The notes under the pieces were generated by a model. It made no database searches and had not been told where the DNA came from. It saw only the letters and a list, made by a program, of their open reading frames with translations. Shown here piece by piece: positions 1-64,000 of a DNA stretch of 64,000 nucleotides. The DNA comes from Simmondsia chinensis (taxonomy: Eukaryota > Streptophyta > Magnoliopsida > Caryophyllales > Simmondsiaceae): positions 5,951,001-6,015,000 of the forward strand of contig JAGTTD010000011.1 in the NCBI GenBank assembly GCA_018398585.1. Reading direction: 5' to 3'. The position numbers were made by a program, and so were the translations under genes. Every line of letters starts with the position of its first letter. The stretch's first letter is position 1.

Positions 1-502
1 ACAATATCAACCAGGGAATCGCATTGTATCCTCATGCCATTGCCCAGTGAAGGTATTATCACTTCACTATCCTCCCATTCTTCGCCATTTTCTTATGATT
101 TCTCTGCCTTCTATTCAATCTCTCTCATCGTTTTTGATTCTTCAGTGTGGTATTTTATTGATAGTGTATGAATTTACCCACAATTATCCTCACTGTTTCC
201 TTTCTTTTTTTTTTCCCCCGAAAATTCTTGATGTTTTGTGGGAGAGAAATCCCTAGAAAGTTTGTGAGTTGATTACCCAGATTTCTATTTGTTTTTGTGA
301 TGTGAAATGGAGCGAGAGAACGCAAAAATGAGGCATGTCAAGGGTTTTCTCTGTTGTCTTTGAGCCTGTTAAGAAACCGACTATCTCAAAAAGTTAAACT
401 AATGGGCAAAAGCCAATAAATAGTTTTATACTTTAATAAGCTCTCAAATTGATGCCCATTGGACTCAATGCATTGATAGTGCACAAGCCCATCACATCAT
501 GT
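1..502. other. No assigned gene; possible leader region
   Basis: I recognise no gene here. A T-rich, CT-rich stretch at about 60-230 resembles plant leader or promoter sequence and could belong to the 5' end of the CCCH gene downstream, but no transcript start can be fixed from sequence alone. A 69-codon open frame at 47-256 has no recognisable motif. Confidence 0.3.
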
Positions 503-867
503 GGGATTATTTATATTACGGGTCCTTATACTTAGTCCAATTTATCAATTTAGTCATTTATTTTTAATTGTGTCAATTAGGTCCATATACAATTTACATT
601 GAATTAATTTAGTTATATAATGAAAATTAAATTTAGTTAATGATGTAATAGTTAATGGTTAGATCATGTTAGATTTGAACAACCCAATTTGAACACAGCC
701 ATAACCCAACCATTAACATTTATGTTGCTAACTTAATATCAATTTTTCCTTAGGACTAAATTGACGCGATATAATTTGTACAGGGAATAAACTGTCACAA
801 ATTAAAAGTACAAGAAATGAATTGATATAGTTAACCAAGTGTAGGGATTTATGGCACAAATAACTCC
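503..867. mobile_element. MITE with about 70-bp imperfect inverted ends
   Basis: The left end (ggattatttatattacgggt...) and the reverse complement of the right end (ggagttatttgtgccataaa...) align over about 70 bp, including the shared tail tttttaattgtg / cttttaatttgtg. The interior has no coding frame. Related fragments lie at about 4,900-5,305, 14,205-14,285 and 14,690-14,820, so it is a dispersed family. I could not find a clear target-site duplication, so the superfamily is not assigned. Confidence 0.6.
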
Positions 868-1131
868 TAACCTTTGATTATGGTCACTGGGTTTGTGTGG
901 TTTTCAAGGTAGTAGGGTTTTGAGATTTGAATTTAGGACTTGTTTATCATAATTTTCAATCTTACTAGTGTTTTTACTGATGAACTGAAGATCATTGGAA
1001 AGGTTGTGTGTAAATAGTTGGAATATCCGGTGACATTTAACCAATTATGATGGGGCATTTTGGAGTAATGCTGATTTTGACTTGATTGATAAACATTGTT
1101 CCATTTTTGCTTTTTAGGATTGAGGGCCTTT

Positions 1132-1250
1132 CGGAAACAGTCTCATTGCAAGATAACACACTGTAGGAATAAGTCTGCGTACATTTCACTCTTTCAAGAC
1201 CTCGCCTAGTTCGGAGCCTTTCAGGCATTGGGTGGTGGTTGTGGGTGAAC
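1132..1250 (+). mobile_element. Diverged Angio-domain SINE 3' fragment
   Basis: The segment reads cggaaacagtctc, then taagtctgcgtacattt, then gcctttcaggcattgggtgg. These follow the order GGAAACAGCCTC, TAAGGCTGCGTACAT, AAGGCACTGGG seen in the other SINE domains of this window. The TTG tail has decayed to a GTGGTGGTTGTGG stretch. It has no recognisable promoter head, so it is 5'-truncated or too diverged. No target duplication was found. Confidence 0.6.
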
Positions 1251-2620
1251 GCCATTTTAACAATCTAATTCATGTCTAGTGTGTCAGAAATCTTGTGAAA
1301 GATGAGACTCTACGTGGGTTTTGCTCATGTTTCTTTGTCATTTTTTGATATTCTTTCTTAATTTTACTGGTAAATGTGATTCGGGTGTAGCCTGTTGATA
1401 TCATGAGGACAGTTTTTTAAAATTCTTCTTAAGAAGTTCCTTGGGAAACCCTCTCCAAATCCTCCATAAATCCCCTTATCTTTGATGAAGGTGGGATTCA
1501 ATCTTAGGTCTAGGGTACCACCCCTAGAGACTTCATCAATTACTAATCAAAATCATTCTGACTTTGCCCTATTTTGAGCTTTCATTTTTGGAAGCTTTTG
1601 GATGATCATTTGTTATTTGAGAATTTGCTAGGTTTCACTTCTTTACCTCCCTTATGTTAGCTTGAACTCTGGATTCCATTATTGTAGGTGCAATCCATTT
1701 ATTCTACTTGAATCATGTCTAACAATGAAAGACAAAAACCTGATTGTCACTCTTTTGGGTGCTTTTAATATTTATTTTATCCTGACTAGATGTGAATGTT
1801 AGACATGACTATGTGTATATGGAGGCTAGACTCACTGTTTCAAAGCATTTTTCTAGGTTTTGGTCTCATTTGAAACATTTAGAGTCATACCAATATCTTT
1901 ATCACGCATGTCTAAGACTTAATGTGGCGCATATGAGTTTATCATATGATAATTTGTGATTTGTTAGGATTTCATATCAAATAAAGTTGTTAAATTATCT
2001 GGTCTTAAGTTTCGTACTATGATAGGAAAGTAAGGTTTATGTGCATAAAAAGAAAACTAACCCCCTCTCTACCTATCACAAGTTTCATTTGTTTATCCCA
2101 TCAATAATGTTTGTATAAAGGCTTTCCATTAGGGTTAGGAGAGAGAAGCCCGATTTCCACGAAGAGTGTAAAGGTTGTTCTTGGTTCTCTAACGAAGTTC
2201 AACCCTGCACTATGGATTCAAGTACATATGATGGTTAAGTTAATCCCACATTGATAATTTCATGATCTTCATTAAAGTTTGGTTATTTCGTATTTGTGTA
2301 AATCAATTTACAAGATGGGTACTTTTGGATGGAATAGAAAATCAAAGGAACTATGCCTAATCTTTCCCCACAATTAGTCTTTTACTTGTGATTCCTTTGA
2401 TGTTGATTATTTGATCCGAGTAAGAGAAAGTTGTCAAAATCGATGATCTTCACATGTTTTCTCTTTTGAGAATTTGCTTGGCTCTAAAATTTCTTGCCCA
2501 ACTTATCTGAAATAAGCTTCATGTTGCAGGCACAATCCAGTTCTTCTGCTTAACCCATTTTGCAAAAGGCATTTCGTCGCAGTTTAGATGCTTTGAAGTC
2601 CCAAGCATTTAGATTGATTC
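1251..2620. other. Upstream/leader-intron region of the CCCH gene
   Basis: No coding region is recognised. Two splice-acceptor-like segments resemble one another: about 1,615-1,720 (ttgagaatttgct, then ttgtag/gtgcaatccat) and about 2,450-2,555 (ttgagaatttgct, then ttgcag/gcacaatccag). This suggests a local duplication of an acceptor and the start of a leader exon. The second acceptor, at 2,529/2,530, would start a leader exon running into the ATG at 2,621. Confidence 0.35.
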
Positions 2621-5565
2621 ATGAATCTTCTTAATATTACCCAGAATGCATCAATTTTGAGGGTTGCTGTCCTCAGAGACGATGCCACTGTTGAGTTGCT
2701 ACCCAAGTCTGGAATTTGCAAGGATTTTAGGAGATTCGGTACATGTCGTTACGGGGATGGTTGCATTTTTGCTCACGAAACTGAAGATGCAAGAAATGTG
2801 AATGATGGGATACCCCACAAGAAAGGAATTTGCAGGAGATTTTCAATAACAGCGAAATGCTGGTATGGGGAAAGGTGCATTTTTCTCCATGAAAGATCAC
2901 GAAATTCATGGGAAATTCCAATTACTGATTCTAAATACGCTAGTTTGGGTAGTAGCTCTTATAGAGCAAATTTTTCTGCCAATGGCCAAAGAGGTGAGTG
3001 CTTGATTTTCACTAAATAGTTCATTCTAGTTGATGTTGATTTTTCTGGTACCTTTTTCTTATACTGGTAAGGAAAGAAGCTTTAGAGTTGTCTCCTAGGA
3101 AGGGCTTGCCCTAACACTTCAGCCATAACAATCGTGCCTAGATCTGAGTTGGGCTGGAGATCTAATGGGTCAAAGGATGAACATTATGACACTGTTAGCA
3201 ACCCAGTTGGCTACCATGTTAGCCTCCTTGAAGCAACGATTAGCGTTGACTACCATTCCATCGCGAGCAATCCTTTGCACATCTTGATTTATGTCTGGAT
3301 TCACAAAGGGGTTTAAAATTCTGCTTAAACAATCTCACTGTCTCCTTCAACTTGAATATTTCTAAACCGTAAGTTAACAGCCCTGAGGAAGCCATCTTTC
3401 ATCACCATAACCTTCGCCACTCTTAGTGTTGCTTTTCCAAGACACCTCGTTCCTACTGTTATGAGGCTACCAGCTTCATCTCTGGTAATATAGTCAGTAG
3501 CTGCAGAATTGCCAATCTTGAAACGGTCAAAATTATGTTTCAGGGTATGCCGTCCTGGATTATGTTGATTTGGTACTTAGAATTTGGTTCTTTGTTACTT
3601 GGACATGATTCAGCCATTGATATATTGGATACTAGCCACTTTGGGGTATTCTGCATGCTGTAGATTGAATATAAATGAATATCTATGTGACTTTCGTATT
3701 TCATGTATTAGTTTGTTGAAAAACTTCATATGTGAATCTAATAACAAAGTCTCATGTTACAGTTACACTAAAAAAAGAGTGGTATTAGTTTCATATATAA
3801 TCTGTCCCAATTGTTAAAATATGCGACATTCGCTCTTGTACAACTCCTCAAAAAGGACAATACAAGTCAAAATACGAACAATGAATCTTTAAGAGTTAGC
3901 TCTTTTTATCATGACAGGATCATGGACTTAAATTGTGGTTCGTATTGTGAGAAAGTAAAATACATGTTGCAATGACAGGATAACGTGATACTTAGCTTAA
4001 TGTCCTTTATGTAATGGCTAGTATATTACATAAAAACTTTAATTCGATTCTAGGCAAAAAAAGCTTTCTAATGAGACAAAAAAAAAAAAAGGAAAAAAAA
4101 AAGAAAAGAAAAGCACAGGAAAGAAAAGAAAAGAAAGGAAAAAGTGTGTCCTCATTGGTCTTTCGCTCGTAGTGTGAATTCTATAGTGAGAAAGCTTATC
4201 CTTACCCCTCGACGAGAAACCCCTCTTTTACATCATGTGGACAGATTTAATAGAAAATGCTACAGCTCATTATTATTCTTTTGAAATCACATCTTTCCCA
4301 ACTAGAAGTTCACAATACTTGCAAGGGGCCATAGTGTACCGCAAAGACCTTTGGAGATTATCAATTTCCACTTGATTAGAGCTTTGAGGCTCATAGTCTA
4401 GTAGTTGGATTCTCGGTTGCCAAGTAGGAGCGTCGGGGTTCGAATCCCCACTAGTTTATCCCCTCTCCTGGCTTTACCAAGTAAAAAAAAAAAATAATAA
4501 TAATAATAAATAAATAAATAAAATAAAATAAATTTCCACTTGATCGAGGATGTCCTCTCTCATCTACTAGTTGTTACGGAGCAAGAAATCATACATGGAG
4601 GTGTAAGAGAAAAGAGATCAACATATAAGTTTAATGGGTTACTCCACACAGTATCATATTTAATTTAGGTATGTTAGCCTAGGCATACCTTGAAAGGGGA
4701 AGGCTGCGTATATCCGCCCCTCCCAGACCCTGTGTAGGCAAGAGCCCTTGAGGTATTGGGTATGTTCTTTTATGTTAGCCTAGGCACACATTTATTGTGC
4801 TACATTCTGACTTATGGCCTTTGAACAAGAGGTCTTGAGGTCAAATCCTTTTAACCGTACTTAACTACAAAACAACTATGGCCATATAATCACTCATATA
4901 AGAGTTAGTTACGCTGTAGGTTCTTGTGTCAATTTAGTCTTTTTTACTTTTATTTGTGGTAAATTTGTCCTTGTACAATTTATATTGTGTTAATTTGTTA
5001 CTAGAGTAAAATTAATATTAAGTTGGCGACATAGTTTTTAATAGTTTGGTCATGGATGGGTTTGTATTGGGTTAAGGATGACAAAAAATACGAGGTTTAT
5101 GTTGGAGGGCCTTGTATTTGGTCACTTGCATCTAACACGAGCAAGGTGTTAAAAATTACGTCATTCTTAACTTCAACTTTACCATAAGAGTAAATTGACA
5201 TAATATAAATTATATAGAAGTTAAATTACGCAACTAAGACTAGAAGTATTAAGCTGATACAGTGAACAAAATATAGGAATCTTTGGCATAAATAACCCTT
5301 CATGTAAGCATTTTAGATTATTTGTGGGCAAATCATATAAACCATCTGCTAATTTATGTTTCATTCTACATCATAGAAGTAGCTTACATGCGACAACCTA
5401 CCAGTTATCTTATACTAGTTCTTAACCGTTTCAGATCGGAGGGGAGCATTACAATTCGAACCAGGGAGACAGACTGCACCTGAGCTGCAAGCGCAGACGA
5501 AGAGTCGCTCATTCAAGTTGCTGAAACGGAAGATTGCGGGAATCTATGCTGATTGGATCGATTAG
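2621..5565 (+). CDS. Two-finger CCCH (C-X8-C-X5-C-X3-H) zinc-finger protein
   Basis: The coding sequence joins 2,621-2,993 and 5,435-5,565 (167 aa). The donor is AGAG/GTGAGTG and the acceptor TTTCAG/ATCGG; the phase-1 join keeps the frame open to TAG at 5,563-5,565. The ATG at 2,621 follows an in-frame TGA 6 bases upstream, so the start is constrained. Finger 1 has C33, C42, C48, H52; finger 2 has C71, C80, C86, H90. Each is preceded by K-S/K-G-I-C, which resembles the plant tandem CCCH lead-in. The C-terminus is basic and ends KIAGIYADWID. Tandem CCCH proteins usually bind RNA, or sometimes DNA, and act in post-transcriptional control; that role is inferred from the family. The 2,441-bp intron is loaded with transposon fragments. 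The protein is short for the family, so it could be a truncated paralogue. Residues 1-28 have no recognisable domain. Confidence 0.72.
3085..3555 (-). pseudogene. Decayed RNase H (RVT_3-type) domain, LINE-like remnant
   Basis: Read on the minus strand, about 3,555-3,300 gives DRFKIGNSAATDYITRDEAG, then TRCLGKATLRVAKVMVMKDG and NLRFRNIQVEGDSEIV. After a frameshift and stop, about 3,290-3,190 continues with DVQRIARDGMVVNANRCFKE and ANMVANWVANS. The order (I-RDE-G, then A-V-ALRDG, then N-VEGDSE, then F-EAN-VA-W-AN) is that of the RNase H domain of plant non-LTR retroelements and related host proteins. Stops and frame shifts make it non-functional. It lies antisense inside the CCCH intron. No neighbouring reverse transcriptase remains, so a host RVT_3 pseudogene is an alternative origin. 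Confidence 0.7.
3556..4362. other. Intron of CCCH gene, no element recognised
   Basis: AT-rich intronic sequence. The only distinct feature is an A-rich/AAAAG simple repeat at about 4,075-4,143, which could be the tail of an old retroposon. Confidence 0.4.
4363..4544 (+). mobile_element. tRNA-derived SINE, full length, with 14-bp TSD
   Basis: The body (4,377-4,530) is flanked by a perfect 14-bp duplication, aatttccacttgat, at 4,363-4,376 and 4,531-4,544. The head carries a box-A-like catagtctagtagttgg and, about 35 bp on, a strong box B, ggttcgaatccc, as expected for RNA polymerase III transcription. The tail is A-rich and becomes AAT, AAAT and AAAAT repeats from about 4,485. This differs from the TTG-tailed SINEs elsewhere in the window. 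The perfect duplication suggests a fairly recent insertion. It is not a functional tRNA gene, because the acceptor stem does not close and the A tail follows. Confidence 0.85.
4670..4786 (+). mobile_element. 5'-truncated Angio-domain SINE with 16-bp TSD
   Basis: The 85-bp insert (4,686-4,770) reads ggggaaggctgcgtatatcc, cccctcccagaccc, gagcccttgaggtattgggt, matching the SINE 3' domain. It is flanked by perfect 16-bp copies of tatgttagcctaggca at 4,670-4,685 and 4,771-4,786. No promoter head is left, so reverse transcription stopped early. The 3' tail is short (tatgttcttt) instead of a long TTG run. Confidence 0.82.
4900..5305. mobile_element. MITE fragment, same family as 503-867
   Basis: It contains agtaaattgacataatataa and, at its right end, aggaatctttggcataaata, both close to the interior and right end of the MITE at 503-867 (ctaaattgacgcgatataat; agggatttatggcacaaata). 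The left end (gtgtcaatttagtc) is only weakly alignable. It lies in the CCCH intron. Confidence 0.5.
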
Positions 5566-6020
5566 AAGTTGATCTTGTTTTACTCAGAGAGAAAGTAAGA
5601 GACTTGAAATTCATTTTGGTGGTGTATAGCATATGAAGTTCAGTAGTGAAGATCAGTATAGAATGGAAATATACTTGTAGACTACAATGGAGGAAGTTTT
5701 GTAGTACGATTTTGTACAGGTTGGGATTGGATCTGTTAGAACATGGTTTGAAAATGACTTCAAGGCACATAGCGGATCACTCTCCATGAAGCTTATTTTG
5801 TCGCTTATGAAAATATTCTATATGTCACCATAGACCCCGAAGCGTATGTATAGAGATAAGATTTTTGAATGTTAATGTCTCGAGAATGAAGGAATTTTTC
5901 GTAAAAAGTTAATCTCTTGAGAATAGCAGGGACATATTTATGGCTACTCAATGTGAATCTTTGAACAGACATGGTGGTTACTGTGTTCTTTCATAACACA
6001 CCTTTTCCATGTGGGACTAA
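5566..6020. other. Probable 3' UTR and downstream flank of CCCH gene
   Basis: No coding region is recognised. The first few hundred bases after the TAG at 5,563 are likely the 3' untranslated region. I cannot place a polyadenylation site with confidence. Confidence 0.35.
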
Positions 6021-6717
6021 GGGCCTATTTGACGTTGCTGTGAAAAAAACTGTTTTTTACAGAAGCACTTTTTATAAATGTACTTTGTAAAAAGTGCTAT
6101 TTCATAAAAAACAGTTTTTGTTTGTCACAACCTATGAACAAGCACTTATGATATTGTTATTAGTGTTTGACTAATGTTAAAAAAGTGCTTTTTCTATCAA
6201 ATTATCAAAAAAGACATTAACATAAATCTTTTGTAATTAAGAAAAACGACCAAAATATAATTCCAAATATTTAGAACGACCAAAAAATAATTCCAAATAT
6301 TTAATACATATTTTAAATATTTAAATATGTTTTCATTATCTGAAATATTTTCTAAATATATGAATATTATTTTAATATTTTAAAAATATTTTTCAATATT
6401 TAAAATTTGTTAAATATTAATTTTTTTACATATTAATATATATTTTTAATATATAATTAAATCTAAAAAATATATTACGAAAATTCAGGATATATAAGCT
6501 AAGTTTTCTCAATTGTTTAATTCCTATTTTTGTATTTGCTTAAAATGAGAAGCATCAAATTTCTGCTTCTCCTTAAAAGCAGAAAAATACATTTTGCTTT
6601 TAATAAAAAATGCCTTTTCACTCTGGTCGAACACCCCCAAAATCCCAAAAAATGTTTTTTTTTTTTTCAAAAAAAAAGGTATTTTTCCCTTTAAATTAAG
6701 CAATCTCAAACAGGCTT
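6021..6717. mobile_element. hAT-like non-autonomous element (about 0.7 kb)
   Basis: The left end gggcctatttgacgttgctg pairs with the right end, whose reverse complement is aagcctgtttgagattgctt. This GGCCTGTTTGG-type terminus is typical of plant hAT MITEs. The flanking octamers gactaagg (6,015-6,022) and ttgtaagg (6,716-6,723) share 5 of 8 positions, compatible with a decayed 8-bp target duplication. The interior holds repeated aagtgctttt/aaaaagcactt hairpin sequence and a very AT-rich core (6,230-6,480). No transposase frame is present. Confidence 0.6.
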
Positions 6718-6787
6718 GTAAGGTTTTATTTTTTATTTTTTATTTTTGTTGCTTTTTTTTTTTGGAATTCCATTTTTATTCTTCCAA

Positions 6788-6938
6788 TGTCTCCTAGCCC
6801 ATCTATTACTGTGCGACGAGTAACACTCGAGGTTGAATTTTGAGAATATACCGGCCTGGAGGAGGTTTTGCAGCGCTACTGTTATGTTCTTTGATCACTA
6901 CGAGAAATTTGGTTGGAGGAAATTGATATATGGTTTGT

Positions 6939-6989
<51 letters not shown>

Positions 6990-7132
6990 GGGACGGGACA
7001 TTATTATATGATTCGAAAAGAGTAGAAGGGAACCCAATTACTAGGGTTAGCCCTCTCATATATTTATAGACAAAGCTGCACCCAATGGGGCCTATATATA
7101 ATATTATCAATCATATATAATATAGTCTAACA
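6788..7132 (-). mobile_element. Putative 3' LTR of minus-strand copia fragment
   Basis: On the minus strand the coding remnant ends in AP-A-P-I-EE-R-C and runs into TGTTAGACTATATT, a typical copia LTR start, with ctaaca at 7,127-7,132 on the plus strand. The lower boundary near 6,788 (tgtctcctag) is tentative. The LTR encloses the 50-base G tract. Confidence 0.5.
6939..6988 (+). repeat. Uninterrupted 50-base poly(G) tract
   Basis: Fifty consecutive G residues, 6,939 to 6,988, lie inside the putative copia LTR. Long G homopolymers are rare in plant DNA and can fold into G-quadruplex stacks. The true length is uncertain because polymerases and assemblers slip on such tracts. Confidence 0.9.
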
Positions 7133-8418
7133 TCTCTCCTCAATCGGAGCAGGAGCTAATCGAATACGAAGATTGTGTTTAAAAAATAGAAACAAATGCC
7201 CATTAAGGCTCTTGATAAAAATGTCAGCAAACTGTTGTGAGGAAGGCGCATGAAAAACATGAACAAGACTCATTCGAACACGTTTACGAACAACATGAAT
7301 GTCAATTTCGATGTGCTTGGTATGAAAATGTTGGACATGGTTAGTAGAAAGGCAGCTAGTTGAAATGTTATCCCAATAAACAAGGGTGGCCTTCTGAATA
7401 ACAATGCTAATCTCTCACTAAGTAGGGATCCACAACTGGCAACATTCAGAAATAGCATTAGCAATAGCTCGATATTTAGCTTCAGCCCTAGAGCGAGGTA
7501 TATTAGGCTATCGTTTAGAAGACTAGGAGATGATCTTGCCACCAAAAAAACACACAGAAACCTGATGTGGAGCGACGATTATCAAGGCAACCAACCCAAT
7601 CAGCATCAGAATAAGCCACAAGCTAGTCAAGGGCACTAGAGGAGATAACGAAATCATGATCAAGGGTGCCCTCAATATAGCTAAGAATACGTTTGACGGA
7701 AAACCAATGAGGAAAACGAGGAGCATCACAAAGAGGCACACCTATTGCATTGCATAAAAGATATTAGAATGAGTAAAAGTTAGATATTGTAAATGGACCG
7801 CTACATAGAGGTGTCGGTCTTGGGCTCCCCTTCGGATGCAGAGAGCCTTGATTTAGAGTTAATAGGCGTAGAAATAGGCTTAGCAATAGGCTTGCAAGAT
7901 AGAATGTCAGTCTTATTGAGCAAATTATGAGCATACTTGGACTGAGATAAAAACAAACCATTAGTCAAATGAGTCATAGAAATCCCAAGAAAATAGTTGA
8001 GGCTCCCCAAATCTGTCGTATCAAACTCGCATCAAAGAGAGTGTAATAAAGCATGGAGAAAGGTAGTAGAGGAGGCAGTTAGAATAATATCATCCGCATA
8101 TGCCACTAAAATAGCCATATCAGTCCCACGGCACAATATAAACATCCAAGGGTCAGATGTACAACAACAAAAACCGAGTCAATGAAGAAAAGATGCAATG
8201 CGGGTGTATCAGGCATAGAGGGGATTACTTTAGCCCATATAGAGACTTATTCAACTCGTAAACATAATCTGAAAAATTAGAATTCACAAAATCTAGTGGC
8301 TGTTTCATAAACACCTCCTCATTTGAGGTACCATTTAGAAACGCATTTTTAACATCAAGTTGATGAATGGGACATTTGCGACATGTAGCTATAGTTAAGA
8401 TAGTTCGAACAATGGTGG
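7133..8418 (-). pseudogene. Ty1/copia pol remnant (reverse transcriptase to RNase H)
   Basis: The minus strand, from high to low coordinates, gives a reverse-transcriptase start (CPIHQLDVKNAFLNG, KSLYGLK), the catalytic AYADDIILTASS near 8,100-8,070, GSLNYFLGISMTHLTNG at about 8,010, and RNase H ([18 protein letters not shown], then SRAEAKYRAIANAISECC). It ends with TKHIEIDIHVVRKRV and SSQQFADIFIKSLNG near 7,200. The order is that of copia pol. At least three frame shifts and several stops break it. The 5' part of the element is missing, cut at 8,418 where another LTR begins. Confidence 0.88.
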
Positions 8419-8773
8419 TGTTGGTCCTAAAGGCTATTTATATTGTAATTTTGATGATAACAATTGTTTACTGAGTCATTATGTTTAAATTGTTCTAATC
8501 TTGTTTGAAAGTGACTCATAAGAAAGTTAGGAAAAGAGATCAAAGTTGAAGAGAAGATTCATCTAAAATGAAGAGAACGAAATTCGAGTTCAAGCGCTTA
8601 AGTCATTTGTTTTTATATTTTAGAACTTACGACTAGGATATAATAATTGAGTCAAATCTTAATATTGATATGTGATGCTAAAACAAAAATGCTTCTGAAA
8701 TTTGATTTTCAAATGCTACTTGAAAAATATTCAAGTCAAAGTCAAGTCAATCTAGTTTGTCAATAAAAATATT

Positions 8774-9433
8774 GGGTAAATAACAGAAAATCCCTTGACT
8801 TTTGCTTTAAAAATAGAAAACCCCTCTCATAAACAAAAAGACTCACAAAACCCCTTTAGTTTTAAAAATCTATCAATTAGTGCCCATGTCACTTATTTTT
8901 AACCATTTTTCTATTCAAAAGTGAGGGGTTTAAATGTTTAATTTTATTTTTAGAAGGCAACTTTATATTATTAAGAAAAAATTAAAAATTGTATGCTTTT
9001 AGCAAAAAAAATTAAGAAAATTTTCTATATTTATAAAAATATAATTATTTTAATTAATTATAGTAATGATATTATGAGTTTAGTAGATAAAAAATATTTT
9101 TAAAATAGTCATAAAATATAATATTTTTTTTATTGATGTTATAATATCATTACTATAATTAATTAAAATAATAATTTTTTATAAATATAGAAAATTGCCC
9201 TTTTTAAAAATATATAAAAAAATCCTTATTTTCTTTAAAATATAAAAGTCCTATCTAAAAATAAAATCAAATACTTAACCATTTTATTTTGATGGGCAAA
9301 ATGTTCAAAAAAATTTATTTGGGGGCAAAGTGAAAATTTTTTTAAAAGTAAGGGGGTTTAGTGAGTGGTTTTATTTGTAAAGGGGGTTTTTTGTTATTGA
9401 AGCAAAAGTCTGGGGGTTTTCTATAATTTATCC
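8774..9433. mobile_element. MULE-type MITE (660 bp) with 9-bp TSD
   Basis: It is flanked by perfect 9-bp copies of aaaaatatt (8,765-8,773 and 9,434-9,442), the duplication length of Mutator-like elements. The ends align over about 85 bp: left gggtaaataacagaaaatcc, right (reverse complement) ggataaattatagaaaaccc, both followed by gacttttgctt. The interior also folds back, with taattaattatagtaatgat opposing atcattactataattaatta. The element is almost wholly palindromic and has no coding capacity. Confidence 0.85.
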
Positions 9434-10427
9434 AAAAATATTTTTCAAACTAGTATGATAAAAAAAAATGCCCAAAAATAAAAAGAACAAATTTTAATAG
9501 GGTGATATTTTAGCTTGGTTTAATCATATCAACCATTCAAATGATCAAGGGAAACATGGAAGTTAATTCAAAAAATTAAGATAATGAGATAAATCAATCA
9601 ATCAGTCAAGCAAGCTAAATGGTCAAAATTGTTCAAATCCACCTAGGCATGTTGAGTGCAGACACACATAAGGTATGTGTCGACACACAGACATACAGTA
9701 GCTATCCAGAGCTTCTACCCTTGTGCGTCAACACATATCCTAAAAAGGCTCCAAACGGCAACTTTTGATTTGATTTCTTCCTAATCTTTTTCCAAACATT
9801 TCAAACGTCTTCTAGCCCCTCATTTTTCTATAAATAAGACTTGAATGCTTTGGTTTAATTTATCTAATGCTCTCTAGTATTCTTTGATTAAAAAGCTCTT
9901 GTTCTCTTGTGCCTTAATGTTTTAATTTTGAGTTTCTTTTAAAGTTTTCTTAAACATCATTAGTTCTCTTTATTGTCGATCATTGAGTTTAATTGACATA
10001 TCCTTAGTTTTGACTAAGCTTGATTTAGTGTCAATTCAATCTTTGAAGAGTAAAGAATTTCACAGTTTAATTCTTTCATTACTTTAGTTCATTGTAAAGG
10101 TTAGATCCTGAGCCTACTGTTACAAAAGAGTCGGTTGTAAAAGTTAAGTCTTGAAGCAATGTACAAAAAGAATGATTGTAAAGGTTGGATCCTAAGCCTA
10201 GTTTTAAAAAGGGTTATCAAAATTAGTTAAACGCTCAAGTGATGAAGAGTAGTATTTGAGGAGTAAACTAACTTCCAGATTAAGAGTGGACCACTATAAA
10301 AATTCTTGTGCATTGTTTTCCTTCTTGCCTTTATTTTTTATATTCGCATTTATCGTTTATTCTCTAATTCATTATTTGGTTCTTAAATTTTAAAATTTTA
10401 TTTTATCATGAAAGAACCTAATTAACA

Positions 10428-10445
10428 CCCCCCCCCCCCCCCCCC
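10428..10445 (+). repeat. 18-base poly(C) tract in LTR
   Basis: Eighteen C residues near the 3' end of the copia LTR, followed by TCCCCTCTTAGG. C-rich stretches at this position are usual for this LTR type; the exact length may be an assembly estimate. Confidence 0.85.
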
Positions 10446-10476
10446 TCCCCTCTTAGGTTCTTCTTTGGGCCTTTAA

Positions 10477-13400
10477 TAGGTATCAAAGCTAGTACTCTTT
10501 ATTTTGGTCTAACAACCTTAGAGTGATCCAAATCGCAACATTTGCTCCTATCTTGGCTGAGGGTCAATTGACCAACAAACCTCCTTTTTTTGGTGGGGAA
10601 AATTTCCCCCTATTTGGAACTTAGCATGAGATTGTACATCGCCTCCATTGATTTTGATTCATATCTTATAACGAAAAATGATGACTTTGTACCTTCAAGA
10701 AAAGAAGGAGAGAAAACTATTGAGTAAAAAAAAATGATCTTGTCCATTATGACAAGATAAAGCTTGAGAAAAATGTTAAAGCGCACTTCGAATTATTATA
10801 CCACAAAGGAGATTTCGGACAAGCTTGAAGCCACTTTCGAAAGAAAGTCAGATGAAGAATCCATTAATACAAGTGAAGAGGAGCAAGTGAATTCGTGTCT
10901 CATGGTGATTGATGATGAGAGCATCCGAGAAGATGAGGTAGCTGATTTATCCAATAATGAACTTGTTGGTTTTCATGATTTGTATAAGAAATTAAGAAAA
11001 TAAAAAAAAACGACACAAAGTTTTCATAAAGGGTCTTGAAAAATGGGCTTAGAAAAGGAGTCAAAAACAACATTTATTGCTTGAACTTGAAAATGAATCA
11101 TTAAAGAAAAGGAATGAGTCTATGAATGATGAAATCTTAAAAATAACTAATGTTAAAGCAGTCCTAGGAAGAAAAGTTTCATTCATATGAAAACAAAGGA
11201 AGATGATTCAATATTGAAATAAATGAGTTTTTTAAGGAAAGAGTAGAAGAACTTTCAAAAATCTCGAACAATTTTTTCAGAGGACAAGAAACACTTAACA
11301 AGATTCTCTTCTCTCAAAAATTGGTTTATAACAGAGAAGAAATTGGTTATAATGGAAATATTTAAAACAAAAATTTGAATGTACTTTTTGTCAAAGCCTC
11401 CTCATCCCCAACGAACTCTATAAGATATCACTATTGTGGTGACTATGGGCACATTGGGTACAAATGTATTTTTAAAAAGAATTTGAGAAAAATCAAGACG
11501 GTTTGGGTTCCAAAGGAATCTCGACCACTAAAGGATAAGACTAACAATAAAGGGCCTAAGAAAATTAGGGTACCAAAAGTTCATTAAGTTATGCAGTTGT
11601 GTTTGAAGGTTGAGAAGAAAAATCGAAAATGGTGCTTGGATAGTGGTTTCTCAAGTCATATAATAGGAGATAAATCCAAGTCCACTTTTATTAAACCCAG
11701 GGATGTATTTGTCACTTTTGGTGACAACAAGAAAAAAAAAATTCTTTGTATTGGTAATGCTGTCCCTAACACTTCTCCTTGCATATATGATGGCTTACTT
11801 GTTGATGGTCCTATGCATAATTTTCTTAACATTAGTCAACTATATGATAAAGGTTGTTGTGTGCATTTGTTTGTCATCTAAATATATAGCGGTGCATGCT
11901 TAAATGAATGAAGTAACAAGATGTGATAATGTTCATATGATTGATCTTGAATGTATGAACTTTGTGAAATATTATAGTGTCTCGACTGAAAATGATCATT
12001 GGATTTGAAATAGAAGATTTGAGCATACTAAAATGGAATTAATTTCAAAACCTTTGAAAAATGATCGTATTTGACAACTACTAAAGCTTGATTCGCAATA
12101 CATCATATTTGTGACGCCCTTCAATAAAGGAAACAAATAAGATCTTCATTCAAACCCAATGAGGTAGTTTCTATCTCAAGGCATCTTGAACTTTTACATA
12201 TAGACTTGTTTGATCCTACTAGACGTTTGAACCATTGTGAAAAACGAATGGACTTGTAATTGTTAATGATCACTCCCGTTTTGCTTGGTGCTTATCCGCT
12301 TCTCATAAAAATAAAACTTTTGATAAATTTGAAAATTTTTTGCAAACAAGTGCAAAATGAAGAACATTTGATAATCGTTTCAATTAAAAGTGATCATGGA
12401 AGGTAATTTGACAAAGGCGATTTTGAAAAATATTGAGATTAAATTGGAATTCACCGTAATTTTTTGACTCCTAAAATTCCTCAATAAAATGGAATGGTTG
12501 AAAAAAAAAGAAAAGAACTATTCAACAAATGGCAAAAACCATGCTTTGTGAAAATAATGTGCAAATTCATTTTGGGCCGAAGCCGTTAACACCACTTACT
12601 ACGTCTTAAATCGAGCTTTAATAAGGCCTGTTTTGAAGAAAACACCCTATGAACTTTTATGAAGGAAGAAAACGAAATATTGCATATTTCAAGCCATTTG
12701 ATGTAAATGCTTCATCCACGACTACAGTAAAATGAATCTTAGTAAATTTGATCCAAGAATGGATGAAGACTTATTCATGGTTATTTATTAATAAGTAGAA
12801 GGTCAAAAGTAGTAGAAGAGTCTATATATGTCATATTTGTTGGAACTAATAACTTGTTCTTTAGAATTCCTTGTGATGATGATGATATAGTGATCAAACC
12901 CAACAAACATCACGCCCTTACATGTGGAGCTAGAAAAGGCTAAACACAAAGCTCCAATGGATGACCTTAAAGGAAATTGTCAAAAATGTAGAATCCAGAG
13001 AGGAAGACGTGCCACATGTGATTGGAAATTCTTGAAGGATCATCCAACAAGTCAAATTATTGATGATCCCTTTCAATACGGTAAGAAATAAGGAAAGGAT
13101 AGTAACTAAAAGCTATAACTAAGAAGAAAGTATAGAGTATGAAGAGAACTTTACACCCCTTGTCAGATTAAAAGCTACTAGACTCTTATGTGCCTTTGCT
13201 TCATTTAAAAATTTTGAGCTTTTTCAAATAGATGTGAAAAGTGCATGTTTGAATGGTTTTATTAGAAAAGAAGTTTATGTTGAGTGATCATTTAGTTTTG
13301 AGGATCATAAATTTCCCAGTCATTTTTTTAAACTTAAAAAAGGATCTTTATGGATTGAAACAAGCTCCTAGAGCTTGGTATGAAAAATTGACTTCATTTT

Positions 13401-14190
13401 TAATGAAAAATGAATTTTTAAGAGGGAAGGTTGAGATCACACTTTTTACGAAACACTATATATTGATGATATAGTCTTTGAAGCATCTAACCCATCTATT
13501 TGTGAAGAATTTGCAAATCTTTTCAGTAGGGATTCGAAATGTGCATGTTGAGAGAAATCAACTACTTCCTTGGATTGCAAATCACGTAAGGCAAGGAAGA
13601 AATTTCATCAACCAAGCCAAGTAAATCAAGGGAATGCTTAAGAAGTTTGGCATAGAAAATTCTAAGGCAATTGTAACCCTAATGAGCTCAACATTCAAGC
13701 TAGACATGGATGGAAAAATGAAAAAAGGTGGATCAATATGCCAAATAGAGGTACGATTTGATTCCTTGTTTACCATTCCATGGGCAGACTTGATATCTTG
13801 TTTAATGTGTACATGTCCAGAAGAATTGCAATATTGCGCATTTAAAACAATTTTTTTCGATGCCTAGTTGGTATGTAGACTTGTCCTATCCCAAGTGATA
13901 TTTCCTAGATCTAGTTTGATATAGTGATGTGGATTTTGATTGTTTCAAAAGTGGACTAGAAATCATATTGTGAAATTTGTCTATTTATTGGTCATGCCTT
14001 AGTATCATGGTTTTTTTTTTAAAAAAAAAAAAAAGAAAGGGAACGTTGGCTCATCCACTGTTGAGGTCAAATACATTGCTTGTGTAAGTCATTGTGCTAA
14101 AACATCTCATTAATGCATGAATTTGATTACCACATTTTTATCAATCATGCTTCTATTATGTGTGATAATGCTAGTACAATATGCTAAACC
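10477..14190 (+). pseudogene. Sirevirus-like Ty1/copia gag-pol remnant
   Basis: The domains follow copia order. The primer-binding site is at about 10,479. An acidic gag tail follows (SDEESINTSEEEQVNSCLMV, near 10,850). A zinc knuckle (YHYCGDYGHIGYKC, near 11,425) has its first cysteine changed to Y. The protease (KWCLDSGFSSHIIGDKSK, near 11,630) keeps the D-S-G triad. The integrase core is recognisable (SDHGR near 12,390, then N-G-M-VEKK near 12,490). Reverse transcriptase has DLYGLKQAPRAWYEKL near 13,350 and NYFLGLQIT near 13,565, and an RNase H tail ends near 14,190. Many stops and frame shifts make it non-functional. The 3' end and 3' LTR are missing. Confidence 0.85.
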
Positions 14191-14204
14191 AAAACTTCGG
14201 CTCA

Positions 14205-14285
14205 ATGTTTTAGAACAATCATAGGGACTATATTGACATAATGGATAAAGTGTAGGGACTTTTGGCATAAATAACCCATATTTAT
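14205..14285. mobile_element. MITE end fragment (503-867 family)
   Basis: The segment gtgtagggacttttggcata followed by aataaccc matches the right end of the MITE at 503-867 (gtgtagggatttatggcaca, aataactcc). A second fragment of the family lies at about 14,690-14,820 (gactaaattgacacattata). Confidence 0.5.
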
Positions 14286-14394
14286 ATTTGTATTATATAT
14301 TTTAAAGTAAATTATTTATCAATACCTGATATTTAATGTATTAATTTTTCATTTATAAACTTTATAAAAAATAACTTTTTTTATTCAAAAGTCT

Positions 14395-14632
14395 CTGGAG
14401 TATAACCGCATGACCAAGACACGGTTTTGCAGTATAACCGCGTGAACAAGACTCGGTTTATGTTATATATAACCCCGTCTTGTTGACGTGGTTTATGGTT
14501 AAAAATGCAACGCGGTTTTTTGTGACTTTAAACACGTTTTTTTGACGCAGTTCAACATTAGATTTAGAAATATATTTTTTTTCAGCATTATTTTTTTTTA
14601 TTTTTTAACATTATTTTCGGAACCGAATTTAT
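14395..14632 (+). mobile_element. Diverged relative of the array MULE (right end)
   Basis: It has CGCGG-type modules (ataaccgcgtgaacaagac, aatgcaacgcggtttttt) and then gttcaacattagatttagaa and attattttcggaaccgaatt. This is the same order as the right terminus of the array element (gttcaacagtagatttggaa ... attattttgggaaccgactc). It is clearly more diverged than any array copy. Its left end is not identifiable. Confidence 0.6.
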
Positions 14633-14986
14633 GAAAAAACTAAATTTCTTTGAGGGTATAATTTTATTTTGTTGGTAAAACTTATGATAATAACTTAACT
14701 TGAACTAAAAGACTAAATTGACACATTATAAATTATTGATGAACTAAATTTATACAATTAAAAGTAAAGTAATAAATTATTGTAATGAAAAGTAAAGTAA
14801 TAAATTATTTGAAACTTTTAGTTTAAATAATTCTTTTTGGTATATGTAATACTAAATACAAAAATTTTATTTTCCCTCTAATTTTTTACTTTCCCTCTAA
14901 TAACTCTTTTATTTTCTAAATTAAAAACTGTGACTTTTACCTAAATAAAAACTAGTATCAAAAAAAAAATTTAAAAAAAATATCCA
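14633..14986. other. Unique left flank of the tandem array
   Basis: AT-rich sequence with no coding region, including a MITE fragment at about 14,690-14,820. It ends at the 9-bp target duplication at 14,987. Before the MULE inserted, this DNA was contiguous with the CT-rich leader now found in every array unit, so it may hold the original promoter. Confidence 0.45.
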
Positions 14987-15089
14987 ACTTTTACCGAGTC
15001 GGTTCCCAAAATAATGCTAAAAAATAAAAAAATTAAAAAAATAATGCTGAAAAAAAAAATTTCCAAATCTACTGTTGAACCGCGTTTAC
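14987..15089 (+). mobile_element. Intact left terminus of the array MULE, with 9-bp TSD
   Basis: The 9-bp sequence acttttacc (14,987-14,995) precedes gagtcggttccc. From 14,996 to about 15,089 the sequence is the inverted complement of the MULE right end in unit 1, which finishes at 16,414 and is followed by the same acttttacc (16,415-16,423). Inverted ends of about 95-100 bp plus a 9-bp duplication are the hallmark of Mutator-like elements. This left end occurs only once; all later units start internal to it. Confidence 0.85.
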
Positions 15090-15636
15090 AAAATGCGGCT
15101 TTAATAAACCGCGTCCATAAACCGCGTATAACATTGGTCTAAGCCGCGTTTTAATAATCTAACATTGGTATAAGGGGTAAGGCTGCGTACATTCACCCTC
15201 CCGAGCTTGCTTTTGCGGGAGCCCGTAAGGCACTGGGATGTTGTTGTTGTTGTTGTTATTCTTATTTTCGCTTTTCTATTTTCAATTTTTATTCTTGTTT
15301 TTGGCATCTGTTCAAATAATCTAAAACCCAAGATGATACATGTATCAAAATTGAGGGTTACGATTTTAATCAAGGTGTAAATTATTCGACTCTACTTAAA
15401 TCCCTCATTTTTACTGGATTTCTAGCTTCAAATCTGGGAGACACTCTTTAAAAAAAAAAAAAAGAAGAAGAAGAAGAAACAGGGGGACACTCTGTTGAAA
15501 AAAAAAATAAAATTGGGAGACACAATTAAAGTTGTCAATCAAATGGCTTGTTGCATGTTAATCTTTTACTCCACGTCTTTTTGTTGATTTATCCGCATTT
15601 TTAAGATAAAGATTTTTTGTACATAATTTAGCATAC
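15090..15636 (+). repeat. Array unit 0 (deleted)
   Basis: It starts directly after the intact MULE left end. At about 15,172 the hairpin block (aacattggtataa) jumps into the SINE domain (ggggtaaggctgcg), removing about 1.9 kb: most of the MULE, the leader and the intron-like part. The words aacattggt and ttttaataa are locally duplicated at the junction. Confidence 0.85.
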
Positions 15637-18078
15637 AAAACGCGGCTTTAATAAACCACGTCCATAAACCGCGTATAACATTGGTATAAACCGCGTTTTA
15701 ATAACGCTATTATATTAATAAAACCGCGTCACGACAACACGGTTATATAAGTAAAACCGCGTCAAAAAGACGCGTTTTATTAAAGAAAAAACCGCGTTAT
15801 GAAGACGGGGTTTACCATTGTTATAACCGCGTCTTTAGGACCCGGTTTACTAGGTTTATCTAAAAAATTCCGGCCCATTCATTCACTCGTGCTCTCTCCG
15901 CTGCTCTCACCGTCCCTCTGCCTCTTTCTCGTTAACCCACCACTAGTCACGTTGTTCGCCTCCTCCTTTCTTTTGCTTATACACTAGAGATCTTTCATGT
16001 ACTATTATTGGAGTTATTTGACCTCCACTTATGATGTTGGAGCTTACCATTATGGGATCAATATGATAATCATCACAAATTGCGGCATAATAAAAACTAT
16101 AAGCGAACAAAAAAGTGAAGAATTGCGGCATAATGGTAAGTATAAGTGAAAAAAAGGGGATTTTGGATTCCTGGCGTTAAACCGTGTTTTATAAACGCGG
16201 TTCATAGGTAAACCGCGTTTAGTAGACGCGGTTCATTGGTAAACCGCGTTTAGTAGACGCGGTTTATATTGAAGTGAACCGAATTTTTTTGATCCGATTT
16301 TATTGAAATTTAAACGCGTTTTGTAAACACGGTTCAACAGTAGATTTGGAAATATTTTTTTCAGGTTATTTTTTTAATTTTTTTATTTTTTAGCTTTATT
16401 TTGGGAACCGACTCACTTTTACCCACCCCCCTGCTTTCCCCTTCTTCACGTCACGCTCACCACCTCCCACTCTCGTCCCCCATCTTGCTTCCCGCTCTCG
16501 TCCCAGCCGCAACTCTCTCGGTCCAGCCGTAACTCTCTCGTCCCAGCCCCTTGTCTCTTCCCACTCCGCTGACGCTCGGACTCGAAAATCCGTCCCCCCT
16601 CAACTCTGAATCCGGACCTCAGGTAGTAGATTGTGGAATGATTTAAGAGTTTTAGCATAGCGTAATTTAGTATCTGCTTTATTTTAGTTTTTACACATAT
16701 TTTGTTTAGAACATGTGAAATTTTGGAGAAAGTGGAATGATTTGAAAGCTTGGGCAGTATGTAATTTGGTATATGTTTTATTTCTTGTGTGAAATTTTTT
16801 AATTTTTGTAGTATGACTTTTTCAAGGTTTTTGGATGGGTAGTTTTTTTGGCATACCAGGTTTTGAGATTGATATTCTTAAAAGGGGTCTTTAACAAATT
16901 GGGAGCCTCAAGCAACTGCTTTTATTGCTTGGAGACTAGGCCTAGTTGTAGGGTTGCATCTTGCAAATTGCTTTCATTTGATTTGGAAGTAGATTTATGG
17001 AAATAATGTTGATCTGAGCCTTTATAGCATTTTCTGTTCTCCAAGATGTCATAGTGTGATTGTCAATGGCTGAAATTTTTGCAATTAGTGTACTGTTTAG
17101 CGGAGATGTGAGTCTGATTATGGGAGGTTTACAATGGGGCAAAGTCGAAAATACACAGTGCCTAGCATGAGTCGATGTTACCAATTCAGTTGTGATTTAC
17201 TTTTGGAAGTGGAGTACTTTGAACCAAGTGAGGAGATACTATAAGCAAGCTATTGTGCTGGATTTCTTGGACCTTATCTTTGTCTTAAGCTTGAGCTTCA
17301 TTTATCAATTGATGTTCAACTTTGACATGGATTTGGAGTGGTCATTTGGATTGTGATATTGAATTCATGCCTTAGAATGCTAATCTCATATATGTTTGAA
17401 ATTAACTCGTTGGCTCTTAACTAGCTAACGCGGATTTACCCCCTGTGGTGTGCTTATGTGCGTATGCTTATGTGTGTATGGATGTGGTCTATTTGCCTTA
17501 TTATGTGCAGTGAATGTGTCTTTGACATGACCTAACCCTTTTCAAGATGCCTTGCTTGCAGGACGGCAAGACCTTCAGGTTGGGGGTCCTTGGAAACAGC
17601 CTCTCTTCCACTCGGAAGGGGTAAGGCTGCGTACATCCACCCTCCCGAACTTGCTTTTGCGGGAGCCGGTAAGGCACTGGGATGTTGTTGTTATTGTTGT
17701 TATTCTTATTTGTGCTTTTCTATTTTCAATTTTTATTCTTGTTTTTGGCATCTGTTCAAATAATCTAAAACCCAAGATGATAAATGCATCAAAATTGAGG
17801 GTTACGATTTCAATCAAGGTGTAAATTATTCGACTCTACTTAAATCCTTCATTTTTACTGGATTTCAACCTTCAAATCTGGGAGACACTCTTTAAAAAAA
17901 AAAAAAGAAGAAGAAGAAACGGGGGGACACTCTGTTGAAAAAAATAAAATAAAATTGGGAGACACAATTAAAGTTGTCAATCAAATGGCTTGTTGCATGT
18001 TAATCTTTTACTCCACGTCTTTTTGTTGATTTATCCCCATTTTTAAGATAAAGATTTTTTGTACATAATTTAGCATAC
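15637..18078 (+). repeat. Array unit 1
   Basis: 2,442 bp. The MULE right end is at 16,414, followed by the target duplication at 16,415-16,423. It lacks the fourth right-hand hairpin module (gtgaaccgcgtttactaaac) found in most units. Confidence 0.93.
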
Positions 18079-20501
18079 AAAATGCGGCTTTAATAAACCG
18101 CGTATAACATTGGTATAAACCGCTTTTAATAACGCGCTTATATTAATAAAACCGCGTCACAACAACGCGGTTATATGAATAAAACCGCGTCAAAAAGACG
18201 CGTTTTATTAAAGAAAAAACCGCGTTATGAAGACGCGGTTTACCATTGTTATAACCGCGTCTTTAGGGCCCGGTTTACTAGGTTTATCTAAAAAATTCCG
18301 GCCCATTCATTCACGCGTGCTCTCTCCGCTGCTCTCACCGTCTCTCTGCCTCTTTCTCGTTAACCCACCACCAGTCACGTCGTTCGCTTCCTCATTTCTT
18401 TTGCTTATACACTAGAGATCTTTCATGTACTATTATTGGAGTTATTTGACCTCCACTTATGATGTTGGAGCTTACCATTATGGGATCAATATGATAATCA
18501 TTACAAATTGCGGCATAATAAAAACTATAAGCGAACAAAAAAGTGAAGAATTGCGGCATAATGGTAAGTATAAGTGAAAAAAAAGGGGATTTTGGATTCC
18601 TGGCGTTGAACCGTGTTTTATAAACGCGGTTCATGGGTAAACCGCGTTTAGTAGACGCGGTTCATTGGTAAACCGCGTTTTGTAGACGCGGTTCATATTA
18701 AAGTGAACCGAATTTTTTTGATCCGGTTTTATTGAAATTTAAACGCGTTTTGTAAACGCGGTTCAACAGTAGATTTGGAAATATTTTTTTTTCAGCGTTA
18801 TTTTTTTTATTTTTTATTTTTTAGCATTATTTTGGGAACCGACTCACTTTTACCCACTCCCCTGCTTTCCCCTTCTTCACGTCATGCTCACCATCTCCCG
18901 CTCTCGTCCCCCATCTCGCTTCCCGGTCTCGTCCCAGCCGCAACTCTCTCGTTCCAGCCGTAACTCTCTCGTCCCTACCCCTTGTCTCTTCACACTCCGC
19001 TGACGCTCGGACTCGAAAATCCGTCCCCCCTCGACTCTGAATCCGGACCTCAGGTAGTGGATTGTGGAATGATTTGAGAGTTTTAGCATAGCATAATTTA
19101 GTATCTGCTTTATTTTAGTTTTTACACATATTTTGTTTAGAACATGTGAAATTTTGGAGTAAGTGGAATGATTTGAAAGTTTGGGTAGTATGTAATTTGG
19201 TATATATTTTATTTCTTGTGTGAAATTTTTTAATTTTTGTAGTATGACTTTTACAAGATTTTTGGATGGGTAGTTTCTTTAGCTTACCAGGTTTTAAGAT
19301 TGATATTCTTAAGAGGGGTCTTTAACAAATTGGGAGCCTCAAGCAACTGCTTTTATTGCTTGGAGACTAGGCCTAGTTGTAGGGTTGCATCTTGCAAATT
19401 GCTTTCATTTGATTTGGAAGTAGATTTATGGAAATAATGTTGATCTGAGCCTTTATGGCATTTTCTGTTCTCCAAGATGTCATAGTGTGATTGTCAATGG
19501 CTGAAATTTGTGCAATTAGTGTACTGTTTAGCGGAGATGTGAGTCTGATTAGGGGAGGTTTACAACGGGGCAAAGTCGAAAATACACAGTGCCTAGCATG
19601 AGTCGATGTTACCAATTCAGTTGTGATTTACTTTTGGAAGTGGAGTACTTTGAACCAAGTGAGGAGATACTATAAGCAAGCTATTGTACTAGATTTCTGG
19701 GACCTTATCTTTGTCTTAAGCTTGAGCTTCATTTATCAGTCGATGTTCAACTTTGACATGGATTTCGAGTGGTCATTTGGATTGTGATATTGAATTCATG
19801 CCTTAGAATGCTAATCCCATATATGTTTGAAATTAACTCGTTGCCTCTTAACTAGCTAACGCGGATTTAACCCCTCTGGTGTGCTTATGTGCGTATGCTT
19901 ATGTGTGTATGGATGTGGTCTATTTGCCTTATTATGTGCCGTGAATGTGTCTTTGACATGACCTAACCCTTTTCAAGATGCCTTGCTTGCAGGACGGCAA
20001 GATCTTCAGTTTGGGGGTCCTTGGAAACAGCCTCTCTTCCACTCAGAAGGGGTAAGGCTGCGTACATCCACCCTCCCGAACTTGCTTTTGCGGGAGCCCG
20101 TAAGGCACTGGGATGTTGTTGTTATTCTTATTTGTGCTTTTCTATTTTCAATTTTTATTCTTGTTTTTGGCATCTGATCAAATAATCTAAAACCCGAGAT
20201 GATAAATGCATCAAAATTGAGGGTTACGATTTCAATCAAGGGTTAAATTATTTGACTCTACTTAAATCCTTCATTTTTACTGGATTTCTAGCTTCAAATC
20301 TGCTAGACACTCTTCAAAAAAAAAAAGAAGAAGAAGAAGAAATGGGGGGACACTCTGTTGAAAAAAAAAAAAAAAAATTGGGAGGCACAATTAAAGTTGT
20401 TAATCAAATGGCTTGTTGCATGTCAATCTTTTGCTCTACGTCTTTTTGTTGATTTATCCGCATTTTTAAGATAAAGATTTTTTGTACATAATATAGCATA
20501 C
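18079..20501 (+). repeat. Array unit 2
   Basis: 2,423 bp. MULE right end at 18,845. Like unit 1 it lacks the fourth right-hand module, and it has also lost a 13-bp tccataaaccgcg step in the left block. Confidence 0.93.
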
Positions 20502-22972
20502 AAAACGCGGCTTTAATAAACCGCGTCCATAAACCGCGTATAACATTGGTATAAACCGCGTTTTAATAACGCGATTATATTAATAAAATCGCGTCATGAC
20601 AACGCGGTTATATAAGTAAAACCGCGTCAAAAAGACGCGTTTTATTACAGAAAAAACCGCGTTATGAAAACGCGGTTTACCATTGTTATAACCGCGTCTT
20701 TAGGACCCGGTTTACTAGGTTTATACAAAAAATCCTGGCCCATTCATTCACGCGTGCTCTCTCCGCTGCTCTCACCGTCTCTCTGCCACATTCTCGTTAA
20801 CCAACCACCCGTCACCTCGTTCGCCTCCTCCTTTCTTTTGCTTATACACTAGAGATCTTTCATGTTCTATTATTGGAGTTTTTTGACCTCCACTTATGAT
20901 GTTGCAGCTTACCATTATAGGATCAATATGATAATCATCAGAAATTGTGGCATAATAAAAACTATAAGCGAACAAAAAAGTGAAGAATTGCGGCATAATG
21001 GTAAGTCTAAGTGAAAAAAAAGGGATTTTGGATTCCTGGCGTTAAACCGTGTTTTATAAACGCGGTTCATAGGTAAACCACGTTTAGTAGACGCGGTTCA
21101 TTGGTAAACCGCGTTTAGTAGACGCGGTTTATATTGAAGTGAACCGCGTTTACTAAACGCGGTTTATTCTGAAATAAACCGAATTTTTTTGATCCGATTT
21201 TATTGAAATTTAAATGCGTTTTGTAAACACGGTTCAGCAGTAGATTTGGAAATATTTTTTTTCAGTGTTATTTTTTTATTTTTTAGCATTATTTTGGGAA
21301 CCGACTCACTTTTACCCATCCCCCTGCTTTCCCCTTCTTCACATCACGCTCACCATCTCCCGCTCTTGTCCCCCATCTCGTTTCCCGCTCTCGTCCCAGC
21401 CGCAACTCTCTCGTTCCAGCCGTAACTCTCTCGTCCCAGCCCCTTGTCTCTTCCCACTCCGCTAACGCTCGGACTCGAAAATCCGTCCCCCCTCGACTCT
21501 GAATCCGGACCTCAGGTAGTAGATTGTGGAATGATTTAAGAGTTTTAGCATAGCGTAATTTAGTATCTGCTTTATTTTAGTTTTTACACATAATTTGTTT
21601 AGAACATTTGAAATTTTGGAGAAAGTGGAATGATTTGAAAGTTTGGGTAGTATGTAATTTGGTATATGTTTTATTTCTTGTGTGAAATTTTTTAATTTTT
21701 TTAATATGACTTTTTCAAGGTTTTTGGATGGGTAGTTTTTTTGGCATACCAGGTTTTGAGATTGATATTCTTAAGAGGGGTCTTTAAGAAATTGGGAGCC
21801 TCAAGCAACTGCTTTTATTGCTTGAAGAGTAGGCCTAGTTGTAGGGTTGCATCTTGAAAATTGCTTTCATTTGATTTAGAAGTAGATTTATGGAAATAAT
21901 GTTGATCTGAGCCTTTATAGCATTTTCTGTTCTCCAAGATGTCATAGTGTGATTGTCAATGGCTGAAATTTGTGCAATTAGTGTACTATTTAGCGGAGAT
22001 GTGAGTCTGATTAGGGGAGGTTTACAACGGGGCAAAGTCGAAAATACACAGTACCTAGCATGAGTCGATGTTACCAATTCAGTTGTGATTTACTTTTGGA
22101 AGTGGAGTACTTTGAACCAAGTGAGGAGATACTATAAACAAGCTATTGTGCTAGATTTCTTGGACCTTATCTTTGTCTTAAGCATGAGCTTCATTTATCA
22201 GTTGATGTTCAACTTTGACATGGATTTGGGGTGGTCATTTGGATTGTGATATTGAATTCATGCCTTAGAATGCTAATCTCATATATGTTTGAAATTAATT
22301 CGTTGGCTCTTAACTAGTTAACGCGGATTTACCCCCCGTGGTGTGCTTATGTGCGTTTGCTTATGTGTGTATGGATGTGGTTTATTTTCCTTATTATGTG
22401 CCGTGAATGTGTCTTTGATATGACCTAACCCTTTTCAAGGTGCCTTGCATGCAGGACGGTAAGATCTTCAGGTCGGGGGTCCTTGGAAACAGCCTCTCTT
22501 CCACTCGGAAGGAGTAAGGCTGCGTACATCCACCCTCCCGAACTTGCTATTGCGGGAGCCCGTAAGGCACTGGGATGTTGTTGTTGTTGTTGTTATCTTA
22601 TTTGTTCTTTTCTATTTTAAATTTTTATTCCTGTTTTTGGCATCTTTTTAAATAATCTAAAACCCAAGATGATACATGCATCAAAATTGAGGGTTACGAT
22701 TTCAATCAAGGTGTAAATTATTCGACTCTACTTAAATCCTTCATTTTTACTAGATTTCTAGCTTCAAATCTGGGAGACACTCTTTAAAAAAAAAAAAAAA
22801 AGGAGAAGAAGAAACGGGGGGACACTCTATTGAAAAAAAAAATAAAAATTGGGAGACACTATTAAAGTTGTCAATCAAATGGCTTGTTGCATGTTACTCT
22901 TTTACTCCACGTCTTTTTGTTGATTTATCCGCATTTTTAAGGTAAAGAATTTTTGTACATAATTTAGCATAC
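20502..22972 (+). repeat. Array unit 3
   Basis: 2,471 bp. MULE right end at 21,307. First unit from the left with all four right-hand hairpin modules. Confidence 0.93.
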
Positions 22973-25455
22973 AAAACGCGGCTTTAATAAACCGCGTCCA
23001 TATACCGTGTATAACACTGGTATAAACCGCGTTTTAATAACGCGGTTCTATTAATTAAAACGCGTCACGACAACGAGGTTATATAAGTAAAACCGCGTCA
23101 CAAAGACGCGTTTTATAAAGAAAAAACCGCGTTATGAAGACGCGGTTTACCATTGTTATAACCGCGTCTTTAGGACCCGGTTTACTAGGTTTATCTAAAA
23201 AATCCCGGCCCATTCATTCACCCGTGCTCTCTCCGCTGCTCTCACCGTCTCTCTGCCTGTTTCTCGTTAACCCACCACCAGTCACGTCGTTCGCCTCCTC
23301 CTTTCTTTTGCTTATATACTAGAGATCTTTCAAGTACTATTATTGGAGTTATTTGACCTCCACTTATGATGTTGGAGCTTACCATTATGGGATCAATATG
23401 ATAATCATCACAAATTGCGGCATAATAAAAACTATAAGCGAACAAAAAAGTGAAGAATTGCATCATAATGGTAAGTATAAGTGAAAAAAAGGGAATTTTG
23501 GATTCCTGGCGTTAAACAGTGTTTTATAAACGCGGTTCATAGGTAAACCGCGTTTAGTAGACGCGGTTCATTGGTAAACAGAGTTTATCAAGTACGGTTT
23601 ATATTGAAGTGAACCGCGTTCACTAAACGCGGTTTATTCTGAAATAAACCAAATTTTTTTGATCCGATTTTATTGAAATTTAAACGCGTTTTGTAAACGC
23701 GGTTCAACAGTAGATTTGGAAATATTTTTTTTTCAGCGTAATTTTTTAAATTTTTTTTATTTTTTAGCATTATTTTTGGAACCGTCTCACTTTTACCCAC
23801 CCCCCTGCTTTCCCCTTCTTCACGTCACGCTCACCATCTCCCGCTCTCGTCCCCCATCTCGCTTCCCGCTCTCGTCCCAGCCGCAACTCTCTCGTTCCAG
23901 CCGTAACTCTCTCGTCCCTGCCCCTTGTGTCTTCCCACTCCGCTGACACTCGGACTCGAAAATCTGTCCCCCCTCGACTTTGAATCCGGATCTCAGGTTG
24001 TGGATTGTGGAATGATTTGAGAGTTTTAGCATAGCGTAATTTAGTATCTGCTTTATTTTAGTTTTTACACATATTTTGTTTAGAATATGTGAAATTTTGG
24101 AGAAAGTGGAATGATTTGAAAGTTTGGGTAGTATGTAATTTGGTATATGTTTTATTTCTTGCGTGAAATTTTTTAATTTTTGTAGTATGAATTTTTCAAG
24201 GTTTTTGGATGGGTAATTTTTTTGGCATACCAGGTTTTGAGATTGATATTCTTAAGGGGGGTCTTTAACAAATTGGGAGCCTCAAGCAACTGCTTTTATT
24301 GCTTGGAGACTAGGGCTAGTTGTAGGGTTGCATCTTGCAAATTGCTTTCATTTGATTTGGAAGTAGATTTATGGAAATAATGTTGGTCTGAGCCTTTATA
24401 GCATTTTCTGTTCTCCAAGATGTCATAATGTGATTGTCAATGGCTGAAATTTGTGCAATTACTGTACTGTTTAGCGGAGATGTGAGTCTGATTAGGGGAG
24501 GTTTACAACGGGGCAAAGTCTAAAATACATAGTGCCTAGCATGAGTCGATGTTACTAATTCAGCTGTGATTTACTTTTGGAAGTGGAGTACTTTGAACCA
24601 AGTGAGGAGATACGATAAGCAAGCTATTGTGCTGGATTTCTTGGACCTTATCTTTGTCTTAAGCTTGAGCTTCATTTATCAGTTGATGTTCAACTTTGAC
24701 ATGGATTTGGAGTGGTCATTTGGATTGTGATATTGAATTCATGCCTTAGAATGCTAATCTCATATATGTTTGAAATTAACTCGTTGGCTCTTAACTAGCT
24801 AACGCGGATTTACCCCCTGTGGTGTGCTTATGTGCGTATGCTTATGTGTGCATGGATGCGGACTATATGCCTTATTATGTGCTGTGAATGTGTCTTTGAC
24901 ATGACCTAACCCTTTTCAAGATACCTTGCTTGCAGGACGGCAAGATCTTCAGGTTGGGGGTCCTTGGAAACAGCCTCTCTTCCACTCGGAAGGGGTAAGG
25001 CTGCGTACATCCACCCTCCCAAACTTGCTTTTGCGGGAGCCCGTAAGGCACTTGGATGTTGTTGTTGTTGTTGTTATTCTTATTAGTGCTTTTCTACTTT
25101 CAATTTTTATTCTTGTTTTTGGCATCTGTTCAAATAATCTAAAACCCAAGATGATACATGCATCAAAATTGAGGGTTACGATTTCAATCAAGGTGTAAAT
25201 TATTCGACTCTACTTAAATCCTTCATTTTTACTCGATTTCAAGCTTCAATTCTGGGAGACACTCCTTAAAAAAAAAAAAAAAGAAGACGAAGAAGAAACG
25301 GGGGGACACTCTGTTGAAAAAAAAAATAAAATTGGGAGAGACCATTAAAGTTGTCAATCAAATGGCTTGTGGCATGTTACTCTCTTACTCCATGTCTTTT
25401 TATTGATTTATCCGCATTTTTAAAAGAAAGATTTTTTGTACATAATTTAGCATAC
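22973..25455 (+). repeat. Array unit 4
   Basis: 2,483 bp. MULE right end at 23,788, with the variant ccgtctc terminus shared with units 5, 9 and 10. Its third right-hand module is degenerate (aaacagagtttatcaagtac). Confidence 0.93.
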
Positions 25456-27956
25456 AAAACGCGGGTTTAATAAACCGCATCCATAAACCGCGTATAACAT
25501 TGGTATAAACCGCGTTTTTATAACCCGGTTATATTAATAAAAACGCGTCACGACAACGAGGTTACATAAGGAATACCGCGCCACAAAGACGCGTTTTATA
25601 AAGAAAAAACCGCGTTATGAAGACGCGGTTTACCATTGTTATAACCGCGTCTTTAGGACCCGGTTTACTAGGTTTATCTAAAAAATTCCGGCCCATTCAT
25701 TCACGCGTCCTCTCCCCGCTGCTCTCACCGTCGCTCTGCCTCTTTCTCGTTAATCCCCCACCAGTCACGTCATTCGCCTCCTCTATTCTTTTGCTTATAC
25801 ACTAGTGATCTTTCAAGTACTATTATTGGAGTTATTTAACCTCCACTTATGATTTTGGAGCTTACCATTATAGGATCAATATGATAATCATCACAAATTA
25901 CGGCATAATAAGAACTATAAGCGAACAAAAAAGTGAAGAATTGCAGCATATTGGTAAGTACAAGTGAAAAAAAAGGGGATTTTGGATTCCTGGCGTTAAA
26001 CCGTGTTTTATAAGCGCGGTTCATAGGTAAACAGCGTTTAGTAGACGCGGTTCATTGGTAAACCGCGTTTAGCAGACGCGGTTTACATTGAAGTGAACCG
26101 CGTTCACTAAACGCGGTTTATTCTGAAATAAACCAAATTTTTTTGAACAGGTTTTATTGAAATTTAAACGCGTTTTGTAAATGCGGTTCAACTGTAGATT
26201 TGGAAATATTTTTTTTTCAGCATTATTTTTTAAATTTTTTTATTTATTAGCATTATTTTGGGAACCGTCTCACTTTTACCCACCCCCCTGCTTTCTCCTT
26301 CTTCACGTCACGCTCACCATCTCCCGCTCTCGTCCCCCATCTCGCTTCCCGCTCTCGTCCCTGCCGCAACTCTCTCGTTCCAGCCGTAACTCTCTCGTCC
26401 CTGCCCCTTGTGTCTTCCCACTCCGCTGACGCTCGGACTCGAAAATCCGTCCCCCCTCGACTCTGAATCCGGACCTCAGGTAGTGGATTGTGGAATGATT
26501 TGAGAGTTTTAGCATAGCGTAATTTAGTATCTGCTTTATTTTAGTTTTTACACATATTTTGTTTAGAACATGTGAAATTTTGGAGAAAGTGGAATGATTT
26601 GAAAGTTTGGGCAGTATGTAATTTGGAATATGTTTTATTTCTTGCGTGAAAATTTTTAATTTTTGTAGTATGACTTTTTAAAGGTTTTTGGATGGGTAGT
26701 TTTTTTGGCATACCAGGTTTTGAGATTGATATTCTTAAGAGGGGTCTTTAACAAATTGGGAGCCTCAAGCAACTGCTTTTATTGCTTGGAGACTAGGCCT
26801 AGTTGTAGGGTTGCATCTTGCAAATTGCTTTCACTTGATTTGGAAGTAGATTTATGGAAATAATGTTGATCTGAGCCTTTGTAGCATTTTCTGTTCTCCA
26901 AGATGTCATAGTGTGATTGTCAATGGCTGAAATTTGTGCAATTAGGGTGCTGTTTAGCGGAGATGTGAGTCTGATTAGGGGAGGTTTACAACGGGGCAAA
27001 GTCGAAAATACACAGTGCCTAGCATGAGTCGATGTTAGCAATTCAGTTGTGATATACTTTTGGAAGTGGAGTACTTTGAACCAAGTGAGGAGATACTATA
27101 AGCAAGCTATTGTGTTGGATTTCTGGGACCTTATCTTTGTCTTAAGCTTGAGCTTCATTTATCAGTTGATGTTCAACTTTGACATGGATTTGGAGTGGTC
27201 ATTTGGATTGTGATATTGAATTCATGCCTTAGATTGCTAATCTCATATATGTTTGAAATTAACTCGTTGGCTCTTAACTAGCTAACGCGGATTTACCCCC
27301 TCTGGTGTGCTTATGTGCGTATGCTTATGTGTGTATGGATGTGGTCTATTTGCCTTATTTTGTACCGTGAATGTGTCTTTGACATGACCTAACCCTTTTC
27401 AAGATGCCTTGCTTGCAGGACGGCAAGATCTTCAGGTTGGGGTACTTGGAAACAGCCTCTCTTTCACTCGGAAGGGGTAAGGCTGCGTACATCCACCCTC
27501 CCGAACTTGCTTTTGCGGGAGCCCGTAAGGCACTGGGAAGTTGCTGTTGTTGTTGTTATTCTTAATTGTGCTTTTCTATTTTCAATTTTTATTCTTGTTT
27601 TTGGCATGTGTTCAAATAATCTAAAACCCAAGACGATAAATGCATCAAAATTGAGGGTTACGAATTAAATCAAAGTGTAAATTATTCGACTCTGCTTAAA
27701 TCCTTCTTTTTTACTGGATTTCAAGCTTCAAATCTTGGAGACACTCTTTTAAAAAAAAAAAAAAGAAGAAGAAGAAGAAACGGAGGGACACTCTGTTGAA
27801 AAAAAAAAATATATATTGGGAGACACCATAAAAGTTGAGACACCATTAAAGTTGTCAATCAAATGGCTTGTTGCATGTTACTCTTTTACTCCACGTCTTT
27901 TTGTTGATTTATCCGCATTTTTAAGATGAAGATTTTTGGTACATAATTTAGCATAC
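25456..27956 (+). repeat. Array unit 5
   Basis: 2,501 bp, the longest unit. MULE right end at 26,271. It shares many private variants with unit 10 (gtttttataacccggtt, acgacaacgaggttacataa, tttagcagacgcgg). A short local duplication, gagacaccat...gagacaccat, sits near 27,820-27,850. Confidence 0.93.
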
Positions 27957-30423
27957 AAAACGCGGCTTTAATAAACCGCATCCATAAACCGCGTATAACA
28001 TTAGTATAAACCGCGTTTTAATAACGCAGTTATATTAATAAAACCGTGTCAGGACAACGTGGTTATATATGTAAAACCGCGTCACAAAGACGCGTTTTAT
28101 TAAAGAAAAAACAGCGTTATGAAGACGCGGTTTACCATTGTTATAACTGCGTCTTTAGGACCCGGTTTACTAGGTTTATCTAAAAAATTCCGGCCCATTC
28201 ATTCACGCGTGCTCTCTTCGCTGCTCTCACCGTCTCTCTGCCTCTTTCTCGTTAACCCACCACCAGTCACGTCGTTCGCCTCCTCCTTTCTTTTGCTTAT
28301 ACACTAGAGATCTTTCAAGTACTATTATTGGAGTTATTTGACCTCCACTTATGATGTTGGAGCTTGCCATTATGGGATCAATATGATAATCATCACAAAT
28401 TGCGGCATAATAAAAACTATAAGTGAACAAAAAAAGTGAAGAAATATAATGGTAACTATAAGTGAAAAAAAAGGGGATTTTGGATTCCTGGCATTAAACC
28501 GTGTTTTATAAACGCGGTTCATGGGTAAACCGCGTTTAGTAGACGCGGTTCATTGGTAAACCGCGTTTAGTAGACGCAGTTTATATTGAAGTGAACCGCG
28601 TTTATTAAACGCGGTTTATTCTGAAATAAACCGAATTTTTTTGATCTGATTTTATTAAAATTTAAACGCGTTTTGTAAACGCGGTTCAACAGTAGTTTTG
28701 CAAATATTTTTTTTCCAGTGTTATTTTTTTATTTTTTAGCATTGTTTTGGGAACCGACTCACTTTTACCCATCCCCCGGCTTTCCCCTTCTTCACATCAC
28801 GCTCACCATCTCCCGCTCTTGTCCCCCATCTCGTTTCCCGCTCCCGTCCCAGCCGCAACTCTCTCGTTCCAGCCGTAACTCTCTCGTCCCAGCCCCTCGT
28901 CTCTTCCCACTCCGCTGACGCTCGGACTCGAAAATTCGTCGCCCCTGGACTCTGAATCCGGACCTCAGGTAGTAGATTGTGGAATGATTTGAGAGTCTTA
29001 GCATATCGTAATTTAGTATCTGCTTTATTTTAGTTTGTACACATATTTTGTTTAGAACATGTGAAATTTTGGAGAAAGTGGAATGATTTGAAAGTTTGGG
29101 TAGTATGTAATTTGGTATATATTTTATTTCTTGAGTGAAATTTTATAATTTTTTTAGTATGACTTTTTCAAGGTTTTTGGATGGGTAGTTTTTTTGGCAT
29201 ACCAGATTTTGAGATTGATATTCTTAAGAGGGGTCTTTAACAAATTGGGAGCCTCAAGCAACTGCTTTTATTGCTTGGAGACTAGGCCTAGTTGTAGGGT
29301 TGCATCTTGCAAATTGCTTTCATTTGATTTGGAAGTAGATTTATGGAAATAATGTTGATCTGAGCCTTTATAGCATTTTCTGTTCTCCAAGATGTCATAG
29401 TGTGATTGTCAATGGCTGAAATTTGTGCAATTAGTGTACTGTTTAGCGGAGATGTGAGTCTGATTAGGGGAGGTTTACAACGGGGCAAAGTCGAAAATAC
29501 ACAGTGCCTAGCATGAGTCGATGTTACCAATTCAGTTGTGATTTACTTTTGGAAGTGGAGTATTTTGAACCAAGTGAGGAGATACTATAAGCAAGCTATT
29601 GTGCTGTATTTCTGGGACATTATCTTTGTCTTAAGCTTGAGCTTCATTTATCAGTTGATGTTCAACTTTGACATGGATTTGGAGTGGTCATTTGGATTGT
29701 GATATTGAATTCATGCCTTAGAATGCTAATCTCATATATGTTTGAAATTAACTCGTTGGCTCTTAACTAGCAAACGCGGATTTACCCCCTGTGGTGTGCT
29801 TATGTGTGTATGCTTATGTGTGTATGGATGTAGTCTATTTGCCTTATTATGTGCGGTAAATGTGTCTTTGACATGACCTAACCCTTTTCAAGATGCCTTG
29901 CTTGCAGGACGGCAAGATCTTCAGGTTGGGGGTCCTTGGAAACAGCCTCTTATCCACTCGGAAGGGGTAAGGCTGCGTACATCCACTCTCCCGAACTTGC
30001 TTTTGCGGGAGCCCGTAAGGCACTGGGATGTTGTTGTTGTTGTTGTTATTCTTATTTGTGCTTTTCTATTTTCCATTTTTATTCTTGTTTTTGGCATCTG
30101 TTCTAATAATCTAAAACCCAAGATGATAAATGCATCAAAATTGAGGGTTACGATTTCAATCAAGGTGTAAATTATTCGACTCTACTTAAATCCTTCATTT
30201 TTACTGGATTTCAAGCTTCAAATCTGGGAGACACTCTTTAAAAAAAGAAAAAAAGAAGAATTAGAAACTGGGGAACACTCTGTTGAAAAAAAAAAAAAAT
30301 TTGGCAGACACCATTAAAGTTGTCAATCAAATGGCTTGTTGCATGTTACTCTTTTACTCCACGTCTTTTTGTTGATTTATCCGCATTTTAAGATAAAGAT
30401 TTTTTGCACATAATTTAGCATAC
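27957..30423 (+). repeat. Array unit 6
   Basis: 2,467 bp. MULE right end at 28,760. It shares private variants with unit 11 (gtgtcaggacaacgtggtta, gaagaaatataatgg, gagtcttagcatatcg). Confidence 0.93.
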
Positions 30424-32337
30424 AAAACGCGGCTTTAATAAACCGCGTCCATAAACCGTGTATAACATTGGTATAAACCGCGTTTTAATAACGGGGTTAT
30501 ATTGATAAAACCACGTCACGACAACGCGGTTATATAAGTAAAACCGCGTCACAAAGACGTGTCTTATTAAAGAAAAAACCGCGTTATGAAGACGCGGTTT
30601 ACCATTGTTATAAGCGCGTCGTTAAGACCCGGTTTACTAGGTTTATCTAAAAAATTCCGGCCCATTCATTCACGCGTGCTCTCTCGGCAGCTCTCACCGT
30701 CTCTCTTCCTCTTTCTCGTTAACCCACCACCAGTCACGTCGTTCGCCTCCTCCTTTCTTTTGCTTATACACTAGAGATCTTTCAAGTGCTATTATTGGAG
30801 TTATTTGACCTCCACTTATGATGTTCGAGCTTACCATTATGGGATCAATATGATAATCATCCCAAATTGCGGCATAATAAAAACTATAAGCGACCAAAAA
30901 AGTGAGGAATTGCGGCATAATGGTAAGTATAAGTGAAAAAAAGGGGATTTTGGATTCCTGGCGTTAAACCGTATTTTATAAACGCGGTTCATGGGTAAAA
31001 CACGTTTAATAGACGCCGTTCATTGCTAAACCGCGTTTAGTAGACGCGGTTTATGTTGAAGTGAACCGCGTTTACTAAATGCTGTTTATTCTGAAATAAA
31101 CCGAATTTTTTTGATCCGGTTTTATTAAATTTAAACGCGTTTTGTAAACTCGGTTCAACAGTAGTTTTGGAAATTTTTTTTTTCAGCGATATTTTTTTAA
31201 TATAATTATTTTTTAGCATTATTTTTGGAACCGACTCACTTTTACCCACCCCCCTGCTTTCCCCTTCTTCACGTCACGCTCACCATCTCCCGCTCTCGTC
31301 CCCCATCTCGCTTCCCCGCTCTCATCCAAGCCGCAATACTCTCGTTCCAGCCGTAACTCTCTCGTCCCAGCCCCTTGTCTCTTCCCACTCCGGTGACGCT
31401 CGGACTCGAAAATCCGTCCCCGCTCGACTCTGAATCCGGACCTCAGGTAGTAGATTGTGGAATGATTTGAGAGTTTTAGCATAGCGTAATTTAGTATCTG
31501 CTTTATTTTAGTTTTTACACATATTTTGTTTAGAACATGTGAAATTTTGGAGAAAGTGGAACGATTTGAAAGTTTGGGCAGTATGAAATTTGGTATATGT
31601 TTTATTTCTTGTGTGAAATGTGTTAATTTTTTTAGTATGACTTTTTCAAGGTTTTTGGATGGGTAGTTTTTTTGGCATACCAGGTTTTGAGATTGATATT
31701 CTTAAGAGGGGTCTTTAACAAATTGGGAGCCTCAAGCAACTGCTTTTATTGCTTGGAGACTAGGCCTAGTTGTTGGGTTGCATCTTGCAAATTGCTTTCA
31801 TTTGATTTGGAAGTAGATTTATGGAAATAATGTTGATCTGAGCCTTTATAGCATTTTCTGTTCTCCAAGATGTAAAAGTGTGATTGTCAATGGCTGAAAT
31901 TTGTGCAATTAGTGTACTGTCTAGCGGAGATGTGAGTCTGATTAGGGGAGGTTTAGAACGGGGCAAAGTCAAAAATACACAGTGCCTAGCATGAGTCGAT
32001 GTTACCAATTCAGTTGTGATTTACTTTTGGAAGTGGAGTACTTTGAACCAAGTGAGGAGATACTATAAGCAAGCTATTGTGCTGGATTTCTTGGTCCTTA
32101 TCTTTGTCTTAAGCTTGAGCTTCATTTATCAGTTGATGTTCAACTTTGACATGGATTTGGAGTGGTCATTTGGATTGTGATATTGAATTCATGACTTAGA
32201 ATGCTAATCTCATATATGTTTGAAATTAACTCGTTGGCTCTTCACTAGCTAACGCGGATTTACCCCCTGTGGTGTGCTTATGTGCGCATGCTTATGTGTG
32301 TATGGATGTGGTTTATTGGCTTATGTGTGCGGATTTA
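30424..32337 (+). repeat. Array unit 7 (3'-truncated)
   Basis: About 1.91 kb. MULE right end at 31,237. Its first half matches unit 12 (gcgaccaaaaaagtgaggaa, acacgtttaatagacgcc). It breaks after tatggatgtggttt near 32,315, followed by about 25 bp of filler made of nearby words (cttatgtg, gcggatttaccc), and joins the hairpin block of unit 8. Confidence 0.85.
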
Positions 32338-34673
32338 CCCGCGTCACGAAGTCGCGTTTTATTAAAGAAAAAACCGTGTTATGAAGACGCGGTTTACCAT
32401 TGTTATAACCGCGTTTTTAGGACCCGGTTTACTAGGTTTATCTAAAAAATTCCGGCCCATTCATTCACGCGTGCTCTCTCCGCTTCTCTCACCGTCTCTC
32501 TGCCTCTTTATCGTTAACCCACCACCAGTCACGTCGTTCGCCTCCTCCTTTCTTTTGCTCATACACTAGAGATCTTTTAAGTACTATTATTGGAGTTATT
32601 TGATCTCCAGTTATGATGTTGGAGCTTACCATTATGGGATCAATATGATAATCATCACAAATTGCGACATAATAAAAACTATAAGCGAACAAAAAAGTGA
32701 AGAATTGCGGCATAATGGTAAGTAAAAGTGAAAAAAAAGGGTATTTTGGATTCCTGGCGTTAAACCATGTTTTATAAACGCGGTTCATGGGTAAGCTGTG
32801 TTTAGTAGACGTGGTTCATTGGTAAACCGCGTTTAGTAGACGCGGTTTATATTGAAGTGAACCGCGTTTACTAAACGCGGTTTATTCTGAAATAAACCGA
32901 ATTTTTTTGATTCGGTTTTATTGAAATTTAAACACGTTTTGTAAATGCGGTTCAACAGTAGATTTGGAAATATTTTTTTTGCAGCGTTATTTTTTTAATT
33001 TTTTTATTTTTTAGCATTATTTTGGGAACCGACTCACTTTTACCCACCCCCCTGCTTTCCCCTTCTTCACGTCACGCTCACCATCTCCCGCTCTTGTCCC
33101 CCATCTCGCTTCCTGCTCTCGTCCCAGCCGCAACTCTCTCGTCCCAACCACTCGTCTCTTCCCACTCCGCTGACGCTCGGACCCGAAAATCCGTCGCCCA
33201 TCGACTCTGAATCCGGATCTCAGGTAGTAGATTTTGGAATGATTTGAGAGTTTTAGCATAGCGTAATTTAGTATCTGCTTTATTTAAATTTTACACATAT
33301 TTTGTTTAGAACATGTGAAATCTTGGAGAAAGTGGAATGATTTGAAAGTTTGGGTAGTATGTAATTTGGTATATGTTTTATTTCTTTTGTGAAAATTTTT
33401 AATTTTTTTAGTATGACTTTTTTCAGGTTTTTGGATGGGTAGTTTTTTTGGCATACTTGGTTTTGAGATTGATATTCTTAAGAGGGGTCTTTAACAAATT
33501 GGGAGCCTCAAGCAACTGCTTTTATTGCTTGTAGACTAGGCCTAGTTGTAGGGTTGCATCTTGCAAATTGCTTTCATTTGATTTGGAAGTAGATTTATGG
33601 AAATAATGTTGATCTGAGCCTTTATACCTTTTTCTGTTCTCCAAGATGTCATAGTGTGATTGTCAATGGCTGAAATTTGTGCAATTAGTGTACTGTTTAG
33701 CGGAGATGTGAGTCTGATTAGGGGAGGTTTACAACGGGGCAAAGTCGAAAATACACAGTGCTTAGCTTGAGTCGATGTTACCAATTCAGATGTGATTTAC
33801 TTTTGGAAGTGGAGTACTTTGAACCAAGTGAGGAGATACTATAAGCAAGCTATTGTGCTGGATTTCTGGGACCTTAGCTTTGTCTTAAGCTTAAGCTTCA
33901 TTTATCAGTTGATGTTCAACTTTGACATGGATTTGGAGTGGTAATTTGGGTTGTGATATTGAATTCATGCCTTAGAATGCTAATCTCATATATGTTTGAA
34001 ATTAACTCGCTGGCTCTTAACTAGCTAACGCGGATTTACTCCCTGAGGTGTGCTTATGTGCGTATGCTTATGTGTGGATGGATGTGGTCTATTTGCCTTA
34101 TTATGTGCCGTGAATGTGTCTTTGACATGACCTAACCCTTTTCAAGATGCCTTACTTGCAGGACGGCAAGATCTTCAGGTTGGGGTCCTTGGAAACAGCC
34201 TCTCTTCCACTCGGAAGGGTAAGGCTGCGTACATCCACCCTCCCGAACTTGCTTTTGCGGGAGCCCGTAAGGCACTGGGATGTTGTTGTTGTGTTTGTTA
34301 TTCTTATTTGTGCTTTCTTATTTTTAATTTTTATTCTTGTTTTTGGCATCTGTTCAAATAATCTAAAACCCAAGATGATAAATGCATCAAAATTGAGAGT
34401 TACGATTTCAATCAAGGTGTAAATTATTCGACTCTACTTAAATCCTTCATTTTTACTGGATTTCAAGCTTCAAATCTGGGAGACACTCTTCAAAAAAAAA
34501 AAAAAAGAAGAAGAAGAAACGGGGGGACACTCTGTTGAAAAAAAAAAAATTGGTAGACACCTTTAAAGTTGTCAATCAAATGGCTTGTTGCATGTTACTC
34601 TTTTACTCCACGTCTTTTTGTTGATTTATCCGCATTTTTAAGATAAAGATTTTCTGTACATAATGTAGCAAAC
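32338..34673 (+). repeat. Array unit 8 (5'-truncated)
   Basis: About 2.34 kb. It begins inside the left hairpin block at gcgtcacgaag. MULE right end at 33,035. Its second half shares private variants with unit 12 (cttagcttgagtcgatg, ccttacttgcagg, gttgtgtttgttatt). Its CT-rich leader is about 20 bp shorter than in other units. Confidence 0.85.
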
Positions 34674-37115
34674 AAAACGCGGCTTTAATAAACCGCATCC
34701 ATCAACCGCGTATAACATTGGTATAAACCGCGTTTTAATAACGCTGTTACATTAATAAAATCGCGTCACGACAACGTGGTTATATAAGTAAAACCGCATC
34801 ACGAAGACGTGTTTTATTAAAGAAAAAACCGCGTTATGAAGACGCGGTTTACCATTGTTATAACCGCGTCTTTAGGACCCGGTTTACTAGGTTTATCTAA
34901 AAAATCCCGGCCCATTCATTCACGCGTGCTCTCTCCGCTGCTCTCACCTTCTCTCTGCCTCTTTCTCGTTAACCCCCCACCAGTCACGTCGTTCGTCTCC
35001 TCTTTTCTTTTGCTTATACACTAGTGATCTTTTAAGTACTATTATTGGAGTTATTTGACCTCCACTTATGATGTTGCAGCTTATCATTATGGGATCAATA
35101 TGATAATCATCACAAATTGCGGCATAATAAGAACTATAAGCGAACAAAAAAGTGAAGAATTGCGGCATAATGGTAAGTACAAGTGAAAAAAAAGGGGAGT
35201 TTGGATTCCTGGCGTTAAACCGTGTTTTATAAACGCGGTTCATAGGTAAACCGCGTTTAGTAGACGCGGTTCATTGGTAAACCGCGTTCACTAAACGCGG
35301 TTTATTATGAAATAAACCAAATTTTTTTGATCCGGTTTTATTGAAATTTAAACACGTTTTGAAATCGCGGTTTAACAGTAGATTTGGAAATATTTTTTTT
35401 TCTGCGTTATTTTTTTAATTTTTTTATTTTTTAGCATTATTTTGGGAACCGTCTCACTTTTACCCACCGCCCTGCTTTCCCCTTCTTCACGTCACGCTCA
35501 CCATCTCCCGCTCTCGTCCCCCATCTCGCTTCCCACTCTCGTCCCAGCCGCAACTCTCTCGTTCCAGCCGTAACTCTCTCGTCCCTGCCCCTTGTCTCTT
35601 CCCACTCCGCTGACGCTCGGACACGAAAATCCGTCCCACCTCGACTCTGAGTCCGGATCTCAGGTAGTAGATTGTGGAATGATTTGAGAGTTTTAGCATA
35701 GCATAATTTAGTATCTGCTTTATTTTAGTTTTTACACATATTTTGTTTAGAACATGTGAAATTTTGGAGAAAGTGGAATGATTTGAAAGTTTGGGTAACA
35801 TGTAATTTGGTATATGTTTTATTTCTTGTGTGAAATTTTTTAATTTTTTTAGTTTAACTTTTTCAAGGTTTTTGGATGGGTAGGTTTTTTGGCGTACTAG
35901 ATTTTGAGATTGATATTCTTAAGGGGGGTCTTTAACAAATTGGGAGCCTCAAGCATCTGCTTTTATTGCTTGGAGACTAGGCCTGGTTGTAGGGTTGCAT
36001 CTTGCAAATTGCTTTCATTTGATTTGGAAGTAGATTTATGGAAATAATATTGATCTGAGCCTTTATAGCATTTTCTGTTCTCCATGATGTCATAGTGTGA
36101 TTGTCAATGGCTGAAATTTGTGCAATTAGTGTACTGTTTAGCGGAGATGTGAGTCTGATTAGGGGAGATTTACAAAGGGGCAAAGTCAAAAATATACAGT
36201 GCCTAGCATGAGTCGATGTTACCAATTCAGTGGTGATTTACTTTTGGAAGTGGAGTACTTTGAACCAAGTGAGGAGATACTATAAGCAAGCTATTGTGCT
36301 GGATTTCTTGGACCTCATCTTTGTCTTAAGCTTGAGCTTCATTTATTAGTTGATGTTCAACTTTGACATGGATTTGAAGTGGTCATTTGGATTGTGATAT
36401 TGAATTCATGCCTTAGAATGCTAATCTCATATATGTTTGAAATTCACTCGTTGCCTCTTAACTAGCTAACGCGGATTTACCCCCTGTGGTGTGCTTATGT
36501 GCGTATGCTTATGTATATGGATGTGGTCTATTTGCCTTATTATGTGCCGTGAATGTGTCTTTGACATGACCTAATCCTTTTCAAGATGCCTTGCTTGCAG
36601 GACGGCAAGATCTTCAGGTTGGGGTTCCTTGGAAACAGCCTCTCTTCCACTCGGAAGGGGTAAGGCTGCGTACATCCACCCCTCCGAACTTGCTTTTGCG
36701 GGAGCCCGTAAGGCACTGGGATGTTGTTGTTGTTGTTGTTATTCTTATTTGTGATTTTCTATTTTCAATTTTTATTCTTGTTTTTGGCATCTGTTAAAAT
36801 AATCTAAAACCCAAGATGATAAATGCATCAAAATTGAGGGTTACGATTTCAATCAAGGTTTAAATTATTCGACTCTACTTAAATCCTTCATTTTTACTGG
36901 ATTTCAAGCTTCAAATCTGGGAGACACTCTTTAAAAAAAAAAAACAAGAAGAAGGAGCAACGGGGGGACACTCTGTTGAAAAAAAATAAAATTGGGAGAC
37001 ACCATTAAAGTTGTCAATCAAATGGCTTGTTGCATGTTATTCTTTTACTCCACGTCTTTTTGTTGATTTATCCGCAATTTTAAGAAAAATATTTTTTGTA
37101 CATAATTTAGAATAC
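34674..37115 (+). repeat. Array unit 9
   Basis: 2,442 bp. MULE right end at 35,455. One right-hand hairpin module is missing. Its start (gtagcaaacaaaacgcggct) matches unit 13, while about 35,793-36,090 carries a block of variants otherwise seen only in unit 11. Confidence 0.93.
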
Positions 37116-39592
37116 AAAACGCGGCTTTAATAAACCGCATCCATAAACCGCGTATAACATTGGTATAAACCGCGTTTTTATAACCCGGTTATATTAATAA
37201 AAACGCGTCACGACAACGAGGTTACATAAGAAAAACCGCGTCACAAAGACGCGTTTTATAAAGAAATAACCGCGTTATGAAGACACGGTTTACCAATGTT
37301 ATGACAGCGTCTTCAGGACCCGGTGGTTTAACTAAAAAATTCCGGCCCATTCATTCACGCGTCCTCTCCCCGCTGCTCTCACCGTCTCTCTGCCTCTTTC
37401 TCGTTAATCCCCCACCAGTCACGTCGTTCGCCTCCTCTATTCTTTTGCTTATACACTAGTGATCTTTCAAGTACTATTATTGGAGTTATTTAACCTCCAC
37501 TTATGATGTTGGAGCTTACCATTATAGGATCAATATGATAATCATCACAAATTGCGGCATAATAAGAACTATAAGTGAACAAAAAAGTGAAGAATTGCAG
37601 CATATTGGTAGTACAAGTGAAAAAAAGGGGATTTTGGATTCCTGGCATTAAACCGTGTTTTATAAGCGCGGTTCATAGGTAAACCGCGTTTAGTAGACGC
37701 GGTTCATTGGTGAACCGCGTTTAGCAGACGCGGTTTATATTGAAGTGAACCGCGTTCACTAAACGCGGTTTATTCTGAAATAAACCAAATTTTGTTGATC
37801 CGATTTTATTGAAATTTAAACGCGTTTTGTAAATGCGGTTCAACTGTAGATTTGGAAATTTTTTTTTTCAGCGTTATTTTTTAAATTTTTTTATTTTTTA
37901 GCATTATTTTGGGAACCGTCTCACTTTTACCCACCCCCCTGCTTTCTCCTTCTTCACGTCGCGCTCACCATCTCCCGCTCTCGTCCCCCATCTCGCTTCC
38001 CGCTCTCGTCCCTGCCGCAACTCTCTCGTTCCAGCCGTAACTCTCTCGCCCCTGCCCCTTGTCTCTTCCCACTCCGCTGACGCTCGGACTCGAAAATCCG
38101 TCCCCCCTCGACTCTGAATCCGGACCTCAGGTAGTGGATTGTGGAATGATTTGAGAGTTTTAGCATAGCGTAATTTAGTATCTGCTTTATTTTAGTTTTT
38201 ACACATATTTTGTTTAGAACATGTGAAATTTTGGAGAAAGTGGAATCATTTGAAAGTTTGGGTAGTATGTAATTTGGAATATGTTTTATTTCTTGCGTGA
38301 AAATTTTTAATTTTTGTAGTATGACTTTTTAAAGGTTTTTGGATGGGTAGTTTTTTTGGCATACCAGGTTTTGAGATTGATATTCTTAAGAGGGGTCTTT
38401 AACAAATTGGGAGCCTCAAGCAACTGCTTTTATTGCTTGGAGACTAGGCCTAGTTGTAGGGTTGCGTCTTGCAAATTGCTTTCACTTGATTTGGAAGTAG
38501 ATTTATGGAAATAATGTTGATCTGAGCCTTTGTAGCATTTTCTGTTCTCCAAGATGTCATAGTGTGATTGTCAATGGCTGAAATTTGTGCAATTAGTGTG
38601 CTGTTTAGCGGAGATGTGAGTCTGATTAGGGGAGGTTTACAACGGGGCAAAGTCGAAAATACACAGTGCCTAGCATGAGTCGATGTTACCAATTCAGTTG
38701 TGATTTACTTTAGGAAGTGGAGTACTTTGAACCAAGTGAGGAGATACTATAAGCAAGCTATTGTGTTGGATTTCTTGGACCTTATCTTTGTCTTAAGCTT
38801 GAGCTTCATTTATCAGTTTATGTTCAACTTTGACATGGATTTGGAGTGGTCATTTGGATTGTGATATTGAATTCATGCCTTAGAATGCTAATCTCATATA
38901 TGTTTGAAATTAACTCGTTGGCTCTTAATTAGCTAACGCGGATTTACCCCCTCTGGTGTGCTTATGTGCGTATGCTTATGTGTGTATGGATGTGGTCTAT
39001 TTGCTTTATTATGTGCCGTGAATGTGTCTTTGACATGACTTAACCCTTTTCAAGATGCCTTGCTTGCAGGACGGCAAGATCTTCAGGTTGGGGGTACTTG
39101 GAAACAGCCTCTCTTTCACTCGGAAGGGGTAAGGCTGCATACATCCACCCTCCCGAACTTGCTTTTGCGCGAGCCCGTAAGGCACTGGGATGTTGCTGTT
39201 GTTGTTGTTATTCTTAATTGTGCTTTTCTATTTTCAATTTTTATTCTTGTTTTTGGCATGTGTTCAAATAATCTAAAACCCAAGACGATAAATGCATCAA
39301 AATTGAGGGTTACGATTTAAATCAAGGTGTAAATTATTCGACTCTGCTTAAATCCTTCTTTTTTACTGGATTTCAAGCTTCAAATCTTGGAGACACTCTT
39401 TTAAAAAAAAAAAAAAGAATAAGAAGAAGAAACGGAGGGACACTCTGTTGAAAAAAAAAAAAAAAATATTGGGAGACACCATTAAAGTTGTCAATCAAAT
39501 GGCTAGTTGCATGTTACTCTTTTACTCCACGTCTTTTTGTTGATTTATCCGAATTTTTAAGATGAAGATTTTTTGTACATAATTTAGCATAC
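37116..39592 (+). repeat. Array unit 10
   Basis: 2,477 bp. MULE right end at 37,922. Partner of unit 5 in the block duplication. A small deletion at about 37,322-37,330 removes part of the ggtttactaggttt step. Confidence 0.93.
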
Positions 39593-42060
39593 AAAACGCG
39601 GCTTTCATAAACCGCATCCATAAACCGCGTATAACATTAGTATAAACCGCGTTTTAATAACGCAGTTATATTAATAAAACAGTGTCAGGACAACGTGGTT
39701 ATATAAGTAAAACCGTGTCACAAAGACGCGTTTTATTAAAGAAAAAACAGCGTTATGAAGACGCGGTTTACCATTGTTATAACCGCGTCTTTAGGACCCG
39801 GTTTACTAGGTTTATCTAAAAAATCCCGGCCCATTCATTCACGCGTGCTCTCTCCGCTGCTCTCACCGTCTCTCTGCCTCTTTCTCGTTAACCCACCACC
39901 AGTCACGTCGTTCGCCTCCTCCTTTCTTTTGCGTATACACTAGAGATCTTTCAAGTACTATTATTGGAGTTATTTGACCTCCATTTATGATGTTGGAACT
40001 TACCATTATGGGATCAATATGATAATCATCACAAATTGCGGCATAATAAAAACTATAAGCGAACAAAAAAAGTGAAGAAATATAATGGTAAGTATAAGTG
40101 AAATAAAAGGGGATTTTGGATTCCTGGCATTAAACCGTGTTTTATAAACGCGGTTCATGGGTAAACCGCGTTTAGTAGATGCGGTTCATTGGTAAACCGC
40201 GTTTAGTAGACGCGGTTTATATTGAAGTGAACCGCGTTTACTAAACGCGGTTTATTCTGAAATAAACCGAATTTTTTTGATCTGATTTTATTGAAATTTA
40301 AACACGTTTTGTAAAAGCGGTTCAACAGTAGTTTTGGAAATATTTTTTTTCCAGTGTTACTTTTTTATTTTTTAGCATTATTTTTGGAACCGACTCACTT
40401 TTACCCATCCCCCTGCTTTTCCCTTCTTCACATCATGCTCACCATCTCCCGCTCTTGTCCCCCATCTCGTTTCCCGCTCTCGTCCCAGCCGCAACTCCCT
40501 CGTTCCAACCGTAACTCTCTCGTCCCAGCCCCTCGTCTCTTCCCACTCCGCTGACGCTCGGACTCGAAAATTCGTCGCCCCTCGACTCTGAATCCGGACC
40601 TCAGGTAGTAGATTGTGGAATGATTTGAGAGTCTTAGCATATCGTAATTTAGTATCTGCTTTATTTTAGTTTGTACACATATTTTGTTTAGAACATGTGA
40701 AATTTTGGAGAAAGTGGAATGATTTGAAAGTTTGGGTAACATGTAATTTGGTATATGTTTTATTTCTTGTGTGAAATTTTTTAATTTTTTTAGTTTAACT
40801 TTTTCAAGGTTTTTGGATGGGTAGGTTTTTTGGCGTACTAGGTTTTGAGATTGATATTCTTAAGGGGGGTCTTTTACAAATTGGGAGCCTCAAGCATCTG
40901 CTTTTATTGCTTGGAGACTAGGCCTGGTTGTAGGGTTGCATCTTGCAAATTGCTTTCATTTGATTTGGAAGTAGATTTATGGAAATAATGTTGATCTGAG
41001 CCTTTATAGCATTTTCTGTTCTCCATGATGTCATAGTGTGATTGTCAATGGCTGAAATTTGTGCAATTAGTGTACTGTTTAGCGGAGATGTGAGTCTGAT
41101 TAGGGGAGGTTTACAACGAGGCAAAGTCGAAAATACACAGTGCCTAGCATGAGTCGATGTTACCAATTCAGTTGTGATTTACTTTTGGAAGTGGAGTACT
41201 TTGAACCAAGTGAGGAGATACTATAAGCAAGCTATTGTGCTGGATTTCTGGGACCTTATCTTTGTCTTAAGCTTGAGCTTCATTTATCAGTTGATGTTCA
41301 ACTTTGACATGGATTTGGAGTGGTCATTTGGATTGTGATATTGAATTCATGCCTTAGAATGCTAATCTCATATATGTTTGAAATTAACTCGTTGGCTCTT
41401 AACTAGCAAACGCGGATTTCCCCCCTGTGGTGTGCTTATATGTGTATGCTTATGTGTGTATGGATGTGGTCTATTTGCCTTATTATGTGCCGTGAATGTG
41501 TCTTTGACATGACCTAACCCTTTTCAAGATGCCTTGCTTGCAGGACGGCAAGATCTTCAGGTTGGGGGTCCGTGGAAACAGCCTCTCATCCACTCGGAAG
41601 GGGTAAGGCTGCGTACATCCACCCTCCCGAGCTTGCTTTTGCGGGAGCCCGTAAGGCACTGGGATGTTGTTGTTGTTGTTGTTATTCTTATTTGTGCTTT
41701 TCTATTTTCCATTTTTGTTCTTGTTTTTGGCATCTGTTCTAATAATCTAAAACCCAAGATGATAAATGCATCAAAATTGAGGGTTACGATTTCAATCAAG
41801 GTGTAAATTATTCGACTCTACTTAAATCCTTCATTTTTACTGGATTTCAAGCTTCAAATCTGGGAGACACTCTTTAAAAAAAAAAAAAAGAAGAAGAAGA
41901 AACGGGGGGACACTCTGTTGAAAAAAAAAAAAAAAATTGGCAAACACCATTAAAGTTGTCAATCAAATGGCTTGTTGCATGTTACTCTTTTACGCCACGT
42001 CTTTTTGTTGATTTATCCGCATTTTTAAGATAAAGATTTTTTGCACATAATTTAGCATAC
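39593..42060 (+). repeat. Array unit 11
   Basis: 2,468 bp. MULE right end at 40,396. Partner of unit 6, except that about 40,734-41,030 matches unit 9 (gggtaacatgtaatttgg, ggtaggttttttggcgtact, aggcctggttg). Confidence 0.93.
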
Positions 42061-44519
42061 AAAACGCGGCTTTAATAAACCGCGTATAACATTGGTATAA
42101 ACCGCGTTTTAATAACGGGGTTATATTAATAAAACCACGTCACGACAACGCGGTTATATAAGTAAAACCGCGTCACAAAGACGTGTCTTATTAAAGAAAA
42201 AACCGCGTTATGAAGACGCTATTACCATTGTTATAAGCGCGTCTGTAAGACCCGGTTTACTAGGTTTATCTAAAAAATTTCGGCCCATTCATTCTCGCGT
42301 GCTCTCTCGGCCGCTCTCACCGTCTCTCTTCCTCTTTCTCGTTAACCCACCACCAGTCACGTCGTTCGCCTCCTCCTTTCTTTTGCTTATACACTAGAGA
42401 TCTTTCAAGTGCTATTATTGGAGTTATTTGACCTCCACTTATGATGTTCGAGCTTACCATTATGGGATCAATATGATAATCATCCCAAATTGCGGCATAA
42501 TAAAAACTATAAGCGACCAAAAAAGTGAGGAATTGCGGCATAATGGTAAGTATAAGTGAAAAAAGGGGATTTTGGATTCCTGGCGTTAAACCGTATTTTA
42601 TAAACGCGGTTCATGGGTAAAACACGTTTAATAGACGCCGTTTATTGCTAAACCGCGTTTAGAAGACGCGGTTTACGTTGAAGTGAACCGCGTTTACTAA
42701 ATGCTGTTTATTCTGAAATAAACCGAATTTTTTTGATCCGATTTTATTAAATTTAAACGCGTTTTGTAAACTCGGTTCAACAGTAGTTTTGGAAATATTT
42801 TTTTTTCAGCGATATTTTTTTAATATTTTTATTTTTTAGCATTATTTTTGGAACCGACTCACTTTTACCCACCCCCCTGCTTTCCCCTTCTTCACGTCAC
42901 GCTCACCATCTCCCGCTCTCGTCCCCCATCTCGCTTCCCGCTCTCGTCCAAGCCGCACTACTCTCGTTCCAGCCGTAACTCTCTCGTCCCAGCCCCTTGT
43001 CTCTTCCCACTCCGGTGACGCTCGGACTCGATAATCCGTCCCCGCTTGACTCTGAATCCGGACCTCAGGTAGTAGATTGTGGAATGATTTGAGAGTTTTA
43101 GTATAGCACAATTTAGTATCTGCTTTATTTTAGTTTTTACACATATTTTGTTTAGAACATGTGAAATTTTGGAGAAAGTGGAATGATTTGAAAGTTTGGG
43201 TAGTATGTAATTTGGTATATGTTTTATTTCTTGTGTGAAATGTGTTAATTTTTTTAGTATGACTTTTTCAAGGTTTTTGGATGGGTAGTTTTTTTGGCAT
43301 ACCAGGTTTTGAGATTGATATTCTTAAGAAGGGTCTTTAACAAATTGGGAGCCTCAAGCAACTGCTTTTATTGCTTGGAGACTAGGCCTAGTTGTAGGGT
43401 TGCATCTTGCAAATTGCTTTCATTTGATTTGGAAGTAGATTTATGGAAATAATGTTGATCGAAGCCTTTATAGCTTTTTCTGTTCTCCAAGATGTCATAG
43501 TGTGATTGTCAATGGCTGAAATTTGTGCAATAAGTGTACTGTTTAACAGAGATGTGAGTCTGATTCGGGGAGGTTTACAACGGGGCAAAGTCGAAAATAC
43601 ACAGTGCTTAGCTTGAGTCGATGTTACCAATTCAGTTGTGATTTACTTTTGGAAGTGGAGTACTTTGAACCAAGTGAGGAGATACTATAAGCAAGCTATT
43701 GTGCTGGATTTCTGGGACCTTAGCTTTGTCGTAAGATTAAGCTTCATTTATCAGTTGATGTTCAACTTTGACATGGATTTGGAGTGGTAATTTGGATTGT
43801 GATATTGAATTCATGCCTTAGAATGCTAATCTCATATATGTTTGAAATTAACTCGCTGGCTCTTAACTAGCTAACGCGGATTTACCCCCTGTGGTGTGCT
43901 TATGTGCGTATGCTTATGTGTGGATGGATGTGGTCTATTTGCCTTATTATGTGCCGTGAATGTGTCTTTGACATGACCTAACCCTTTTCGAGATGCCTTA
44001 CTTGCAGGACGGCAAGATTTTCAGTTTGGGATCCTTGGAAACAGCCTCTCTTCCACTCGGAAGGGTAAGGCTGTGTACATCCACCCTCCCGAACTTGCTT
44101 TTGCGGGAGCCCGTAAGGCACTGGGATGTTGTTGTTGTGTTTGTTATTCTTATTTGTGCTTTCCTATTTTTAATTTTTATTCTTGTTTTTGGCATTTGTT
44201 CAAATAATCTAAAACCCAAGATGATAAACGCATCAAAATTGAGGGTTACGATTTCAATCAAGGTGTAAATTATTCGACTCTACTTAAATCCTTCATTTTT
44301 ACTGGATTTTCAGCTTCAAATCTGGGAGACACTCTTTAAAAAAACAAAAAAAGAAGAAGAAGAAACGGGGGGACACTCTATTGAAAAAAAAAAAATTGGG
44401 AGACACCATTAAAGTTGTCAATCAAATGGCTTGTTGCATGTTACTCTTTTACTCCACGTCTTTTTGTTGATTTATCCGCATTTTTAAGATAAAGATTTTC
44501 TGTACATAATGTAGCAAAC
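42061..44519 (+). repeat. Array unit 12
   Basis: 2,459 bp. MULE right end at 42,860. The first half matches unit 7 and the second half unit 8. Lacks the tccataaaccgcg step, as in unit 2. Confidence 0.93.
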
Positions 44520-46963
44520 AAAACGCGGCTTTAATAAACCGCATCCATCAACCGCGTATAACGCTGTTATATTAATAAAACCGCGTCACGACAACGCGGT
44601 TATATGAGTAAAACCGCGTCACAAAGACGTGTTTTATTAAAGAAAAAACCGCGTTATGAAGACGCGGTTTACCATTGTTATAGCCGAGTCTTTAGGACCC
44701 GATTTACTAGGTTTATCTAAAAAATTCAGGCCCATTCATTCACGCGTGCTCTCTCCACTGCTCTCACCGTCTCTCTGCCTCTTTCTCGTTAGCCCACCAC
44801 CAGTCACGTCGTTCGCCTCCCCCTTTCTTTGGCTTATGCACTAGAGATCTTTCAAATACTATTATTGGAGTTATTTGACCTCCACTTATGATGTTAGAGC
44901 CTACAATTATGGGATCAATATAATAATCATCACAAATTGCGGCATAATAAAAACTATAAGCGAACAAAAAAGTGATGAATTGCGGCATAATGGTAAGTAT
45001 AAGTGAAAAAAAAGGGGATTTTGGATTCCTGGCGTTAAACCATGTTTTATAAACGCGGTTCATGGGTAAACTGCGTTTAGTAGACGCGGTTCATTAGTAA
45101 ACCGCGTTTAGGAGACGCGGTTTATATTGAAGTGAACCACGTTTATTAAATGCAGTTTATTCTGAAATAAACTAAATTTTTTTGAACTGGTTTTATTGAA
45201 ATTTAACCGCGTTTTGTAAACGCGGTTCATCGGTAGATTTGGAAATTTTTTTTTTTCAGCGTAATTTTTTTAATTTTTTTAATTTTTAGCATTATTTTGG
45301 GAACCGACTCACTTTTACCCACCCCCCTGCTTTCCCCTTTTCACGTCATGCTCACTATCTCCCGCCCTCGTCCCCCATCTCGCTTCCCGCTCTCGTCCCA
45401 GCTGTAACTCTCTCGTTCCAGCCGTAACTCTCTCGTCCCAGCCCCTTGTCTCTTCCCACTCCGCTGACGCTCGGACTCAAAAATCCGCCCCCCCTCGACT
45501 CTGAATCCGGGCCTTAGGTAGTAGATTGTGGAATGATTTGAGAGTTTTAGCATAGCGAAATTTAGTATCTGCTTCATTTTAGTTTTTACACATATTTTGT
45601 TTAGAACATGTGAAATTTTGGAGAAAGTGGAATGATTTGAAAGTTTGGGTTGTATGTAATTTGGTATATGTTTAATTCTTGCGTGAAATTTTTTAATTTT
45701 TTTAGTATGAGTTTTTCAAGGTTTTTGGATGGGTAGTTTTTTTGGCATACCAGGTTTTGAGATTGATATTCTTAAGAGGGGTCTTTAACAAATTGGGAGC
45801 CTCAAGCAACTGCTTTTATTGCTTGGAGACTAGGCCTAGTTGTAGGGTTGCATCTTGCGAATTGCTTTCATTTGATTTGGAAGTAGATTTATGGAAATAA
45901 TGTTGATCTGAGCCTTAATAGCATTTTCTGTTCTCCATGATGTCATAGTGTGATTGTCAACGGCTGAAATTTGTGCAATTAGTGTACTGTTTAGCAGAGA
46001 TGTGAGTCTGGTTAGGGGAGGTTTACAACGGGGCAAAGTCGAAAATACACAGTGCCTAGCATGAGTCGATGTTACCAATTCAGTTGTGATTTACTTTTGG
46101 AAGTGGAGTACTTTGAACCAAGTGAGGAGATACTATAAGCAAGCTATTGTGCTGGATTTCTTGGACCTTGCCTTTGTCTTAAGCTTGAGCTTCATTTATC
46201 AGTTGATATTCAACTTTGACATGGATTTGGAGTGGTCATTTGGATTGTGATATTGAATTCATGCCTTAGAATGCTAATCTCATATATGTTTGAAATTAAC
46301 TCGTTGGCTCTTAACTAGCTCACGCGGATTTACCCCCTGTGGTGTGCTTATGTGCGTATGCTTATGTGTGTATGGATGTGGTCTATTTGCATTATTATGT
46401 GCCGTGAATGTGTCTTTGACATGACCTAACCCTTTTCAAGACGCCTTGCTTGCAGGACGGCAAGATCTTCAGGCTGGGGGTCCTTGGAAACAGCCTCTCT
46501 TCCACTCGGAAGGGGTAAGGCTGCGTACATCCACCCTCCCGGACTTGCTTTTGCGGTAGCCCATAAGGCACTGGGATGTTGTTATTCTTATTTGTGCTTT
46601 TCTATTTTCAATTGTTATTCTTGTTTTTGGCATCTGTTCAAATAATCTAAAACCCAAGATGATAAATGTATCAAAATTGAGGGTTACGACTTCAATCAAG
46701 GTGTAAAGTATTCGACTCTACTTAAATCCTTCACTTTTACTGGATTTCAAGCTTCAAATCTGGGAGACACGATTTAAAAAAAAAAAAAAAAGGAAGAAGA
46801 AGAAACGGGGGGACACTCTGTTGAAGAAAAAAAAAATAATTTGGGAGACACCATTAAAGTTGTCAATCAAATGGCTTGTTGCATGTTACTTTTTTACTCC
46901 ACGTCTTTTTGTTGATTTATCCGCATTTTTAAGATGAAAATTTTTTGTACATAATTTAGCATA
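44520..46963 (+). repeat. Array unit 13
   Basis: 2,444 bp. MULE right end at 45,310. It shares its first 45 or so bases with unit 9 (gcatccatcaaccgcg), then has lost one hairpin step of the left block. Confidence 0.93.
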
Positions 46964-47780
46964 AAAAATGCGGCTTTAATAAACCGCGTCCATAAACTGC
47001 GTATAACATTGGTATAAACCGCGTTTTAATAACGCGGTTATATTAATAAAACTGCGTCACGACAACGCGGTTATATAAGTAAAACCGCGTCACAAAGACG
47101 TGTTTTATTAAAGAAAAAACCGCGTTATGAAGACGCGGTTTACCATTGTTATAACCGCATCTTTAGGACCCGGTTTACTAGGTTTATCTAAAAAATCCCG
47201 GCCCATTCATTCACGCGTGCTCTCTCCGCTGCTCTCACCGTCTCTCTGCCTCTTACTCGTTAACCAACCACCAGTCACGTCGTTCGCTTCCTCCTTTCTT
47301 TTGCTTATACACTAGAGATCTTTCAAGTACTATTATTAGAGTTATTTGACCTCCACTTATGATGTTCGAGCTTACCATTATGGGATCAATATGATAATCA
47401 TCATAAATTGCGGCATAATAAAAACTATAAGCAAACAAAAAAGTGAAGAATTGCGGCATAATGGTAAGTATAAGTGAAAAAAAAGGGGATTTTGGATTCC
47501 TGGCATTAAACCGTGTTTTATAAACGCGGTTCATGGGTAAACCGCGTTTAGTAGACGCGGTTCATTGGTAAACCGTGTTTAGTAGACACGGTTTATATTG
47601 AAGTGAACCGCGTTTACTAAACGCAGTTTATTCTGAAATAAACCGAATTTTTTTGATCCAATTTTATTGAAATTTAAACGCTTTTTGTAAACACGGTTCA
47701 ACAGTGGATTTGAAAATTTTTTTTTTCAGCGTTATTTTTTTTATTTTTTTATTTTTTAGCATTATTTTGGGAACTGACTC
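46964..47780 (+). mobile_element. MULE-derived block of reference unit 14
   Basis: This is a non-autonomous MULE lacking its outermost left 94 bp. It has a left cluster of AACCGCGT/ACGCGGTT hairpins (46,970-47,180), a CT-rich then AT-rich core (47,200-47,500), a right cluster of similar hairpins (47,505-47,640), and the terminal inverted repeat (47,675-47,780). No transposase is encoded. The CT-rich core (cattcattcacgcgtgctct...) resembles a plant leader and may be captured host sequence, as in Pack-MULEs; that is inference. Equivalent blocks occur in all 14 units. Confidence 0.8.
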
Positions 47781-47789
47781 ACTTTTACC

Positions 47790-47988
47790 CACCCCCCTGC
47801 TTTCCCATACTTCACGTCACGCTCACCATCTCCCGCTCTCGTCCCCCATCTCGCTTCCCGCTCTCATCCCAGCCGCAACTCTCTCGTTCCAGCCATAACT
47901 CTCTCGTCCCAGCCCCTTGTCTCTTCCCACTCCGCTGAGGCTCGGACTCGAAAATTCGTCCCCCCTCGACTCTGAATCCGGACCTCAG
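47790..47988 (+). other. CT-rich leader/exon-1-like segment (reference unit)
   Basis: About 200 bp immediately right of the MULE target duplication. It is dominated by CTCTCGTCCC-type words and ends gaatccggacctcag/gtagtag, a good match to an exon-AG/GT donor. CT-rich leaders of this kind are common at plant transcription starts. It contains no ATG-started frame of note on the plus strand. I infer that it was the first, non-coding exon of a host gene whose 5' end was amplified. Confidence 0.5.
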
Positions 47989-48927
47989 GTAGTAGATTGT
48001 GGAATGATTTGAGGGTTTTAGCATAGCGTAATTTAGTATCTGCTTTATTTTAGTTTTCACACATATTTTTTTTAGAACATGTGAAATTTTGGAGAAAGTG
48101 GAATGATTTGAAAGTTTGGGTAGTATGTAATTTGGTATATGTTTTATTTCTTGTGTGAAATTTTTTAATTTTTTTAGTATGACTTTTTCAAGGTTTTTGG
48201 ATGGGTAGTTTTTTTGGCATACCAGGTTTTGAGATTGATATTCTTAAGAGGGGTCTTTAACAAATTGGGAGCCTCAAGCAACTGCTTTTATTGCTTGGAG
48301 ACTAGGCCTAGTTGTAGGGTTGCATCTTGCAAATTGCTTTCACTTGATTTGGAAGTAGATTTATGGAAATTATGTTGATCTGAGCCTTTATAGCATTTTC
48401 TGTTCTCCAAGATGTCATAGTGTGATTGTCAATGGCTGAAATTTGTGCAATTAGTGTACTGTTTAGCGGAGATGTGAGTCTGATTAGGGGAGGTTTACAA
48501 CGGGGCAAAGTCGAAAATACACAGTGCCTAGCATGAGTCGATGTTACCAATTCAGTTGTGATTTACTTTTGGAAGTGGAGTACTTTGAACCAAGTGAGGA
48601 GATACTATAAGCAAGCTATTGTGCTGGATTTCTTGGACCTTATCTTTGTCTTAAGCTTGAGCTTCATTTATCAGTTGATGTTCAACTTTGACATGGATTT
48701 GGAGTGGTCATTTGGATTGTGATATTGAATTCATGCCTTAGAATGCTAATCTCATATATGTTTGAAATTAACTCGTTGGCTCTTAACTAGCTCACGCGGA
48801 TTTACCCCCTGTGGTGTGCTTATGTGCGTATGCTTATGTGTGTATGGATGTGGTCTATTTGCCTTATTATGTGCCGTGAATGTGTCTTTGACATGACCTA
48901 ACCCTTTTCAAGATGCCTTGCTTGCAG
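47989..48927 (+). other. Intron-like segment (reference unit)
   Basis: T-rich sequence from gtagtagattg to the acceptor-like ccttgcttgcag at 48,916-48,927. The following 17 bases, gacggcaagatcttcag, are bounded by another GT and could be a micro-exon, but this may be chance. The segment is the best-conserved part of the unit among copies. A frame of about 80 codons on the minus strand is open in most copies but starts with TTG. Confidence 0.4.
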
Positions 48928-48950
48928 GACGGCAAGATCTTCAGGTTGGG

Positions 48951-49068
48951 GGTCCTTGGAAACAGCCTCTCTTCCACTCGGAAGGGGTAAGGCTGCGTAC
49001 ATCCACCCCTCCGAACTTGCTTTTGCGGGAGCCCGTAAGGCACTGGGATGTTATTGTTGTTGTTGTTA
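48951..49068 (+). mobile_element. Angio-domain SINE 3' region (reference unit)
   Basis: ggtccttggaaacagcctct, ggggtaaggctgcgtacatc, gcgggagcccgtaaggcact and gggatgtt, then TTG repeats. This is the conserved 3' domain of plant SINEs of the TS/Angio type. No promoter head is seen upstream, so the copy is 5'-truncated. It predates the array, since every complete unit carries it at the same place. Confidence 0.78.
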
Positions 49069-49443
49069 TTCTTATTTGTGCTTTTCTATTTTCAATTTTT
49101 ATTCTTGTTTTTGGCATCTGTTCAAATAATCTAAAACCCAAGATGATAAATGCATCAAAATTGAGGGTTACGATTTCAATCAAGGTTTAAATTATTCGAC
49201 TCTACTTAAATCCTTCATTTTTACTGGATTTCAAGCTTCAAATCTGGGAGACACTCTTTAAAAAAAAAAAGAAGAAGAAGAAGAAACGGGGGGACACTCT
49301 GTTGAAAAAAAAAAAAAATTTGGGGGACACCATTAAAGTTGTTCATCAAATGGCTTGTTGCATGTTACTCTTTTACTCCACGTCTTTTTGTTGATTTATC
49401 TGCATTTTTAAGATAAAGATTTTTTGTACATAATTTAGCATAC
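49069..49443 (+). other. Unit tail: A-rich stretch and AT-rich end
   Basis: Non-coding. It includes gggagacactcttt, then poly(A) and GAA repeats, then ggggggacactctgttg and another poly(A): two related half-repeats (gagacactctt / ggacactctgt) about 35 bp apart. It ends atttagcatac. Confidence 0.5.
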
Positions 49444-50182
49444 TTCGTTTATTCCTTTTAGGATGAGATTCATTATGTTTTATGTTTTATGTCTCTAGGT
49501 ACTTGTTATAGATATTTTTTGTCATATATCTGCTAGATTTTCGTTTGACAATGTTGATATAGCTTTATATATAGTTGTAATCAAGTATTATATCAATATT
49601 TTAGCCTAGGTTACTTAAGTATAAAGTTTTGAAAGCTTGGGGTACACCTTGTTGTGTATATTAAAATGTCAGGGTATTCAAATTATCAATGTTCAAACCT
49701 TATGGTACCTAAGTGATAAATTTCTTTATATTTAAAATAATTTTAAAATTTCTAATATCTTTAAAATTTTAAAAATATTTTAAATATTAATAATTATCTA
49801 AAATATCTTTTAAACATTTAAAAAGCATTCATATATTTCAAAAATATTTAATATATTAGAAAAATATTAATATATTTACAAAATATTTTAAAATCATGTA
49901 ATTGAGTCAAAATTTTTCTGAAAACATATTTTAAATTTCACGATCTCTAACAGTATGTATTGAAACATCATATACATATGTAATAATTAAACTTAGGGTA
50001 CTTAAATAATAATTTTTCAATACAACAATATCTTGAAAACATATTTTTTTTCCATTATTTTTCCTTGACTTCCAATTAATGAAAAAATAAAAAAAACTGT
50101 TTCCCTTCATTTTTATTTCCCTTCGACTTTTTTTTTACATGCATTTTTCTTTCTTTCAATTTTTCTTAATTTCAAACAAAGC
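49444..50182. other. Unique right flank of the array
   Basis: It begins ttcgtttattccttttag/gatgagattc, another acceptor-like site, and could continue the gene whose 5' part was amplified; no protein is recognisable. From about 49,730 it is very AT-rich (many aaatatttt words), like the core of the hAT-like element at 6,021, and ends near ttcaaacaaagcct, a hAT-like right-end sequence. Confidence 0.35.
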
Positions 50183-52325
50183 CTAACTACCTTAAATCCT
50201 AAATCTCCTCTAGTATATAAAGAGGAATAGTTAGGATACGAATCTTAATATAAAAGAATATTCAAAATTTAAATCTTAAAATTAAAACTAAATCCTAATT
50301 TAAAATCAAACTCTTAACTAAATTCTCTTCAACCCGTGTCCACATCTCTAGGTGAAGCCGCCAACCTGTTATCCCACCAAGTCTGATCCGCCAAGATTGT
50401 CCGTGTCCTTTCTGATCTCGCCAAGCCATAGCCGCCACCCCGCAAATGAACCATCCACCAAACGAGGCAGGGCTGCATCATTCTCTCCAGGCTGGAGAGA
50501 ATTCATCCTTGAATTCATTGGCGGATCATTTGGGTCAAGAATAGGCGCGTGCCATGTTCCCTCATGCCTAGTCTCCATCTTGCCAAACTCCAAGTCGCCA
50601 AACTTACCCGGTTGTGGTTCATTGTCTCGGCTTGCCAAGAGGTGTGCTGAACCTTGCCTCACTTAGTTGTAGATGGTACCATCCTTTCCAGGCTGAAGTT
50701 CCACCGTGAATCTTTCCCTACCACCCATATAGCTCTCGATACCACTTTCGGCTCTTCTCTTTGTTTTGTTTGGCCACCAAGATATCCCAGCCAAGTTCCA
50801 TCCTTTGTTGGTGTTAATACAGCTAACCCGCCCTTCTAATTTACTTGGATGTAACTATTAGCAAGTAGCCTCCGCACTTGGCGCCTGACATCCTCACGCT
50901 CCGCAATGTGTACTCGGTATTGACTCTGCCTTCCTGGTAAGTCATCTTTGTGAACCCAATCTTGTTGGCATTATTCCTCCCTTTGGATAGACTCCCTTCC
51001 TTATTCGACTCCTCCTCCTCGTCATAGATGGGATCATCAAATATGGGTGGAGAACACAAATCCAGATACGTCGGCTCATCAAAGATTGGATTACTTCTAA
51101 CATCGCCTGTAGGTGTAAATGCCAACTCTGACTCGCCAACTGTGTTGGTGAACATGGCTCTCTTCTGGCTTTCGGTCTTTGGGCTTCAACACACATGACT
51201 CCTCAACCTTCTTGGGTAGCAAGATGATCCTCATTCCCTTAAAGATGAAGCCATATGTGTTACATTGTCCATCAGGGATGGTGCCTCTATCGTATTGCCG
51301 TGGACTCCCTAACAACAAGTGGCAAGCATCCATGGTCACCACGTCGCAGCAAACCTCATCCCGATATTTTGCCCCAATTGAGAAATTGACCAGACAACGT
51401 TTAGATATCGCTACTTGATCGTCTTTCTAGAGCCATGAAACCTTGTAAGAGTTCGGATGATCCTCCGTCTTCAACCTTAGCTTCTGGACGACTTCTTTGG
51501 AGATAGTGTTCTCACAGCTCCCGGAATAAATGACCAAGCGGCATACCCTTTCGCTAATTGTACATGTCATGTGGAATATGTTGTGGCACAACCATTCATC
51601 CCCTTCTGCCTCTTCAAGCGTGAAGCCAATCCGCCTGACAAATAGCAAGCGATCCTCATCACCCGCTGCCTCCTCTTTGCTAAGTGACACCAACTTGCTT
51701 AAAATCTCTTCCGTCACTGTGACGCCTTCTTCCTCCTACTCCAAAAATTCATCATGAAGGCCAGTTTTCACCCTCTGTTCCTCAACGTTGGCGTTGCTGG
51801 TAATGAGCCGATGTCGCCTCGACCCAGGATTCGATAGATCAGCATTTGATGCTGGATCTTGGATCTTGTTTGCCTCCTCTTCTATAGCACCCGGTGTTAA
51901 TGGGCGTTGGGACTGGGTTCTCAATGCGAGATTAGGTTTTTCCCCCAGTAGAATCAAGCAACTCTTGATTCACCAGAATTCCACTTCGACCTCCTCGAAT
52001 TTCCTCTTGTCCTACCATTGAACATCACGATCAAGAACATCTCCGACGGTAGCGTACATCGGTCACCCATGGGCCATCTTAGAAGTCATTCTGAGCTTTG
52101 ATCCAAATTGATGCAGCGCGCAAGTGGAAATTTAGGAGTACGAAAAGGTTCAATGGCCCTCCCTTTCTATTTTATTAATAACTAATAAAAACAAGGGGAA
52201 ACATAACTTAATTCTCACAACCCGAGAAGAGGACTCTCAATAAGAGGCTAAAATTTTGAAAAATAAAAGCTAACCAAAACCCAAGATCTCCACTAGTATA
52301 TACAGAGAAGTCTTTTGAATAAGAC
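50183..52325 (-). mobile_element. Deleted gypsy LTR element, copy 1
   Basis: A minus-strand element. The partial 5' LTR is at 52,109-52,325 (ending cgcgctgcatca on the minus strand), followed by a primer-site-like region and gag-protease (52,080-50,841), a large internal deletion, a pol C-terminal fragment (NSRMNSLQPGENDAA) and a 3' LTR starting TGATGCAGCC at 50,480 and truncated near 50,183. Reverse transcriptase, RNase H and integrase are absent. The LTR holds ctctagtatat/TATA sequence shared with copies at 53,020 and, inverted, 53,790. Confidence 0.72.
50841..52080 (-). pseudogene. Gypsy gag-protease remnant, copy 1
   Basis: The minus strand starts near 52,080 (MAHG-PMYATVGDVLDRD) and passes gag (RRHRLITSNANVEEQRVKTG, about 51,800). 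Protease sequence follows: WLCHNIFHMTCTISERVCRL, then YSGSCENTISKEVVQKLRLK near 51,540, then KYRDEVCCDVVTMDACHLLL near 51,340. The family normally has D-x-G at the start of the SCEN motif; here the aspartate is Y, so the protease would be inactive. Several stops break the frame. Confidence 0.75.
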
Positions 52326-52934
52326 TAAAATTCCCTCATACATGAAGCAATATGTGTTATGTCCTTCGTCGTAGATGGCGTCTGTATAGTCTTTCCATGA
52401 CTTCCCCAACACCACGTGGTAAGCATCCATGTCCACCACATCGCACCAAATCGAGTCCCGATACTTCTTCCGAATTAAAAAATTGACCAAGCAACGCTTT
52501 CGTGGGAATACGAATACTTGATTGCCTTTTCTAGTCATAGTGCAAGGGATCGGATAATCCACCGTCTCCAACCTAGCTTTTGGATGGCTTCTTTAGAGAT
52601 GGCATTGCTATGTCTTTTGGAATCGATGGCTAGGTGGCCAATTATCTCGCCCATTGTGCATGTCGTCTGGAAGGTAGGTAGCTTTTGCCTTTCTTCTTTG
52701 TGGTTTTCGATAGCGCTTGGTTTTAAGGGGGGTTGGGATAGGGATCCCGGTTTAAGATCAGGATTTTCCTTGAGTTGAATCAGGCATCACTTGATTCGCT
52801 GGAATGTCTCTTCCAATTCCTCTCTTCTCCTTTCAGTCTGCTGTTGGTCATCACGGTCATGAACATCTTTGATGGCGGCGTACCTCGGTAGCCCACGGGC
52901 CATCTCAAAAATCGTTATGAGCTCTGACACTAAC
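52326..52934 (-). pseudogene. Gypsy gag-protease remnant, copy 2
   Basis: Same family as copy 1. The minus strand begins just after the LTR at 52,934 with MARGLPRYAAIKDVHDRDDQ near 52,900, then KRCLVNFLIRKKYRDSIWCD and VVDMDAYHVVLGKSW near 52,490-52,390. It is cut at about 52,326, where it abuts the LTR of copy 1. Internal deletions and stops are present. Confidence 0.72.
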
Positions 52935-53273
52935 TGATGTAGCCCATGCCAAATCTGAAAATAAAACCAAATTCTCACAACCCGAGAATAAAGGCTCAAA
53001 ATAGAGAAAAATCTAAAAATTTATGTGTACTACCTTAAACCGTAAATTTCCTCTAGTATATATAGAGGAGTAGTTAGAATACTAATCCAATTCCAAGCAA
53101 TAATTCAAAATTCAAAATTAAATCTGAAAATTAAAACAAAGACTCCTAATCAAACTCTACTTCCCAGCCTAGCTCCGGGTCCCTGCTGCCTTGCTCCCAC
53201 CAAGGTCCTTCATGCCAAGCATGTGCCCCATGGCAAGTCCCATGGCAAGACCCCTTAATAGGCTGCATCATCC
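52935..53273 (-). mobile_element. Gypsy LTR (minus orientation)
   Basis: About 339 bp, with inverted ends TGATGCAGC at 53,273 and GCTACATCA at 52,935 when read on the minus strand. It contains the TATA-like ctctatatatactag near 53,060. A purine tract (cggggagga) abuts its upper end. It separates a pol C-terminus from a gag start, so it is either a shared LTR of tandem elements or a recombination product. Confidence 0.7.
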
Positions 53274-53545
53274 TCCCCGGGTTGGAGCGAATTCGCCCTC
53301 GAATTGACCTGAGGATCAGCATAATCGTTGTCTCCAAAATAAGGAACGAGATGCTTGACATTGAATACGTCCGAAGTCCTCATTCTGTACTAAGCCGTGA
53401 GCTTATGGTACTCCCAATTGGGAAATCATTTGCGGGTTAAGACTACCCATACCTTCTCACCAACTTGAAACTATATTGACCTCCATCGTCTATCTTTGGC
53501 GACCTTGTATTTGGATAATTCAACGTCAAGCATCTCGTTCCTTAT
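53274..53545 (-). pseudogene. Gypsy pol C-terminal fragment
   Basis: The minus strand reads KVAKDRRWRS, VGEKVWVVLTRK, FPNWEYHKLTA, then MRTSDVFNVKHLVPYFGDND and NSRANSLQPGEDDAA, with one or two stops. This is the post-integrase tail of a plant Ty3/gypsy polyprotein. It ends at the purine tract and LTR start. Confidence 0.75.
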
Positions 53546-54003
53546 TTCAGGGACAATTATTGTGCTGATAATCAGGCGAATTTGAGAGCGAATTCTCTCC
53601 AATTTGGGGAGGATGATGCAGCTCGTTAAGGGGTCTTGGCGTGAGGCGCATACTTGGTGCGAAGGGCCTTGGCGGGACCAAGGCAGCAGGGTCGCAGAGC
53701 TAGGCTAGGGAAGTGGAGTTTGATTAGGAGTCTTTGTTTTAATTTTTAGTTTAATTTTAAACTTTGAATTATCTCTTAGAATTGGATTAGTATTCTAACT
53801 ACTCCTTTATTCATACTAACGGAGATTGAGGATTTAAGATAGTTCACATAAATTTTCATATTTTTCTCTATTTGGAGCCTCTATTCTTGGGTTTTGAGAA
53901 TTAGGTTTTATTTCCTCTTGAAGTTTTGTTAAGTCATTAATAAAATTAAAGGGAAGGCCGTCGAATCTTTCCGTTCCCCTAAATTTTCCACTACGCGCTG
54001 CAT
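53516..54003 (+). mobile_element. Inverted gypsy pol tail plus LTR
   Basis: The plus strand carries FNVKHLVPYFRDN and LRANSLQFGEDDA (53,521-53,613), then an LTR from TGATGCAGC at 53,614 to gcgctgcatc at about 54,002. Together with 53,273-53,400 it forms a tail-to-tail inverted repeat around a spacer of roughly 120-200 bp. The next element (54,008) inserted at the end of this LTR. Confidence 0.72.
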
Positions 54004-54500
54004 CGTATGATACATGTAAAGGGGTATTAGTATAATAGTAGTTGTAGTAGGATAAATAATAGTACAAATACTTTTATTAGATAATTAGTATAAATAATGT
54101 GTTAGGGTTATTAGGAAAGTTAAGTAATCTCTCTCTGTCTCCCTCCCTTTCTCTCTTCTCATCTCCTTATTGTACTTCTTCTACTTCTTTATCTTATCTA
54201 ACTATCGTTTTTCAATCTATCCCCAAACCTAACCCTAATTTTAGATACAACTAAAACAGCTGTATTATTTGGTATCAGAGCAGGCTACGTGTTGCGTTTT
54301 TTATCCATGGCTTACGGTACGCGAAGCAATTCAGACCTGCGGTGGTTGGAAGCTCGATTGGATACATCGAGAGTCGAATTGATGGGAGATTTCACGCAAT
54401 TGATGAATGCTTTCAAGTAGTACAATCCGATATTGCTTCGATCAAGCAGGAGAAATGTCAAATGATGGAGATTCCGTGGGATTTGCAGCGTCATCATTGA

Positions 54501-54770
54501 CCTAGTGATGATGCTAACCTCTTGATCAAAGTCATGGAGGTCTTTTATCCTATAACCGAAGATATTCTTCATTAGGTATTCTCTCGTTTTGGTCACATTG
54601 CAAAACTTGAAGTCATCTCATCATCAATTCTTGAGATTCAAGCACGCACCACATTTTCTTCAAGACAAAATGAGATTTCTGCGTTTTTATTCAATGGAAT
54701 AGCTATACATGACCATTGTTGTTACATGGATATTTAATTTCTCAATCTTGAGCCTCAAGTATATAATATG
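54501..54770 (+). pseudogene. Captured PTB-type RNA-recognition motif fragment
   Basis: The frame from 54,501 reads LLIKVMEVFYPITEDILH, stop, VFSRFGHIAKLEVIS, then FSSRQNEISAFLFNGIAIHD, HCCYMDI, stop, FLNLEPQVYNM. The pattern YP-T-D-LH-VFS-FG-I-K, then SRQ-A-NG-I-D-CC-DI-F-NLE is that of an RNA-recognition motif of polypyrimidine-tract-binding proteins. Two stops fall where glutamine is expected. It lies between the two LTRs of the short retroelement, which suggests transduction of a host transcript. Confidence 0.62.
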
Positions 54771-54999
54771 ACACAACCTATTAGAGGGACACATGATGCT
54801 TTATCTGATTGTTATAAGCACAATATAGTTGATGAAGTGAAATCAATTCATGTCAAGAAATCTATATTAAAAGTGGTAGTAAAATTTCAACAACACAAGC
54901 TGAAGATAAGTTTCAACCTCTTATGTTGCAATTGCCGAGCCTCACTCTACGCATGAAGTTGTTGGAACCACATGGTTGAAGAAACATAAGCAAGTATCG

Positions 55000-55464
55000 A
55001 TGGGCACTACCAACACGAATTCAAGCATTAAGAGGGAAATTGAGGAGTTCGATAGCTTAGAAATAAATGGATTCTTTGGAGTTTCTAGTGAAGATGAGCT
55101 AGCAGAAGAGTTCAATTTGAGAAAAATGGAAGCTCCTCCTCAACTAGAGGCATTTATTGTTGTTTGCGACTTATTGATTGACAAACGAGCTAAGTTCTCT
55201 GAGTTGGATTTCCCATTTGAATTTGTAGGTGGGAATTACTTTCCTACAATTACCTATGTTGTGACAGATAATGAGATTAAAGAAGTTGTTTATCATCCAT
55301 CTTGTTCTGGTTTTGCACTTACGAACAATCCTTCATCAAAGGTTGCAATAGGATTTCATGAAGAGATGTCTCAACTTCAAAACTTTGTCAACCAAATATT
55401 CGTCTTTGATCCTAGGGGTGGAGAAGCTTTTTATAGGGTTGATATAGTAAATGAAAAAAAATAA
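55000..55464 (+). CDS. Unrecognised 154-aa open frame inside the LTR element
   Basis: This is the longest ATG-started open frame in the window that is not low-complexity. The frame stays open upstream to a TAA at 54,907, but 55,000 is the first in-frame ATG. The product is acidic at its N-terminus (REIEEFDSLEINGFFG, EDELAEEFNLRK), then mixed hydrophobic (LEAFIVVCDLLIDKRAKF, YFPTITYVVTDNEIKEVVYH). No zinc knuckle, protease triad or membrane segment is visible, and I do not recognise the family. It may be the retained C-terminal part of a captured gene or a gag-like relic. Its openness beside a stop-ridden fragment is notable. Whether it is translated is unknown. Confidence 0.4.
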   Translation: MGTTNTNSSIKREIEEFDSLEINGFFGVSSEDELAEEFNLRKMEAPPQLEAFIVVCDLLIDKRAKFSELDFPFEFVGGNYFPTITYVVTDNEIKEVVYHPSCSGFALTNNPSSKVAIGFHEEMSQLQNFVNQIFVFDPRGGEAFYRVDIVNEKK

Positions 55465-55841
55465 TCCATGTTGTGCTAGGATAGTGTGTTATTTACTTTA
55501 GAGAGTATAATGGTAGAAACTTCGTGAAATTCGATGTATTTTTTCCGTTTTCTTTTCATCCTTGGGGGCAAGGGTGTTTTGGCCGAGGAGTAATGATACA
55601 AGTAAAAGGGGTATTAGATAATTAGTATAAATAGTGTGTTAGTGTTGTTAGGGAAGTTAAACAAGACAATAACAAACTTATCTCTCTCTCTCTCTCTTCT
55701 AATCTCCTCATTCTACTTCTTCTACTTCTTTATCTCATCTAACTCTCTTTCGTCAATTTATCCCCAAGCCTAACCCTAATTTTGGATACAACTAAAATAG
55801 TTGTATCATCGTGGCACAATTCGTATGAGAAAGTGAAAGGG

Positions 55842-56552
55842 TAAGAGGGATAGATCTTAGCCATCCATTATAATGGATGATCAAGATTGACCTTTTTTAT
55901 GGGATCAAAAAAAAAAAAAAAAAGAATCTCCCCAACCCCTTCCACCCCCTCCCCTTTCTTTCTCTCTCACCCTACCCATCCACCATTGCTATCCCTTCTT
56001 TTCCATCTCTTCCAATATCCCATACACCCCCCCCCCCCCCCCCCCCCCCCCCCCCTGCCACTACCCCTAATCCACCACCAGTGCTAGCTCACCGACGCCA
56101 TCCCTTCTTTTCCTCTTTCTTTCAATATCCCTGTCTCTTCCCCCAATTAACCCTTCACCCCACCACTTGCCGCCGCCGCCCATCCGCCACCTCTCGTTTT
56201 GTCTCTCTTCCAATACCATTTTCTTTCTCCCCCATATCTCTTCATATACGACGGCTAGGGATGAAGGGATTTTTTTTTTGGGGGGGGGGGGTTGGGTATT
56301 GGATGAGAGAGAAAAGGAAGGGTAGCGGATAGAAGGGTTATGGGGAAGGAAAAAGAAGCATTGGAAAAGAGAAAAAGCAAGGGACGATGGGTGGGCAGGG
56401 GGCCACTTTGGCAGATGGGCAGGTGGCGGCGGCGGTGAGTGAGAGGGAGGGAGGAAGGGAAGAAAATTAATTACTTTTTTAGGACCCCATAAATAAAGGG
56501 TTAATCTTGACCGTCTATTACAATGGACAACCAAGATTTACTCCTCTCGCCT
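55842..56552. mobile_element. TIR element with about 70-bp imperfect inverted ends
   Basis: The left end (gggatagatcttagccatcc, then gatcaagattgacctttt) pairs with the reverse complement of the right end (ggagtaaatcttggttgtcc, then ggtcaagattaacccttt). The interior is C/CT-rich on the left and G/GA-rich on the right, so the core also tends to fold back. It holds a 29-base poly(C) run (56,027-56,055) and an 11-base G run (56,280-56,290). Open frames across it are low-complexity. No clear target duplication was found. Confidence 0.6.
56027..56055 (+). repeat. 29-base poly(C) tract
   Basis: Twenty-nine consecutive C residues within the inverted-end element. The length may be affected by sequencing error. 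Confidence 0.85.
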
Positions 56553-56564
56553 TATATATATATA

Positions 56565-56857
56565 TAATTTAAGGATAATTCATCACAACAACAACAACAA
56601 CAGATTCAGTGCCTTAAGGGCTCCCGCATAAGCAGGGTCCGGGAGGGGTGGATGTACGCAGAATTACCCCTTTGGGGGTGTAACCCTATCAATAGGTTGT
56701 TTCCGAGGACCCGTAACCTTATAGGATTGGCAACACGAGGATTTCTCAGGAGGTCACCCATCCTGGTACTACTCTGACCCAAGCACGCTTAACTTTAAAG
56801 TTCCAATGAGATTCAATGCCTTAGTGCCCGGTAATGAACTCTAATTTAAGGATAATT
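56565..56857 (-). mobile_element. 5S rRNA-headed SINE with Angio-domain/TTG tail
   Basis: The insert (56,581-56,841, 261 bp) is flanked by perfect 16-bp copies of taatttaaggataatt (56,565-56,580 and 56,842-56,857). Read on the minus strand it begins with a 5S rRNA-like head aligned from about 5S nucleotide 1: gttaagcgtgcttgggtcag (internal control box A region) and ggatgggtgacctcctgag (box C region), ending cgtgttgcc. A linker leads to ggtcctcggaaacaacctat, then ggggtaattctgcgtacatc, gcgggagcccttaaggcact and a TTG-repeat tail. This is a SINE3-like architecture: a 5S-type polymerase III promoter fused to the tail used by other SINEs in the window. It is not a functional 5S gene, as it is solitary, mutated and tailed. 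Confidence 0.88.
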
Positions 56858-57420
56858 ATACATGATATTTTTATTATTATTAAATAATAAAAATATATAT
56901 ATATATATATCTTTAATTTTCTAAGATTTAATAATTTTAGATACATATACTATATATCAATTATATACTAAAATTATGTACTGAAAATATTTAACACGAA
57001 TTGGACTATATTGACCCCAAAATCGATTAAGCTCATATAATAAAATCGAAGACCGAACTGATACGTAGTCGGCCTAGTCCGATTCTTGACCGAAATGGCC
57101 AGTCTGAACCGGTTTTGTTCACCCCTCGTAAGAATGGACAAAATCCGTCTTCATGTGTTTCGGTGTGTAAATAAAATAATTAATAAATAGGTAGAAAGGG
57201 ATTGATTCTAGTTGTCGCTTACATAGTAATATTTTCTTTATGAAAATTTAATTAAATTAAATTCTTTTGTAACTTTGTCCTTGCATGGAATCGCCCCTTG
57301 ATTCAGAAGGATTCTTCCCCAAATCCACTCATCTAATTGTACAAATTAAAATACAAAATGTGTCTGATTTTAATATGTGAAAATAATTATTTAAAAATTT
57401 TAAAATAATAGGAAAAAGTT
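56858..57420. other. AT-rich region, nothing recognised
   Basis: A TA dinucleotide stretch (about 56,892-56,910) and otherwise unassigned AT-rich sequence. Confidence 0.4.
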
Positions 57421-57600
57421 AGTGGTAGAGCTAGGATCTGCAGTCTGTAAAGGTAAGCAAACAAAAATATTATTTTTTCAGTGCAATAATACATTTATTA
57501 GGATTCGAACTGCAACCTCGACTCTTGATACGCGTGGTGGGAAGGGATATGGTGCCTCTAACCTATCGATCGTACCCAATGATGTCGGATTCAGAAGAAT
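57421..57600 (-). mobile_element. Possible tRNA-related SINE or other retroposon fragment
   Basis: On the minus strand, gatcgataggttagaggcac (box-A-like) is followed about 45 bp later by gcagttcgaatcc (box-B-like). The spacing suits a tRNA-derived SINE head, but no tail or target duplication is evident and the box A match is modest. Confidence 0.3.
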
Positions 57601-59640
57601 TGACTAAAACTCTTTAATTCCGCGAAAACCTAAAGAGGAACTATGTAAAGTTTATTGAATTCTTTTAACATAAAAACTATAAAGATCAATTCAAAATAAA
57701 ACAATTCGTTAAATTTATTAAATAATCAAAAGCTTTCTAAAATAAATAACTAATGGTCTATTTACATAAATCACCCAAGAAACCTAAGAAAACTCAAAAA
57801 AAAAAAAAAAAAAAAAAAAACACCTAATGAAATCCCTTAATTCTTGTAGTTGGATTCTGATGGTCAACACTCTTGGGTTGAATTTTTCCCTTTCCTGTCT
57901 CGATCGGGTTATTGTTGTCCCTATTTGCATCACACTAACATTTGGTAACCATTAAAGTGGTTCCACCGTTAGTATAATTGTAGACATTTTGATAATTGCT
58001 CACGCTAACATTAAAGTGGGTCCATTGCTGAACGTAAATAATTTTATACTCTACTATGCCTTTCTAGAAAAACCTATTAGGTTTGAAATATGAAATATTT
58101 GACCATCTTATGGATTTTGAATTATATTAATACTAAAAGTGTAGACTTCTGATATTCGAACTTGTGAGATCTCAGTAAAAGAAAGATTTTAATATAATGT
58201 AGAATAACCAATTATTCCACAAATTAAATTAATGGACAAAGAATCCTAAAATAAATATATACACTAAAAGTATGCACTTTATATACTTAATAATATAATA
58301 GAAAATTTACCAACCCGTGGACCACTAATCATAGTTCAACTAATGTTAATTACATGTTGATTTGTTATGACGACATCATGCGACAGAATTGATATTCAAG
58401 TAAGCAAATGAAATAGTTTAATGAGCAATCATGTGTAACAAAATTTAAATAGAAGATTTGAGATCAATATTTATTCTCTTGGTTAATGTTTTTAAATTTA
58501 TTTCAATTAATTTTTTATTTCTTTTGATTCAAAATAGTTCATAATAGTTATAAGTTTATTTAAATTTGCCCTTCGTTTTTCCTTTTTTTGGTTCAAAATA
58601 TATAGTCTCTCATATTTGATTTTATGACAAATTGATCTAATATTTGGTAACCATTATTAGATAAAAATTAAAATTTTAAAAACATTAGATATTATTTGGA
58701 CAAAGAAAAAAACAAGAGACTAATTTAAACAAATTTACGAATATTATGATCTGTTTAAACAAAAGATTTATAATTTTGTAAAATAAACATGTATTCAATG
58801 AACTACTATGCTTGCAATTCATAGAGGACCATTATTTATTAGATTTGAGGCCTTGATTGGCAAATGGCCAAGTTCCAGCGTGTTCAATAATCTTAACTAG
58901 TTGAATTCAAAGCGATGCTCAACTTTGTGAATAATTTAATAAAGGCTTGTTAGAAACTCATTAATTGTTCCTAAAGAACTTGTTAATTGTTGATATTAGC
59001 TCGTTAAAGGATCAATAATAGTTTCGTAGTAGCTTGAAATTTCGTTAATAATAATCATTTAATGCATGCATTCATGCAAGATAATAACTCACTAATAGCT
59101 CTAGAAGGGTCTAGTTTCCCAAAGCCTTTAAGTTACCATATGGAAGAAAATAGAGGAGAATTGGTTGAGAATGATGAATTTGAATATTTTTATATCGCTA
59201 TTAAGGTTATGACTGCAGATGCACCGACAAAGGGAGTGCAGCTTGTTGACTTTACAAAGCAATGCAAAATAAATTATTTTTTCAGAGTCTTTTGATGTAT
59301 TTGTTTAATGGGAGGTAATACTTCATACATCACTCTTTGTTTTTTCTCATTTCCAGATTTAGTAAAGTCATAAAATTCAATTCTCATTATTATGGGATCA
59401 CATATATTGGTATATCAATATGCATTGTTATTGAGCTCATGCAAGTACAATATTCAAGGTGTCGAGACAAGAGGATAGATGCCTCATTTTGAGGTGGCTT
59501 CTATTTAGAGGAAAAACTATTTCTTTAAAGTATATAAAGGAAAGAAAAGGCGATTGTTTCTTATAAAGGGTGTCTTAGAGACTGATGACTAAATGTAGTT
59601 TTAGCATGTTTTTACATAATTAAAGTTGAATCCTATGCAC
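57601..59640. other. AT-rich intergenic region, nothing recognised
   Basis: No gene or element is recognised. A 27-base or longer poly(A) run lies near 57,797. A 77-codon open frame at 59,062-59,295 has no motif I know and no supporting context. Confidence 0.4.
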
Positions 59641-60360
59641 TAAACTACATACTTTACCACACTAAGAGAACCATGTTGATACGTAGCTAGTGTTCATGAT
59701 CATGAAAGGTCTTGTGTCATGAAATAGGCACTATGGCTGTCTGGTGTGCTCGATGGATAGGATATAGCACTGAGATGTATATGTTTTGTGGCCACATAAG
59801 TTTGCCAACTTGAGGATCAATTTTAAACTAGAAGGTTTTAAAAGCCATTGTCCATTCAATATTGTCCAAGTGGAAAAGTGTTGGAACTATTTTGTAAAGT
59901 GGGCATGCATTGACTGGGTCTATGTTTTTGTTTATAAAACAAGTCGTATGTTAAACCGGTAAAAGTCCAATTGATAGAGTAATTCTTAAGATGGACTTAG
60001 GTTTGTTTGAGCTTATTACATGATTAATAGTGTAGCATGTAAAGTGTGGGCCTAATTAAATATTGACTTTGATAGAGAGCTTGTATATTTTACTAACCCT
60101 TGACTTGGTCCCTTTTCTCCTCTTAAAACCCGAGTTATAAAAGGTAATTAAGGAGATGAATTGCCTTATGGGTAGTCACTGTAAAGAATTGGAAAGTGAG
60201 AGGAAGATCAAGTTTTAAGCGCGATCGAGAGACGTGTTCTTTGTTTGTAATTGTCTTGCAGATTGAACCAACTTTCAATTTATTACAATAATAGTTTTCG
60301 ATAATAGTATGTTTATGATTGCTAATCCTATTATTTTGGATTTTAAACTCCTACACTATA
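59641..60360 (+). mobile_element. Possible solo LTR
   Basis: The stretch has LTR-like style: gagttataaaaggt (TATA-like) at about 60,130, then a leader-like segment ending gattgaaccaactttcaat and ttattacaataatag. Boundaries and target duplication could not be fixed. A host promoter is an alternative. Confidence 0.25.
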
Positions 60361-60811
60361 AACATGAGCGAGGTCTATTCTTGAAAGGGCACATATTCGA
60401 GAAAATAAAAAAAGAGACTATAATGTTTACCGTATACAGAAAAACACAATATCTTTAAAAAAAACAGATTAAGAACAACCTTATTGAAAAAAGGGAAACA
60501 TAGATAAAATGTGTTTTATAACAAAAGAAACCCAATGTCAGTGGAAATGCTCTAATTATTGAGTCAGGTTCATTCAATGCTGTGATATGGTGTAACACGG
60601 ACAAGAGTAGACCGTGGAAGATGGAGGGTAGACTAAATAGGATCTGTGTTTTGAAAAGGTGCTTTCAATCAGTGTTTTTTGTCCATACGAAAAGAAAAGC
60701 AAACAATGATGTTGATATGCTAGCAAATAATAGGACTCATAAGAGTATTCCATTTTTTTTTTTTTTTTGGGATAAATATCGACAAAATCGAAAAACATAT
60801 AGGTAACTCAA
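60361..60811. other. Intergenic, nothing recognised
   Basis: AT-rich sequence up to the CACTA end. A T tract (60,752-60,768) is the only simple feature. Opposed 74-codon frames here have no recognisable motif. Confidence 0.4.
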
Positions 60812-60829
60812 CACTACAGGAAAAAGGGT

Positions 60830-61320
60830 CATTAACGACAGTGATTATCGTTGTTAAAAGTCTACTTTACCGTCGTTAATACTATTAACGACGGCGGAAA
60901 CTTCCCGTCATTTGTCTTCGTTATTGCTTCCGACGTTAATACTATGTGGGATCAACGACCGCTAAAATGAGCCGTCGTTAAAAAATATCTACGACGGTAT
61001 ATTATGTCCGTCGTTAAAAGTGAAATCAATAACAACGGCATATATTGTCGTTAAAAGTAAAGTCTTTAATGTCAAGTAGAACCGTCGTGAAAGAGTTGAT
61101 TAATAACAACAATAATTGTTGTCGTTACAAATATTGACCGTCATTTTGGAAAAAGTTTTGACAACGACAAAAACTGTCGCTAAAATTTTTTGCGCTACTA
61201 ATTGAAAATAGAAACGACAATATAGACTGTCGTTAAAAAATAACAATAATAAATAGTTGTTAAAACGTCTTTCATCTATTAATGACATCAAAATACGTCA
61301 TTAAAAATGCTTCCCCATCA
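60830..61320. repeat. CACTA subterminal repeats (ACGACGG family)
   Basis: At least a dozen copies of TTAACGACGG, CCGTCGTTAA and decayed forms (gtcgttaaaa, aacgacaata), in both orientations, between 60,830 and about 61,310. Neighbouring inverted copies form short hairpins. Confidence 0.8.
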
Positions 61321-63369
61321 AAGAAAATTCTAATAGAAAAATTTATCGACATTAAAAATCCTGCTAATTCATATAGTGCAATATATACATTCATAAATAC
61401 CTATACATTTATGTAATACAAAAATAATTTTCTGATTGCTTGCAACACCTATAAATCCATATAAGGACAATTATCAGGTTGTTCATAACGCCTGCACATA
61501 AATGTAGTATGACAATATTTAATTTCAGTATAACACCTATAAAATAGTACAATATAATCATACAAAAATAACTCTTATATATCATTCAATGTAACAACAA
61601 ATTCTAATAAAAAGTAAAGATGTCATTGAAACTTAAATATTCAAATACTTATAAAAGCCAATTTACATACAAAAAACACTAAATGCGTACATTGTTAAAT
61701 TTGTCACTTAACAACTTGACAAAAACTATAAATCCGACAAAAGTTCGTAAATAAAAGTTCCAACAAAAACAAGAATTTCCAGTGCAGTCTTCCAACACCT
61801 GAAAAAAAATAAATATAGCACTCATGTTAGAAAATTCTTGTCATATAAGCAATTGTACAGACACATAACAGACCAAGCAATAAAAAAATAAAACAGATAA
61901 AAACTATATTAGCATAATCACCTTGGATTTCCGGGTCATAACACCTTGGGAAATACATGAGACACCAACATGGAGACTAAGACACTAAATCACACAAATT
62001 TCTCTTGACATGTAAATATGTTCATAAATATGAGCTACGTAATTGAATAGAACACATATTCATTTCGGAGGACATTATGAGAAAGACATTTTCTTAACAG
62101 CCAATGAAAAAATGGCCAGCAAGTTGAAAACAGATGGGCTTTTGTTTGATTCCATGCACACAACCTCATAAGTACAGCCATTATTTATGCAGAAACAAGT
62201 AAGAAAACAATATCTGGATCAACAGAGGGAGAGACAAAGGAGACGGAAAATTGTTGTCTGATTTAGCTCACAAAAGGTTGTTAACTTAATTACTAAAACC
62301 ACTTATGTATCAAAAACATATTCAAGAAACACCAAATCTCATAAACAACATCCAATCCATGGTTAAACTCAAAACATGCAATGCTCTATTCACACACCGG
62401 GTCCAAGATCATGCAATTAGACATGCCTAACCTAAGAGTTGCTAATTCTAGGTTCAAAGCTTCATTCCAACAATTTCACAATCACATTCAAGCATTAAAC
62501 ACATGATGGAAATAACTCTTAAACTTGTATATATACGCCAAACTACAGCAAAATTGAAGCCCACAGGAATTCTAGCTGATGCATCCCTGATCGGGTTGTT
62601 ATATGAATCTGTATGTATCTAGTGGGTACACATGTATACATATTTCTCTTACAAAACTAAGCTAACACTAGAAAGAACTTGCAACATTGTTCACCAACAA
62701 AACTCGTCAGCCACTAATTATCTTTCCAAATTAGTCCAATCAGCTCATCAACTTCTTATTACAAAGCTAATGTAAGGAAGAAAATATTGGCATATATAGT
62801 ACTCTTTTAAATACCAAAACAAGCTACAACCACGGCTGGGGCACCAAGAGAAAAGTTCAAATGAGGCCTTCATATCAAGAAGCAGAACACGGATCACCTG
62901 GTGGGTTCTGTACTAGAATCCCCAATCAGACAAAATTGTGAACACACATTCATCCCCGTAAGCATTAAAAATCACAGAGAAGCAGAACACGGATAAACAA
63001 ACAAATAAATTAGAGAAATAGGATCCATAAGAGTCTGGGGCAAGGAACTGGAAACCGGGTTCTCGTCTGTCCAAACTTTTGAAAGGGAAAAAAGGGGAAA
63101 GCAGTTCTTATCAAAATAAACAAGAAGAAGAGCAGGACGCTTTACGCCACCTTAATTGTTAGAAATTAACGAAATCAATGATAAAGAACAACATTAACAT
63201 GAACGCCTTACATTGTAAGAAGGTATGTTGAATGATAAATGGATTGAATTCTCTTTTCATCTCTATATTTCTCTCTACTTTCTCATCTCTTTCCCCTTCT
63301 TTCTCATCTCACACTCTCTTATTTCTATCAAACCCTAGGTTATGAATCAACATTGATCATGATTCATAA

Positions 63370-63940
63370 CAATTAGCTTATAATAGACACAAACTACCAA
63401 CTAATTTCTTAATTCAGCAAATATAACAAGAACTACCAACATAAAAGGGACTTATTCTCTTTGAAGCTTTGACAATCTAGCAAAAAATCATTCAAAATCT
63501 GGATGCAAAGTGTCAATATAGCAAAGAACTAAATTAGGGCTGTTAATTACCAACGAACAACAGACATGGGCTTATAACAAGTACGAACTACCAACTAATT
63601 CGTTAATTCAGCAAAGATAACATGAATTACCAACATAAAAGGGACAAATTCATTTTGGAACTTTGTCAATCTAACAAAAATCATACAAATTATGGGTATA
63701 GTGGGTCAATACAGCGAAGAATAGAATTAAGGCTATTAACCACCAACAAACAATAGACATCGGCTTATAAGAAAAATGAACTATCAACTAATTTGTTAAT
63801 TCAGCGAATACAACACGAACTACCAAAGAAAAAGACAAATTCGCTTTAAAGCTTTGTCATTCTAGTATAGAATCATTTGAAATCTTGGTACAATAGGTAA
63901 ATACTGTAAAAAATGGAATATAGGTTTACGATCGAAGCCT
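63370..63940. repeat. 193-bp tandem repeat, about three copies
   Basis: The marker gcttata recurs at 63,376, 63,570 and 63,763 (spacing 194 and 193 bp). Each is followed by gaactaccaactaatt, gttaattcagc, then aactaccaa...aaaggga and gctttg-caatcta. The copies are diverged. The repeat lies inside the CACTA element. Confidence 0.8.
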
Positions 63941-64000
63941 TCGTCTGTTGCCGCCATTGCCAAATCTTTGAAGAAAAGAAATTCACACGGTTTAATGAAG

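Follow-up and report, generated by a model that had tools for sequence, protein, structure and literature searches.

The closest described systems are tandem arrays seeded by transposons. Tetris/TIR-220 of Drosophila virilis is a satellite array born from a class II transposon (PMC4079207), and satellites derived from MITEs are also known (PMC9659126). As presented in the portions of these reports at hand, both resemble the Simmondsia chinensis locus analysed here in that a non-autonomous inverted-repeat element supplies the DNA for a kilobase-scale tandem array. The Tetris unit, as described there, lies within its element, whereas the Simmondsia unit straddles an element end and holds twice as much flanking DNA as transposon DNA.

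In plants, LTR-retrotransposon tandems and retrotransposon-derived satellites (PMC11899658, PMC7004042) are likewise tandem arrays founded by transposons. The excerpts of those reports describe shared LTRs or short arrays expanded within a retrotransposon, whereas here the founder is a DNA transposon and the unit is mostly flank. Non-autonomous MULEs form linear arrays in the SaTar elements of guayule and rice (PMC5907723); according to the same kind of excerpt, SaTar arrays consist of unrelated elements at microsatellites, whereas here one insertion was amplified together with its flank. Alternative transposition in maize also duplicates transposon ends with flanking DNA (PMC3744419, PMC4270019). 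The maize duplications of PMC3744419 carry 8-bp target duplications at their junctions, as far as the available part of that report states, whereas the junction found here lies inside a terminal repeat and shows a 3-bp match. Judged by title and the start of the abstract, none of the open-licence literature matches listed describes a unit spanning a MULE end and consisting mostly of neighbouring DNA.

The array belongs to a known kind, the transposon-seeded tandem array, with an origin that is unusually legible. We consider it probable that a MULE insertion was followed by a duplication at a 3-bp match, one burst of amplification and independent decay of the copies, leaving a neutral, macrosatellite-like array. 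The start of such arrays is usually hidden by later homogenisation. At this locus the insertion, the founding junction, the burst and the later exchanges can be ordered from one sequence, which makes both the start of the array and the part played by the DNA transposon testable in related plants. The locus illustrates how a large repeat array can grow from a transposon.

Layout and composition of the array

The window, a stretch of 64,000 nt, contains a 34-kb head-to-tail array with a period of about 2.45 kb at 14987-49443 (Table 1). Repeated 20-mers occupy 38-100% of every 500-bp bin across 15001-49500, whereas no bin elsewhere exceeds 6%. The ten most frequent 20-mer spacings are 2431-2489 bp, and aligning one unit to the window yielded head-to-tail copies throughout the array, confirming the 2.45-kb tandem array of the original prediction. 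Its limits also proved nearly exact, as the left target-site duplication opens at position 14987 and the founding microhomology closes at position 49443.

Unit boundaries were set by cutting at the recurrent junction ...TAGCAT/ACAAAA (the slash marks the cut). This gave 15 unit traces, named U00-U14, of which 12 are full length (2423-2501 bp) and three (U00, U07 and U08) are shortened by deletions. The predicted count of about 14 copies holds for the MULE right end and the leader, which are present in 14 units, but falls one short of the number of traces.

Pairwise identity among the 12 full-length units averages 94.6% (range 93.3-97.7%). These units differ from one another by 2.3-6.7%, and each carries 41-85 substitutions from the consensus with only 1-8 indel events, which argues against an assembly duplication of the simple kind. 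The chimeric unit, conversion tract and junction fillers described below are also biologically sensible. Although the outermost units are less changed than the inner ones, as uneven polishing might give, we regard it as very improbable that the array is a short repeat inflated or mis-joined during assembly.

Table 1. Positions of the array, its units and their parts in the window. U14, the last full unit, serves as the reference for unit anatomy.
Feature	Position	Strand	Remarks
Left copy of the target-site duplication ACTTTTACC	14987-14995	.	
Sole left terminal inverted repeat of the MULE	14996-15097	+	100/103 columns vs consensus right repeat
Tandem array, traces U00-U14	15088-49441	+	period ~2.45 kb
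U00, internally deleted	15088-15634	+	deletion junction with 14-bp filler at 15158-15171
U01	15635-18076	+	
U02	18077-20499	+	
U03	20500-22970	+	
U04	22971-25453	+	
U05	25454-27954	+	
U05-U07, block related to U10-U12	25454-32334	+	
U06	27955-30421	+	
U07, 3' end lost	30422-~32334	+	
U07 and U08, fused by deletion	30422-34671	+	deletion near 32326-32338, 13-bp filler
U08, 5' end lost	~32335-34671	+	
U09	34672-37113	+	
U10	37114-39590	+	
U10-U12, block copy of U05-U07	37114-44517	+	
U11	39591-42058	+	
U12	42059-44517	+	
U13	44518-46962	+	
U14, last full unit	46963-49441	+	reference for anatomy
Hairpin block A in U14	46963-47188	+	palindromic CCGCG/CGCGG repeats
Hairpin block B in U14	47542-47684	+	limits approximate
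MULE right terminal inverted repeat in U14	47678-47780	-	inner limit approximate
Right copy of the target-site duplication in U14	47781-47789	.	intact in 14/14 units
CT-rich leader-like segment	47790-47988	+	CAG end before donor-like GT; CAGGT in 13/14 units
Intron-like DNA	47989-48927	+	acceptor-like TTGCTTGCAG at end; TTGCTTGCAGG identical in 10/13 units scored
SINE-like segment	48943-49069	+	(TTG)n end; 77% identity over 138 columns to body of 5S-headed element 56581-56841
Right array edge ...CATAC	49439-49443	+	TAC also in MULE left arm

The units consist of the MULE minus its first 92 bp, plus 1.66 kb of neighbouring DNA. In unit coordinates, the transposon without its left end occupies 1-819 and the target duplication 820-828. 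A CT-rich leader follows, closed by CAGGT at 1025-1029; the acceptor-like TTGCTTGCAGG stands at 1957, a SINE-like segment lies at about 1979-2108, and the tail runs to 2480. The CT-rich leader, donor-like site and intron-like DNA expected in the units are all present, with "leader", "donor" and "intron" serving as putative labels for the appearance of the sequence only. MULE-derived DNA is likewise found in the units, but none holds the whole MULE that had been assigned to each, as the left terminal repeat is present only once, at 14996-15097. The leader sits outside the transposon and was therefore not captured by it, as the original prediction held, but co-duplicated with it through a junction inside the left terminal repeat, and the units lack the left end.

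The array has 11 open reading frames (ORFs) of at least 120 aa (stop to stop), all of them minus-strand frames that cross leader and intron. Two of the 11 were scanned in Pfam as possible coding sequence and gave sub-cutoff matches only, which we took as chance. Across the whole window, the only Rfam match at gathering score was a 5S rRNA outside the array; a sub-threshold Rfam match in 48600-49100 was also taken as chance. ARAGORN found no tRNA.

The founding MULE and its junction

The combination of long inverted repeats with a 9-bp target duplication marks an element as a MULE. At the left edge of the array, GAGTCGGTTCCC... occurs in one copy only, and its reverse complement closes the transposon part of 14 units. 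Aligned to the reverse-complemented consensus right repeat, the left terminal inverted repeat (about 102 bp) shows 2 mismatches and 1 gap, and the 9-bp target-site duplication adjoins the left end as well as all 14 right ends. This length falls within the 8-11 bp given for MULE target-site duplications in the accessible part of PMC5907723. A search for the terminal-end pattern returned 16 matches, with 0.15 expected by chance: the single left end, the 14 right ends and, outside the array, one relic at 14607-14624. The element carries no transposase of its own, as judged from the 11 ORFs of at least 120 aa, which lie wholly or almost wholly in leader and intron, and from the two of them scanned in Pfam, which gave no match above cutoff. 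The array was founded by a non-autonomous MULE.

The reconstructed element is about 0.91 kb long, made up of the 92 bp that the units lack and the 819 bp that they carry. It holds two blocks of palindromic CCGCG/CGCGG repeats, and the segment between these blocks, where a Pack-MULE would carry host gene sequence, contains GGCCCATTCATTC and CT-rich DNA. The relic outside the array is a right end of the same MULE family; it occupies 14379-14626, is 69% identical to the unit consensus over 270 columns and ends 370 bp upstream of the left end of the array.

The left arm of the MULE, ...GTTTAC/AAAATGCGG, and the right flank, ...GCATAC/TTCG, have TAC in common. Nine of the 13 inner junctions read ...GCATAC/AAAA, and the other four are off by one or two letters. 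A tandem duplication whose ends met at a 3-bp match leaves this pattern, and the junction that it implies sits in the left terminal repeat, 92 bp from the outer end. The element of about 0.91 kb inserted at ACTTTTACC, in front of the CT-rich leader-like sequence, as the paired duplication and terminal repeats show. We propose that afterwards, and possibly soon, a 2.48-kb stretch that starts 92 bp inside the left end and extends 1.66 kb past the right end was joined head-to-tail at TAC. The junction itself can be read directly; end joining or template switching may have produced it, and three matching bases give little support to any single joining pathway.

The position of the junction bears on whether the MULE itself caused the amplification, through aberrant excision with interrupted gap repair or through transposition during replication, either of which would have re-copied the element and its flank. 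A breakpoint that falls within the left terminal repeat, at 92 bp from the outer end, would fit such a role, as would a time of amplification compatible with that of insertion, the same-family relic close upstream and the transposition-induced re-replication described for maize in the portion of PMC4270019 at hand. A breakpoint in the terminal repeat could nevertheless be coincidence. Moreover, duplication by reversed-ends transposition places its junction at an outer transposon end together with a new target-site duplication, as in the duplications presented in the available part of PMC3744419, and the junction here has neither. We consider a causal role of the MULE rather unlikely. We give the same low weight to the idea that the small insertion directly triggered the birth of a macrosatellite, with failed repair or re-replication copying most of the element and a neighbouring gene leader in a single episode to about a dozen copies, and leaving the junction of that birth, the target duplication, the chimera and the scars of repair all still legible.

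A probable single burst, mostly independent decay and rare exchange

Our preferred reading, a duplication at the 3-bp match followed by one burst, makes use of the divergence among the copies. The left arm and the consensus right arm disagree at 3 of 103 columns, and the units average 4.6% from the consensus in the right-end region, suggesting that amplification may have closely followed insertion, within the wide timing margin that so few differences leave.

Without U00, the other 14 units form a tree that is near-star in shape. Three of its 11 inner branches are well supported and unite the pairs U05/U10, U06/U11 and U07/U12; the other inner branches are 0.0003-0.003 in length, compared to a median of 0.018 for the end branches. 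The star is imperfect, because an inner branch uniting U04, U05, U09 and U10 has moderate support (84/92) and a length of 0.0027. Changes private to one unit number 478 (excluding those of U00), compared to 218 shared changes. The near-star tree suggests that copy number rose mainly in one burst, which would have yielded about a dozen copies through unequal exchange or re-replication, after which the copies would have diverged mostly independently.

Later events were few and comprise a block duplication with a chimeric unit, a clear gene-conversion tract and two filler-repaired deletions. The three well-supported pairs are collinear and about 11.64 kb apart, and this shared order and spacing indicate that the block U05-U07 was later copied to U10-U12. 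Branch lengths date the copying to a time when the units held roughly half of their present changes. U12 and U07 alone have 28 changes in common, all at unit positions 73-1203, and U12 and U08 alone have 16, all at 1434-2480; this split identifies U12 as a chimera from exchange between neighbouring units. Eight changes common to U09 and U11 all fall in 1162-1349 and form the one clear conversion tract. Further tracts may be represented by five changes common to U05, U09 and U10 (305-509) and four common to U03, U06 and U11 (769-893).

We noted one separate cluster in which eight changes exclusive to U06 and U11 lie within 15 bp, at unit positions 481-495. It looks like one template switch or misrepair.

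The fillers at the two deletions (14 bp in U00 and 13 bp in U07/U08) have 10-letter matches within 100 bp and so would resemble nearby sequence. In a control with random array words, 94 of 1815 and 78 of 1719 draws matched their surroundings as closely as the fillers did; because homologous units inflate this control, the filler evidence is only moderate.

The original prediction had also suggested an emerging satellite. In size and origin the locus fits, being a head-to-tail array of similar units, but its dynamics do not. Neighbouring full units are 93.6-96.1% identical, compared to 94.6% for all pairs, giving no indication of ongoing homogenisation, and exchange between units is limited to the block duplication, the chimera and the clear conversion tract. 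The near-star tree and the rarity of exchange point to an old burst followed by mostly independent decay.

Divergence is not uniform along the unit or among the units. The intron-like part has diverged by 2.1%, compared to approximately 2.6-4.6% elsewhere, and unit positions 1201-1800 hold 90 of the 478 private changes where 116 were expected (p 0.005). The observed/expected CpG ratio is 0.39 in the intron-like part and 2.01 in the transposon part, and low CpG content may account for part of the lower intron-like divergence. Non-deamination changes are also rarer in the intron-like part, and constraint could explain its lower divergence. In U01 and U14, the outermost full units, 41 and 48 changes were counted compared to about 78 expected (p 4e-6 and 1e-4, respectively), about half the number found in inner units. 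This deficit consists mainly of non-CpG changes and is sharpest in the intron-like part of U14 (5/908 compared to 21 expected). A uniform neutral clock does not explain the low counts in these two units.

Deamination was considered as the main source of divergence and rejected. In the 14 units, private C-to-T changes number 50 at CG, 20 at CHG and 88 at CHH, over 200, 123 and 649 sites, respectively, so that private CG changes are about 1.8 times as frequent as those at other C sites.

Hairpin blocks, possible function and surroundings

The segment 46963-47191, which spans hairpin block A, has an RNA folding energy of -92.7 kcal/mol, whereas 200 shuffles of it average -48.5 (z -10.3), and the entire transposon part of U14 gives a z of -9.7 compared to 20 shuffles. 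For hairpin maintenance, we placed the observed substitutions at random in 200 simulated sets, using 13 units for block A (U08 skipped for gaps) and 11 for block B (U01, U02 and U09 skipped for gaps), with U00 outside the test. The fraction of simulated sets at least as stable on average was 0.24 for block A and 0.05 for block B. Selection for hairpin maintenance is not shown for block A and is borderline for block B.

These results bear on the possibility that the array is a functional repeat, in which each unit would act as a putative promoter with a non-coding first exon, or as a source of hairpin RNA, and would be kept for dosage, silencing or small RNA. The original prediction had raised a multi-promoter array and a small-RNA source as possible roles. 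Hairpin blocks that fold far better than shuffles, the borderline advantage of block B over its simulated counterparts, the less diverged intron-like part and the retention of CAGGT in 13 of 14 units and of GGCCCATTCATTC in all 14 are consistent with such a role. Against the neutral reading, ACTTTTACC is unchanged in all 14 units as well, where approximately 75% of 9-mers are expected to be unchanged. However, the leader strand has no ORF of at least 120 aa within the array, block A lacks maintenance, and deletions have removed the leader and intron of U00 and the intron end of U07. We therefore consider a functional repeat improbable. The array is most likely neutral and macrosatellite-like, and any regulatory role is putative.

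The left flank of the array contains a CCCH zinc-finger exon (2618-3019) and two reverse-transcriptase fragments (Pfam RVT_2; 8228-8437 and 13253-13471). On the right side, a complete-looking 261-bp SINE lies on the minus strand at 56581-56841 and consists of a 5S-rRNA head, a body and a (TTG)n end. The head matches positions 1 to 120 of the Rfam 5S rRNA model (59.8 bits). The element is flanked by 16-bp target duplications, AATTATCCTTAAATTA, in which the first four matched bases of the head lie. Its body and the SINE-like segment of the array unit are related to each other. Plant SINEs are generally known as tRNA-headed elements. SINEs with a 5S head (SINE3) have been described from Lepidoptera, and the plant element Cassandra has been speculated to stem from a SINE3 insertion, both as given in the accessible part of one report (PMC10886601).

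A 5'-truncated relative of this SINE body (76% identity over 85 columns) occupies 4676-4790, apparently between two copies of TATGTTAGCCTAGGCA, as read by eye. A run of about 54 G at 6939-6992 seems unusually long. Near the right end of the window, 63376-63864 is a 193-bp tandem repeat with 2.5 copies and a 79% match.
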